A stretch of 64,000 nt of DNA from positions 16,858,945 through 16,922,944 of the forward strand of contig NC_087079.1 of NCBI RefSeq assembly GCF_026151205.1. The letters are read 5' to 3'. The notes under the pieces were generated by a model. It saw nothing but the letters and a program-made list of their open reading frames with translations. It was not told the DNA's origin and searched no databases. The stretch comes from Bolinopsis microptera (lineage: Eukaryota; Ctenophora; Tentaculata; Lobata; Bolinopsidae). Positions 1 through 64,000 of the stretch are shown here, in pieces (the stretch's first letter is position 1; every line of letters starts with the position of its first letter). The translations under genes and the position numbers were made by a program.

Positions 1-3000
1 TGCTTTGATATTTCCTTGAGCGTTAAGCGCTTCTCAGGGCGCTTGCGCAGGATCCCACTGATAAAGTGCCGTGCAAGTTTGCTGACGTGCGCAGGAAACT
101 CGACGGGAGTGTTCAGGATACGATTGTAAGTCTCCTCGTGTCCGTCAGCTTCGAAAGGAGGTTTACCGACCAGGAACTCGTAACATAGAATCCCCAAGCA
201 CCAGATGTCAACCTGTAAAGAGCTTGGTTTAGGGAACTTGGGGGAACTTGGGGGTCGCCTGAAACATCATGCATTAGGGGGGATCTAGTGGGTCGCCCTG
301 CCCTGGAACATCATGCATTAGGGGGGATCTAGTGGGTCGCCCTGCCCTGAAACATCATGTATTATAGTGGGTCTAGTGGGTCGCCCTGCCCTGAAACATC
401 ATGCATTAGGGGGGGTCTAGTGGGTCGCCCTGCCCTGAAACATCATGTATTAGAGGGGGTCTAGTGGGTCGCCCTGCCCTGAAACATCATGTATTAGAGG
501 GGGTCTAGTGGGTCGCCCTGCCCTGAAACATCATGCATTAGGGGGGATCTAGTGGGTCGCCCTGCCCTGAAACATCATGCATTAGGGGGGATCTAGTGGG
601 TCGCCCTGCCCTGAAACATCATGCATTAGGGGGATCTAGTAGGTCGCCCTGCCCTGAAACATCATGCATTAGGGGGATCTAGTGGGTCGCCCTGCCCTGA
701 AACATCATGCATTAGGGGGATCTAGTAGGTCGCCCTGCCCTGAAACATCATGCATTAGGGGGATCTAGTGGGTCGCCCTGCCCTGAAACATCATGCATTA
801 GAGGGGATCTAGTGGGTCGCCCTGCCCTGAAACATCATGTATTAGGGGGGATCTAGTGGGTCGCCCTGCCCTGAAACATCATGCATTAGAGTGGGTCTAG
901 TGGGTCGCCCTGCCCTGAAACATCATGCCTTAGGGGGGATCTAGTGGGTCGCCCTGCCCTGAAACATCATGCCTTAGGGGGGGGGGGTCTAGTGGGTCGC
1001 CCTGCCCTGAAACATCATGCATTAGAGGGGGTCTAGTGGGTCGCCCCTGCCCTGAAACATCATGCATTAGAGGGGGTCTAGTGGGTCGCCCTGCCCTGAA
1101 ACATCATGTTTTAAAGGGGATCTAGTGGTCGCCTGCCCTGAAACCCCATGCATTAGGGGGTCTAGGGGGTCCCCTGCCCTAAAACTCATGCTTTAAGGGG
1201 ATCTATTTGGTCGCCCTGCCCTAAACACCATGCAAGGGGGGACTAGTGGGTCCCCCCCCGAAATCAGCATTAAAGGGGGTCTATTGGGCGCCCTGCCCTG
1301 AAACACCAGCATTAGAGGGGGTCTGGGGGTTCCCCCTGCCCTAAACACCTGATTAGGGGGGGCCCCCCCTTGGGCGCCCGCCCTAAACACCCACATAAGG
1401 GGCTAGGGGCCCCCTGCCCTAAACATAAAACATTAGGGGGATCTAAAGTGGGCCCCGCCCTGAAACATCATTTTTAGGGGGGGGTCTATGGGCGCCCTGC
1501 CCTAAAAACATATCTTAGGGGCTAGTGGTCGCCCTGCCCTGAAACATCATGATTGGGGGGGATAAAAGGGGGTCCCCTCCCCAAAACACCATCTTAGGGG
1601 GGGTCTAGTGGGTCGCCCTGCCCTGAAACATCATGCATTAGGGGGATCTAGTGGGGTCGCCCTGCCCTGAAACATCATGCATTAGGGGGGATCTAGTGGG
1701 TCGCCCTGCCCTGAAACATCATGCATTAGGGGGAGTCTAGTGGGTCGCCCTGCCCTGAAACATCATGCATTAGGGGGATCTAGTGGGTCGCCCTGCCCTG
1801 AAACATCATGCATTAGGGGGATCTAGTGGTCGCCCTGCCCTGAAACATCATGTATTAGAGTGATCTAGTGGGTCGCCTGCCCTGAAACATCATGTATTAG
1901 AGGGGATCTATGGGTCGCCCTGCCCTGAAACACATGTATTAGAGGGGGTATTAGTGGGGGCGCCCTGCCTGAACATCATGCATTAGAGGGGGTCTAGTGG
2001 GTCGCCCTGCCCTGAAACCATCATGCATAGAGGGGGGTTCTAGTGGGTCGCCCTGCACTGAAACACCATGCATTAGAGGGGGTCCTAGTGGGTCGCCCTG
2101 CCCTGAACATCATGCATTAGAGGGGGTCTAGTGGGTCAGCCCTGGCCACTGAAACATCACGCATTAGAGGGGATCTAGTGGGTCACCCTGCCTGAAACAT
2201 CATGTATTAGAGGGGATCTAGTGGTCGCCCTGCCCTGAAACATCATGTATTAGAGGGGATCTAGTGGGTAGCCCTGCCCTGAAACACCATGCATTAGAGG
2301 AGGGGGTCTGTGGGTCACCCTGCCCTGAAACATCATGCATTAGAGGGGATCTAGTGGGTCACCCTGCCCTGAAACACCATGCATTAGAGGGGATCTAGTG
2401 GGTCGCCCTGCCCTGAACATCATGCATTAGAGGGGTCTAGTGGGTCGCCCTGCCCTGAAAACACCATGCATTAGAGGGGGTCTAGTGGGTCGCCCTGCCC
2501 TGAAACAACCATGCATTAGAGGGGGTCTAGTGGGTCGCCCTGCCTGAAACACATGCATAGAGGGGGGTCTAGTGGGTCTCCTTGCCCCCTGCAACCATCA
2601 TACATTAGGGGGGATCTATCATCTAGTGGGAGCGCCCTTGCCCCCCTGAACCATCATGTATTAGAGGGGGTCTAGTGGGGCGCCCTGCCCTGAAACATTC
2701 CATAGCATTAGGGGGATCTAGTGGGTCGCCCTGCCCTGAAACATCATGTATTAGGGGGATCTAGTGGGTCGCCCTGCCCTAAACCCACCATGCATTAAGG
2801 GGGTCTAGTGGGTCGCCCTGCCCTGAAACATCATGCCTTAGAGGGGATCTAGTGGGTCGCCCTGCCCTGAAACATCATGCATTAGGGGGGGATCTAGTGG
2901 GTCGCCCTGCCCTGAAACATCATGCATTAGGGAGGTCCTAGTGGGTCGCCCTGCCCTGAAACATCATGCATTAGGGGGGATCTAGTGGGTCACCCTGCCC

Positions 3001-6000
3001 TGAAACATCATGCCTTAGGGGGGGGGATCTAGTGGGTCGCCCTGCCCTGAAACATCATGCATTAGAGGGGGTATAGTGGGTCGCCCTGCCCTGAAACATC
3101 ATGCATTAGGGAGATCTAGGGGTCGCCCTGCCCTGAAACATCATGCATTAGAGGGGGTATAGTGGGGCGCCCTGCCCTGAAACATCATGTATTAGAGGGG
3201 GTCTAGTGGGGCGCCCTGCCCTGAAACATCATGCATTAGGGGGGATCTAGTGGGTCGCCCTGCCCTGAAACACCATGCATTAGAGGGGGTCTAGTGGGTC
3301 GCCCTGCCCTGAAACATCATGCATTAGGGGGGATCTAGTGGGTCGCCCTGCCCTGAAACATCATGCATTAGGGAGGTCTAGTGGGTCGCCCTGCCCTGAA
3401 ACATCATGCATTAGGGGGGATCTAGTGGGTCACCCTGCCCTGAAACATCATGCATTAGGGGGGGATCTAGTGGGTCGCCCTGCCCTGAAACATCATGCAT
3501 TAGAGGGGGTATAGTGGGTCGCCCTGCCTGAAACATCATGTATTAGGGGGGATCTAGTGGGTCGCCCTGCCCTGAAACATCATGCATTAGGGGGGGTCTA
3601 GGGGTCGCCCTGCCCTGAAACATCATGCATTAGAGGGGGTCTAGTGGGTCGCCCTGCCCTGAAACACCATGCATTTAGAGGGGGTCTAGTGGGTCGCCCT
3701 GCCCCTGAAACATCATGCATTAGAGGGGGTCTAGTGGGTCGCCCTGCCCTGAAACATCATGCATTAGAGGGGGTATAGTGGGTCGCCCTGCCCTGAAACA
3801 TCATGCATTAGGGGGGTCTAGTGGGTCGCCCTGCCCTGAAACACCATGCATTAGAGGGGGTCTAGTGGGTCGCCCTGCCCTGAAACATCATGCATTAGGG
3901 GGATCTAGTGGGTCGCCCTGCCCTGAAACATCATGCATTAGAGGGGGTCTAGTGGGTCGCCCTGCCCTGAAACATCATGCATTAGAGGGGGATCTAGTGG
4001 GTCGCCCTGCCCTGAAACATCATGCATTAGAGGGGGGATCTAGTGGGTCGCCCTGCCCTGAAACATCATGCATTAGGGGGATCTAGTGGGTCGCCCTGCC
4101 CTGAAACATCATGCATTAGAGGGGGTCTAGTGGGTCGCCCTGCCCTGAAACATCATGCATTAGAGGGGGTCTAGTGGGTCGCCCTGCCCTGAAACATCAT
4201 GTATTAGGGGGGGGATCTAGTGGGTCGCCTGCCCTGAAACACCATGCATTAGAGGGGGTATAGTGGGTCGCCCTGCCCTGAAACATCATGCATTAGAGGG
4301 GGGTATAGTGGGTCGCCCTGCCCTGAAACATCATGCATTAGGGGGGATCTAGTAGGTCGCCCTGCCCTGAAACATCATGCATTAGGGGGGGGGGGGGATC
4401 TAGTGGGTCGCCCTGCCCTGAAACATCATGCATTAGAGGGGGGATCTAGTGGGTCGCCCTGCCCTGAAACTCCAGCATTAGAGGGGGTCTAGTGGGTCGC
4501 CCTGCCCTGAAACATCATGCATTAGAGGGGGTATAGTGGGTCGCCCTGCCCTGAAACACCATGCATTAGGGGAGATCTAGTGGGTCGCCCTGCCCTGAAA
4601 CATCATGCATTAGGGGGATCTAGTGGGTCGCCTGCCCTGAAACATCATGCCTTAGGGGGGGGGATCTAGTGGGTCGCCCTGCCCTGAAACACCATGCATT
4701 AGAGGGGGTCTAGTGGGTCGCCCTGCCCTGAAACATCATGCATTAGAGGGGGTATAGTGGGTCGCCCTGCCCTGAAACATCATGCATTAGGGGGGATCTA
4801 GTGGGTCGCCCTGCCCTGAAACATCATGCATTAGGGGGGATCTAGTGGGTCGCCCTGCCCTGAAACATCATGCATTAGGGGGGATCTAGTGGGTCGCCCT
4901 GCCCTGAAACATCATGCATTAGGGGGGGATCTAGTGGGTCGCCCTGCCCTGAAACATCATGCATTAGAGGGGGTCTAGTGGGTCGCCCTGCCCTGAAACA
5001 TCATGCATTAGAGGGGATCTAGTGGGTCACCCTGCCCTGAAACACCATGCATTAGAGGGGATCTAGTGGGTCGCCCTGCCCTGAAACATCATGCATTAGG
5101 GGGGATCTAGTGGGTCGCCCTGCCCTGAAACATCATGCATTAGGGGGGATCTAGTGGGTCGCCCTGCCCTGAAACATCATGCATTAGGGGGGATCTAGTG
5201 GGTCGCCCTGCCCTGAAACATCATGCATTAGGGGGGATCTAGTGGGTCGCCCTGCCCTGAAACATCATGCATTAGGGGGGGATCTAGTGGGTCGCCCTGC
5301 CCTGAAACATCATGCATTAGAGGGGGATCTAGTGGGTCGCCCTGCCCTGAAACATCATGCATTAGGGGGGATCTAGTGGGTCGCCCTGCCCTGAAACATC
5401 ATGCATTAGGGGGGTCTAGTGGGTCGCCCTGCCCTGAAACATCATGCATTAGGGGGGATCTAGTGGGTCGCCTGCCTGAAACATCATGCATTAGGGGGAT
5501 CTAGTGGGTCGCCCTGCCCTGAAACATCATGCATTAGGGGGATCTTAGTGGGGGTCGCCCTGCCCTGAAACATCAATGCATTAGGGGGGATCTAGTAGGT
5601 CGCCCTGCCCGGAAACATCATGAATTAGAGGGGTTGACTAGTGGGTCGCCCGGCCCTGAAACACATGCCTTAGGGGATCTATGTGGGTCGCCCGCCCTGA
5701 AACATCATGCATTAGGGGGGGGTCCTAGTGTCCGCCCTGCCCTGAAAACATCAATGCATTAGGGGGGGGATCTAAGTGGTCGCCGGCCCTGAAACATCAT
5801 GCCTTAGGGGGATCTAGATGGGTCGCCCGCCCTGAAACAACATGCGATTAGGGGGGCGGGGCGGCTTGGGGGGGGGGGGTGGATTGTTGGGGGGGGGGGG
5901 AGGGGGGGGTGGGCGGGGGGGTTAGTGGGTGCCCTGCCTGAAACATCATGATAGGGGGGATAGTGGTCCGCGAATGATTAGGGGATTAGTGGGTCGCCCT

Positions 6001-7998
6001 GCCCGGAAACATCATGCATAAGGGGGTTAGTGGGTCGCCGCCTGCCCTGAAACACCATGCATTAGGGGGGTCTGTGGGTCGGGCCTGCCCTGAACATATG
6101 TTAGGGGGATCTAGGTGGGGTCACATGTTAAGAGTGGCGTGCCTGCCCTGAACATCATGATGAGGGGATCTAGTGGGTCGCCCTGCCCTGAAACATCATT
6201 CATTAGAGGGGTCTAGTGGGGCGCCTGCCCTGAAACACATGCATTAGGGGGATCTAGTGGGTCGCCCTGCCCTGAACACATGCATTAGAGGGGTTCTAGT
6301 GGGTCGCCCTGCCTGAAACACCATGCATTAGAGGGGTTAGTGGGTGCCGCCGTGCCCTGAAACATCATGCATTAGGGGGGTCTAGTGGGTCGCCCTGCCC
6401 TGAAACATCATGCATTAGGGGGGTCTAGTGGGTCGCCCTGCCCTGAAACATCATGCATTAGGTGGGGGGGTCTAGTGGGTCGCCCTGCCCTGAAACATCA
6501 TGCATTAGGGGGGTCTAGTGGGTCGCCCTGCCCTGAAACAGCATGCCTTAGGGGGGGGGGGGTCTAGTGGGTCGCCCTGCCCTGAAACTCATGTATTAGG
6601 GGGGTCTAGTGGGTCGCCCTGCCCTGAAACATCATGCCTTAGAGGGGGTCTAGTGGGTCACCCTGCCCTGAAACATCATGCATTAGGGGGGGTCTAGTGG
6701 GTCGCCCTGCCCTGAAACATCATGCCTTAGAGGGGGTCTAGTGGGTCACCCTGCCCTGAAACATCATGCATTAGGGGGGGTCTAGTGGGTCACCCTGCCC
6801 TGAAACATCATGCATTAGGGGGGGTCTAGTGGGTCGCCCTGCCCTGAAACATCATGCCTTAGAGTTCTTATCTGAACCCTATCCACGATGCCAACTCCAA
6901 CTGCAACTCTTCTGGGGCAAGATGCTCTTGAGCCCCTGACCTAGCCAGTAGCCTGTCACTTAAAAATAAAAGATAATTATAATCTCACTGTTGCTATCTA
7001 ATTAATTAATTAATTAATCTAATTTCCCACCTTATCGTCATGCTCTTTCCCTACAACCATCTCAGGAGGAAGATAATCCAGCGTACCACACATGGTCTTG
7101 CGTCTGTTACTGGGCGCGTGCACACTCCACCCAAAGTCTGCTATCTTCAGTACGTCCCAGTCTGTGTGTCCTGGCTTACCTCCGATTAGTAGGTTCTCTG
7201 GTTTTATATCTCTGTGAATCACCTGTGGTAGTATGGAAATTTATAATATTTTAATATTGTGTGCTGTAATGTTATATGGTTGTTTGGGGGTGGATAGCTC
7301 AGGGAATTGAAAGGAATACTGGATGTTATTTCTTGATCAAGATCAAATTACTGCTTTTGGAGATTAAACTTTATTTTATCAATTATCTCAAAATACTCAG
7401 AAAAGGTATTTACGTTGTTTTGATGACAGTGTTGAAGAGCACATGAAAGCTGGAGAATATAATTCGCAGCAACTTTCTCGTCGAATCTACCAAGTTTAGT
7501 GAGTACTCCGTACAGTTCACCTTTAGGTGCGAACTCCAGAATCAGGTATATCCGCGTTTCATCGTGGAACCTACATAGTGAATATAATGAAATAAGTGTT
7601 TTAGTTGTGAATTTAAAATGTAAAATTAAATTGGCGTTCAGAAGAAGTCATGAGTTGAAAGAGTTTTATTGAAAGTTGAGTAATTTTACATTTATCCTCA
7701 GCAATATTGACTGAAAATAACTGAAAATTATGTAGTAAGTGACAAGAACTTACCAGCCGTATAATCTGAGAATGTTATCGTGATCAAGATGAGACTGAAT
7801 CTCAATCTCCCTCCTCAGCTGATGTTCCACTCGGTTCTTCCTCAGCTCCGACTTGAACAGCACTTTCAGCGCCACAATGAACTTGGTGCGCTTTTCCCGC
7901 GCCAGATACACTCTGCCAAACTTTCCTTTTCCTAGTGGTTTACCAACCTCAAAGTCATTCAAACTCCAGTCCGACTTTGGGAGGTCGCTCAGTGACAT
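1..7998 (-). CDS. Aurora-family serine/threonine kinase, copy A (four exons seen, C-terminus off the left edge)
   Basis: Mitotic kinase of the Aurora A/B type. Minus-strand coding exons are 7754-7998, 7414-7570, 7031-7222 and 212 to below 1. All junctions are GT-AG and keep phase. Exon 1 starts [11 protein letters not shown] and holds the glycine loop GKGKFGRV and the lysine in VALKV. Exon 2 gives the hinge and alpha-E region ([13 protein letters not shown]). Exon 3 has the catalytic HRDIKPEN, the DFG motif and the Aurora activation loop [17 protein letters not shown]. Exon 4 gives [21 protein letters not shown] and runs off the window at KEIS. The N-terminus is very short, as in Aurora B-like proteins; no A-box or D-box precedes the kinase domain. 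A small insert ([10 protein letters not shown]) lies just before DFG. Intron 3 contains the large minisatellite. The family is certain; A versus B type is not. Confidence 0.93.
251..6864. repeat. 6.6 kb G-rich minisatellite, about 44-bp unit, in Aurora intron 3
   Basis: Roughly 150 head-to-tail copies of a 44-bp unit with a run of five to seven G, then ATCTAGTGGGTCGCC, CTGCCCTGAAACATCATG and CATTA. Variants recur (GTCTAG for ATCTAG, TATTA for CATTA, CACC for CATC), so higher-order homogenisation is visible. Copies at about 1120-1620 and 5620-6360 are ragged, with many indels and long G runs, unlike the clean copies around them. The array fills the intron between Aurora exon 4 (ends 212) and exon 3 (starts 7031). 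Open frames inside it only reflect the period and are not genes. Confidence 0.97.
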
Positions 7999-10771
7999 GG
8001 CTGTTTTACTAAGATGATAGAGTCGTGTTAGGATATTAGGAAACCGTTAGTAAGCAATTAGTAAGCAATTAGTAAGTAATTAGTAAGTAATGAGCTAAGA
8101 TTATAAGAATATTGTAACTTCCAGGCTAGACGTTTGCAGTTCATCAAACTTTTGTTATTGAGCATGAAATTATTTCAAAGAAAATAAACAAAAATTAAAC
8201 TTTAGTAACGGAAGTAAATCAAAATAAATTACTAAACTAATATAAAAACGAATAAAATTTAAGAAGTGCTTGCACCATTATTCTTAGATCTTAAGATACT
8301 TCTTCGTATAGCATCTTTCTCGCTTGGCAACATGCCCAGTGCCCACTCATATCTGGATATGATTATTTTAAAAACCAAGCCAATAATTCATAATTTATAA
8401 TGACTTAAAAATTCATGACCACATCAAATTCTAACTCGTTACTGGAACTTCAGCATTTTCGTTATCATCAGTGCTTTTGGGAGCACTAAACCTCTGGATG
8501 ATTTCCTCAATGTTACTTATAGTGTTCGTTATCTCCTTGATATCATCTCGCGGCAACTCCATCGGAATTTCCCTCTCCTTAGTCTGATACTCCAGCAAAC
8601 CCTCGCCAAGTGTAAACAGTATGTTCAAAAATTTAGTAGGATCTGCTTCTTTTGCAGTTTCTGGGGGTTGGAAATTTCCAGATAATTGTAACTCTTCCAT
8701 TAAATCAAACAGCTCTATCTCAGCTCTGATATCAGAAGGAATGTCGTCCTCCTCCGGGAAGGGGGTGGAGAATGAGTTCATGTCAACAGATGATGGAACA
8801 TCGCCCGGTATTGCGGATATCTTAGGTAGTGGCATGGGTGGGGGTATGGTTATAGCCTGATGCTGATGGATATCATCTGTTGGTTTGATCTGTGGATTGA
8901 GGTGAGGTTTAGGCTGGGGTTTAGATTTAGTGGTCAGAGGTTTGGAGTGAGGATTAGGAAGGAGGGGTTTAGCTGGGGCATCCCTTGGTTTCTTGTTAGG
9001 CGGTTCTGTTGGAGTACGAGAACGGGACCTCACATTTATTATCTGGTCAGGCTCGTCACTTGATTTGGAACGCTCGTCAGCTGTTGAGGCTGTCGGCATC
9101 AACGGACGGCGATTAACTGGCGTTTTTCTGGGGAGTATTGGTTTTTAAAAGATTGAAGACAGACTGAATTACTTTCTTGTTTATTTAGGACAAAGATTCA
9201 CAGCCTATAACTACATTTGTTCAAAAGAAAGGTCAGCATCATAGTGATCATACCCGAGATCGTTGGGTAGTTTTTTAGTGGACATCACTTGGTACAAATC
9301 AAATTGGTCGTCATCTAAACAATCCTGCTCCATCTTGAAGATTTTCTTTGTGACCTCATCCAATTCTGCTTGTGCCTGTTTAAGATTTAAACGTTAGATC
9401 TCATAAATAAATTAAGCCAATTGTAATTCAATAAGCTGACCAGAAATTAAACACTCAGCAGGCATTACCATTTTAATCTAAAATTTAATGATCCGAGAAT
9501 AAAAAAAAGTAAAAGATATGTTAAAAATTGCAGTACACATACCTTGGCTCTAGTGGATGGTTTTGGAAAGTCGAGTCCTTTAGCGATTCTATCAGCAGTC
9601 TTTTTTTCCCAATTCCATACAACGTTTATCTTATGATGTCTACCTATAATGGAGAATTGGTATTAAGAACATTATATCATAAGGAGAAGATTATGAGAAA
9701 ATATAAGATTATAAGATTGCAGATTTAACTAATTGCTGTTTGGCCAACGGAGCTAACTCCGATGCGAGCCATGTTCTTGTACCGACTGTGTTCCAGTTAA
9801 ATTTAATGTTTATTTCTCTGTAACATAACGATCAAGTCACAAATTAGGTCTCTATAATGATTTAATATTGTTGAATAAAGAGATTTGAATATAATATTTG
9901 TTTTATTCTGTTCAAATATTTCAAAATATTTGTTTTATTCGGAACTCACCAATCACGTGATTTCTATCGTTATGGTGGAAGTCCACACAGCACAGGGAAC
10001 AGTGGTAGAGGGGCAGGTCATTAACCATGGACTTTAGAGAGATACAGTTCATTCCAATAATCAAATCACTCTCCAGAAGACTTTGATTCTGTTAAGAGAT
10101 CATGTTTTAAGTTATTTGAAGTAAATAAAGTGGTTTACTTTTTGAATAGGGGATCGTTAAAACTCAAGTATTTGTATTGAATAGATCACGTGTGAATAAT
10201 CAATAAATTTCAACAATAACACTAACAGTGACTTTGTTAACATAGTCCGGATCCTTCCACCCGCAGTCAAATAGCTGGTTCATGTCTTTACAGAGTTTAA
10301 TAGAGCCGTCCTTCATCTTTACTCCCGGGACGCTCCAGATACACCTGGACATTAGTCCAATTAGATTAAATGATTAATTAATTAATTAATTAATTACAGG
10401 GATTAATGATTAAATACTAAATATTTATTGAATGAGTCATTGGAAGTGTAAGTTCAGTTCGTTTATCGTTTCGTGGAGTGATGATTCAATACGATCCATT
10501 GAGTTAGATCAATTAATAATTCCCCAAAAAAACTATTTAAATATGTAAAATAATTAACGGCTGATTTGTACCTCTTCCCCAAGTATTCGGATTGTGTTAC
10601 TAATTTAACGTGTCCCTTTGATTTGATGTGCTCATCCCATGACTTGAGATTCTGGACTGATATAAAGCAACACTTGCACAGTAACAGTCCTGTAAGTGGA
10701 ATGTTAAGTGGAATGTTTAGTTTGTTAAAACTGATACGTCTTGATAAATTGCACAAATGAATGGTAAGTAT
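6886..10771. repeat. Segmental duplication, left copy
   Basis: This block aligns head-to-tail with 10772-14764. It begins TCTTCTGGGGCAAGATGC and ends just after the sequence upstream of zinc-finger exon 2. It carries Aurora exons 1-3 and zinc-finger exons 2-7. Identity is high but not perfect, with scattered substitutions, small indels and different insertions near zinc-finger exon 4. The breakpoints lie in Aurora intron 3 and zinc-finger intron 1. Confidence 0.9.
8431..10689 (-). pseudogene. C2H2 zinc-finger protein, copy A, lacking exon 1
   Basis: Duplicate of the gene at 12349-17382. Exons matching copy B exons 2-7 are 10572-10689, 10233-10344, 9950-10088, 9543-9643, 9254-9375 and 8431-9127. 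Reading frames and splice phases are kept, including the zinc fingers CKCCFISV...HIKSKGH and CSLCC...H. The first exon, with the start codon and first finger, is missing because the duplication breakpoint lies in intron 1. Just upstream is the truncated Aurora copy B. Splicing from Aurora exon 3 (phase 0) into this exon 2 (needs one base) would be out of frame, so an Aurora-finger fusion is not expected. Probably a non-functional leftover, though the open frame suggests youth or an assembly duplicate. Confidence 0.7.
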
Positions 10772-10892
10772 ACTCTTCTGGGGCAAGATGCTCTTGAGAC
10801 CCTGACCTAGCCAGTAGCCTGTCACTTAAAAATAAAAGATAATTATAATCTCACTGTTGCTATCTAATTAATTAACTAATCTAATTTCCCAC

Positions 10893-11908
10893 CTTATCGT
10901 CATGCTCTTTCCCTACAACCATCTCAGGAGGAAGATAATCCAGCGTACCACACATGGTCTTGCGTCTGTTACTGGGCGCATGCACACTCCACCCAAAGTC
11001 TGCTATCTTCAGTACGTCCCAGTCCGTGTGTCCTGGCTTACCTCCGATTAGTAGATTCTCTGGTTTTATATCTCTGTGAATCACCTGTGGTAGTATGGAA
11101 ATTTATAATATTTTAATATTGTGTGCTGTAATGTTATATGGTTGTTTGGGGGTGGATAGCTCAGGGAATTGAAAGGAATACTGGATGTTATTTCTTGATC
11201 AAGAGCAAATTACTGCTTTTGGAAATTTAACTTTATTTTATCAATTATCTTGAGGCTATAGCTATAGCTACTATGTTATTTCTTGAATTTTGTACTCTCA
11301 AAATAACAGAAAAGGTATTTACGTTGTTTTGATGACAGTGTTGAAGAGCACAGGAAAGCTGGAGAATATAATTCGCAGCAACTTTCTCGTCAAATTTACC
11401 AAGTTTAGTGAGTACTCCGTACAGTTCACCTTTAGGTGCAAACTCCAGAATCAGGTATATCCGCGTTTCATCGTGGAACCTACATAGTGAATATGATGGA
11501 ATAAGTGTTTTAGTTGTGAATTTAAAATGTAAAGATAAATTGGCGTTCAGAAGAAGTCATGAGTTGAAAGAGTTTTATTGAAAGTTGAGTAATTTTACAT
11601 TTATCCTCAGCAATATTGACTGAAAATAACTGAAAATTACAGTAAGTGACTTGAAGAACTTACCAGCCGTATAATCTGAGAATGTTATCGTGATCAAGAT
11701 GAGACTGAATCTCAATCTCCCTCCTCAGCTGATGTTCCACTCGGTTCTTCCTCAGCTCAGACTTGAACAGCACTTTCAGCGCCACAATGAACTTGGTGCG
11801 CTTTTCCCGCGCCAGATACACTCTGCCAAACTTTCCTTTTCCTAGTGGTTTACCAACCTCAAAGTCATTCAAACTCCAGTCCGACTTTGGGAGGTCGCTC
11901 AGTGACAT
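10893..11908 (-). pseudogene. Aurora kinase copy B, exons 1-3 only (3'-truncated)
   Basis: Exons 11664-11908, 11323-11479 and 10893-11084 repeat Aurora copy A exons 1-3 with identical splice phases; the encoded residues of exons 1 and 3 are identical to copy A. No exon 4 (VDIW... C-lobe) follows before zinc-finger copy A begins near 10689. As read here the protein would end after the activation loop and lack the C-lobe helices, so it should be inactive. The only way to complete it would be a splice of more than 10 kb to exon 4 at 212. Best explained as the truncated product of the tandem duplication. Confidence 0.75.
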
Positions 11909-12348
11909 GGCTGTTTTACTTAGATGATAGAGTCGTGTTAGCAGATTAGGAAACCGTTAGTAAGCAATTAGTAAGCAATTAGTAAGTAATGAGCTAAGAT
12001 TATAAGAATATTGTAACTTCCAGGCTAAACGTTTGCAGTTCATCAAACTTTTGTTATTGAGCATGAAATTATTTCAAAGAAGATAAACAAAAATTAAACT
12101 TTAGTAACGGAAGTAAATCAAAATAAATTACTAAACTACTATAAAAACGAATAAAATGTAAGAAGTGCTTGCACCATTATTCTTAGATCTTAAGATACTT
12201 CTTCGTATTGCATCTTTCTCGCAGTTTAATTATACTAATCGCTGATGGCAACATGCCCAATGCCCACTCATATCTTGATATGAATATTTTAAAAACCAAG
12301 CCAATAATTCATTTATAATGACTTAAAAATTCATGACCACATCAAATT

Positions 12349-15300
12349 CTAACTCGTTACTGGAACTTCAGCATTTTCGTTATCATCAGTGCTTTTGTTT
12401 TTAGTTCCACCCGAACTGAGAGGTGCACTAAACCTCTGGATGATTTCCTCAATGTTACTTATAGTATTCGTTATCTCCTTGATATCATCTCGCGGCAACT
12501 CCATCGGAATTTCCCTCTCTTTAGTCTGATACTCCAGCAAACCCTCGCCAAGTGTAAACAGTATGTTCAAAAATTTAGTAGGATCTGCTGCTTTTGCAGT
12601 CTCTGGAGGTTGGAAATTTCCAGATAATTGTAACTCTTCCATTAAATCAAACAGCTCAATCTCAGCTCTGATTTCAGAAGGAATATCCTCCTCCACTTCC
12701 GGGAAGGGGGTAGAGAAGGAGTTCATGTCAACAGATGATGGAACATCGCCCGGTATTGCGGATATCTTAGGTAGTGGCATGGGTGGGGGTATGGTTATAG
12801 CCTGATGCTGATGAATATCATCTGTTGGTTTGATCTGTGGATTGAGGTGAGGTTTAGGCTGGGGTTTAGATTTAGTCAGAGGTTTGGAGTGAGGATTAGG
12901 AAGAAGGGGTTTAGCAGCCTGGGCATCCCTTGGTTTCTTATTAGGCGGTTCTGTTGGAGTACGAGAACGGGACCTCACATTTATTATCTGGTCAGGCTCG
13001 TCACTTGATTTGGAACGCTCGTCAGCTGTTGAGGCTGTCGGCATCAACGGACGGCGATTAACTGGCGTTTTTCTGGGGAGTATTAGTTTTTAAAAGATTG
13101 AACACAGAGTCCTCAATTACTTTCTTGTTTATTTAAGACAAAGATTCACAGCCTATAACTACATATTTTGTTATTTTTAGCATTTTGAAAAATTAGTCAA
13201 AAGAAAGCTCAGCATCATACCCGAGATCGTTGGGTAGTTTTTTTGTGGACATCACTTGGTACAAATCAAATTGGTCGTCATCTAAACAATCCTGCTCCAT
13301 CTTGAAGATTTTCTTTGTGACCTCATCCAATTCTGCTTGTGCCTGTTTAAGATTTAAACGTTATATCTCATAAATAAATTAAGCCAATTGTAATTCAATT
13401 AGCTGACCAGAAATTAAAGACTCAGCAGGCATTACCATTTTAATCTAAAATTTAATGATCGAATAAATAAAAAAAGGTAAAAGATATGTTATAAATCGCA
13501 GTACACATACCTTGGCTCTAGTGGATGGTTTTGGAAAGTCGAGTCCTTTAGCGATTCTATCAGCAGTCTTTTTTTCCCAGTTCCACACAACGTTTATCTT
13601 ATGATGTCTACCTATAAATGGAGAATTGGTATAAAGAACATTATTTAAGGAGAAGATTATGAGAAAATATAAGATTATAAGATTACAGATTTAACTAATT
13701 GCTGTTTGGCAAACGGAGCTAACTCCGATGCAAGCCATGTTCTTACCAACTGTGTTCCAGTTAAATTTAATGTTTATTTCTCTGTAACTCACCAGGGACA
13801 AAAGGATTTCGCGATTATTTTGGCCAAAAATCGTGATACCGCGAATTACATTTCGCGGTATATTAAACTATTCATAAAATTTGTCGCAAATAATGGGAAA
13901 AATCGCGATTCCGTACATGCCGCGATTTCCTGTAATTCACCTATCACGTGATTCCTATCGTTATGGTGGAAGTCCACACAGCACAGAGAACAGTGGTAGA
14001 GGGGCAGGTCATTAACCATGGACTTTAGAGAGATGCAGTTCATACCAATAATCAGGTCACTCTCCAGAAGACTTTGATTCTGTTAAGAGATCATGTTTAA
14101 AAGTTATTTGAAGTAAATAAAGTGGTTTACTTTTTGAATAGGATATCGTTAAAACTCAAGTATTTGTATTAAATAGATCATGTGACTAATCAATAAATTA
14201 AAAACACTAACAGTGACTTTGTTAACATAGTCCGGATCCTTCCACCCGCAGTCAAATAGCTGGTTCATGTCTTTACAGAGTTTAATAGAGCCGTCCTTCA
14301 TCTTTACTCCCGGTACGCTCCAGACACACCTGGACATTAGTCATTAGATTAAATGATTAATTAATTAAATAATTACAGGGATTAATGATTAAATACTAAA
14401 TATTTATTGAATGAGTCATTGGAAGTGTAAGTTCAGTTCGTTTATCGTTTCGTAGAGTGATGATTCAATACGATCCATTGAGTTAGATCAGTTAATAATT
14501 CCCCAAAAAAACTATTTAAATATGTAAAATAATTAACGGCTGATTTGTACCTCTTCCCCAAGTATTCGGATTGTGTCACTAATTTAACATGGCCCTTTGA
14601 TTTGATGTGCTCATCCCATGACTTGAGATTCTGGACTGATATAAAGCAACACTTGCACAGTAACAGTCCTGTAAGTGGAATGTTAAGTGGAATGTAAGTG
14701 GAATGTTAAGTTTGTTAAAACTGATCATACGTCTTAATAAAGTTAACAAATGAATGGTAAGTATATTTTAAAATCAGTACTAGAACGATTAAAATATTTG
14801 GTAACAATAAGAGATGTTAGGAAATATTGCATATTATATTCTAAACACGATAGAGCATAGTGTGGAGTGAGCTATGTGCCCATCCTTGGAGAACCCGGTG
14901 GATGTCCTTGCTGTACGGCAGTGTTAAACAAGGAACTGAAACCGAGGGGTTCCGTTCAGGCCCTTCACACTTTGTTTCTGTCTAGTTCTAATGTACCGTC
15001 ACAATAGTGACTTTAAAATATACTATATGGACACGTTCATTTGAGTTTGAGGATATTGGTAAACAAAAATAATAGCGTTTTCGACGATAGTGGCTTAATT
15101 TTGACATGTTCAGAAGTTCTGAACATTAGCCACGTAACCCATACTCCCATACGCACCGCTCAGAAAGAAAATCTATTGTTGTTAGGCACTATAATGGTTC
15201 AAATGTCACATTTTGTGTGACTTAGTTAACTGCAGTTGTCTAATTATCATTCCTTGGTCTGAAATACAGTAAATTAGGTCAATCTTACAATTATGATACA

Positions 15301-17382
15301 ACATTGGTTAATGGGCACGGATCGAACGGTTACAAGGCAATATTTGGGTAACTTTGTCACACTCATGATACCATACCTCTATTCTAATGTGAGGTGTCCT
15401 AAAAACCCTTTCAACTCATTATTTGATGGTTGCTCTACCAATCATAGCCCTAAAATATATCGTTTTGAATAGTTAGCTAATACAGGCACTTGGTTATTGG
15501 GAAATGAGGTTAATTCTGTCACAATATATGAAATTTTAAATTTTGGGCGAATTATTTATATTTGATTTTGGTTTGAAAGGCGGGAAAACTTTATATGATG
15601 ACAATGTAGTTGGTGCGAGTTAAGATCAGTTGATGTTTACATTGTCACAAGAAATTATACGAAATCGTAAATAGGTTAAAAACAATGATTATAGAATGAA
15701 ATAGTCTCTTATAATAACTCTTATAATAACTGATGTGACAAAGTGAACATGTCTTGCCCCTATTTTAAAGATCTATATTCTTTACCTCTATTAGAATTCA
15801 ACATTCTTAAGTTTAACAATTTTAGGTTAAATTTGTCAAAGTCACTAAAAATGTGACAAAATTAACTTTCCCTGCCCCAACAATATCAAGATAGTGTGTT
15901 AAAATTGGCATACTAGAATGCTTTATTGCCTATATAAATCAATCCAAACTACAAAATATATGTTAATGTGATGACGATTACCTAACTCTTATAATAACTG
16001 ATGTGACAAAGTAAACATGTCTTGCCCCTATTTTGAAGATCTATAACTCTATTAGAATTCAACATTCTTTCAGAAACGATTGGAAGAATATTGTCCAGAA
16101 CATCAGAGCTCAATTTTAACAATTTTAGATTGATTTGTCAATGACACTGAAAATGTGACAAAATTAACTTTCCCTGCCGCAACAATATCAAGATAGTGCA
16201 CGTTAAAATTGGCATAGGGTGCTTTATTACAGGTATATTAATCGATCCAAACTACGAAAAATATCTTTTAATCTGATGACGATTACCTAACTCTTATAAT
16301 AACTGATGTGACAAAGTAAACATATCTTGCCCCTATTTTGAAGAACTATACTCTATTAGAATACTATGAAACTTAATCATAAAAAATTTTTCGATAAACT
16401 AGTTATTTTGCCAGCAAGGAGCTAACAGAGTTATAATAATTTTTTTGTGACGAAATTATCCTATTTTTGACCATGTTGTGGTAGTTTAATTGTGACACTG
16501 TTAACATATTACCACCTGATAATGATTCATGTGACTGGTGCATGGTACTAGCAGTGTTGTTTGATCCATAGTACGTAATATAAGGGGTTTAAGCTGGTAT
16601 ATCATTATTTGTTCAATTTCACACATGTTCAGATATCATCAAGATTATGTGACAAAGTAAACTTGGTTGTGCCTTCTGTGTTTTAATTCCTTACGACTAT
16701 ATGATATAATAACGATTCCCAGCACTTTCAGGCCATCAAATAAACCTACACTACTCAGCATTGCTTATCAGGGTGCCCTAAACATTCATCACATATTTTC
16801 TTTAATGTGTGACAGAGTAAACCTGAGTGCACCATCTAACGAAAAAAGTCGTCAAATATGTAGGTAATGGTCATATGTACCCATCCAATCAACTGGACAC
16901 TCAAAAATTTGGTCAAAAACGGCAGCAAGGGGTCCATATTTACTCCGTCACATGTTTATAGTGTGACAATGTAACCATTTCCGTGCCGGCCGTATTTAAG
17001 CGATATCTTATCACCTGATTAAGATATCGGTATGTGACAAAGTTAGCCTAGAGGATGATACGATTATCCTAACCATCAAGGGTTTATGTAATTTCATAGT
17101 GTGACAAATTCAACTACACTGTGCCATTTAATAGGGTCACTTATATTTACCAATATCCTCAAACTCAAATGAACGTGTCCATATAGCTTACACTTTTAGC
17201 ATAATCTGACCTATAGATGTGCCCCCCCCCCCCACTTTTAACATAATCTGACCTATAGATGTGCCATCCATCCTCCTCTCAAACTCCTTCCTATGAAGTT
17301 CCTGCTTCTCGTGGTTATTGAAGTCCTCCACAGTCAGATAGCTGTCCTGACAGAGCACACAGTGGAAGGATTGAGCTGCCAT
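12349..17382 (-). CDS. C2H2 zinc-finger protein, copy B (complete, seven exons)
   Basis: I do not recognise an orthologue. Exons: 17253-17382, 14551-14668, 14218-14329, 13941-14079, 13511-13611, 13221-13342 and 12349-13072; all phases match, giving about 481 residues. Exon 1 starts MAAQSFHC and has a finger CVLC-x12-H-x5-H. Exon 2 has CKCC-x12-H-x5-H, and exon 4 has CSLCC...HHNDRNH. This wide His spacing is typical of matrin/U1-type RNA- or DNA-binding fingers. The C-terminal exon has an RSRSRTP stretch, a Pro/Lys-rich segment and then an acidic, helical tail ending in VPVTS. The exon 6 donor (GG before GTATGA) is inferred from phase; reading through it would stop after DAELSFD. The exon 1 donor could also be at 17211, because the donor region is duplicated. 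A nuclear role is inferred. Confidence 0.75.
13793..13930. mobile_element. hAT-like MITE, right terminus eroded
   Basis: Begins CAGGGACAAAAGG and shares its interior (TCGCGATTATTTT, AAAATTTGTCGCAAA, GGGAAAAATCGCGATTCC) with the complete element at 36782-36920. The right TIR (expected CTTTTGTCCCTG) is missing. Flanks GTAACTCAC and GTAATTCAC suggest an 8-9 bp target duplication. It lies beside the donor of zinc-finger exon 4 in the right duplicate only. Confidence 0.75.
15023..17187. mobile_element. 2.2 kb non-autonomous DNA transposon with 40-bp TIRs and subterminal repeats
   Basis: Left end TATATGGACACGTTCATTTG at 15023 and its reverse complement at the right end near 17187 extend as inverted repeats of about 40 bp. 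No coding frame is seen. Many copies of a motif like TGTGACAAAGTAAAC occur, on one strand near the left end and on the other through the right part, often with a nearby TGCC. A longer block (GATGTGACAAAGT through CTTGCCCCTATTTT) repeats near 15730, 16000 and 16310. The ends may be flanked by TA. The element sits in intron 1 of zinc-finger copy B. Superfamily unknown. Confidence 0.75.
17211..17264 (-). repeat. Duplicated 5' splice-site segment of zinc-finger exon 1
   Basis: On the minus strand the segment ACATCTATAGGTCAGATTA, followed by TG[T/C]TAAAAGTG, occurs twice, separated by a run of 12 G. Each copy contains the same candidate donor (ATAG before GTCAGA) in the same frame, so either can splice into exon 2. 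Confidence 0.8.
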
Positions 17383-17769
17383 TTTCTATACCTAGTGTTG
17401 TAGGAGGTAAAAAATTAAAGAAAAAAATTAAATAACATTTTTTTAAAAAATTAAAAAAAACAGTTGTAAGTACTCATAAAGCTAAAGGTGCTTTAATATA
17501 CATTTCGTTATATTATTAACCACATGGAAACTGCTTTTAAAAAGTTGGATAATGATGATATTATGGATGCTAATTGCTAATATTAAATACAGCGTGCTAA
17601 CGTTTGAATCTCAATACTTTTTATTGGTTGGAACTACAACAATAATCACATTATATTAAGCAACCACAGATTTATCAACAGTATCACTCAAAAGTCAAAA
17701 TAGCTATAAAACACTTTTCGAAAATAAATTATAAAAATACCAAATAATGCACGGACCAATTTGAAGAGG

Positions 17770-18654
17770 TCATGAACCCTTATCAGCGATATTTGTGTCT
17801 GTCTGTAATGATTCGTCCTTTGCTATTTTCACAAACTCTGACTGATCGTCATGTAGTTCTTGAATAACTCTCTTCGTCCCAAATAAGTTCTTCGAACTGT
17901 GCACTTTATCAATATCAGAAAACGGTGAGATATACCTTTTATGTCTCATCTCTTTTTCGTGCAAGTCATACTTTCTCAAATCTGATTCGTCTATAAACAA
18001 CATGGATTTAGGAAACAACACTTTAAACTCCTCCCCACTAATCCGAGTGAAATGTTCAAGATCCCCAAAATTACAGTCCTCCACAGGAATGACCCTTGTT
18101 TTGGATCCCCCATACCAGGTCAAATTCCTAACTCGCACGTGATCACCTGGTAATAACACAACTTCTAGAACATACGGCGTGCACTTCTTATGAAGTTTTC
18201 TATTAACAACACCAAGAGATAACACAATAGATACCAGCGTGATGATATCAAAAAGAAAGAGATCAGAAGTAACAAAAAGACTCCCAATACACCCCAGCCA
18301 CAGGTAGTGTCCCACAAACAGGTGCTGTCTTCCTTTCAAGTCGTGTTCATCTTTACTGTACATTTTCATGAACATCTTCTCGCCTTCGTTTAGCTTGATC
18401 TTACCCACACCGACCCGATGTTTTGGAAATATTTGCTTGAAAGAAAACCAGGCATTTGATATAGCTTTAGATTTGATTCGTGGTAAGAGAGAATTTGTTG
18501 GTTCGACAGATCTTCTTTGGCTGAGAGTAACCGGGACATTGGAGCGTGGTTTGTGTGCTCCAAATGGGAGAAGTGAAAAACAAGCGAAGTGAATTTGTAG
18601 GTTAGTTACAGAAGGGGTAACTAGTCTTTTGGAGATTTGAGAGGAAATCATCAT
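17770..18654 (-). CDS. Two-TM, probably mitochondrial membrane protein (TMEM186-like)
   Basis: Single-exon frame of 294 residues. The first 60 residues are rich in Ser, Arg and Lys with few acids, like a mitochondrial presequence. Two adjacent hydrophobic segments lie at about residues 112-130 and 131-150 with a short turn. They are followed by a beta-rich soluble part with VLEVVLLPGDHVRVRNLTWYG and IPVEDC. In the TMEM186/TMEM70/TMEM223 group a hairpin of two TM helices is followed by a similar motif ending in a tryptophan/glycine turn and an 'IP' stretch; TMEM186 is an assembly factor of respiratory complex I. The match is from memory of the motif pattern only. The start is the first of two adjacent ATG codons. 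A basic tail after about residue 230 is not explained. Confidence 0.5.
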   Translation of the reverse strand: MMISSQISKRLVTPSVTNLQIHFACFSLLPFGAHKPRSNVPVTLSQRRSVEPTNSLLPRIKSKAISNAWFSFKQIFPKHRVGVGKIKLNEGEKMFMKMYSKDEHDLKGRQHLFVGHYLWLGCIGSLFVTSDLFLFDIITLVSIVLSLGVVNRKLHKKCTPYVLEVVLLPGDHVRVRNLTWYGGSKTRVIPVEDCNFGDLEHFTRISGEEFKVLFPKSMLFIDESDLRKYDLHEKEMRHKRYISPFSDIDKVHSSKNLFGTKRVIQELHDDQSEFVKIAKDESLQTDTNIADKGS

Positions 18655-19002
18655 AATCTGATTGAACTGGGATAGATTATAAGTAATAAATATTTGAATG
18701 ACATATAATTTTACAATAATTGTTCATTCAAATTATAAATCACATAAGATATCAGTATAATAACTGGATAGTGGTGATTTGTTGTAGAGTTGTGACAACG
18801 TAACACTTACAAGATCGTTTGCCTAAATTTATTGCACGGTTTCTTTTCTTAATTGGTTATTATAGCAACTCGATATAACTTGTTTGTTATAAATGTTTAT
18901 TATTTTAGAAACAACACAATGTTTAGCATCATAATTTACCAAACACATTACACAATAGTTAAAAATTAAAACTCAAGTTAAACAACTAAATATAATTAAA
19001 AA
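18655..19002. other. Intergenic spacer without a recognised feature
   Basis: AT-rich spacer between the RPP30 stop and the start of the TMEM186-like gene. I see no conserved motif, RNA gene or repeat. Confidence 0.6.
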
Positions 19003-20668
19003 CTATAATACTGTTTTAAGTTTTTTACTTAAACTTGGCTGCTCTGATGTTTCTGTTAGTATGAGTTGCTTTGGAAATGCTATAATGCTATCCTCAATAG
19101 TTGCCAGTTCATTCTTTTGCAAAATACCATTAAAAGTTTGAGTTCTTGTTAATCCTTTGAGAAACACAATCTCACAATTCGTTGAGATAGCTGCCTTTGC
19201 AGACTTAAACTCGATACCAAACAGAGTTACCAAATTTATCACATCGTATGGTCCTGAAATTGTTGAATTTAATTCATATAAACCTCAAAATTAAGAGGTT
19301 TGGGATAGGTCCTGGGGCAATTGGTTCTGGGGCAAGATGACATGGACAACAATTGAGACAAGACTTTTGGTTAAATCTCTAATAAAGCAGAAGCAAAATT
19401 CTCAACTAATCCTAACCTCTGAGAAATAGAGGATCCTCAGCTCCTGATGAAATAATAAATCCTCTCCCTCTTGATGACCAATTTAAATCCTTGCTGTTTG
19501 AAACAGTATTTCTGCAACTTGATGAGTCTTTAATGGCAGAAACATAGCAGATTTCAAACACAACATTGTTAAGTTTACATGGATGAAGATGAGTATGCTT
19601 CAGTCGAAATGGCAGTTTCTGAGTAAAGTCCAAAGACAAAATTTGAAAACTATTAGGGAAATTCCTGAAAAGGACAATTTTTTTATACAATAATTCATAA
19701 GCAATTTGATCAAATATGGTTCAAGAAAATAATAGATATCAGGGTATCATGAATATTACGCACTTGGAAAATCATAGCCAACATTGAAGTAAATAAGATA
19801 AATCTTACGAGATACTCTGCGAGAGAAGTTCTTCTGATTTAGGACTGAGTGCTATAATGTCGAACTTCTTGAGCTATAAAATCGGTTTTATAGATTGGTA
19901 ACTAACTTGTAACTTAGATCTAAGTATTTTATGAAGAGAGTTAGAAATTATATTCCAAAACCACAACACAGTTCATATTAAAATGATATGTTGAAAATCT
20001 TAATAGAGCTTGCCTAAGCAAAATTAAGTCATTCTAATCCACGAAAACACTTTCGTCTCTCTTAACCACACAAAATTTTCAACAAGAGATTTGTATAATG
20101 TTTATTGTTTATGTATCAAAACTGATAATCCAAATTCCAAGTTTGAATAAAAAGGAAACCTGTGGATTTTTAAGAGCTCTCAGATGGCTAGGATCTGAAC
20201 ACACCAAGGTTATCCTATGTAAAACTTGCAGGTCATCACACTTTTTAAGGTTGCACTTTGGAAGCTTCAGCTGATTTTTCACTAGAGCTGAAAAGTGACA
20301 AATGAATTCCATAAAAAATCATATCACTTACCACAATAAAAGTGAAACCCTGTTCAAACAAGGCATGATGAGCACTGATGAAATTTCTTAAGTCAATATC
20401 ATTCACCCACAAGCCTTAAAGAAAATTTAACATTCCATTATTATTTACAAACAATCAACAAACATTATTGAAGTTCATTCATTTATCACAGTTTATCACA
20501 GTTCACAATGTACGTTCGATTGGAATACTAGTATTACAAACCTTGAGACATGTCAATAACATGATTAAAAGCTATTGTCCGATATCCTAACTGGAGACAC
20601 AGCTTGTAGTACACATCTTCTTGTCCAGCTTTTGGACACATTATGTTGAGATCAGAGAATAATTCCAT
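19003..20668 (-). CDS. RPP30: Ribonuclease P/MRP protein subunit p30
   Basis: TIM-barrel-like protein subunit of RNase P and RNase MRP, acting in tRNA 5'-end and rRNA maturation. Five minus-strand exons, 20542-20668, 20160-20287, 19809-19873, 19417-19664 and 19003-19253, splice in phase to about 272 residues, close to the human 268. Matches to the family: exon 1 FSDLN...GYRTIAFNHVID; exon 2 HRITLVCSDPSHLRAL; exon 3 FDIIALSPKSEELL; exon 4 KLPFRLK, FEICYVSAIKDSS and FIISSGAEDPLFLRG; exon 5 GPYDVINL, KAAISTNCE and HG-like KGLTRTQ. The C-terminal tail is lysine-rich. A further open stretch at about 20335-20417 has splice-like edges but breaks the phase, so I left it as intron. Confidence 0.93.
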
Positions 20669-21466
20669 GACGATCTAAAACACTGTGCTGTTAAAAGGGG
20701 TGTAAACCAACAAATTTGATTAGTGCAGTAGTCTTTTAATTTGTAAGTTCAATATTCAAAATAGAAAGCAATACTTGATAATTAACAATCAATTATTCAA
20801 TCATGTGAGCCAACTATTTGTCTCAAGACCAAGTAGATTATATCTCACAAATTTCTGAATTTGAGATTAACACTATGCAATTAAGTTTCTGTATAGTGCA
20901 TAGAAAATCCAAGAACATGAGTATGCCAATAACAATGTTCAGTATTCATAAGGTTCACAATATTGTACTTCAGATGAAAAATAAGCACGTATTGTACAAT
21001 GCAATCGATCACAGTGAGCCAAAATTGTATATAACTTGTATCAGCAAATTATACAAGAAGATTTCAGACTTTTTGACAGGGTCCATTCTCAAATAACCTT
21101 CAATTAAGGATTTGTGCATGTCGATCATTTGGCTGAGTCGACCAGAGAGGATTGTAGTTAAGTCCTTCGTGCACCCTACCTCCTTGGAATTTGGATTGAT
21201 GGCAAAGTGTATCGAACTACTAGCTAACTAGCTGCAAACCACATATTAGAATGAAAACCACATATTAGAATAAAAAAACTAATAATTTTGGGAAAGGCAG
21301 CAGAGGAGAATTAAATAACAGTATATAGATAATATCACAATGATTCTATATTTAAAAAATCTTGTTAAAAAACCTTTAAAAACTGAAGAAACATTTATAA
21401 ACAACCTTCACAGTAAAAGTATTAAAAGTAGCCAAATGACAATCAAGGACATGACAAGAGACATGA
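20669..21466. other. Intergenic spacer between RPP30 and the LINE
   Basis: AT-rich. Contains a spurious 92-codon frame (20818-21096) without recognisable features. The RPP30 promoter should lie just right of 20668, but I see no clear TATA box. Confidence 0.5.
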
Positions 21467-23536
21467 CAAGGCAGCAATTACCTGGGGACCCCAGACTATT
21501 ATATTTATGTTCATAATCAGGACGGGAAAAACGGAAACGGAAGTGGAAACTCTATCTACAATGGAGGACAGGACTCCTCATCAAGCGGCCCCCAGGACAA
21601 AGGGGACAGTGACGATGACGACGACAACCCTAACAAATCTGGTAGTGAATCTTTCAAAGATACCAGCTTCTCAACCGATCATGACAACAAGGATGAAGAA
21701 TCTGAGGAATCAGATCCCGCAAGCAAAGAACCCGAAAGCTCCATTCCTTCTACGGAGACCCCAGAGGAAGAACTCCCGTCTCTGAATCAAGATAAGAACA
21801 ACTTTCTCACGAGTACCTTGAGTTGTCCCGGAAAGCTCAACTTTGGACCCGAAGAATCAGATGAAGACCTACGCCGCAGACTAACACCAACAGATGATCA
21901 TCTCAACTTCTGTGATGAGATAACATCCGTCAGACGGCTGAATACGTTACCGATCATAACAGGGCTAAACGACCCCGTCATCAGAATGAGAAATCTCTCA
22001 TCATCTCCAGGATACACCTCAGTCAGTCCAGGAGGTGACTCTGCCGAGCTTTGTCGTGACATATTCCACTGCAAATCTCTCTTCCCAACAGAGCCTGCGA
22101 ATATCCTATACTGGTCGACAGACAGTGAAGTATCCTTCAGGAAATATGGGATCCACCAACGGGAGTTTTGTCTGTTCAGCTCTCGTTACCACCCATGCAA
22201 CTCATGGGACACATATGATGGCAAGGAGTTCAAGGAAGTACCTATCCTACTTCAGTGCATGAATCAAATCATCAGCGATCATCGCATCGACGAGAACCCC
22301 TCACTCAACAGCTGTGTGGTCGAAAAGATCAGAATGAACGAACACACACCAGAATCAACGGTCTTCCCATCCGACCTTGATTCATACGCAGAGGACAACT
22401 CCGTAATGGTAATCCTCTGCCTGGGTCAACAGAATGCGATCGATGTTATACCCAAGTCACACTCCGGATCTTTGCGTGGTAAGGTAGATGCAGGAAGGCT
22501 GTCTCCGGATCATGGGGGAGCGGTTTTCTTGTCCAAAGATGCACTCAAACGCTACCAAGTCCGGTCAGGAGTAGGACTCAGTAACTCTCTAAATAACGAT
22601 GCAAGACCATCCTACAGACTTATCTTCTTTCGCTCGAAAATAGATACTGACGGAACGTTGTTATGGGACAGTACCGATATTCCCAATGAGAGTATCAGAT
22701 CATCAAGATTCTGCAATACCCTAAGTTACAGAATGGGTCAAGTTCATATATACCAACAAATATTGGACAAGCTTACCCCAGCTGACTTTACTTTGATACT
22801 GGATGCCATGGATCAATCCACATCTAGTAGCGACTCCCTGAACGATATGAAAACAAGAACAGAAACTCTCTTAGCAGACCCTTACTCACCCCCCAGCTAT
22901 GCCGCTGTAAGTGTAATAGTAACTAAGATGAAACTGAAAGACGCGAAAGAGGAGCTTACTGCATGTAACCAGGAAAATAATGGTGTTGTAGCCTTGTTAA
23001 GACAGAGACTATGCAGATACTTAACTAGGGACTCAGACCAGTCATGCGACAAAAGTGGAGAGTTCTTATACTCCCCTGAACCGCCACTCTCTGAAACTGC
23101 CCCGGTTCCAAACAGCGTTGTATCTCCTACTGAGTTCTGTTTTACCAGCTCACTGCCCAACGCTAAGGATTTCCTGAGATCAAAACTGGATAAACACTCC
23201 TCTACACAGCAAGCATCCAAAACTAAGAGGAAAAGACAACAAGCTGACACCAAGACTGATCTAAGCTTTCAAGGACTTGAAACTTACATTAAATCACTCG
23301 AATCAGCTACAGAAAATGAACTCACAAAGGAGCTCGGATTCCTCAAACTGAGCAGTGAAGGAAGCTCAAAAATCAGAAAAAAGAGGATCACTCAACATCT
23401 GAAGAACCCTAATCAACTCTCCGCTGCTAGCAGCAGTGCTACATCTGAGCAACTCAACGATGTGCAGAATAGACTGGAAGTGATGGAAAGATCCAATGTG
23501 TCAATCAGCTCTATTCTTATTCCACATAAGCAATGA
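21467..23536 (+). CDS. LINE ORF1: acidic N-terminus, degenerate AlkB-like 2OG-Fe(II) oxygenase fold, SAP-like motifs
   Basis: Numbering is from 21818. The upstream in-frame part (21467-21817) is a Gly/Asn/Asp/Ser-rich acidic stretch with five consecutive Asp. Residues about 160-275 follow the AlkB pattern: NSCVVEKIRMNEHTPES, then FPSDLDSYAEDNSVMVILCLG, and finally YQVRSGV...SYRLIFFRSK. AlkB enzymes bind iron through H-x-D plus a distal His; here the H-x-D position reads P-S-D and the distal His is not evident, so this copy should not be catalytic. Residues about 366-400 (MKLKDAKEEL...LLRQRLCRYL) and about 498-528 resemble SAP DNA-binding helices, with a basic KTKRKRQQ between them. No ATG begins the frame, so the start is lost or lies upstream of a break. 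Confidence 0.65.
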   Translation, partial: QGSNYLGTPDYYIYVHNQDGKNGNGSGNSIYNGGQDSSSSGPQDKGDSDDDDDNPNKSGSESFKDTSFSTDHDNKDEESEESDPASKEPESSIPSTETPEEELPSLNQDKNNFLTSTLSCPGKLNFGPEESDEDLRRRLTPTDDHLNFCDEITSVRRLNTLPIITGLNDPVIRMRNLSSSPGYTSVSPGGDSAELCRDIFHCKSLFPTEPANILYWSTDSEVSFRKYGIHQREFCLFSSRYHPCNSWDTYDGKEFKEVPILLQCMNQIISDHRIDENPSLNSCVVEKIRMNEHTPESTVFPSDLDSYAEDNSVMVILCLGQQNAIDVIPKSHSGSLRGKVDAGRLSPDHGGAVFLSKDALKRYQVRSGVGLSNSLNNDARPSYRLIFFRSKIDTDGTLLWDSTDIPNESIRSSRFCNTLSYRMGQVHIYQQILDKLTPADFTLILDAMDQSTSSSDSLNDMKTRTETLLADPYSPPSYAAVSVIVTKMKLKDAKEELTACNQENNGVVALLRQRLCRYLTRDSDQSCDKSGEFLYSPEPPLSETAPVPNSVVSPTEFCFTSSLPNAKDFLRSKLDKHSSTQQASKTKRKRQQADTKTDLSFQGLETYIKSLESATENELTKELGFLKLSSEGSSKIRKKRITQHLKNPNQLSAASSSATSEQLNDVQNRLEVMERSNVSISSILIPHKQ

Positions 23537-25532
23537 AATGCTCAAGGGTTTGAACGTGAAAATGAGGTCCCTCCTCCTTAAACTCTTCAATCTGTGCCTT
23601 GAGACAGGAGTCTACCTCTGGAGCAAAAGTGTGATCACACCGATTCACAAAAAAGGGTGCATCAGGAACCCTGACAACTATAGAGCAATAGCAGTATGTA
23701 GCTGTATTGGGAAACTGCTCTCCACGATGCTGCTATCTCGGCTTGTCACTCACCGCCAAATCTCTCATCCAGATCCACCTAATCAAGCAGGCTTTACCAA
23801 AGGAAGTCAATGTAATGACCATATATTCACGCTGATGTCCACAATCGAAAAATACAAGAAAGTGAAAAGTAAAATATATGCAGTGTTCATTGATCTCCGA
23901 AAAGCGTTTGATCTAGTGTGCAGACAAGCCCTCCTGTTCAAACTAGCCTGCTATGGCGTCAACGGCGGCTACTACGACATCATCAAAGACATGTACAGTA
24001 AATCAGAGGGTCATATCAAGATGAATGGTAAAATCAGTGAAGCATTCAAGATCCTCAAAGGGACTGAACAAGGACATCCACTCAGCCCCGAGTTTTTCAA
24101 AGTCTACTTTAAAAAGCTTTCTGACCTCCTCAATGAAGCCGTTGTGAACTGCCCAACTCTCGCTGGTATCTCAGTGACTCACCTAGCGTGGGCTGATGAT
24201 CTAGTAATCCTCGCCCTAGATCCTGAATCACTCCAAAAGTTGCTTTCGATCATTGGGGACTACTGTATCGAATGGGGTCTGGAAATCAACATCTCCAAAA
24301 CCAAATTCATGGTCTTCAACGGTAAAGGACCTGACATTCCAAACTGGCGTCCTTCTATTCATGACAGAGATATAGAGATGGTCTCCAGCTACTGCTATCT
24401 TGGAATCATTATAAGCAGCACAGGGAAATTTCGGCAGGCAACTGACTCTCTCTACCGTAAGGGACTCGGAGCTTACTTTAGCTTGAGAAGCACCATAGAC
24501 CGGAGATACATTGACGCATCATGCCTTAACAAACTATTTGACACCCTTGTCAAGCCTATTCTACTATACGGTTGTCAAGTTTGGGCCCCAGTTCTACCCA
24601 CCGTCAGTAAGGTCCTCTCTTGCTTCAGCAAGTTTCACAACCTTGATCATGCAGTCTCCCACATCGCAAAACAGAAACTGGAGCAAGTGCACCTACGTCA
24701 CCTCAAATACCTTCTTGGTATTAACAGAAGGGCAGTCAATGCTACAGCCTGGGGAGAAACTGGCTCATACCCAATTATAATTGAGATGTTGAAACTGAGT
24801 ACTAAATACTTCAAAAGAGTTATGAGCCTTCCCTCAACACAACTGGTCAAAGCTGCAATGACTGAGCAGATTAACCTCAAATTGTCATGGTTTGTAGGCA
24901 TCGAATCAGTTATCAAGTCATTTAACAACATCTACCTTCCTGACAGGAATTCATCATCGTTGCTCAACGCAACCTTCCTCGCGGACTCCTGCAGCCCTGA
25001 ATTGATGACAGAGAACCTGCGAAAACTATTCCGTGATTCCTGGGGTTCTCTTGTGAAAGATTCTAGAAAGCTATCATTCTACAGTGAAGTCAAAAAAGAA
25101 TTTGGATGGGAGCCATATCTAAACCACGCTAGGTCTTTCCAGGACAGAAGGGCAACCACACAGATTCGGTCCAGTTCTCATCACCTTAGAATTGAAAGGG
25201 GGGGGTACGACAAAACTCCACTTGATGAAAGGACCTGTAACTATTGCGAGCTGAACATCAACCAGCTAATCATCGAAGACGAGAACCATATGCTCCATTC
25301 CTGCCCCCTAGGGAAAGTTCCAAGGGACAGATTTCAAAGCCTCAGTGGAAATCTAGTCAGCATTGACGGAAATGGTAGCTTCAATCTTGCCTCCACGTTT
25401 ATCTCGCAACCCGATTGCATGGACAAACTCAGCGATGAGGACGTAAGTTTGATCAAACTCTCGACCAGCACCATTAATAAAATCTACAGACTAACCCTCA
25501 ACTTCAAAGAAAGTCTAAATGTAGATAACTAG
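23496..25532 (+). CDS. LINE ORF2 remnant: reverse transcriptase, endonuclease missing
   Basis: The RT starts abruptly in the block SNEMLKGLN that usually follows the endonuclease. It contains WSKSVITPIHKKG, NYRAIAVCSCIGKLL, QAGFTKG, catalytic FIDLRKAFD (nt about 23890), GTEQGHPLSPEFF and the active-site WADDLVILA (nt about 24190; usually FADD). A thumb region follows with LGINRRAVNATAWGETG, then a C-terminal CNYC...HMLHSC zinc-knuckle-like tail (nt about 25234-25305), as in many aquatic-animal LINEs. Initiation at 23496 is only the first ATG in the frame. With the endonuclease gone this copy is dead. I cannot place the clade; CR1/Jockey-like groups are possible. Confidence 0.88.
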   Translation: MCQSALFLFHISNEMLKGLNVKMRSLLLKLFNLCLETGVYLWSKSVITPIHKKGCIRNPDNYRAIAVCSCIGKLLSTMLLSRLVTHRQISHPDPPNQAGFTKGSQCNDHIFTLMSTIEKYKKVKSKIYAVFIDLRKAFDLVCRQALLFKLACYGVNGGYYDIIKDMYSKSEGHIKMNGKISEAFKILKGTEQGHPLSPEFFKVYFKKLSDLLNEAVVNCPTLAGISVTHLAWADDLVILALDPESLQKLLSIIGDYCIEWGLEINISKTKFMVFNGKGPDIPNWRPSIHDRDIEMVSSYCYLGIIISSTGKFRQATDSLYRKGLGAYFSLRSTIDRRYIDASCLNKLFDTLVKPILLYGCQVWAPVLPTVSKVLSCFSKFHNLDHAVSHIAKQKLEQVHLRHLKYLLGINRRAVNATAWGETGSYPIIIEMLKLSTKYFKRVMSLPSTQLVKAAMTEQINLKLSWFVGIESVIKSFNNIYLPDRNSSSLLNATFLADSCSPELMTENLRKLFRDSWGSLVKDSRKLSFYSEVKKEFGWEPYLNHARSFQDRRATTQIRSSSHHLRIERGGYDKTPLDERTCNYCELNINQLIIEDENHMLHSCPLGKVPRDRFQSLSGNLVSIDGNGSFNLASTFISQPDCMDKLSDEDVSLIKLSTSTINKIYRLTLNFKESLNVDN

Positions 25533-25599
25533 CTTCCTCTTTCAGTCCTTCCTTTCTTCCTTTCTTTTTTCCCCTTTTTCTTTCCGCCTTTTTTTCTTT

Positions 25600-28150
25600 A
25601 CCAGCTTTGGATCTGTGACGGATGTGATGGATTTCTTGCAGTCACTTTTATCCCTACATGGGCTCCCGGCCGTGCGTCCATGTAGGAGCCGTGGGGCCTT
25701 CCGAGTGATAGGGTTACAGTGACTGTTAGTAGGGAAAGTATGAAGGCTATATCAGTAGACACAATTACCGAACGCAGGGCATTGGCTCGACTTCCAAGAC
25801 AGGGTATCCGTGAGGACCCTGGTCGTAATCAGCTCTGCACTGCTCCAGTGTATCCTGATGCCTGAAATCTTGGACAATGCCTACGTACGGGGTAGACAGC
25901 CACTGATGATTTTGTCTGTGAGTTTTTCATCACTTCCTGACATGAGTCAGACCTCAGCTGGATCCTTCCTGTTTAGCTTTTTCTGAGCTTCCCGCTCGAC
26001 CTCCTTCTTCAATCATCATCATCAGTTAGAGCTGCCGTGCTCTCGAACTTTCCCTTCACACTCCACCACGGCACCTCCTTCGAGGCCTCTTGCCAGGTAA
26101 CACCAGCTCTCAGACATAGGCAAGCTTACCGCGCACGGCGTTTTTTTCTTTTTTGTTTCGTCCTTTCCGTGTGTGCCGTTTTGTGCCACCCTCTCTGCTG
26201 TTCTTGCGCAATTGCGCTCATTCGCTCTTCAATGGGCTGTTCATTTGACAGAGTTACTGGCTGGCACTCCAAACATCTTCTCACTCACAATCACCATTAA
26301 TCAAATTCAAAATTATGCAATCAATCACTATACATCCACGATCATATGATCAAAACACAAAACTTTGTTATATACTGTTTCTGTTTGAGATTTGAATAAC
26401 GTTACTGTAATGTTTCAAATTATATTTTAAATGTTCAAAAAAATGTTAGATTATGAATAGAGATTAGGTGGACCGACAGGCTGAGCGCCGCCCAGTAAGG
26501 TGAAATGTGCATTAAACGAATTCCAAAACTGTCGACAAAACCAACTTAGCGCGTATTTTGGTAAATTATGAATCTACAAATAGGACTAAAATTTACAAAA
26601 CTCTTGCAACGTGCTAATTCTAAAATTAAATATAAAAATACTTAAGTACAATTTTCAAAATAACTTTCAAATTGCATGTCGTGTACAAAATGCATGGTAT
26701 TTTACATTTTTGTAACAACAAAATTAATTTTTTGCTTGTAGCGCAATGCGTTACTGTGCCGCGCCGCGCACTCAATAAGGCTTCTCACAGCTGACAGCGA
26801 TCTGGCTAGATCGGCGAAATGCGCTACTGTGCCGCGCCGAGCTGCCATGAATTGACATCGTCAATTAAAGTTTTTGCAAACGTCAAACAATTTTTTGCTT
26901 GGAGGACTTCGACGCGCCGCGCAAACTAGCATTCTTGCTGACGAGATCGTTGCTTTGCTTTGCAAAACAACAATTTGGAAGGGTTGACATCGTCAATCAA
27001 TTTTTTTGCTAAAAAGTTTGGTAACCCTACAAATTATTAGTTAAAATTCACTAACAATTACTTATTACATAAAAATCAGAATTCGCCTTGAAAAATAATT
27101 GAGGTTTTATTTATATTATTTTATATTATCTCCATTAATATTGGTAAAACAAAAATTTAAATTTGTTCACTCAGTCGAGTATTGATATAACATACAAGAT
27201 ATAGTTAATATGTTTTATAGCGCCGCGCAAAGCCTTCTTCATGCATCACACGTCAGAATTTTACAATTTTGTTTGGTAAAATCGAGCGCTAGGCAAATAA
27301 TTCTAAATGCGCGAAGCGTTTGCATTTACAATTTAGCAACATGTGTTATATAACTGTTACTAATTATTTCCCAACACAACAGTTGCCAAACACCGGAATT
27401 ACATATTTTCTGTCTGACAATATTTAGAATTTACAGTTCTGTTACTGATCTTAATCTTTTAAGAATTTTACAGTAAAATATATCTACAACTTGTACTTTG
27501 TCTATATTATACAAAATTTTGTTTTTCTCAAGTCTTGCATCCTTTGTGTGGACGACAGACTCACCGACAGTGTTTGCACTGTTTTTGATTTGTATTTCTT
27601 CTTCTTCTCGGATTTATTGTTTCTCCTTTACGTAGCTTTTCGGGCAATTGCAACGGTCTATAATGCTTCTACCTGCCACATACCGAGTGCGAGTGGCCAG
27701 CAACTCTTTCACCTATCGGCACAAAAACGCTACAGAAACATCTGCATCATACATACACAACTCGAAGATGGTAAGTTTCTTTATCTGTGAGGTCATGTGA
27801 GGTCAGCATGACGACAACAGAGAAAAGCCCTAGGGACCCCAGTGGCATAATGAGTAAAGGGATATTCGTTATGACAACATAGTCAGCAGATCAATCACGA
27901 TAATGCCGATTATAGCAAATTCAATTCTATCAACATTTATCATGTGGAACATGGAATTTTTATCTTTAGTCAATAATAATAATCATTATCACAGCTTTAT
28001 TAACTCATTCAGAACATTGATCAGAACAGTCTTGACCATTTAGGGGTTACAGAAACTCATATGCCAGGGTCTAGTCTGAAACTACTCTTTTAGTTGCAGT
28101 TTACTTATATTCTCAGGTAGGGATGGTATTACTAGACAAGGGATGGGCCT
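25600..28150. other. Gene-free spacer: possible LINE 3' region, then AT-rich DNA with GCGCCGCGC motifs
   Basis: 25600-26300 is more GC-rich and has a small inverted repeat (CCTACATGG...CCATGTAGG) near 25652-25687; it may be LINE 3' UTR. 26460-27300 contains scattered GTGCCGCGCCG-like motifs with repeated sequence such as GACATCGTCAAT, suggesting degraded repeats. A 99-codon frame at 27491-27790 ends in a good-looking donor (GATGGTAAGTTTC) and could be a 5' exon of the CatSper gene, but nothing supports it as coding. Confidence 0.45.
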
Positions 28151-28189
28151 TTGTCTTCCAAAAAGATAAGGAACTTCCTTATCTTTAAG

Positions 28190-28330
28190 TTAAGGAAATG
28201 TTATTGGGTGACAGGTGACTTCAACGGAAAAGTTACATCAAACAGAATATATGGATTGGCAAGGAATTTCTCCAGACTTATAGATTTCTGTGCAGCCAAT
28301 CAACTTGTTATTGGTGGAACCAAGGCATAT
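28190..28330 (+). mobile_element. LINE endonuclease fragment
   Basis: The frame encodes WVTGDFNGKV and, after a gap, RLIDFCAANQLVIGGT. In LINE apurinic-type endonucleases the GDFN motif and the later 'FCaaN.LvigGT' block are standard. Only this piece remains. It is directly followed by a relic of another element (28345-28450). Confidence 0.75.
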
Positions 28331-28344
28331 CTCAAATTTTGGCC

Positions 28345-28450
28345 CTACAATCTCTTCTAAATTATCCCTAGAACATATCCGCCATTCCATAGAAGCAGCT
28401 GATAGATATCACTCCTCTCTATCAGAGACAACCATCTCGAAAATTGGTCT
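28345..28450. mobile_element. Relic of the fold-back/TTAA element family found at 51-55 kb
   Basis: TCTTCTAAATTATCCCTAG with AACATATCC matches the arm near 54745, and CTGATAGATATCACTCCTCT plus ATCAGAGACAAC matches the terminal part near 54945-54980, with the middle deleted. A second degraded copy of the same family. Confidence 0.6.
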
Positions 28451-28583
28451 CAACATTTGATTCTATTCGATTCTATAATATTCTTATTTATTTATTTATA
28501 AACAACTTTTATTAGGGGATCATGTCAACAGAAGATGATGGCAGAAGATGTGAATACCTCATCATGTAAATTACATCTATGAG

Positions 28584-31540
28584 ATGGGAAACCTATCTGG
28601 CTATGTTAAGATGCTTGCGCACTCTGCATACTTCAAGGGGATTATTATGGGAGCCATCCTCCTGAACACTGTCACATTTGCTATATCATCTAGTCTTGAA
28701 CCATCAGAGAAAACGATTATCTACATTAACATACTAGATGGCGTTGATAGCTGTTTTCTTGCTCTTTATTCCCTCGAATTTGTCATCAAGCTATACAGTT
28801 ATGGTCGTGGTTACTGGTTCAATGGATTCAACTGCTTCGATTTTGGAGTTCTATTATGCTCCTTAATGCAGGTCAGTTGAGTCATTTATACTGTAAATTT
28901 AATTTTTAACTTTTAACACAGCCCACTCAAAGAGAATAGTTCATTTTTATTCAAATTGTAATTTCTATGCTATAAATCACAGTCTATTATGAGTGGTTGT
29001 CTTTAATAACTTTGGTATAGAACTGAGCACTTCATTTGAATTTCAATGTGTCATTTGTGCCCAATAAATTATAAGGTAATGATTTAACTGATTATTGTAG
29101 TTTTATGACTACGTAGTTTTCTTAATTGTTTGAATTTTTTCAGTTGGTGTTATCTCAAACTGAGGCTCAGAACCTTGGAGTCATCAAAGTCATGAGGTCT
29201 CTTCGAGCTCTCAGGCCACTAAGATCAATTTCTCTTATCGGTGGACTGCAGGTAATTTATTATTATTCGGTAGATCTAGAGTTTTTCATAATTTATGTTA
29301 TATCTATGAGCATGAGTAGTAATACTGAAATATCGCATGCTGACTCCTATAATATAATATTGAATTATAAATTTGTTTCAATTTGAACCATTAAAAATTA
29401 CTTCATTTACAACAATTACTGAACTGAAACCACCCATTAAGGTAGTTGTCACAGCTCTCATTGCCACCTTCACTGGCTCTTTCATTCACATCATCTTGTT
29501 ACTCTGCCTATTGATGTTTGTCTATGGAATCATGGCATTCTATGTGTACGGCTATGATACTGCTACAGATACAAGCAACGAGTTCTGGGGCAGCTTTGGG
29601 AAGTCGTACCTTAGGTACATCACAATATGAAATTACATTTATGTAGTATGTGAACGACCCCTTATATATAATATTATATCATTTTTAAATAATTGCACCT
29701 TGCATCACTTTGCTGTTCATTTTATGAGGCAGCAAACTTGTTTGTGTTTGAACTGGGTATTATAAGGTGACAATATCATTAGTTGAACTCAAATTCTTAG
29801 AAAAAATTGTATGCTCTAGTCTTTAACAAAATGCTTTGCAGTTTGTTCATACTGATAACAGCCGAGGGCTGGACTGATGTGATGAAAAGTCTTAAGAATG
29901 GAAGGGAAAACTTCGGAATGTACTTCTTCATCATCAGTTTTCTCTTCATTGGTCACTTCATATTTGGCAATCTTTTTGTTGCAGTTGTTATTGAGCAAAT
30001 CGATAGAGGTAGGTCAAAAATAATTGGCTGCTTCTTTGAATGTAATTTCGCCATTTAACAAGGTACCATATACAGTAAAACCCCGATTTACCACGGCCAT
30101 CTCTTTCCCCCAAATAGGGTTTAACATGTATAATGTAAACAACCAATACCCCAATTTACTACAAACCCTGATTTACCGTTGATGTTTCCTTTCCCCCAAA
30201 CTCTGCGGTAAATCGGGGTTTTACTGTAATGTATTTTGCCAGATTCTATATAATATTAATAAACCATTCAGCAACGGCTGGCTACCAAAAGAGGATTGAA
30301 ACGAAAAAAGCAACAGTTATCTACAATAAAAAGAAAAAAGCCAAAGTCGTTCAAGAATCTGAAATAAAACACATCATTAATCAAATGAAGTCAGGGGATT
30401 TCAAGAGCTTTCCCAGAGCAGTGCTCGATAAATACAAGCACGTTAGAAAAGACGAGTTCTTTATTAAACAAGACGTTAAATGTGTTCCTTTATGGGTTGA
30501 GAGTTTCAACCTGGAATACAATAAACTTGGTGTCCATTATAAGATGATCAGGGATTATCACTTTGAGGTTAGTTAACAACGTTAGTAGACAATGTTAGTA
30601 GACAATGTTAGTAGACAATGTTAGTAGACAATGTTAGTAGACAATGTTAGTAGACAATGTTAGTAGACAATGTTAGTAGACAATGTTAGTAAACAACGTT
30701 AGTAGACAATGTTAGTAGACATCTATGCTTTTAATTGATCTGACTTGTTTTCTCAATTTACCACTTTAATTTGCTTCAATCATGTCTTGAAATAATCATG
30801 AGATAACGATCAAATTGTGATTAAAAAGCTCTAATTAACGCCCTAAAAGCATAGACTAGTTCATTGGCCAATTTCTTACAGATTCCTAACACAGTATCTG
30901 GAGTTAGTTAAAGTTAAACTTTGTCTTCAGGTGGTAAACTGTTTGGGTAACCTAATGAGCGATATGGACCAGTCAGTCCAAGTAATGATCATGGAGAAAC
31001 AAGCTGAAGAACAGGCAGTATTTCGTCGCAGCTCTAGAAGTGCCAGCTTCTTAGGGGGCTTGAGACGACTCAGCCATAGAATATCTATATTTGGCCCGAA
31101 CAAAGGTGGACAAAATCTTCTTGGTGAAACAATTGTTAACGAAAATCCAGCACTGGCTATTGAAATAGTAGATTCTCAAGAGGGGATTAAGGTTAGCACT
31201 AAACCACATTATCTGTAAGAATATACCTTAGTTAAGGTTAGTAGTTTCAAGAAAACCTTAGTTCTTTGAAGTTATCATGTCTATACACAGCGTACAATTA
31301 TTTGATGATTTGAAAAAATCACAGGGAAGCTGTCTGAGTTGCTTTGGATTCGTTGACGACTGTAGATGTGCCAACCCTGAGATTGAAGCACAAGCTCTTG
31401 AAGAAGAGAGAGAAGGTAGAACTGGGCGATTGTACTCGACTAACACCACCAAATGGTTTGGAGGCGAGCCACTTCAGGGCCCCAGACATAGCACCTCCTC
31501 AAAATCCTCAGCAAAATCGAGTTACAAACGCAATGATTAA
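28584..31540 (+). CDS. CatSper-type sperm cation channel subunit (CatSper3/4-like)
   Basis: One-domain voltage-gated cation channel of the CatSper family, which forms the sperm flagellar calcium channel. Seven exons in phase: 28584-28871, 29144-29251, 29442-29614, 29842-30008, 30272-30567, 30931-31191 and 31262-31540, about 523 residues. Exon 1 covers S1-S3 (ILLNTVTFAI...FNCFDFGVLLCSL). Exon 2 is S4 with Arg spaced every three residues (VMRSLRALRPLRS). Exon 3 is S5. Exon 4 has the pore TAEGW, matching the T-x-[DE]-x-W filter, and S6 (FIFGNLFVAVVIEQID). The C-terminus is helical and basic, ending in a Ser-rich tail. WTDVMKSL after the filter is closest to CatSper3 and CatSper4. The ATG at 28584 leaves a short N-terminus; an upstream exon may be missing. 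Last acceptor chosen by phase. Confidence 0.85.
30073..30226. mobile_element. pogo/Tigger-like MITE in CatSper intron 4
   Basis: Inverted ends CAGTAAAACCCCGATTTACC at 30073 and the reverse complement ending at 30226, flanked by TA on both sides (30071-30072, 30227-30228). Length 154 bp, non-coding. The start resembles Tigger/pogo termini, and TA duplication fits the Tc1/mariner superfamily. Confidence 0.88.
30568..30722 (+). repeat. 13-bp tandem array starting on the CatSper exon 5 splice donor
   Basis: About 11-12 copies of GTTAGTAGACAAT. The first, GTTAGTTAACAAC, begins at the first base of the intron (exon 5 ends at 30567), so each unit repeats a GTTAGT donor-like start. Confidence 0.95.
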
Positions 31541-32185
31541 AGCCTACTATGGCCATGGCATCCATTATTTGTCTATTTTGTAAAAATATGTATGATATGT
31601 GTGATTACTTATTCAATTTTGATGTTACCATACTTGGAGTGTGGTAATGGGAAGGTTTTTAAATTTACAAATAGATATCAAAATTACCACTTTGGCCGTG
31701 GTGTACAACATTTTCCCCATATCTCTTTGTTCCTAATGCTATATCTAATAGTACAACCGACAACGAAGATACAAATTAAAGTCCTGATGAGGCACAATTT
31801 GTAATGTTCATATAATCGAACATTCTCTACTATTAGAAGAGCTTATATTTTATTTTAAAATATAAGCTTTTAATTTTATTGCTCTTTAATGGGTTTAGTT
31901 ACTACTATTGTTAACTTATATAGTTTGATTATTACTATTTTGTGTCAATGGCTGTTTATGATTACAAGTATCATAACTCTTGGCTATCACTGCACTGCAA
32001 CCTCCAATTCAACAATGAAAATATGTTAAAAAAATCACAGCAACTATTGTATCCAAATTATATTTTTTAGTCTATCTGTCTTTAGAAAAATCATCACGAT
32101 CTCATAAAATTTATTACTGACTTTGACCTATCAACCAGAATGTTGTAACCATTAAAGCAGCTATATTCTCCGATCCTTCAAGCTC
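31541..32185. other. Intergenic spacer CatSper-GTF3C6
   Basis: AT-rich 3' flank of the CatSper gene and upstream region of GTF3C6. No feature recognised beyond an inverted repeat (AAGAGCTTATATTTTA...TAAAATATAAGCTTTT) near 31837-31873. Confidence 0.5.
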
Positions 32186-32485
32186 ATGGAAACTGAATCA
32201 GATGAAGAAGTCACAGTAATTGTGAACTTAGAAAATGTAGATGAAATTGAAGACGTTGCCGATATCCAGATCCTCGAGTTGGACTCAGAAACACCCTACA
32301 TCCAAGTTGGGGGAATGGTATTCAAGGGAAAGTACCGGGAAAGCATCGGTACTCACATGCTATTTGAAAAAGAAGAAGGAGGAAAGTATGGGTATGTTAT
32401 GAAGACAGAGAAGGAGCTGAACTGTAAAAAAGTTGTTGTGCTACCAAAAGAGATGTGCCAAGACATGGGAACTGAACCTTCATGA
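32186..32485 (+). CDS. GTF3C6: General transcription factor IIIC subunit 6
   Basis: Small TFIIIC subunit of the tau55/TFC7-like beta-barrel family, used in RNA polymerase III promoter recognition. Single exon, 99 residues (human about 213). After an acidic start it has VTVIVNLENVDEI, then LELDSETPYIQVGGMVFKG and YRESIGTHMLFE, which follow the family block 'D.E.P.lQvg..vF.GeYed.lGT..iFee'. The end KKVVVLPKEM is shorter than in vertebrates. Intronless here, with a poly(A) signal 83 bp after the stop. The start is the first ATG; an in-frame upstream exon is not needed. Confidence 0.88.
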   Translation: METESDEEVTVIVNLENVDEIEDVADIQILELDSETPYIQVGGMVFKGKYRESIGTHMLFEKEEGGKYGYVMKTEKELNCKKVVVLPKEMCQDMGTEPS

Positions 32486-32567
32486 AACATGTTAATGATA
32501 TTTATCATTTCTAGAGATAATGATTTCGTCAGATCAAATGTTATGTATTGAATGCTTTTTTTGTATG

Positions 32568-32573
32568 AATAAA
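32568..32573 (+). terminator. AATAAA polyadenylation signal of GTF3C6
   Basis: AATAAA follows the GTF3C6 stop by 83 bp and is followed by GT-rich sequence (AGTTGTTGGG), the usual downstream element. Confidence 0.7.
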
Positions 32574-32906
32574 GTTGTTGGGTATATTTTAAGCTTCATG
32601 GTCAGATAAAAAAGACAGCGGTGTTGGGGGACTTGTTTTAAATTTGTGTTTTTGCCATATATTTTGCTTTACCCTATTTGAAAATATACTACATGGTATT
32701 TTATTTTGAATTCGATAATTTGCACTAATTTCATTTGTAATTAATAACATGAAAAGTACAGCAAGAAACTCATACGGGACTCTGAAAAAAAAACTTTAAT
32801 TCGGTGTTAATTAATTAATTAATTAATAAATAATTAACTTTAATTTGGTGTTCAGAACTAACTGATAACCTTATAATGAGGAATATAACAAAAACTTATT
32901 CAGACC

Positions 32907-35900
32907 ATGACAGAACGTTTAAACGAGTTGTCAAACAATGTCCTGATAACCCTACAATCGGGTAAAAAGATAGTAGACGCAGTGACCAGCCTAAGAGAAC
33001 TGTACTTGTATCTGTTTAAGCACAGTGTCCCTCTTCCCTCGACTACATACAATTATCTTCTCGTTGCTATTCAGGTTTATTTACTTGCGATACAAAACCA
33101 GAAAATGAAACAATTGTTGTATGTAGACTTTTATAGGCAGTGTCATGGGTAGGTAATAATAAATCGTATAATTGGCTGTCCAAACTAACTATTTCAGCTC
33201 TTAGCGACATAAAAAATACTCACTTCATGATAACGTAATTTATTAATTAATGTAATTTAAAATTAAATTCTAAAATATTGCCAGGATCGTGAGAACAGTC
33301 GACTAGGAAACCCTAAGATATGTCAACTAACAGTGCTAGTTCTGTTCCAGGCTAACCGCCCGGTTAAGCAGCTACAGAAGGGTTATACTCGTGTTGGGGA
33401 ACTCTTGAAGGTTAGTTAGTTAATTAGTAAATTAAGTAAGTAAATAAGTTAAGTTATTAAACAAGTTAAATAATCCATCATACTCCAGTTCAGGCCAGTA
33501 ATTTAATCATTAATTAAGTTTTCCCATCTGTTAAAATTTACTTCGTGCCGAGCATACTCCAGGCCAAGAAATTATGATCTTAATATGGGCTAGAAATTGG
33601 TGAAACATTAAATTTTTGTAAATTAACTACTATACTGATAATATAAAATATTGGTTGTTGTTTGCAGTCAGGTATAGCAATAACTAGAGAGTGCCTGCAC
33701 CACCTAATCTACGATCTTGACATGAAACTACTATTTTCACAACCTACCATATGGGCCAGTGTACTGCAGCATGTCATGATGTAGTAAGGAACTTGTATAT
33801 CTGTACTTTGTGTAATTAAATAAATAATAAATAAGGTTACATTTTTTGTGTTTTGTGCTTGGAGCTAATTGATATTAGTTGATTAGTTGATAATTATGAT
33901 GTAGAAAGCTGTAAGAAGTTATAATTATGAGTGCTATCATGTGTGTTGTTTGAAAATAATTGAGATTCCATGATTATTGATTACTCGATAACTAAGTTGC
34001 TCATTTTGGTGTAATTTGGTTTAATTTGATGGTGCAGTTTTTTATGTTTAGAAAAAATTCTCAACGTTTTCTAAAGTAAATAGTTTAGCAATTTGGTAAG
34101 CTTAATAAAGGGCAATAATTTCAAAATGAAGATGAAGTGATGTTCAAATCACGCCAACCAGATTAAAAAATATTTGCTTTCAAAATTCTTAATGGTTTCT
34201 GTTCTCAATGTTAACATTACCGCACTAGACATGATTTAAAGTTCGCATAAATTAAATATTTGTATTGTATAAAATAAGATATTTGAATAATATCTTTGAC
34301 CTGCATTATCTCCTTAATTTAGCTTATGACAAGAGATATTCTCGGAAATTATGATAAAGTTTTATAATAATAATATAAATTAAAATTAATAGAAAATCTC
34401 ACCCCTCATCCCAACTCAGCTCAAACAAGCTCCTGACCCACGACGAGCTCAACTCCATCAACACCAACATGTACAACCTGATCCGGTGCAACCCCGGTCT
34501 GGTGAAGAGATCACGGTTCTCACGGTCCCAGAAGTACTACGGTCCAAACAAGACGCCCCTTACTACCGCCCTCACTGTATTGTGCACTTCGTCTAGCAGT
34601 AAACCTTCTCCGCTACTCCTTCTCCAGGTTATTTGAACATGTGCATAACGTTGAACACTTATTTTGTAATATTTTTAGTTTTTTACTAAATTCCAGTTTT
34701 ATTCCAGTTTTATTCCATTTTTATTCCAGTTTGAATCCTGCACTACATAATATACAGAAATCTTTACACTTATAATTTAATTAACTAAAAAGGCCATAAA
34801 ATCATTCAACCCAGCCAAGAAAGTTTCAATGGTATATCTCTCACGGTTTTTGCGGAAAGTCATGTTAAAGATATGTCATGAAGTCTAATATTCTCAAGTA
34901 ATTAAAGTAATCATCATTTTTGAAACGTTTAAAGGCAATTTATAATTTGCATGATAATTTGCATAAATTAGCTGACGTTTCTTTCAGGCTATTTCGTTTT
35001 CCTCGTTGAGAAGGTGGCTACTATTTCTACCCACTGCACCTCTTGTAAGTACAATGAACAATGAACATGTGCCACACTACCGTAACTACTGCACTCATAA
35101 CTATTGAGAGGCTAGGTTCAACTCGTTTTGAATATAACTAAATCTTCAAGTATATAGTAGTATTTGAACTTTTAACAATAACATTTTAAATCAGCTCTAA
35201 CTCCAGGAAGTATACCAAGGAAACAACAGATCAGACCTAGTATCCGAGTACAACGAGGTCGAGTCCCAAGTAGGGGGCAGCACTTATGCAGCCTCCACCT
35301 ACACCAGGATTACTGATGTCACGTTCCATCAGCAGGGAATCTACAACGACAACTTCTACGACATGAGTATGTAATACTAACAGATTTGTATTCTAGTTTG
35401 GGTAGCTTCTATCGAAATCTATGCGTATGGCGTGTTACGGTGATTTGGTGAACTCGTCGATATACAGTTTATCACCCGTGTTGTACATGCGGTTGGCAAG
35501 ATGCCCTAGCCTCTAAAAAATTTGTATTTGTAAATGTCCAATAAATAACTCCTCAAAAAAATCGGCATTAAATTTGTTTCAATAAGCTGTAAATGTACAT
35601 GTAAATGTACATGTAAATGTACATGTAAATGTACATGTAAATGTACATGTAAATGTACATGTAAATGTACATGTAAATGTACATGTAAATGTACATGTAA
35701 ATGTACATGTAAATGTACATGTAAATGTACATGTACATGTAAATGTACATGTAAATGTATATGTAAATGTACATATAAATGTACATATAAATGTACATAT
35801 AAATGTACATATAAATGTATCCAACAATACCGTTTCCAGGAAGTGAGATAAGTGCAGCAACACGGTACAACCCCAGAACTCTAAACCTGTCCATAACCAG

Positions 35901-38900
35901 CAGTACAGGTAGCCCAATACTGGACGCTGCACTGGCACATGTTACTCTGGTTATAGAGCACTGTACTAAACTTACCTTCAACAACAAAGACAAGGTCAGC
36001 CGCGCGCATCTTTGTTTGACACGTGCTTTCAGTTTTGTGTTTTCGTGATCATCATAATGCTTTTTTTCTAGCTTCAATTTTTATCAGATTTCCCTAATAA
36101 TTTGTAGTTAAAACTAAAACTCTAAAAGTGAATGAAAATGTGGGGTTTAAAGGTTTAAAGGTCTAATGACGCACAAAGACCTGCCAAAACATGCTCGTAA
36201 CATAGTTACAACACCAGATCGTAGGTTTAGCAGCACAAAGACCTGCCAAAACATGCTCGTAAAATATTTCCAACTCCAGATCGTAGGTTTAGCAGCGTAC
36301 CTGCCAAAACATGCTCGTAAAATAGTTACAACTCCAGATCGTAGGTTTAGCAGCGTACCTGCCAAAACATGCTCGTAAAATAGTTACAACTCCAGATCGT
36401 AGGTTTAGCAGCGTACCTGCCAAAACATGCTCGTAAAATAGTTACAACTCCAGATCGTAGGTTTAGCAGCGTACCTGCCAAAACATGCTCGTAAAATAGT
36501 TACAACTCCAGATCGTAGGTTTAGCAGCGTACCTACCAAAACATGCTGGTAAAATAGTTACAACTCCAGATCGTAGGTTTGGCAGCGTATCTGGAGTGCA
36601 TCAAGATATTGGATACTATCTTCGAGCCGTGCCAATCAGTGGAGGTGCAGCACGAGATCCTAGCAGCCATGACCATGATACTATCCAATCTGAAGAGTGA
36701 TAAGACAAAGTATATCCTGCTTCCTGCTGCTCTGATCGTGGTCATGAAACATAGTCCTGAGTTTAAGGTGAGCAGTGGGACCAGGGACAAAAGAAAATCG
36801 CGATTATTTTGCCCAAAAATCGCGATACCGCGACAAACCAAACAGACGACACATAAAATTTGTCGCAAAGAATGGGAAAAATCGCGATCCCGCACATGCT
36901 GAGATTTCCTTTTGTCCCTGAGTGGGACAAGTAACTTCTTGCTAAGATGAAATGTATGCAATATTTTAACTAGCTGTACTACAAGTGAACAGGATTAGAT
37001 AACGAAATGTATGTATGTCACTCAGCACCTTACAAGACATTTAGTCTTGACCGCCGAGTACGATTTCTGTTGGTGTTGAGTGAATTAAACAAATTTATAA
37101 TAATAACCACCTCGCTGGTTTGATTTATTACTCCACACACGTTATAACTGTTAAGTACTTTTCTTTTTTGTTGTTGCCTGGACGGTGCCGCGCCGGTAGC
37201 TCTAATGACCAATTTACAAAAAGTTATATACATAATAATATTATATTTTAAGAACTGCACCCCAATTTAAGTGTTCGAAACGTCAGCTCTTGACTCAACG
37301 TATGAAACGAATTAAAAAAATCAATCTTAGATCCTGAAATCTGTTCACTATAAATACCACTGTGATCCTCAAATATCTATTCTTAGAGTACACTGAAAAC
37401 CAGGATTTTCATCTTATTCTATTTCCCAGTTGAATCCGGAGCAGAACGAATACATGACATTCCTATACTCTGACGTCATCGCCAAAAGCTACGAAACCTG
37501 CTCACTAATGTACGAGATCATCATGTTCACCCTCTCCTTCGCTCCTCGTATCTCTCGGCTCCTTCAAACATACATTCCCAACATTTTCAAGATTGTAGCT
37601 TATCGTCCGACTACGTTTGCTAGGGAGATTGCAATGATGCTTCCGCATTTTTATCATTCCACTGTATTGAAGGAGCTGTTTATAACCATTGTACAGATGC
37701 CTGTCCTATCTGCTCTCATGCTGGCTAACCTTAAGGTATACAATTCAAGTTATTTCAGAATTCCACAAATGTGGCCTTTAAAAAGATAAAATTCGATTTG
37801 ACTTCGACTGCACGGACTAGCGAAACATGTTCAAATTAAACACAAAGACTTTTAAAAACCAGACATGTTATCTGTTTGTTAACTCGTCCAGCACATAAAG
37901 GACTTCTTATCTCCCAGACGAGTAGCGCGACTGACTGGTTACAGAGACTGCGAGTAAACAAGATGTCACCAGTAGACATAACCAGGTTGTACAGCGAGCT
38001 GGATCTTGCTCATCCTAGAGTTGTGGCTGCTTCTCAACTTTCTGCTGTTCTTCTTAAACTATTCCTTGCTCAGGTCAGGGTCGTTTATCTTAAATTATAC
38101 GTTTTTAAAAGAATAATAATTGTTACTATAGCAGATAATTATACTCGAGTTGTTTTTTAGTAACAACCCACGATTTCTTCCTTAACGAATCGTTTGGAAA
38201 GTCTGGGAAGGGCAGTTAAGCGCATACTGCAGACCTATCCCTAAGTCTCACATTCCAGATTTCGGGTCGTCTTATCACATGACATGCACTCAGAATAGTC
38301 TCAAGGCGAGTCAAGTGACGTCCAGACGTTTCAAATCACGTGATACTGGATTTTCGACTATGCAGGGTCGGGTTACATGACACGTGCTATGTAATTAGGA
38401 GTGTTTTACTAATCCAGTCTTAATGAGCCCTGCCCTAATGAGAGGCTATAACTGTCCCGTATAAATAGCCTTGTAAACCTGACCTGATTATCAACAGTTC
38501 CCTCTACAACACCACAACATCCACCCCACTTCTGACCAGCTCTCGTAATGTCCAAAACCAGAAACGTAGATGAAATATTTCCAGACTGCTACAGCCTGGA
38601 ATCCCAGATAGGAGTTGGCGGATACGGCAAAGTGTGGACCTGTACGGACAACCAGACCCAGGAAACCCGCGCTGTGAAGATAGTCCCTGATAAGATGGTT
38701 CGGAGAAAGTCCTGGAGCCTGGAACACGGTAGAAAGATCCCAGATGAAGCTGTCCTGTGGTTACCCCTCTCTCATCCTAACCTGGTGTCTCTTCTTGAGG
38801 TGTTCTACATCCCTAAAACTAAGTACTGGTTCTTTGTTATGGAATACGACGAGGAGTACATCGACCTCTTCAACTTCATCGACAGAAACGGCCCCTTCTC

Positions 38901-41043
38901 CTCTGCCAACGCCTGCTTCATCGCTCGGCAAGTCATCACAGTGATGCTCTACCTCATCTCATACGGAGTGGACCACAGAGACATCAAGGACGAGAACATC
39001 ATGATAAGCCCCACCACTCTCCACATCAAACTCCTCGACTTTGGCTCCGCTAGCAGGCTCTGTCCGGACACTCGCTACACCACATTCCAAGGAACGGACG
39101 TCTACATTCCTCCGGAATACTACCGGCACAAGATGTATTCCCCTCTCCCGGCTGCTGTGTGGAGTATTGGATGCCTGGTTCACTGTCTCATAGCGGGAGA
39201 TGGACCTTTCAGTGACAAGTCGGAGATAAAGGAGTACTCGGAGATAAAGTGGCTGCATGTGGGAGATGAGCTGGCTAAGGAGTTTGTGGAGAGGTGTATG
39301 ATGAGAGATGAAGATGAGAGGTTGGGTGTGGACGATTTGTTGAGGCATAGGTGGTTCAATGAGCCTGAGATTGGTTCTGTCTGAGTTCTGACACAATATT
39401 GTGTGCATGATCATGATATTATAATCTATATTAATTATGGCAACCTTATTTATATTAAATATAATATGTATGTAATGATTTTTGAAATATTTTGCCTAAA
39501 ATACAATAAAAACTGGGTTTCTTTTTTTCTTTTTAATCCAAGTTAAAAAGATGATAATCAAATAATAACCAATCTAACTTGAAATTGACCATCATATTAA
39601 TTGTCTCGATTTACAGTTAATTGAGCACGGTGACACGCTAATATTCTGGGATTGTTTCCTGTACCTTTACAAAATACCAGACATACCGGGATACAAAGAC
39701 AGCGTTTCTAAAGCTATCCTCAACCATCTCAAACGTGTGAGTTTACTTACATGTCATGTTTCAAAAACAATCTATATAATCTATATAATCTCTATAAGTA
39801 TTTTGTTTTTGCAGCGCAACTGAATTTAAATAACCTTCTCGCTGGCTGACCATTCAACCAAGTATTAAATTTAACACCTTACTGACATTCTTAGAATTCC
39901 ATCTTATCCTAACAGGTATGTCAGTCGAGTCCCAACAGGATAGTGAACGACAACCAAGACAAGATGTTTGAGTACGTGCGGAAAATAGAGCAGTACCCTA
40001 ACTACTGTGTTTAGCACCAGACATCATAAACATTCATTCCATTTTCCTCCCCTCTGTAGGGTAGACTTAGCTCTGAGGTAAGCTCATTAACATCATCATC
40101 CCTCCCAGTACGTGCGGAAAATAGAGCAGTACCCTAACTACTGTGTTAGCACCAGACTCATTAACATCATCATTCCTCCCCTCTGTAGGGTAGAACTTAG
40201 CTCTGAGGTAAGCTCATTAACATCATCATCCCTCCCCTTTGTAGGGTACAACTTAGCTCTGAGGTGACACCACGTGACACGTTTCTAGGTTAAACACGCG
40301 CAGAGCACGAAATGTAAGATTCAAATTATTGAATCGATGGCATCATTTTTACACGATTACAGTGTAAGTAGTAGGTACTAAAAAGAAACCAATATTTAGC
40401 TATTAATTATATCATTATCTGACTGACCCCAGGTACACAAATCAGTACACAAGTCAGTAGAACAACAACTTTACATTATATCAGCCATGTCCTACACTCC
40501 CCTCCTTAACTCCTTGTTACTCCTTCTTGTAGTGCTGTCCGCTAAGGAACCAACTCTTAATGAGAGGACACTGACTTGTTTGGAAAACATAAAAACTAAG
40601 GTATTATCTTGTTGAAGGAAATTATACCTGTCCAATATATAATTACAATATATTAATGATGTAAGAACAAGGCTGAAGTTATAGGGTTTGCCTCGCATGT
40701 CTTTCCTTAACGTGCTATATCATAAGATTAATTATGGTAGTTGCATAAGGCAATGTGAAAACGATCATGTGATATGACGTACAGAAACTACATTCTACTT
40801 AAAGGCCGACAAAACTCACTCAACACATCTTCTAACACTACCAATCTCTAACAGGTGTTATCACGAGGCCCAACAATAGAGTCACAGTCCCTGATCCAGC
40901 TGGTTGACATGCTGTCCTCCACCCTCCGTCACGGTGGTGGGAGTTTGGTGGAGATCTACAAGACGGGAGAAACAGTGGGGCATGTTAACACTATGAACAT
41001 GTTGGGTGCTCTCAGTTTTATTGACAAAGCAGCTACAGTCTGA
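32907..41043 (+). CDS. 14-exon helical-repeat protein, possibly meiosis inhibitor protein 1 (MEI1)
   Basis: Exons fitted by phase: 32907-33074, 33285-33410, 33668-33780, 34420-34627, 34988-35044, 35207-35366, 35840-35994, 36570-36767, 37430-37735, 37918-38073, 39617-39736, 39917 to about 40079 or 40209, 40433-40600 and 40855-41043. The product is helical with Leu-rich repeats of HEAT/armadillo character (e.g. [33 protein letters not shown]), ending SFIDKAATV. No enzyme motif. The family resemblance to MEI1, a meiotic double-strand-break factor (plant PRD1), is an impression only. Exon 12 has an extra T giving an early TAG at 40012, but a tandem copy (40108-40209) has the open form [17 protein letters not shown] to a good donor. 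The ATG start is unverified; upstream exons may exist. Confidence 0.6.
35588..35820. repeat. 12-bp tandem array in intron 6 of the MEI1-like gene
   Basis: About 19 copies of AAATGTACATGT, changing to AAATGTACATAT at the right end, stopping 20 bp before the exon 7 acceptor (35840). Each unit is nearly self-complementary (TACATGTA). Confidence 0.95.
36180..36590 (+). repeat. 58-bp tandem array of a 3' splice site plus exon start (MEI1-like exon 8)
   Basis: Seven copies. Each has CAAAACATGCTCGTAAAATA, then GTTACAACTCCAG (the acceptor) and ATCGTAGGTTTAGCAGCGTA (the first codons of exon 8). The final copy runs into the real exon at 36570 ([12 protein letters not shown]). The array therefore holds seven equivalent acceptors. 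Confidence 0.93.
36782..36920. mobile_element. hAT-like MITE with 8-bp target duplication
   Basis: 139 bp with termini CAGGGACAAAAG and CTTTTGTCCCTG, flanked on both sides by AGTGGGAC. An 8-bp duplication and CAGGG-type ends fit hAT. It sits 14 bp after the exon 8 donor of the MEI1-like gene. Same family as 13793-13930. Confidence 0.92.
38460..38467 (+). promoter_or_regulatory. TATA box of the nested PIM-like kinase
   Basis: TATAAATA about 80 bp upstream of the kinase ATG (38548), leaving room for a 5' UTR of about 50 nt. It suggests the nested gene has its own promoter. Confidence 0.55.
38548..39384 (+). CDS. PIM-like serine/threonine kinase, intronless, nested in a host intron
   Basis: 278-residue minimal kinase. 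Glycine loop IGVGGYGKV (residues 21-29), catalytic Lys44 in [16 protein letters not shown] (HRD at 143-145) and DFGSA (Asp164) are intact, so it should be active. The PIM-type segment [19 protein letters not shown] and [20 protein letters not shown] matches the family, as do the RHRWF ending and the absence of regulatory domains. PIM kinases are constitutively active and controlled by expression. It is intronless and lies in the intron between exons 10 and 11 of the MEI1-like gene on the same strand, which suggests a retrocopy. GC content is higher than the surrounding intron. A TATA box precedes it. Confidence 0.87.
   Translation: MSKTRNVDEIFPDCYSLESQIGVGGYGKVWTCTDNQTQETRAVKIVPDKMVRRKSWSLEHGRKIPDEAVLWLPLSHPNLVSLLEVFYIPKTKYWFFVMEYDEEYIDLFNFIDRNGPFSSANACFIARQVITVMLYLISYGVDHRDIKDENIMISPTTLHIKLLDFGSASRLCPDTRYTTFQGTDVYIPPEYYRHKMYSPLPAAVWSIGCLVHCLIAGDGPFSDKSEIKEYSEIKWLHVGDELAKEFVERCMMRDEDERLGVDDLLRHRWFNEPEIGSV
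39918..40262 (+). repeat. Tandem partial copies of MEI1-like exon 12
   Basis: The exon segment GTACGTGCGGAAAATAGAGC with its donor end (TTAGCTCTGAGGTAAGCTC) appears at about 39974-40090 with an extra T and small insertions. It appears again at 40108-40217 in open frame, and its last 30 bases a third time at 40229-40263. Confidence 0.85.
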
Positions 41044-41300
41044 GCCTGTCACGTGACACACCCTGAACCTGTCACGTGACACACCCTGAACCTGTCACGT
41101 GACACACCCTGAACCTGTCACGTGACACACCCTGAACCTGTCACGTGACACACCCTGAACCTGTCACGTGACACACCCTGAACCTGTCACGTGACACACC
41201 CTGATTTACAAGACGGGAGAAACAGTGGGACATGTTAACACTATGAACATGTTGGGTGCTCTTAGTTTCATTGACAAAGCAGCTACAGTCTGAGCCTCCA
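41044..41300 (+). repeat. 23-bp array on the stop codon of the MEI1-like gene, plus copy of its last 90 coding bases
   Basis: Seven copies of CCTGTCACGTGACACACCC with TGAA start directly behind the TGA at 41041-41043. They are followed at 41203-41295 by a second copy of the exon 14 end (ACAAGACGGGAGAAACAGTG through the same TGA). Every unit contains the palindrome GTCACGTGAC (an E-box core). Confidence 0.92.
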
Positions 41301-41772
41301 ACTTGAATCGTAGTTTTTACAGTATAGTAATGGAGTGTTCAAAAGTTCAACTTGTAATTGTTGTTGATAATTAAATGTGATTTTTTAAGTTGACATTTTA
41401 TGTAGTAAGTCACAGATCGTATTGTAGGGAAAATTATGAAATGAAACCGGGGAAGCTCCAATGTGAGCTTGTATGAATGAGACTAAGCAATTAACATTTC
41501 TTTAAAGAAACAATTTTCAAATGCAGTCAGAAAAAGTCTGATTACGAATGCAAATCAAATATCTAATGTGAAATTGATTAGGTTTGATGTCTTTATCATT
41601 ATATAAAGAATTATAAATACAGCTTATTTGATTTCAAACATTTTGTTCCTACTCCACACAGGCTATTTTTACTTCAAAATCTCCAGCTTATATAAAGCTC
41701 TGTTTTTTAAGTCTACGTCACATGATCAAAATACAGCTTTCTGATTGGTCACCCCCCAGCTAGCGAAATGTC
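41301..41772. other. Intergenic region, TUBGCP6 promoter side
   Basis: AT-rich spacer between the MEI1-like gene and the first recognised TUBGCP6 exon. A TATATAAAG-like motif lies at 41689-41696, about 80 bp upstream of the ATG at 41773, and could be a TATA element. Confidence 0.4.
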
Positions 41773-44700
41773 ATGGAGCTGCCGGAGGTCAGGAATGTGG
41801 ACTCACCACGTGACCTGCTGAGGGACCTCGGGGAGGTTTACACGGACAGTGCAAAGCTTGGTAGAGATGTGGTGTACAGTCACATTCTCCGCGAAGGGGT
41901 GAGAGTCCAGGGTTATTTTATTTTATTTTTTAAGAGAGGCTGGGCCTGGTTGGCCCACGAGAGGATAGCATATGGATGCTTTGCCTACCTCTGGGGTATG
42001 GCAGTCCTGTGGGAGGATGCCTGTGGAATCAAGATATGTAGTCCAGGGTTATTGTTATCAGGGAAACTTGTTTTCTTTTTGAAAAGTCTTTCTGAGTTGA
42101 TACTTTCCTTAAATTTGTAGGAAATGAAAGAGATATGGTAAATCAGGGTATAGTAAATTTGGGTTTGTTACAGGTTTTAAAGAATGAAGATACGGTTCAC
42201 TGGAGAGAAGATTTCGCGCACTACTGCTATAACCTTCGTCACAGAGGTTTCTACGATGACACCAACTCTGTTGAGGATTCTGTAGAGCAGCTGGAAGGTT
42301 AGTTTTTGAGGGCCTGTTTTCGTTATTTTTTTTCTTCTGAGAAGCTTTAAAATTGAATCGATTCAAACTACGTTTGCACCTCTTGAAGGAATGTCGTCCC
42401 AACTTATGAGTATTGCTGAAAGCACAGTGTAAGGCCTACACGGACCGCCTCTAACTAGCCAATCCCTGTTTACATGCCGTGTAGCAGGGGACTAGAAAGA
42501 GCTAAACTAGTAAGCGGGGCATAGCCAATACACTATACTTCCATCATTATAATTTATCATGTAGTTAGCTTACTTGCTGACCAACATGTTCCATTATTCC
42601 ATTAATATATGTGTCCATATATAATATTTGCAGAAGAAGTGGGTGAAGGGGAATGTGACAGGCTGATGAAGTTTCTAACCCTTCTCGCTGGTTCTGTGTC
42701 CCACATAACCCCACGATCTGGCCTCATACCAACCGGCAAGCAAGTGGAAGTGTTACCACACCACGTGCTGCCTGCTGCGCAGAACCGGTACCATGGTGAC
42801 TCGTGCGCGCCTGGCGTACACAGCTCCGGGTATCTTATGTACAGAGATGAGCTGTTCACCAGTGTCAGCTCTTGTCCGGACATTAACCAATCTGAAAAAG
42901 TAAATTTATTAATTATTACAGGGATTTGTTTCAGTAGATTATAAATTGTGTGACCAACTTCTCTTACTTCAGTACGGCAAGTACTAAAAGCAGATTCAAC
43001 CAGGTCATTCTTTAATATTTAACTCGCCTAGATCAAGTAATGACAAATTGTCTCCATCAGATTTTGGCTGGATTTCCAGAGAGTTCCACAGTATCACGGT
43101 TCATCAGACCACCCAACAACAAACTGCCGCCCCCTAAAATCACCCTAACCGGGCTCCCAGTCCCGGAGCCAACCTATCAGCTCCTACCACTTCCTGCACC
43201 CCCTTCTAGAAGCCATAGTGTCGAGGAGTACAGTTCTAATCCTGTCCTTGCTGATCTGCCTGCTTTACCCCCGCCTACTGTTACTGGGTGGGTTGTCGTC
43301 CCAGATCAGATTTACACTGATATACATTATACACGCTGGTTTATAATTATAACGATTTTTGTAATAAAGGTGTGTAAGTATTCTTTTCAGCAAATAACAA
43401 AGTTAAAATTAACTGGTGAAAAGTCTTGAGAATCATGATAAAAGCATACCTTTATAATTGAAAACTTCAGTATATTCAAGTCCCTGTCCCTGAAGAGTGA
43501 TGATCTGCCAGTGTATCTGGGTCCGGTACTACGCACCACTGTCAAGGAGCGCTACCAGCCGACTCAGCGCAATATCACACAGAGATTTGCTCCTGTACGG
43601 CCCTCTAATAGTGCTGTTTCAGGTGCGTGCTTACTTTTGCTTGCAGGTATTCCTTATCTTCTTGTTACTGAGTTAAGCTCATTAAAGGATTGGTAATGTT
43701 TAGATATTAGTAAATTGATAATTCTACCCACTTTTAGATTATGAATTATGGTCGATTTTAACTTGTTAATTATTTAATTAGTACTAACTTGTTAAATACC
43801 AGACAGTTCTGGTGTAGAATCGGATGACGACCATGAAGCCTGGGAAGAAGCGTACAAGGACATGGACAAAGAGTTCCCAACTCCTACCTACGAACTTATG
43901 GGCAGGTAAATAAATTGGTTATTTATTAAAGTAATACATGTTACATGTAACTGTTACACTATGTAATTATTACATGTAACTGTTACAATATGTAACTGTT
44001 AGGGCAGGTGTTGCTAGACAAGTATGGAGTGAGCATTTCCAGATATATACGAAAACTATTTTAAGCCAGCTATGTAAGCTCACAATTCATATTTACACAA
44101 TGCTAACAATCCTCCCTAACACACACAGGAAGGTCCTACAAGAGCGACCCTATCTGACCGAGTCAGGATCCCAAGTGTTACATGTAATTGTTACATGTAA
44201 CTGTTACAATATGTAACTGTTACAATATGTAACACAATTCATATTTACACAATATTAACAATCCTCCCTGACCCACAGGAAGGTCCTACAATTCATATTT
44301 ACACAATGTTAACAATCCTCCCTGACACACAGGAAGGTGCTACAAGAGCGACCCTACCTGACCGAGTCAGGATCCCAAGTGTACACCCGGCTCTGCGTCT
44401 TGCTGTGCTCCCCGTATAGTGACCTAGATGTTGTGACCGAGCAACATGTTCTCTATCAGTGCCAATACGTTCTCATCGGTATCCCTACTAGCATCTTTCA
44501 GTTTGATAAGGTAGGATATTCAACAGGATCTTCGGCGAAGTATAAGTAGATACTGGGGCAGTGGGCAGAACTGAGGAAATACAGGGTGTTTCAAAAATAA
44601 TGTCCTGATTTTAAAAAACACTACAAATTCTTAAAAAGGAGCAAATGCCCCCTATCAGTTGCATTAGTTCATAAAGCTTACAAATTTAAGTTTTAAGCAC

Positions 44701-47700
44701 AATTGTTCAAGCGCTTCAACTTAGTTAATTTTTTTGGCTCTGTACCAAAAAGTCGAATTTTGAGAAAAATGTACATAATATAGTAGATCTGAGAAGTGAT
44801 ACTTAAAAACCAATTTTACGATATTTGTAAAACAAACGTTTGCCGTTACATTGTATAGTACTTTTGGTTTTGTATGATCATTTCAGTTAAAGTAGACAAA
44901 GCGCCATTGATACAAAGTTGTATTATGATTATATTATATTCAAATCGTTTGTCGTAACCGTGCTCTTTCAAATAAAATACACGAGTTTGACGGTGCTACC
45001 CCCTATAAAGTATAAACCTTGTGCTTAAAAGTTAGACAGCTTTCTTCGATAACAGCTTTCGCTAAAAGCTTATCTTCTGGATAAGCTGAGATCCCTTAAC
45101 TCCTATTTTGTGGATCCACCGCTATATTTCTCAAACCCTGCCTAGGCCCTAGGTAAAATACAAATTATTCGGATCACGGCTGTATGTTAAACGCACATTT
45201 CCAGTATAAAAACGAAAACACGCCATTTATATGGTCACGTCACAAAACAGACCAGCGTGTACGTCTGCACTCTGCACGCTATCTCGCAAAGCTCGCAAGT
45301 GCTTTATGAATGTTGCAGTCTGTAATACAGGTATATACTCTGTTTAATTGCAACTTTGTCCAAGTACAATTTTAACTTTACGTTAGTTTTGGGCCAGACT
45401 GTTGCTTGTGCTGTTGTTGTTGAGATAGTGACATATTTATACTCGATAACTGTGATCATTTTGATCAAATTGGGCACGACCGCCCCCCCCCCCTCACTTT
45501 GATTTAGATTAATAATTCGTTGATTGCTCTTGCTGATCTGATGTATCTGTGATGTACTACGCGAAGTTTAAGTTTGATGTGGATAATTACCTAGTTATCA
45601 AGAAACCATGTCCCCATGAGGTTCCTTAAAATTTAATCGTCTGATGATACACGTTACTATTTGTAGTAAGATCTGCTGTTGATCAAAAGAAACTAATTCC
45701 GTAACTGAAGCTCATAATTTCTTACTTGCTGCACTTATGTCATCAAACTGTTAGCCTGAATATTAGAAGGTCCCTCTATGACAAACTCGAAGCTTTCGAA
45801 GCTATTTCGAAGATTTCGCTGTCGACCCCGTACACATCTATTAAAATGATTAACATTCATTTTCCCCCTAATTTCTTGTATTAGCTTATCAATATTATTA
45901 ACTGACAAGTTTTACAGTTCTTCAGTTTGATGACCAATCACCCGATGTGGAGACTGTTAAGAACCCTCTTGTCGGAGCGAAGACGGATATTATTCTTACT
46001 AGCCATGATCGTTGCATCAGTTCTATTCTTCTCTTACACAAAGCTAGAAGATAACGATAACCTACGTCTCTTACTGGCTGGTAGTCCGGTGTTATCTTAT
46101 CGCATTCAGCTCTGGTACCAGGGAAAATGTGTAGGTTCCTCTCCGGACGGAACGTTACAAGTCATGTTCTGTAATCCTCGAGAGGAACAATATTTCCAGT
46201 TGTTACCTGACGGGAAGTTGATTTTCGGAGATATTGGAAATGTTAGCGGCTTTGAAGGGAAATGTTTGCAACTGGGAATAGTGAATAATATAACCCGGTT
46301 AGTGCTCGGTCACTGCAATTCAGCAATCAAGTTAGATATTGTTAACGGTTCATACCTTCAATTACAAGGGCACAGTAAGAAATACCAGAATTACCAGGGT
46401 AATGAGGAGCGATGTGTTTCACCCATAACCGTGTCTAACGAGGGCCTGATACCCAATTCCAGCCCTTCAAACGGAGACACTGTGTCCCTCACTACCTGCC
46501 ACGAAGAAGCTTCCAGAATCACTCTTATCGAAGAGAAATATTTCCAAAAGAGCAGGAAATACCTGCTACTCCCCCTGCCACAAACCAAGACTAAATGTGA
46601 TTTTCCAGCTTGTGGAATCAACAAATCAGCCCCACGCGCAGCCCTGCTCCCTCCTGATATAGTTGACAGATTTTATTATAATTTATCTGAGTGTGTAACT
46701 GTAGTTACTAAAACTGCTCGGAGACCTCATCTCGTCATGAGAATGGTACAGTCAATGATTAAGAAATATCCGATCTGTTGGCTATCGCCTATGATGATGG
46801 AGTGGGGGAGTTTTCTAGTGAAATCATGGAGGGTATAGGAAATGTAACTAATTTAAAGTACATAATCGGGGATGATAATGACCTGGGCATAGCTCAGGGT
46901 AGAAACTTGGCCCTGGAGCATGTGAAGACAAAATATTTCTTCTTAGTGGATGATGATAACATTTTCACTGATATGACAGATTTGGAATTGCTAGTGGATA
47001 TTTTAGACACGACAGATGCAACCTTAGCTGGGGGAACATTTGCATCTTACAAGGATTTTAGTAGTTATCTCACCTGTGGTTATACTAAAAAGAGAAGAGA
47101 CTTATTTGTAAAACACGGAAGTTGTTTAAAGGCAAACGTGACAATTCCGAACTTTCCAAGATGTGTACGGTGTGAGTTAACTTCTAACGTTTTCCTGGCT
47201 CGGACACGTGACATTATAGATGTTGGAGGTTGGAGCGAGGAGCTGAAGGTTCTGGAACACAGGATATAATTGCGTCAGATTATAAGCGGCTGACGAAAAA
47301 AGTTTATGAGTACGTCCCGATGTTAAGGTCGTAATGCAGACCGACTGGAGGGGAGAATAATGACGAGAAATTATAAGATAAAAACACGGTAGAGAGGAAG
47401 GAAGAAAAAGTTTTGTTTGGTAGCAGGAGGAACATTTAAAAGTATCCTTAAACTAATAATAATCCTTGGGGGGTAATATGCCTGTTAACATCGAATTCTT
47501 ACTATTTATTTATTGTTAATTTGATTAAATTGTATGTGCATATAAAATGTTTAGTTTCTTATTGTATGTTATAATTATGTGGAATATATTTTACGTTCCG
47601 ACACGAATTAATATCATAATATTGCCATGATAGTTTTAATAGTTCTAATTTATTATAAAATCGTCATCTCTGAGTTTAACCACTAAAAGTAATGAGAAGC

Positions 47701-48880
47701 GACCAAAAATTGTTTGAGTTATTAATTATTGGTCATTCAAGAAAAATTCAGTCAACACAGTGAAATTTGGGCCGCGGAAAGCTGAAATCTGAAATGTCCT
47801 AGCGGTAGGACATTTTCAAAATTTCATTCCTCAGAAGTTTTCCTCGGGATTACTGGTTCAAAACTTGAAAACGTCTTGGGTCACTCTCACCGACCTCACT
47901 GATTGGTCACTGGTCAAAAATTCAGCCAAAACCGCGAAATTTAGGTTAGAAAAGCTTATCTTCAAAAATCTTCAAAAATCTCTTTTTATATTCTAATGAT
48001 TTTCCGTGCTTTCTTTGGAAATAGAACTTTGAGTACACCTAAATCGTGTCTTGTGTCCATCTCGTTGACCTGTGAAGATGATCATTCAAGAAAAATTCAG
48101 GTCAAAACAGTGAATTTGGGTCGCAGAATCTGAAATTCGAATATTCATACGGTAGGACATATTTAAAATTTTCATTGCTCAGAGTTTTCTCCGGATGTAC
48201 GCTTCCAGTACATTAGAATGCGACTTGTACACTCTCCACCGACCTCACCTGATTGGTCACTGGTAAATAGATCAGTAAAACCCCTGAAATATTCGGTCAG
48301 GTGGACGCAGAAAAACTTCCCTCTTCAAAAATCTTCCAAAATCTCTTATTTATAATCTGATGATTTTTCCGTTTATCAAAGCTTTCCTTTGGGAATATAA
48401 CTTTGAGTACCTCAACCGTGTCTGTGCCATCCTCAAAGACCTTGTAAGTGGTCATTCAAGAAAATTCAGTCAAAAAAGTGAAATTTGGGTCACGTAAATC
48501 TGAAAATGTCCTCTACTACTAGGACATATTATTCAAAATTGTCCTTTTATCAAAGATTTCTCCCGATATTCAGCTTCCAGTACCTCAATGGCGACTTGTG
48601 TCACGCACACTGATCTCACTGATTGGTGACTGGCAAAAAATTGAGTCATAACTGTGAAATTTCGGTCAAGGAAGCGGGAAAACAGCTTCTTCAAAAATCT
48701 TCCAAAATCTCTTTCTATTCTGATGATTTTCCGTTTATCAAAGTTTTGTTTTGTGAATAGAACTTCCAGTACCTCAATCAAGGAAACAGCAGAAAAGTTT
48801 CTATTTGATAAGCTCTATGAGTATCTGCGTTGTCGAGAAAGGCCATGAAATTAGTTTACAGTTACTGAACTCTTACAGTG

Positions 48881-48917
<37 letters not shown>

Positions 48918-51900
48918 AAGTGGAAGTGACATTTATATTCATGATATTGTGATATAATATCTTACAAACTAATATCCTCAAACGCTCAAACTCCTCGTAT
49001 CTTCAGACGAAGGTTGAGTTTGTTCCGCTCCAGAACATTTGCTACACGGGTGTCTCTCCGGACTCTCTTGTTGATTGCCTCTACTCTATTGCTTACTCCG
49101 GTAAGATCTGTGCACTATCCAGTATCCAGTTTGAGAAATGATTGAATTGGTAGTGACACGTGGAAGGGTAAATAAATTCAGATTATTTAATAGGGTGGAT
49201 GTATATTTTGTATAACTATTGTCTCCTCACTTATTTCACTTACATTTCTGCCAGGGACCCTGTACCTGCGTCTGAAGATGTTTTGTGATCAGTACAGCAC
49301 TGTTGAGAGATACGGTAACGTTGTTAAAGGTCTCGTGTCTGCAGTGGAACAATATCTCAACCTGTACCAAGCTTTTCTAAGCCAGGTTTGATAATAGACC
49401 AGGGTTGGGAGCGGACCTTAAAACCTTTAAAAAAAAGAGAGAACCTTAAATCACAACCCTGTCATAGACTCATGGTCCGGTGTCCGTGACGATACAATTT
49501 TACATGGAACTTTAACTCGGGAAATCGAGTAACGGTTAACATATTATAAATTAACCATAATATAATCTTTTATGCATCTCAACATTATTTATTGAACTAA
49601 CCTTAAAATTTAATTTTACAGATCCCGATTTCCAGTCTTATACAGTTGATCTGGAAAACAAAGGACCTTACCTCTCAGCTAGAGTTTTTGTGCAACTTGC
49701 TACTGCTTGAAGAGGTATCCAATCTTTATGTTAACCAAGTGCATGTTGTGATTAGAATCGAATTAAGGAAGAACCAGGAAAGGCCCGCCTCCCCATTAAT
49801 GACATTTTCACTTTTCATTAATTGGACATTACTGGTAATCTTGTTTTGCTCTTATGAGTGGGTCAATCATTTATTTTTAATTGTAGTTGACGAAATGAGA
49901 GTCTCCACTCAGTGTGTTAAAACATAATTCTTTGTCGACGTTTCGGCTACATGCCTTTGTCATAAACAGGACGTACTGAAAACTTACATAGCTGCAAAGA
50001 TACAATGTTAAAATAATCTATTAATACTACGAAATATAACAACAACAAATAACATTTTGAAACACAACAACAATCACAAATTTTTCCAAAAGAAACATAA
50101 AATAAAACGGCTAAAAGAATCCAAATCGCAACAAGCCGTGAACAATTCTTCATACTACTACAAACATTTTACCAAGATAGCTCCTTCATAAAACTGATTA
50201 ATCAAAAATTATCTAGGTTTATAAGTTCAATATTACATTAACTTCCAAGTATATTTTATCCAATCACCTTCATTTACGGACTCAGACAATTGAGTATTTA
50301 TTTCTGGGTTTTCACGTTTTATTAGAACCGACTGCCACAATTGACGGTCCACATAGTCTTTACATCTTTTTCGAACTATAAACCGAAACGGTATGTTTGG
50401 CATTGAAATGTCTGCATGCTCCTCTAGGTAGTGCTTCCCCATGGCCGTAGATTTGTTGCCATCCCTTACTGATTTGTAGTGTTCCCAGGCTCTACTTCTT
50501 TTAAACCTACCAGTTTCCCCAATGTAGGACTTATTACATATTTGGCATATTAATTGGTAGCAAATGTTTTTGATCATGCAGGATTTATCGCACTGGTAGC
50601 ATTTGCTGTCACTTTGTTTATTGCATTTTGTTTGCTGTAGGCTAGATCTTGTTAAAGCTTCCATGAGACGTTGTCCTGATGTGAATGTTACCCTGGTGGA
50701 ATCCAAGAGGTTTTGATTTCTTAGGGTATAGTAGACTTTTCGACACGTCTGTTCATTTATATAAGGTAATGATAAGTAAGCTATTTTTGAGTTCTTTTTA
50801 GGCGCATTTTGTTTATCCAGTGTATTCTGTGTTTCTCGAATAAGTTTCTTGACAATATTAGGAGGGAAACTATTCTTCTTTAGCATATCAGCTATTCTGT
50901 TGATACTGAGATCTTGTAGTTCAGGTGTGGAGCTGTTATTGATAGCCCTTCTGATCTCATTTTTGGCTGAGTTCAGAATCGTTCTACGAGGGTGAGCAGA
51001 GGCATAATTTAGGAATATGTCCTGGCTGGTTGGTTTAACAAATAAGGAAAAATCTAACCTCTTGTCCACCGTATTCATATAGATGTTCAGGTCCAAAAAT
51101 GCAACACAATCTTTGGAGCACTCATATGTGAACTGTATATCCCTGTTCAACGAGTTAAGGCAGGGCCGGGGGGGGTCTTCATGGAAATTTTCTCAAAATC
51201 GACTTTTTAGTTGTTTCTAATAGAGGGGAGTAATATTACTCCAGTAGCAGGGAATAGTTGAGTGTGCACTTCGATGTACACGATTTCTGACAACACAGGG
51301 TTGTTTGTTCGATCATTCTTAACCAAAATCGTTTAGGTACGCAATTTGTGTCGCTAGACATAACCCTACAGGGCAAATTTTCTAAATTACCCTCAGTCGC
51401 GTATACGGGATTTTTGTATTTCAGTTCCTAAAGGTCATAGAGAATTAAATTTTAGCTTAAAATTACCGCAATGGCCACATTTATATACAAGTTATGAAGC
51501 AACATAAGGTCTACAGTGCATTGTTTTATAGATATTGACAAAAAACTGTTTTTTGGCTCAGCGAACCAAAAATGGCACTGAATTTTGGTAACTTGAACTA
51601 GGAAGGTCGTAGAGACTTGAATTTTAGCTTAAAATGACCGCAAACATCATATTTATATACAACTTATAAAGCAATATAAGCCCTTTAATGCTTATTTGTT
51701 AAGATATTGACAAAAATCAGTCATTTTGGCTACACGCGTGAGGAAAAATACCAAATTGGGCAACTACTTTGGTCTTTTTTTGACAATTTTTGTGCTCAAG
51801 TTATTAAAATGTGCTTTGCAGTTGTAGATCGGATGTTTTCTTCCAATATGGGTTTCGGTATAAATCCGGAAGCACCCGGTTCATGGGTGATAGGGGTTAA

Positions 51901-54900
51901 AAACCCTGAAATGTCAGGCGATGGGCGAGACAATTGTCTGAATTTGGTTATAAAATCACTCTTTGCTAGGGTTTGCTTTTTACCGCTACATTGATCCGCT
52001 TTCTAACTACTAATCATCCCCCTCTACATCATTGATCATTCTCCTTTAGATACATGATTTCTATAAGTTCTTGAAGGTACATCCGGCATGATGTAAAGTC
52101 TATATCAAAGCATTTTAATGTGGTCTTAACAAGTTGCAAGATATTCAAGTTCACTAATAAAACAGAGATTGTAGGATATCCTTCTTTTACATATTGAGTA
52201 ATTGTGGGCTTTTTGAGGGGGAGGCTACAAAATAGCCAAATATAATTTAAACGTAAACGACCCAATAATAATATTAAAAGTAGAATGAAACTACTTAAAA
52301 CTTATACAGATTTATGGTATCCTGTTTCAAGACGCTTGCTCCTGATTTTTAGCAACAATATCGACTGACCCCACGACGTTGTAATATGATTGTGGGTTTT
52401 GAACGGTAGTTTGTAAAAATAATTATTTCCAAGGTAATACTAACTTTCAAAGGTACATCTTAAGTTATCATCAAATTATTCGGGTTGACAGTATTAAACA
52501 TTTTGAATCGGGAAATCAAAGCGTAACTTTTTGATTACAGATAAACGATGTGGATGCGGATGTTGTAAAATGTACATTAACTTCATCTTAAATCTATTTT
52601 GAATGGAGTATTATACAGTAGTTCAACTATATAATTGCATATCCAGTATTCACCTACAAGCATAACTGCTTGGCGTGATAAGGTACATCTTTGAATGGTA
52701 GTAGGGTCTTTCAGCGACACAGCAATATCACTTCCATGGTAGTCCCCGGCTTATGACGGGTTCATAGCGGTATCAAACATGTTTTATGGGCCTAACTCCC
52801 AATCATCTGTCCATATAATGGTGTTTCTGGACAGATAGATGGTGTATGGTGCCCTCATGCTAATTTCAGCGATCTTCATGCAGGCCTTTTTCTCTTTAGT
52901 GTTTACGTTCAGGTGGTTCATAAAGGTTTGGAGGCTGCAGTTGTAAATGACTCGAACTCCAACTTCTACTGTCTGGAGCTTGCAAGCCCATCCGTTGGCT
53001 TCAATCTCTTCTGTCAGCTGCTGATATCTCCCCCTTATCTTCTTTTCTTAAGCAAAGTTCTCCTCATTCAGATGCCCTTCTTCTCTTTATCTGAATAGAT
53101 CACTACATCTGGTCTCAATAGTATTACCCTAATGTAATGTCTAACAATAACGTTTATAAGCGCTAAAATTTCGAACTAGCGGACCGTATTCGGAGGAGAA
53201 ATTTGGGACAGTTTTTTGCTTGGAAATACTGATGTAATCGAATTGTAACCACAATAATATAGTCTTATGGAAAGTATGGATAAATATTAAATATTAAAAA
53301 TAATACAGGTTTGACTATGAAGTTTCGTCAATAATCACGTAAAGAATAATAGATAACCTACAATCTTCGTTTGGTAAACCAATTTGGTATCTTTCCTCAC
53401 ATGTGTAGCCAAAATTACTCAATATTTAAAAGAACGATATCCTACAATCTCTGTTTTATTAGTGAACTTGAATATCTTGCAACTTGTTAAGACCACATTA
53501 AAATGCTTTGATATAGACTTTACATCATGCCAGATGTACCTTCAAGAACTTATAGAAATCATGTATCTAAAAGAGAATGATCAATGATGTAGAGGGGGAT
53601 GATTAGTAGTTAGAAAGCGGATCGATGTAGCGGTAAAAAGCAAACCCTAGCAAAGAGTGATTTTATAACCAAATTCAGACAATTGTCTCGCCCATCGCCT
53701 GACATTTTTTTAACCCCTATCACCCATGAACCGGGTGCTTCCGGATTTATACCGAAACCAATATTGGAAGAAAACATCCGATCTACAACTGCAAAGCACA
53801 TTTTAATAACTTGAGCACAAAAATTGTCAAAAAAAGACCAAAGTAGTTGCCCAATTTGGTATTTTTCCTCACACGTGTAGCCAAAATGACTGATTTTTGT
53901 CAATATCTTAACAAATAAGCATTAAAGGGCTTATATTGCTTTATAAGTTGTATATAAATATGATGTTTGCGGTCATTTTAAGCTAAAATTCAAGTCTCTA
54001 CGACCTTCCTAGTTCAAGTTACCAAAATTCAGTGCCATTTTTGGTTCGCTGAGCCAAAAAACAGTTTTTTGACAATATCTATAAAAAAAAGCACTGGAGA
54101 CCTTATGTTGCTTCATAACTTGTATATAAATGTGGCCATTGCGGTAATTTTAAGCTAAAATTTAAGTCTCTATGACCTTTAGGAACTGAAATACAAAAAT
54201 CCCGTATACGCGACTGAGGGTAATTTAGAAAATTTGCCCTGTAGGGTTATGTCTAGCGACACAAATTGCGTACCTAAACGATTTTGGTTAAGAATGATCT
54301 AACAAACAACCCTGTGTTGTCAGAAATCGTGTACATCGAAGTGCACACTCAACTATTCCCTGCTACTAGAGTATATCTATCAGATGCTTTTGATCCCGTG
54401 GAAAAATATCGTTCCTAGCCGAAATTATTGCCGGTCATAAGTCAGCGCGTGTGTGTAATTGTATTGCGCGAGCGATTTTTGATCGCGTGCCCTGAAAATC
54501 GAGTCTAAAAATCTATCTTCTCCTACATTTTTTGAGCAATCGCCCTGAAACTTTCAGGTTACGTTCTAGGGATCATTTAGAAGAGATGAGCCGGGCAGAA
54601 TTTTGAGATAGGCCTTTAAAAATTTTTTATTCTATTTTGAAAATTTTGGACCTCATTTTTTGATGATTTTTCGAGGTCCAAGATTTTCAAAATCGAATAA
54701 AAAATGTTTACAGGCCTATCTCAAAATTCTGCCCGGCTCATCTCTTCTAAATGATCCCTAGAACATATCCTGAAAGTTTCAGGGTGATTGCTCAAAAAAT
54801 GTAGGAGAAGATAGATTTTTAGACTCGATTTTCAGGGCACGCGATCAAAAATCGCTCGCGCAATACAATTACACACACGCGCTGACCTTTGACCGGCAAT

Positions 54901-57900
54901 AATTTCGGCTAGGAACGATATTTTTCCACGGGATCAAAAGCATCTGATAGATATAACTCCCCTCTATCAGAAACAACTTAAAAGTCGATTTTGAGAAAAT
55001 TTCCACGAAGACCCCCCCCTGCCCCCTTAATGTAGTTAAACAGCAATAGTACTGTGTCTTCATCTCCCTCGATTATGCTGAAGCAGTCATCTACATATCT
55101 ATCCCACATATCTATGATTGGGAGTCCTACTGGTTTGGGGGGAGCTTCTGGTATGTAGGAATAGTCGTTCTCCATCAGAGGCAATTCGATTGTACAGTAA
55201 ACATAGATTATTGCAAATGGTGGAGCTGGTTTCACACCCATGCCGAGTCCATTTAGTTGTTGGTAGAACTTTGAATCAAATCTGAAGTATCCTGCCTGTA
55301 TGACTGATTTGAGGACCAAGTCAAAGTCCCCGAGGTCCATTCCATTTGTATCGATTTTATCCCTGTTGTTTTTTATGAACTTTATGATAACTTTGTGTCC
55401 TTCTACAAGTGGGACATTTGTGTAGAGGCTTTTCACATCAGCCGTGAACATTATGTGGTTTGTGTTTATTCTTCCCATCCAATGATCTTCTAATTTTTGC
55501 CGAAATTGAGGAGTGTTCTTAGTGTTAACGGGAACCAAGTCTAGTGCTTGGTTAAGTATATTGGTAACAAAATGACCTAGTCTTTCCGCTGGTGAATCTA
55601 CTTGGGATGTGACAGGTCGCAAGGGTGGCGGTGAAATATCTTTGTGTGTTTTCCATGTACAATAAAACTCTGGTATACGAGGAAGATATGGATTACAATG
55701 TTCTCCGATCCAAGGATATTTTTGTGTAAGTGAAATTATCAAGCCATCTATATCTGTGTTCATGCGAGGAAGAGGATTTTTGGGCAGTTGTTTGTATGTA
55801 CGAGTATCAGATAGCATTTCCACTACCTTCTTAATGTAGAAAGTTTTATCTGAGATCACGAACTGTTTATCTTTATCAGCTACTTTGATTACAATGTCGT
55901 CCCTAGCTCTCAGCTCTTTAACTATCTTCTGTTGTTGGTCAATAGTTTTCAGAGTGGTGTGGTGTTGTTTCTTTCCTAGGGCCTTGTCATAATCCAATAT
56001 AACTGCGGCTTTCACTGCCTGGAGAACGTGTTCTTTGGCTGGGTTATTAATTTGTTGAGGCTGAAATTTGAAATCTTCTGGTTTTCTTAGAAAACCTTGG
56101 ATCGGAGAACATTGTAATCCATATCTTCCTCGTATACCAGAGTTTTATTGTACATGGAAAACACACAAAGATATTTCACCGCCACCCTTGCGACCTGTCA
56201 CATCCCAAGTAGATTCACCAGCGGAAAGACTAGGTCATTTTGTTACCAATATACTTAACCAAGCACTAGACTTGGTTCCCGTTAACACTAAGAACACTCC
56301 TCAATTTCGGCAAAAATTAGAAGATCATTGGATGGGAAGAATAAACACAAACCACATAATGTTCACGGCTGATGTGAAAAGCCTCTACACAAATGTCCCA
56401 CTTGTAGAAGGACACAAAGTTATCATAAAGTTCATAAAAAACAACAGGGATAAAATCGATACAAATGGAATGGACCTCGGGGACTTTGACTTGGTCCTCA
56501 AATCAGTCATACAGGCAGGATACTTCAGATTTGATTCAAAGTTCTACCAACAACTAAATGGACTCGGCATGGGTGTGAAACCAGCTCCACCATTTGCAAT
56601 AATCTATGTTTACTGTACAATCGAATTGCCTCTGATGGAGAACGACTATTCCTACATACCAGAAGCTCCCCCCAAACCAGTAGGACTCCCAATCATAGAT
56701 ATGTGGGATAGATATGTAGATGACTGCTTCAGCATAATCGAGGGAGATGAAGACACAGTACTATTGCTGTTTAACTACATTAACTCGTTGAACAGGGATA
56801 TACAGTTCACATATGAGTGCTCCAAAGATTGTGTTGCATTTTTGGACCTGAACATCTATATGAATACGGTGGACAAGAGGTTAGATTTTTCCTTATTTGT
56901 TAAACCAACCAGCCAGGACATATTTCTAAATTATGCCTCTGCTCACCCTCGTAGAACGATTCTGAACTCAGCCAAAAATGAGATTCGAAGGGCTATCAAT
57001 AACAGCTCCACACCTGAACTACAAGATCTCAGTATCAACAGAATAGCTGATATGCTAAAGAAGAATAGTTTCCCTCCTAATATTGTCAAGAAACTTATTC
57101 GAGAAACACAGAATACACTGGATAAACAAAATGCGCCTAAAAAGAACTCAAAAATAGCTTACTTATCATTACCTTATATAAATGAACAGACGTGTCGAAA
57201 AGTCTACTATACCCTAAGAAATCAAAACCTCTTGGATTCCACCAGGGTAACATTCACATCAGGACAACGTCTCATGGAAGCTTTAACAAGATCTAGCCTA
57301 CAGCAAACAAAATGCAATAAACAAAGTGACAGCAAATGCTACCAGTGCGATAAATCCTGCATGATCAAAAACATTTGCTACCAATTAATATGCCAAATAT
57401 GTAATAAGTCCTACATTGGGGAAACTGGTAGGTTTAAAAGAAGTAGAGCCTGGGAACACTACAAATCAGTAAGGGATGGCAACAAATCTACGGCCATGGG
57501 GAAGCACTACCTAGAGGAGCATGCAGACATTTCAATGCCAAACATACCGTTTCGGTTTATAGTTCGAAAAAGATATAAAGACTATGTGGACCGTCAATTG
57601 TGGCAGTCGGTTCTAATAAAACGTGAAAACCCAGAAATAAATACTCAATTGTCTGAGTCCGTAAATGAAGGTGATTGGATAAAATATACTTGGAAGTTAA
57701 TGTAATATTGAACTTATAAACCTAGATAATTTTTTTCCCTACTCTTGCCGAAGGCAAAAAGATCGTAGGGAATAAGTAATCGGGTTTGGATATATGAGGT
57801 GGCCCGACGGTCCTACGTTGATGACAAAAGTCTGCTCCTTCGCAATATAAACCACTCCCCTATAATTATGTGTATAAAAGGAGTATATTTTGCGCGCGCG

Positions 57901-60900
57901 ACGCCGGTTATGTGTTAATTAATTACAGGCATAGCAACGAGTTTTTGGTGCTTGACGACTGTTACAAACGGATCAATCATCAATTTAAGTGTTATTTTGG
58001 TGAAACAAGCTTAATAAATTACCGAGTGATAAAATTCAGCACGTCTGAAGTCAAAACAAATAAAATTATGATATCAGCAGTCAGCTGATAAACTCGTGGC
58101 TGTGGGCTGATTATTTAACAGTTAATCGACACTGAATGGTAGAAAGCATTGGAATACATAGTTGAGAACAGATGTTACTTTACAGTTACATTCAAGAAGC
58201 AACTATAATATCAAGATTGGGGCATGCTTTTAAAGAATCGTATAACAAATAAAAGGCTCGAAAGTCGATGGTGCTGTGATGTGTCGAGTAAGCATCAAAA
58301 TGTATTAGTTTATGTTAGATACAAATAATAACTAAGACGAGACAGCATATTTTATTACAGTCAATAAGTTGGCATACGATGCAGTAATATGACGTGACAT
58401 GATACGCATATCGTTAACTCGTTATTGTTAACACGAAACAAAACCGCGCAAAGTATGAAATGATCTACAACCAAACCACATTCAGATCGACGGCGACACC
58501 TCAAATGCGCGCAGGATTTTTCAAGTTCTGCACGCCTAATATAATATAAACGATTATTACATTGTACATGCGCCAAACACCACTCTGGGATACAATAAAG
58601 TAGAACAATTAAATTGTATGCAGTAGGGAAATTTGATCGTGCGTGGTGTTACCGCGGCGAAATTCTTGTTGATTAATCAGTTTTATGAAGGAGCTATCTT
58701 GGTAAAATTTTGTAGTATATATGAAGATTTGTTCACGGGCTTGTTGCCGATTTGGATTCTTTTAGCCGTTTTCATTTTATTGTTTCTTTTGGGGAAAAAT
58801 TTGTGATTGTTGTTGTGTTTCAAATGTTTTATTTGTTGTTGTTATATTTCGTAGTATTAATAGATAATTTTAACAATGTAAACTTTGCAGCTATGTAAGT
58901 TTTCAGTACGTCCAGTTTTATGCAAAGGCATGTAGCCGAAACTTCGACAAAGAATTAAGTTTTTAAAACACACTGAGTGGAACTCTCATTTCGTTCGTCA
59001 ACTACAATAAAATAAGTGGACATTACGCTTTCTATAGCTCGAATTTTTAAAGCTCCATGCATTTCTATCTTCTTCTATTTGAATCATATGATGATTTTTG
59101 AAGTTTTGGTAATATTTTATCATATACTTGAATAGAAACTAAGCCGTAATCAAGCAGATGTTAACAACACATTGTTATGATTTCAGGGTTTGCCGACAGG
59201 AACAGCACTGATAGAATATCTCTACCACACTGCTGAGATCCTTACTGCCTCCCCCTACTACAAGATAATGCTGGCTTTAATACGGGCTGCATTTGCACCT
59301 ATGTCGAAGTAAGTCCCCACTACAATCTAAATGCTGGCTTTAATACGTCGTGCTTTTGCGCATTATAGTCAAGTAAGTAGCCTCCCCCCCAACTCAAGAA
59401 ATGCTGGGCTTTAATACGGGCTGCTTTGCGCCTTATTCCAGTAAGTTAAGCCTTCCCCCAGACTACAAATAATGCCTGGCTTAAAATACGGGCTGCTTTT
59501 GCACCTTATGTCAAGTAAGTAGCCTCCCCCTACTACAAGATAATGCTGGCTTTAATACGGGCTGCTTTTGCGCCTCATGTCAAGTAAGTAGCCTCCCCCT
59601 ACTACAAGATAATGCTGGCTTTAATACGGGCTGCTTTTGCGCCTTATGTCAAGTAAGTAGCCTCCCCCTACTACAAGATAATGCTGGCTTTAATACGGGC
59701 TGCTTTTGCGCCTTATGTCAAGTAATGTAAGCCTCCCCCCCTACTACAAGATAATGCAGGCTTTAATAACACGGCTGCATTTGCGCCTTATGTCAAGTAA
59801 GTAGCCTCCCCCTACTACAAGATAATGCTGGCTTTAATACGGGCTGCTATTGCGCCTTATGTCAAGTAAGTAGCCTCCCCCTACTACAAGGATAAAGCTG
59901 GCTTTAATACGGGCTTGCTTTTGCGCCTTAAGTCAAGTAAAGTATCCTCCCCCAACGACAAGATAAAGCTGCAGGCTTTAATACGGGCTGCTTATTGGCG
60001 CCTATGTCAAGTAAGTAGCCATCCCCGAACTACAAGAAAATGCTGCCTTATACGGCTGCTTTTGCGCCTTAAAATTCAATAAGTACCGTTCCCCTACTAC
60101 AAGAAAATGGGGCGATGTGTGCATTAAAAAGGGCGGGTTGTGCTTTAGTTGCGGCTTATGTCGAGAGTTATCGCTGATAAGCCTTCCCCTAGTACTACAA
60201 GATATGCCTGGCTTTAATACGGGGCTGCTTTTGCGCCTATGTCAAGTAAGTAGACCTTCCCGCCTACTTCAACAAGATTAATGCCTGGCTTAATACGGGC
60301 CTGCTTTTGCGCCTTATGTCAAAGTAAGTACCTTCCCCCTACTAACTACAAGATTAATGCTGGCTTTAATACTGGCCTGCTTTTGCGCCATCAGTGGTCA
60401 ACTAAGTAGCCTCCCCCTACCTACAAGATAAATGCTTGCTATTAAATACGGCTGGCTTTTGGTGCGCCTTATGTCAAGTAAGTAGCCTCCCTACTACAAG
60501 AATAATGCTGGCTTTAATACGGGCTGCTTTTGCGCCTTATGTCAAGTAAGTAAGCCTCCCTCCCCAACTACAGAGATGAGATGCTGGCTTTAATAACGGC
60601 TGCTTTTGCGCCTTATGTCAAGTAAGTTAGCCTCCCCCTACAACAAGATACTAGCTGGCTTTAATAGGGCTGCTTTTGCGCCTTATGTCAAAGTAAGTAT
60701 CCTCCCCTACTACAAGATAATGCTGGCTTTAATACGGGCTGCTTTTGCGCCTTATGTCAAGTAAGTAGCCTCCCCCTACTACAAGATAATGCTGGCTTTA
60801 ATACGGGCTGCTTTTGCGCTTTAAGTCCAAGTAATGCCCTCCACCAACTACAAGATCATCTGGCCTTTAATACGGGGCTGCTTTTTATGCGCCTTATGTC

Positions 60901-63900
60901 CAAGTAAGTAGCCTCCCCCCTACTACAAGATAATGCTGGCTTTACTACGGGCTTGCATTTTCGCCTTATGTCAAGTAAGTAGCCACCCCCCACAACAAGA
61001 TAATGCTGGCTTTAATACGGGGGGGCTTGCTTATGCGCCTTATGTCTAGTAAGTAGCCTCCCCTACTACAAGATAATGCAGTCTTTAATACGGCTGCTTT
61101 GCGCCTTAATGTCAAGTTAAGTAGCCCCCCCTACTACAAGAAAATGCTGGCTTTAATACGTGCTGCCTTTTGCGCCTTATGTCAAGTAATAGCCACCCCC
61201 TAACTACAAGTATCATGCTGTCATTAATAACGTCTGCTTTTGGCGCCTTTATGTCAAGTAAGTTATAAACATAGTTATAAACACAGCTTCAATAATTATA
61301 AACGCAGTTATAGAAGCAGTAGTTGCAGTCGTTGAAGCGAACATTGGATTTCAGGAACACTAATATATATTATCTTGTCAGTCCTTGTTACCAATTAATT
61401 TTGTTCAGGTTTTTGGAGCTGTGGCTGTGTGAGGGACGGGTCTAGTGACGACGGACGAGGTTTAATGTTGTCGATCACATCATCGAGTGGATAACAAAGA
61501 GACTATCTCTTCTGGCAGGTATGTACAACGTTTTTACCAAATATTTAACGGATAATTACCATGAACAAAGTAAGTGAAATTATAAAGTGACGTTTAAATG
61601 CCTACCAGTAGAACTTGCTTTCTTTGCAAGACTTCTAATTCACATACTTGTACAGATATAATAACACAAGTTGTCTATGTTTCAGTACGCGTACACGGAG
61701 CGAGAAGAAGTGAAATTGCCGGGATTCCTGGAGGAGTTAAGGGAGCAACTTGTCAACACAGGCAAACTAATCAACCTCTTCCGGCTATGTGTTCCCGATG
61801 GCAGTTTTAATTGTTTCTCTCAATTATCTGAATTAATTTGAATTATCCTGCGACCTGTCTGTGCCATGATTGTCGTCGTTGGATCAGATATAGAGTGAGC
61901 CACTAGCTCACTTAGTAAAACCTTGTGTTCTAATTTTTTTTGATCCAGATAACTCTAATTTTAACAAATCTTTCAGCACCCGCTTAGTGTATCAAAGATA
62001 CGGCCCCCGAAATTACAACTGACGTTTAATGACCATAACATAACACTGAACATGAAGAAGTGGGAATCTTATCAAGATGCTGTTGAGAGGTGAGCAGTCA
62101 ACTTCTTTGTTGGGTGTTGAAATTTGTGGGGCCATTTTTCTACACCTTGAGGCGTATGTTAGTTTGTTCTACAGTACTAGCTACGAAGATCTATTTTGGA
62201 ATTCACTCACTTTTGATTAGATCTTTGGTGTGTATAATGCATATACATTTAATAACGATAAACAAACGTTTATCTATAGGGAATTAAACACACAAGCTGT
62301 CGTGAGGGACATGAAGAAACGAGAAGAGGAAGATCGTAGAATAGCGAAGCTTGCCGCCGCAAAGGACGATGCTAGAAGAAGGTATCTTGTAATTCTTAAT
62401 TAATTCCTTTTAAAACTAGAAACATGTAATTACGGGACAGCAAGTTGGCAGGCAACGAACTGATATTTGCATAAATTCTTCACTCCTCACTCTTCACTCC
62501 TCAGGATAGGGATGATAATGGCGGAAGCAGGAGCGCTGCGTGCCAGTGCTGTCTCCAACAAGAAACAAGAACTGCAGCGGTTACAAGAGCAGATGTTAGA
62601 CAGAGCAGAACAGAGAGCGGCTATGTTGGAGGCTGAGAAGAAGGAGGAAACGGAGAGGATTGAGAGGAATCAAACTGAGCAATACGAGGTGGTGTACCTG
62701 ATGTATCTGTAAATGTACCTGATGTACCTGTAGCTGTAAATGTACCTGATGTACCGTAGCTTGTAAATGTATCCTGGTGTAACTGTAAATAAACTTGTGT
62801 GTTTTAAAAAGAAGCGTGATTAAAGTTTGAGTGGTCCTAGGGCTACATGGCTTATAGATTATTATTCAGATAAAAAATTATTAACTGCTAATTACAGTAA
62901 TAAAAGCCCCCTCCGCCAAATTTACAATATTCTCCTTGCAGTTGGTAGGAAAAATGCGAGCCCAGCTAGAAGAATACTACGGCTCACTAACCAGAGAGAA
63001 AGCTCGTGAAGAAAGACGTAGTCTCTGGAGGATACAGAGGATGAAATTAAACAGACTTCGTCGAGCTCACCTCATGTTGGAAGCCAGCCATCTTAACACA
63101 GAACTGCGACAAAAACTGGAAGAAAACAGGCCGAGTGGAAGTCAGGTTATTCAGTCGGATGTTCAAGGACAAGGCACGCAGTCTGACCTTGGGACTGTTT
63201 CAAACCCTGAGACTTCACCAACACTTTCTCAGACTTCTGATAATACAGACTTTATTAGTGAGACTGTGTTAATTGATGCTGGTTCTAAAACTAGAAAAAC
63301 TTGGGATCAACCTATCAACATCAAATATTAAACATCATTCCGACGAAAATGATGAGGCTGTGAAGCTTCAAGATATAAGCATTTCTAGTAGTGTGAATGA
63401 TAATGGTAATGATATCGGGAATTTTGATGCTTCTGATAATGATTCTGAAATTTCGTTTACCGTGAGTCCTGGAAATCCATGCAAATCGGATACCGATGAA
63501 ACTGAGGTTTCAAATTCTAAGGAGCCCTTATCTCGACTTAATAGTGAAGGAAGTGATATGAAGAATGTTTTGTATTCTGGAAAAGGTGAATCGATTCCAG
63601 AGCATCACGTGACATCAAAGCATGAACCCGATGGGCAAATGAAAGACGTTTTGTACGGAAAATCAGAGACTGATAAAACTGAACATCCAAAATCTAAGGA
63701 GCCTCTATCAAGACTTGACAGCGAAGGAACTGAAATGAAAAATATTCTTTATTCTTGCCAGAGTTCAGGTAAAACCGTATGATTCGAATAAGAAGGATCC
63801 ATTGTCCAGGCTTGATAGTGAGGGAAGTGAAATGAAAGACATTTTGTATTCGAATAATTCCCAATCTAACGATCACATTGTTGCTTCAAATGAACCTGCT

Positions 63901-64000
63901 GGACAAATGAAGGGGCTCCTTTATGGAGAGGAATCAACATCTGATGATAAAAGTGATGACTCGGAATTGAAGAAGCCCTTATCAAGACTAGACAGTGAAG
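41773..64000 (+). CDS. TUBGCP6: Gamma-tubulin complex component 6 (runs off right edge)
   Basis: Gamma-tubulin ring complex subunit for microtubule nucleation at centrosomes. Exons fitted by phase: 41773-41898, 42174-42297, 42634-42899, 43061-43287, 43471-43622, 43803-43905, 44333-44510, 49007-49100, 49255-49385, 49622-49714, 59187-59308, 61409-61518, about 61686-61803, 61977-62089, 62280-62381, 62505-62688 and 62942 onward. GRIP1-type parts include YTGVSPDSLVDCLYSIAYSG, GLPTGTALIEYLYHTAEIL and FLELWLCEG. The GCP6-specific coiled part has LEEYYGSLTREKAREERRSL followed by WRIQRMKL, then a serine-rich repeat domain. Exon 12 has in-frame stops (61439 on), yet its other frames give family sequence (FNVVDHIIE, DYLFWQ), so small indels break it. 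The last exon has a one-base shift in an A-run near 63296 and another near 63775. Family sure; integrity uncertain. Confidence 0.88.
43926..44330 (+). repeat. TTACATGTAA repeats and partial copies of TUBGCP6 exon 7
   Basis: Palindromic units like TTACATGTAACTG and TTACAATATGTAACTG surround two false starts of exon 7. Acceptor plus AGGAAGGTCCTACAAGAGCG through CCCAAGTGT lies at 44128-44180, and acceptor plus 13 bases at 44278-44291. The true exon starts at 44333. Confidence 0.85.
44511..45926. other. TUBGCP6 intron sequence upstream of the nested glycosyltransferase
   Basis: AT-rich intron DNA, with a C-run near 45483. No gene or repeat recognised. Any promoter of the nested gene would lie here; none is obvious. 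Confidence 0.4.
45927..47334 (+). pseudogene. Type II membrane glycosyltransferase (B4GALNT1-like, ricin-type N-terminal domain), two frameshifts
   Basis: Intronless frame in TUBGCP6 intron 7. Basic cytosolic start, then a signal anchor (ILFLLAMIVASVLFFSY, residues 21-37). A lumenal part with repeated Q-x-W/Cys spacing (IQLWYQGKCVG, GKCLQLG, GSYLQLQG) looks like a beta-trefoil. The catalytic part has VTVVTKTARRPHLVMRMVQS, LAIAYDD, GIAQGRNLALEHV, the metal-binding VDDDNIF (nt 46950), LAGGTF and NVFLARTRDIIDVGGW, as in the GT2/GT12 beta-1,4-N-acetylgalactosaminyltransferases. Frame changes by one base at about 46769 (in KYP|DLLAIA) and again at about 47262, after which EYVPMLRS ends at 47334. 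Codons and motifs are otherwise intact, so the shifts may be recent or sequence errors. The exact sugar is unknown. Confidence 0.7.
47725..48800. repeat. Three tandem copies of a unit of about 365 bp
   Basis: GGTCATTCAAGAAAAATTCA starts each unit (47731, 48073, 48452), followed by a GTAGGACAT block, CTCACTGATTGGTCACTGG-like and AAAAATCTTCCAAAATCTCT. Units are diverged by substitutions and indels. Non-coding; frames inside are accidental. Confidence 0.85.
48876..48937. repeat. GTGAAA hexanucleotide microsatellite
   Basis: About nine GTGAAA/AGTGAA repeats, 70 bp upstream of the acceptor of TUBGCP6 exon 8. Confidence 0.97.
50233..51154 (-). CDS. PLE C-terminal half: end of RT, Cys motif, GIY-YIG endonuclease
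   Basis: Starts after the TTAA insertion site with NSLNRDIQFTYECSKDC and contains FLDLNIYMN (RT block 7-like). A helical linker and a Cys cluster KCYQCDKSC follow, then the GIY-YIG domain LICQICNKSYIGETGR...RAWEH, ending TWKLM. Differs from the plus copy by about one residue (RCKDY versus RYKDY). Confidence 0.9.
51236..54368. mobile_element. Fold-back element with arms of about 0.95 kb
   Basis: Left arm 51236 to about 52205 is the reverse complement of about 53413-54368 (outer motif AGTAGCAGGGAATAGTTGAG), with a unique centre of about 1.2 kb. Both arms contain the same frames, one with YQIGQLLWSFFDNFCAQVIK and one with YPTISVLLVNLNILQLVKTT; these may be remnants of coding sequence but match nothing I know. 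The centre has only small frames. Confidence 0.85.
54369..54960. mobile_element. Compact 590-bp fold-back MITE
   Basis: Two arms of about 290 bp (TATCTATCAGATGCTTTTGA inward) are near-perfect reverse complements meeting at about 54665, giving one long hairpin. It directly abuts the larger fold-back and continues into the TTAA element end. Confidence 0.9.
55031..56095 (-). CDS. PLE N-terminal half: reverse transcriptase
   Basis: Open from the junction at 56095 (RKPEDFKFQPQQINNPAKEH) through IVIKVADKDKQFVISDKTFY. RT motifs follow: ADVKSLYTNVP, LGMGVKPAPPFAIIYV and the active site RYVDDCF, up to LLFNYI, where the TTAA element interrupts it. The frame upstream of the junction is lost. Confidence 0.9.
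56096..57705 (+). CDS. PLE reverse transcriptase with GIY-YIG endonuclease, 5'-truncated
   Basis: About 536 residues from the element; the ATG at 56068 lies in junction sequence and is incidental. RT motifs: PVTSQVDSPAERLGHFVTN, ADVKSLYTNVP, LGMGVKPAPPFAII and RYVDDCF. Then FLDLNIYMN, a Cys-rich KCYQCDKSC, and the GIY-YIG core CNKSYIGETGR with the downstream Arg and EH. This is the uninterrupted version of the minus copy. The missing N-terminus, about the first quarter of a typical PLE protein, makes it non-autonomous as it stands. Confidence 0.92.
57735..58670. mobile_element. 0.94 kb insertion in the plus PLE 3' flank
   Basis: Absent from the minus copy, where GATAATTTTT runs straight into GATTAATCAG. 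Starts TTCCCTACTCTTGCCGAAGG, with a small hairpin (CTTGCCGAAGGCAAAAAG). Contains a TATAAAAGGA motif at 57873 and GCGCGCGCGA. No recognised coding sequence; type unknown. Confidence 0.7.
59243..61262 (+). repeat. 69-bp tandem array of the TUBGCP6 exon 11 end plus its splice donor
   Basis: About 30 copies. Each has CCTCCCCCTACTACAAGATA, ATGCTGGCTTTAATACGGGC, TGCTTTTGCGCCTTATGTCA and AGTAAGTAG: the coding end of exon 11 (YYKIMLALIRAAFAPYVK) followed by its GTAAGT donor. The first copy is the exon itself. The middle (60050-60480) is ragged with indels. The last copy leads into intron sequence at 61262. Confidence 0.96.
63480..64000 (+). repeat. Serine-rich repeat domain of TUBGCP6
   Basis: Alternating motifs PLSRL[DN]SEG.[ED]MK[ND][IV]LYS and GQMK[DG][VL]LYG recur at least three times with spacing of about 45-50 residues and continue past the window. 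Vertebrate GCP6 also has an internal repeat domain at this position, a PLK4 target, but with a different motif. Confidence 0.85.

Follow-up and report, generated by a model that had tools for sequence, protein, structure and literature searches.

Tandem arrays that include splice junctions in a ctenophore genome, probable counterparts of amphioxus mirages

Introduction

Do tandem arrays fall on exon-intron junctions of ctenophore genes by accident, or are junctions places where such arrays are more often founded or longer kept? The question arises from a 64-kb window (the whole stretch of DNA that was analysed), in which an initial annotation had listed exon edges multiplied together with their splice sites and had argued that random minisatellites would rarely fall on junctions. 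We compared the window arrays with gene models and surveyed junctions in 77 loci. In all likelihood the arrays are "mirages", a term for minisatellites that began as a local tandem duplication into which a splice junction chanced to fall.

Junction arrays in the window

The TRF list and the gene models together show that the window arrays are real: units containing both a splice site and exon sequence, 54-69 bp long, were found at three junctions, namely the MEI1-like exon 8 acceptor, the TUBGCP6 exon 7 acceptor and the TUBGCP6 exon 11 donor.

36179..36593, + strand: 58-bp array, 7.1 copies, at the MEI1-like exon 8 acceptor (TRF and gene model)
36570..36767, + strand: MEI1-like exon 8 (gene model)
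44082..44345, + strand: TUBGCP6 exon 7 acceptor, three copies, 54-bp unit (TRF and gene model)
44333..44510, + strand: TUBGCP6 exon 7, falling within the alignment to gamma-tubulin complex component 6 chains
59187..59308, + strand: TUBGCP6 exon 11, whose final 62 nt form the first unit of the array (gene model)
59247..61263, + strand: 69-bp array, 28 copies, at the TUBGCP6 exon 11 donor (TRF and gene model)
62477..62503, + strand: 14-bp repeat, 1.9 copies, by the TUBGCP6 exon 16 acceptor, where the exon starts at 62505 (TRF)

At MEI1-like exon 8, each unit joins the last part of the intron to about 20 nt from the start of the exon, and the in-frame copy is the last one. The gene's label is that of the initial annotation; Pfam gives a marginal SPG48 match only (26.1 bits, cut-off 25). 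The TUBGCP6 exon 7 acceptor is present as two tandem copies and a third upstream, the last copy alone being in frame. At exon 11 the unit is 62 nt of the exon end followed by gtaagta, and the reading frame is kept at the first donor alone; exon 11 cut at this donor and fused to the beginning of exon 12 gave a continuous alignment to GCP6, with no gap at the join. These three multiplied junctions stand as first annotated, with 28 copies of the exon 11 donor where 30 had been counted. The copies had also been offered as a source of alternative splice sites. At all three junctions, however, splicing at any copy but the exon-proximal one would bring in a stop or shift the frame, which makes useful alternative proteins improbable at these places.

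The remaining annotated edges fared less well. The edges of a channel gene, of a small zinc-finger-like exon and of two further MEI1-like exons are as follows.

30272..30567, + strand: CatSper3-like channel gene, exon 6 of the present gene model, in frame, its 3' end adjoining the array
30568..30721, + strand: 13-bp array, 11.8 copies, at the CatSper-like donor, starting at intron base +1 (TRF)
about 17192..17265, - strand: tentative duplicated donor, end of the zinc-finger-like exon plus GT, two copies (read directly)
39973..40265, + strand: nested duplications around MEI1-like exon 12, exon limits putative (TRF and direct reading)
40953..41306, + strand: two 104-bp copies of the last coding exon's end, stop codon included (TRF and direct reading)

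The CatSper-like product matches Pfam Ion_trans (PF00520, E 3.9e-42). In the PDB, single repeats of four-repeat calcium channels score best (E 4.5e-63); of the 157 matches, the 60 listed include CatSper3 as the single-repeat animal channel (7eeb_C, E 5.6e-30, aligned over query residues 39-394). The 11-12 copies annotated at this donor, then numbered exon 5, are present as units that open with the donor-like GTTAGT; however, the first array base is the first intron base, so the array abuts the donor and its units hold no exon sequence. The doubled donor of zinc-finger-like exon 1 can be read directly as two copies of about 32 bp with a C run between them, but it is absent from the TRF list of the window and all zinc-finger matches of the 43-aa exon lie below Pfam cut-offs; as a multiplied junction it is plausible but weak. 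Around MEI1-like exon 12, where the annotated donor copies are candidates, an AG...GT segment about 18-19 nt long and preceded by TGTAG occurs three times, followed by GTAAG in two cases and GTGAC in one. The duplicated "exon 14 end" was rejected as a splice junction: the duplication exists, with a 23-bp array of 7.2 copies sitting between the two 104-bp copies, but its edge is the stop codon and carries no splice site. Of eight other window reading frames searched against Pfam, one matched a reverse transcriptase and seven had no match.

Recurrence across loci

To survey junctions more widely, we used 77 loci totalling 289,576 bp, whose choice took no account of repeats. Profile matches, together with a splice-site matrix trained on the gene models of the window, served to compute exon edges; this gave 530 junctions, some of them false, since computed edges at domain ends may fall inside exons. 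The first pipeline used 156 stop-free exon matches of 253 listed (151 with both edges located), leaving out those that lay beyond the fetched stretches, overlapped or bore stops; the second sample, specified beforehand, used 57 of 190. Loci with no usable exon were left out, namely L039 of sample 1 and L055 and L065 of sample 2. A post hoc step added, for both samples, the outer edges of matches that bore stops, and excluding arrays entirely within exons reduced sample 1 from 116 to 115 arrays.

Junction-spanning arrays recur genome-wide, which supports the initial interpretation in part: 16 arrays extend across a computed junction and take in 8 bp or more of the exon, 7 at donors and 9 at acceptors. 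Their units measure 12-109 bp in 15 of the 16 cases, the remaining array being reported with a period of 207.

Relatives of the junction arrays were sought by blastn among the 77 loci, and copy number differs between similar loci. One acceptor unit has three copies in L053 and two in L052, alleles or paralogues whose matched stretch is 97.9% identical, and a donor present in about six copies in L068 is single in its 87.8% identical relative L071. Four further pairs (L012/L013, L034/L041, L044/L045 and L046/L047) are near-identical; what sets their members apart are intronic inserts or copy numbers, with no difference at a spanned junction seen among them. Shorter blastn matches occurred at further loci, for example L020, L014, L016, L025 and L001.

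Array quality bears on whether noisy long reads created the arrays during assembly. The unit sequences of the 69-bp TUBGCP6 array are unreliable and look full of read errors: 1 of 28 units is perfect, and 115 of the 191 variants are indels (99 variants occur once). The reading frames of TUBGCP6 exons 12 and 17 are broken, and the likely source assembly was built by wtdbg2 from PacBio reads with Illumina polishing, going by the portion of PMC10232365 available to us. An artefact of this kind is nevertheless extremely improbable as the explanation of the arrays, because tandem copies do not arise from random read error and several arrays are clean, with perfect units in 23 of 23 cases in L011, 6 of 6 in L025, 6 of 7 in L026 and 6 of 7 in L068, though not in L003, L070 or the 109-bp array of L027. 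The identical units of L011 point to recent birth or turnover. Microhomology at unit ends was read in three clean cases, the unit ends of other arrays being uninterpretable, and amounts to exact extensions of 1, 3 and 5 bp (26-bp array of L011, L054 and 40-bp array of L011).

Comparison with random placement

We assessed junction overlap in two ways. First, whole arrays were placed at random. In the three gene spans of the window, 4 of 14 TRF arrays overlapped a junction against 4.1 expected (P=0.65), and at a lower TRF score 6 of 32 did against 5.2 expected (P=0.42); array edges lay within 10 bp of a junction in 3 of 14 cases (1.4 expected, P=0.16). Across the loci, 14 of 116 arrays lay on junctions against 18.0 expected (P=0.90), again no excess. 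The argument that random minisatellites rarely fall on junctions thus fails as it was made: exons are dense and arrays long, so whole-array placement yields no excess. Arrays cover 33,007 of the 289,576 bp in the loci, and all of this would suit pure chance, in which a minisatellite-rich, exon-dense genome has its junctions struck no more often than other places.

Whole-array placement was judged the wrong null as a sole test, however, because arrays cannot spread into exons. For the same reason the founding unit itself must hit the junction, and counting founding units fits the biology better. In the window, 6 of 14 units come to within 3 bp of an exon edge against 1.23 expected (P=5e-4), one of the six being the stop-codon edge and two merely abutting. 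Among the loci, units of at least 25 bp hit junctions in 11 of 38 cases in sample 1 (2.88 expected, P=3e-5) and, by the strict test on both samples, in 14 of 49 (4.12 expected, P=1.2e-5), an excess of about 3-fold. The excess holds with the comparison confined to arrays lying no more than 150 bp from a junction (14/31, 6.25 expected, P=0.001) and for two-copy arrays alone (6/21, 2.40 expected, P=0.02). These P-values assume independent arrays; L011, L017, L025 and L027 give two or three arrays each. The claim of non-random overlap therefore stands for longer founding units, but not for whole arrays, for units below 25 bp, which show no significant excess (5/77 against 2.55, P=0.11; both samples, 7/103 against 4.56, P=0.17), or for the pre-specified second sample alone at unit level (2/11 against 1.09, P=0.30; P=0.13 after the post hoc addition of junctions). 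This last result again suits chance, which the 3-fold excess makes an unlikely account overall.

The edges of sample 1 arrays were distributed unevenly. Within 4 bp of a junction there were 8 against 1.1 expected with exons avoided, and at 15-29 bp there were 8 against 3.2; at 5-14 bp the count was 3 (2.0 expected) and at 30-59 bp it was 3 (6.0 expected). Ten edges lay 5-70 bp inside exons.

Origin of the arrays

In the mirage account, a stretch of some exon and some intron, mostly 25-80 bp here, would duplicate in tandem. The exon-side copy would retain the frame and the splice site, and the duplication would be tolerated. Later copies would all be intronic and could multiply, probably by slippage or unequal exchange. 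The first copy would have to serve at donors and the last at acceptors, so that position would decide which of the near-identical sites the spliceosome takes. The exon-proximal copy is probably the one used; the reading frame and GCP6 homology agree with it, as indirect evidence. Such tolerance alone does not account for the excess over uniform founding, and uniform founding may itself be the wrong baseline.

One addition to the duplication model, which would not replace it, is that junctions are mutational hot zones where chromatin, transcription or splicing-coupled breaks raise the founding rate. We regard this as possible, if somewhat doubtful. The excess among longer units is consistent with it, as are the edges piled up close to junctions and at 15-29 bp and the finding, detailed below, that junction arrays are no older than the rest; the second sample and the shorter units argue against it, and introns of different types may differ in how densely arrays occur. 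Donors and acceptors are about equally affected, so no polarity points to one mechanism, and the R-loop origin raised by the initial annotation, a donor-polar process, is not favoured.

Alternatively, deletions that remove arrays may be purged near exons since they would also hit the exon, and junction arrays would then outlive others. This would yield an excess near exons on both sides, which was partly observed. It also predicts older, more diverged junction arrays, whereas those observed (n=14) are not older than the others (n=33): the median match is 94.5 against 93% (P=0.095), and by normalised score they are if anything more uniform (0.907 against 0.867, P=0.055). We consider such persistence somewhat unlikely.

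Each array might instead mark an intron that arose when an exon stretch containing AGGT was duplicated in tandem (the Rogers model). The portions of PMC4974935 and PMC3087553 available to us link junction duplications to intron gain; however, the exon 11 array stops 145 bp short of the exon 12 acceptor, so that the intron is not filled by the array, and we hold this origin to be very unlikely.

Returning to mirages founded by local duplication, a broader reading, tentative and more doubtful than not, is that in animals as distant from each other as ctenophores and amphioxus, junctions act as hot zones where tandem duplications arise, several per cent of junctions carrying a minisatellite whose multiplied splice sites supply material for new introns and exons. 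If about 3% of ctenophore junctions do carry mirages, above chance, they would form a natural experiment: many near-identical splice sites would compete, decided by position alone, which would directly test exon definition, and intron birth by duplication would become measurable. For annotation, the arrays are a warning of cryptic splice sites and of unreliable copy numbers in noisy assemblies.

Comparison with known systems

The founding paper on mirages is reportedly Canestro 2002 (Nucl Acids Res). In the portions of PMC3087553 and PMC3902484 available to us, amphioxus mirages are minisatellite-like tandem duplications across the 5' or 3' exon-intron boundary, with units of 10-160 bp, many bearing AG/GT signals, and variable copy number; they appear there as an amphioxus curiosity from a handful of genes (Adh3, the globins BflGb6 and BflGb9, TnC and PGBD5). 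The ctenophore units likewise span exon-intron boundaries (three window junctions and 16 locus arrays), affect 5' and 3' boundaries alike and fall within the amphioxus size range in the window and in 15 of the 16 locus arrays. Amphioxus mirages, for which RT-PCR was done, leave splicing undisturbed according to the same portion of PMC3087553, whereas the ctenophore arrays are known here from DNA sequence alone. Differences in copy number between haplotypes and somatic instability also count among mirage traits; the three and two copies of L053 and L052 may bear on the former.

Other systems are related in part. In human segmental duplications, as far as the available portion of PMC2812944 goes, expanded minisatellites alter gene structure, some at exon edges; these internal tandem repeats belong to young paralogues with transcript support, while our evidence is genomic. 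Intron gain by tandem duplication (the Rogers model, with ATP2A1 and potato RdRp) involves a duplication that carries splice signals, and in potato RdRp it crosses an intron-exon boundary as in the ctenophore arrays (PMC4974935, in the portion available). In those cases a new intron results, whereas in the ctenophore only multiplication of the junction is seen. Compared with the amphioxus mirage reports, the present arrays come from a ctenophore; their frequency was measured (16 arrays among 530 computed junctions) and their positions were compared with random placement.

Gene models and arrays in the window

Arrays in the window were called with Tandem Repeats Finder, and the exons of three genes were modelled by hand, giving 72 splice junctions in all.

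Gene models and other features (window positions)
258-6862: satellite-like 44-bp array, ~150 copies
23496-25532: reverse transcriptase reading frame (RVT_1, E 8e-35)
32186-32485: single-exon TFIIIC subunit 6-like gene between the channel and MEI1-like genes (PF10419, E 8.5e-18)
38548-39384: intronless protein kinase gene, same strand, within an intron of the MEI1-like gene (Pkinase, E 1.8e-51)
50200-57700: large TUBGCP6 intron 10-11; by eye, seemingly two opposed retroelement-like frames around a long inverted repeat, three of the reading frames in this intron match nothing in Pfam
Ion channel gene, CatSper-like: 8 exons, hand-built model
MEI1-like gene (label from the initial annotation): 14 exons, hand-built model; in Pfam, a marginal SPG48 match only
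TUBGCP6: hand-built model of 17 exons; Pfam and PDB both give gamma-tubulin complex component 6

Among the best 60 of 157 PDB matches to the channel protein, the top scores went to single repeats of four-repeat calcium channels (E 4.5e-63). Because CatSper3 was the single-repeat animal channel among these matches (E 5.6e-30, residues 39-394 aligned), the label "CatSper-like" is a reasonable one. In the assembly, TUBGCP6 exons 12 and 17 (61409-61518 and 62942-63330) have interrupted coding frames, for which leftover read errors are the probable cause.

The initial annotation had described at least seven exon edges in the window as tandemly multiplied together with their splice sites. Most of these arrays were present in the Tandem Repeats Finder list, and at three junctions the units indeed carry both splice site and exon: the MEI1-like exon 8 acceptor (58-bp unit, comprising the intron end, AG and ~20 nt of exon), the TUBGCP6 exon 7 acceptor (three copies, each with intron end, AG and exon start) and the TUBGCP6 exon 11 donor (69-bp unit, 62 nt of exon end plus gtaagta). 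At these three junctions the reading frame survives only through the exon-proximal copy, namely the last acceptor at exon 8 and at TUBGCP6 exon 7 and the first donor at exon 11, and the exon-distal copies bring a stop or a frame shift. With the first donor taken as the end of TUBGCP6 exon 11, its join to exon 12 is crossed without interruption in the alignment to GCP6 chains. The description did not extend to the CatSper-like array, whose 13-bp unit starts with the donor itself and contains no exon sequence, and the duplication at the zinc-finger exon 1 donor is weak. The MEI1-like exon 12 donor, with nested duplications around it, counts as a possible case. The supposed splice junction at the end of exon 14 was rejected, as what is duplicated there is the stop codon and gene end.

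Recurrence across the genome

We compared the window with other loci fetched from the same genome (L-numbers), picked without regard to repeats. Sample 1 comprised 49 loci of kinesin, myosin, chaperonin and ABC transporter genes, with profile matches as the sole criterion (199,448 bp; 156 exons annotated), and sample 2 comprised 28 loci of SNF2 and ion channel genes (90,128 bp; 57 exons). The repeat finder returned 116 arrays with units of at least 9 bp in sample 1, and 14 of them overlapped a junction, with splice sites and exon ends multiplied. In L011 the unit holds 31 nt of exon plus gtaggagag (x22), in L017 it holds 26 nt of exon (x52), and acceptors are multiplied in L026 (x6.6) and L032 (x4.7). 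Since exon ends are copied with splice sites in the arrays of sample 1, multiplied exon edges are a property of the genome and are not peculiar to the window.

Demanding at least 8 bp of exon, we counted 16 strict arrays of any unit length in both samples, at 530 computed junctions (~3%). Seven lie at donors and nine at acceptors, and these similar counts argue against a donor-polar cause. The two samples total 289,576 bp, of which 33,007 bp are arrays; for the ctenophore Hormiphora, tandem repeats are reported as 13% of the genome (PMC8527503).

Overlap with junctions against chance

Two null models were applied, one dropping whole arrays at random and the other requiring the founding unit, whose duplication started the array, to strike a junction. 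The second follows from the way an array expands: copying its own unit does not carry it into the exon, so the founding unit must already have hit the junction. Under the whole-array null there was no excess, either in sample 1 (14 overlaps observed, 18.0 expected of 116, P = 0.90) or in the window (4 observed, 4.1 expected of 14). Under the founding-unit null, by contrast, 11/38 arrays of sample 1 with units of at least 25 bp met a junction where 2.88 would be expected (P = 3e-5), P values here assuming independent arrays although a few loci supply two or three each. The excess held for every unit length together (16/115 against 5.43, P = 6e-5) and in the window (6/14 against 1.23, P = 5e-4, with the stop-codon edge as one of the six), and was not significant for units of 9-24 bp in sample 1 (5/77 against 2.55, P = 0.11).

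The test on sample 2 was fixed in advance, with a predicted ratio of 3-4. Its results were in the same direction, not significant and short of the predicted ratio, both for units of at least 25 bp (2/11 against 1.09, P = 0.30) and for all units (4/35 against 1.81, P = 0.097). After extra junctions had been added post hoc to both samples, units of at least 25 bp gave 13/38 against 3.74 in sample 1, 3/11 against 1.34 in sample 2 and 16/49 against 5.07 when pooled (P = 6.6e-6); pooled units of 9-24 bp again showed no significant excess (7/103 against 4.56, P = 0.17). Under the strict requirement of 8 bp or more of exon, units of at least 25 bp yielded 14/49 against 4.12 in both samples (P = 1.2e-5), 14/31 against 6.25 among arrays at most 150 bp from a junction (P = 0.001), and 3/11 against 1.12 in sample 2 by itself, which was not significant (P = 0.088). 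Two-copy arrays, the simplest founding events, gave 6/21 against 2.40 (P = 0.02). The idea that the arrays fall on junctions more often than random placement allows finds no support with whole arrays and partial support with founding units of at least 25 bp.

This excess could arise if arrays are born at a higher rate at junctions, or if those that sit there persist for longer. Junction arrays show no greater divergence than the rest (median match 94.5 vs 93%, P = 0.095; P = 0.055 on the normalised score), a mild argument against longer persistence.

Origin, change and reliability of the arrays

An economical account of the junction arrays is that a short stretch across the junction would be tandemly duplicated, that the duplication would be tolerated with one complete exon edge retained on the exon side, and that the array would later expand inside the intron. 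A variable exon share of the units is expected if breakpoints fall anywhere, and this share runs from 8 to 57 bp in 15 of the 16 strict arrays; in the remaining one, that of L068, the exon as annotated extends over more than one unit.

Change is probably in progress at some junction arrays. An acceptor unit has three copies in channel locus L053 and two in the similar L052 (97.9% identical over the matched stretch), a donor unit has about six copies in L068 and a single one in its relative L071, and the L011 array consists of 23 identical units. Separately, four near-identical locus pairs (L012/L013, L034/L041, L044/L045 and L046/L047) match at ~95-99.8% in long pieces and differ either in intronic inserts of ~0.9 kb and 3.5 kb or in the copy number of arrays; these are retained haplotypes or recent duplications.

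In the 69-bp array of TUBGCP6 exon 11, 1/28 units is perfect and indels make up 115 of 191 variants; the MEI1-like exon 8 array has 4/8 perfect units and 10 variants. Unlike the 69-bp array, the 44-bp array has variants mostly common to several units, with 82 of 533 occurring singly. Noisy array copies are likely uncorrected read error. The published Bolinopsis microptera assembly (13 chromosome-scale scaffolds, ~254 Mb) was built by wtdbg2, with Illumina reads for polishing, and CLR and HiFi libraries are named jointly for three species (PMC10232365); we infer that CLR reads lie behind it.

Two further loci carry ionotropic glutamate receptor frames. The top match of L079 among the best 60 of 258 in PDB was the ML032222a iGluR of the ctenophore Mnemiopsis, and no ctenophore chain was singled out in the PDB matches of L078.

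Comparison with known systems

Minisatellites spanning exon-intron boundaries have been named mirages in amphioxus. There, RT-PCR indicated that splicing was apparently undisturbed, two haplotypes carried 6 vs 3 units, and a part in intron gain was proposed (PMC3087553, PMC3902484). Potato RdRp (PMC4974935) and human paralogues (PMC2812944) are related cases. Among the open-licence papers listed, none was found to report mirages for ctenophores. The junction arrays described here belong to an already known kind. They are the same kind of element as mirages, and what is new is their frequency and the excess at the level of the unit.
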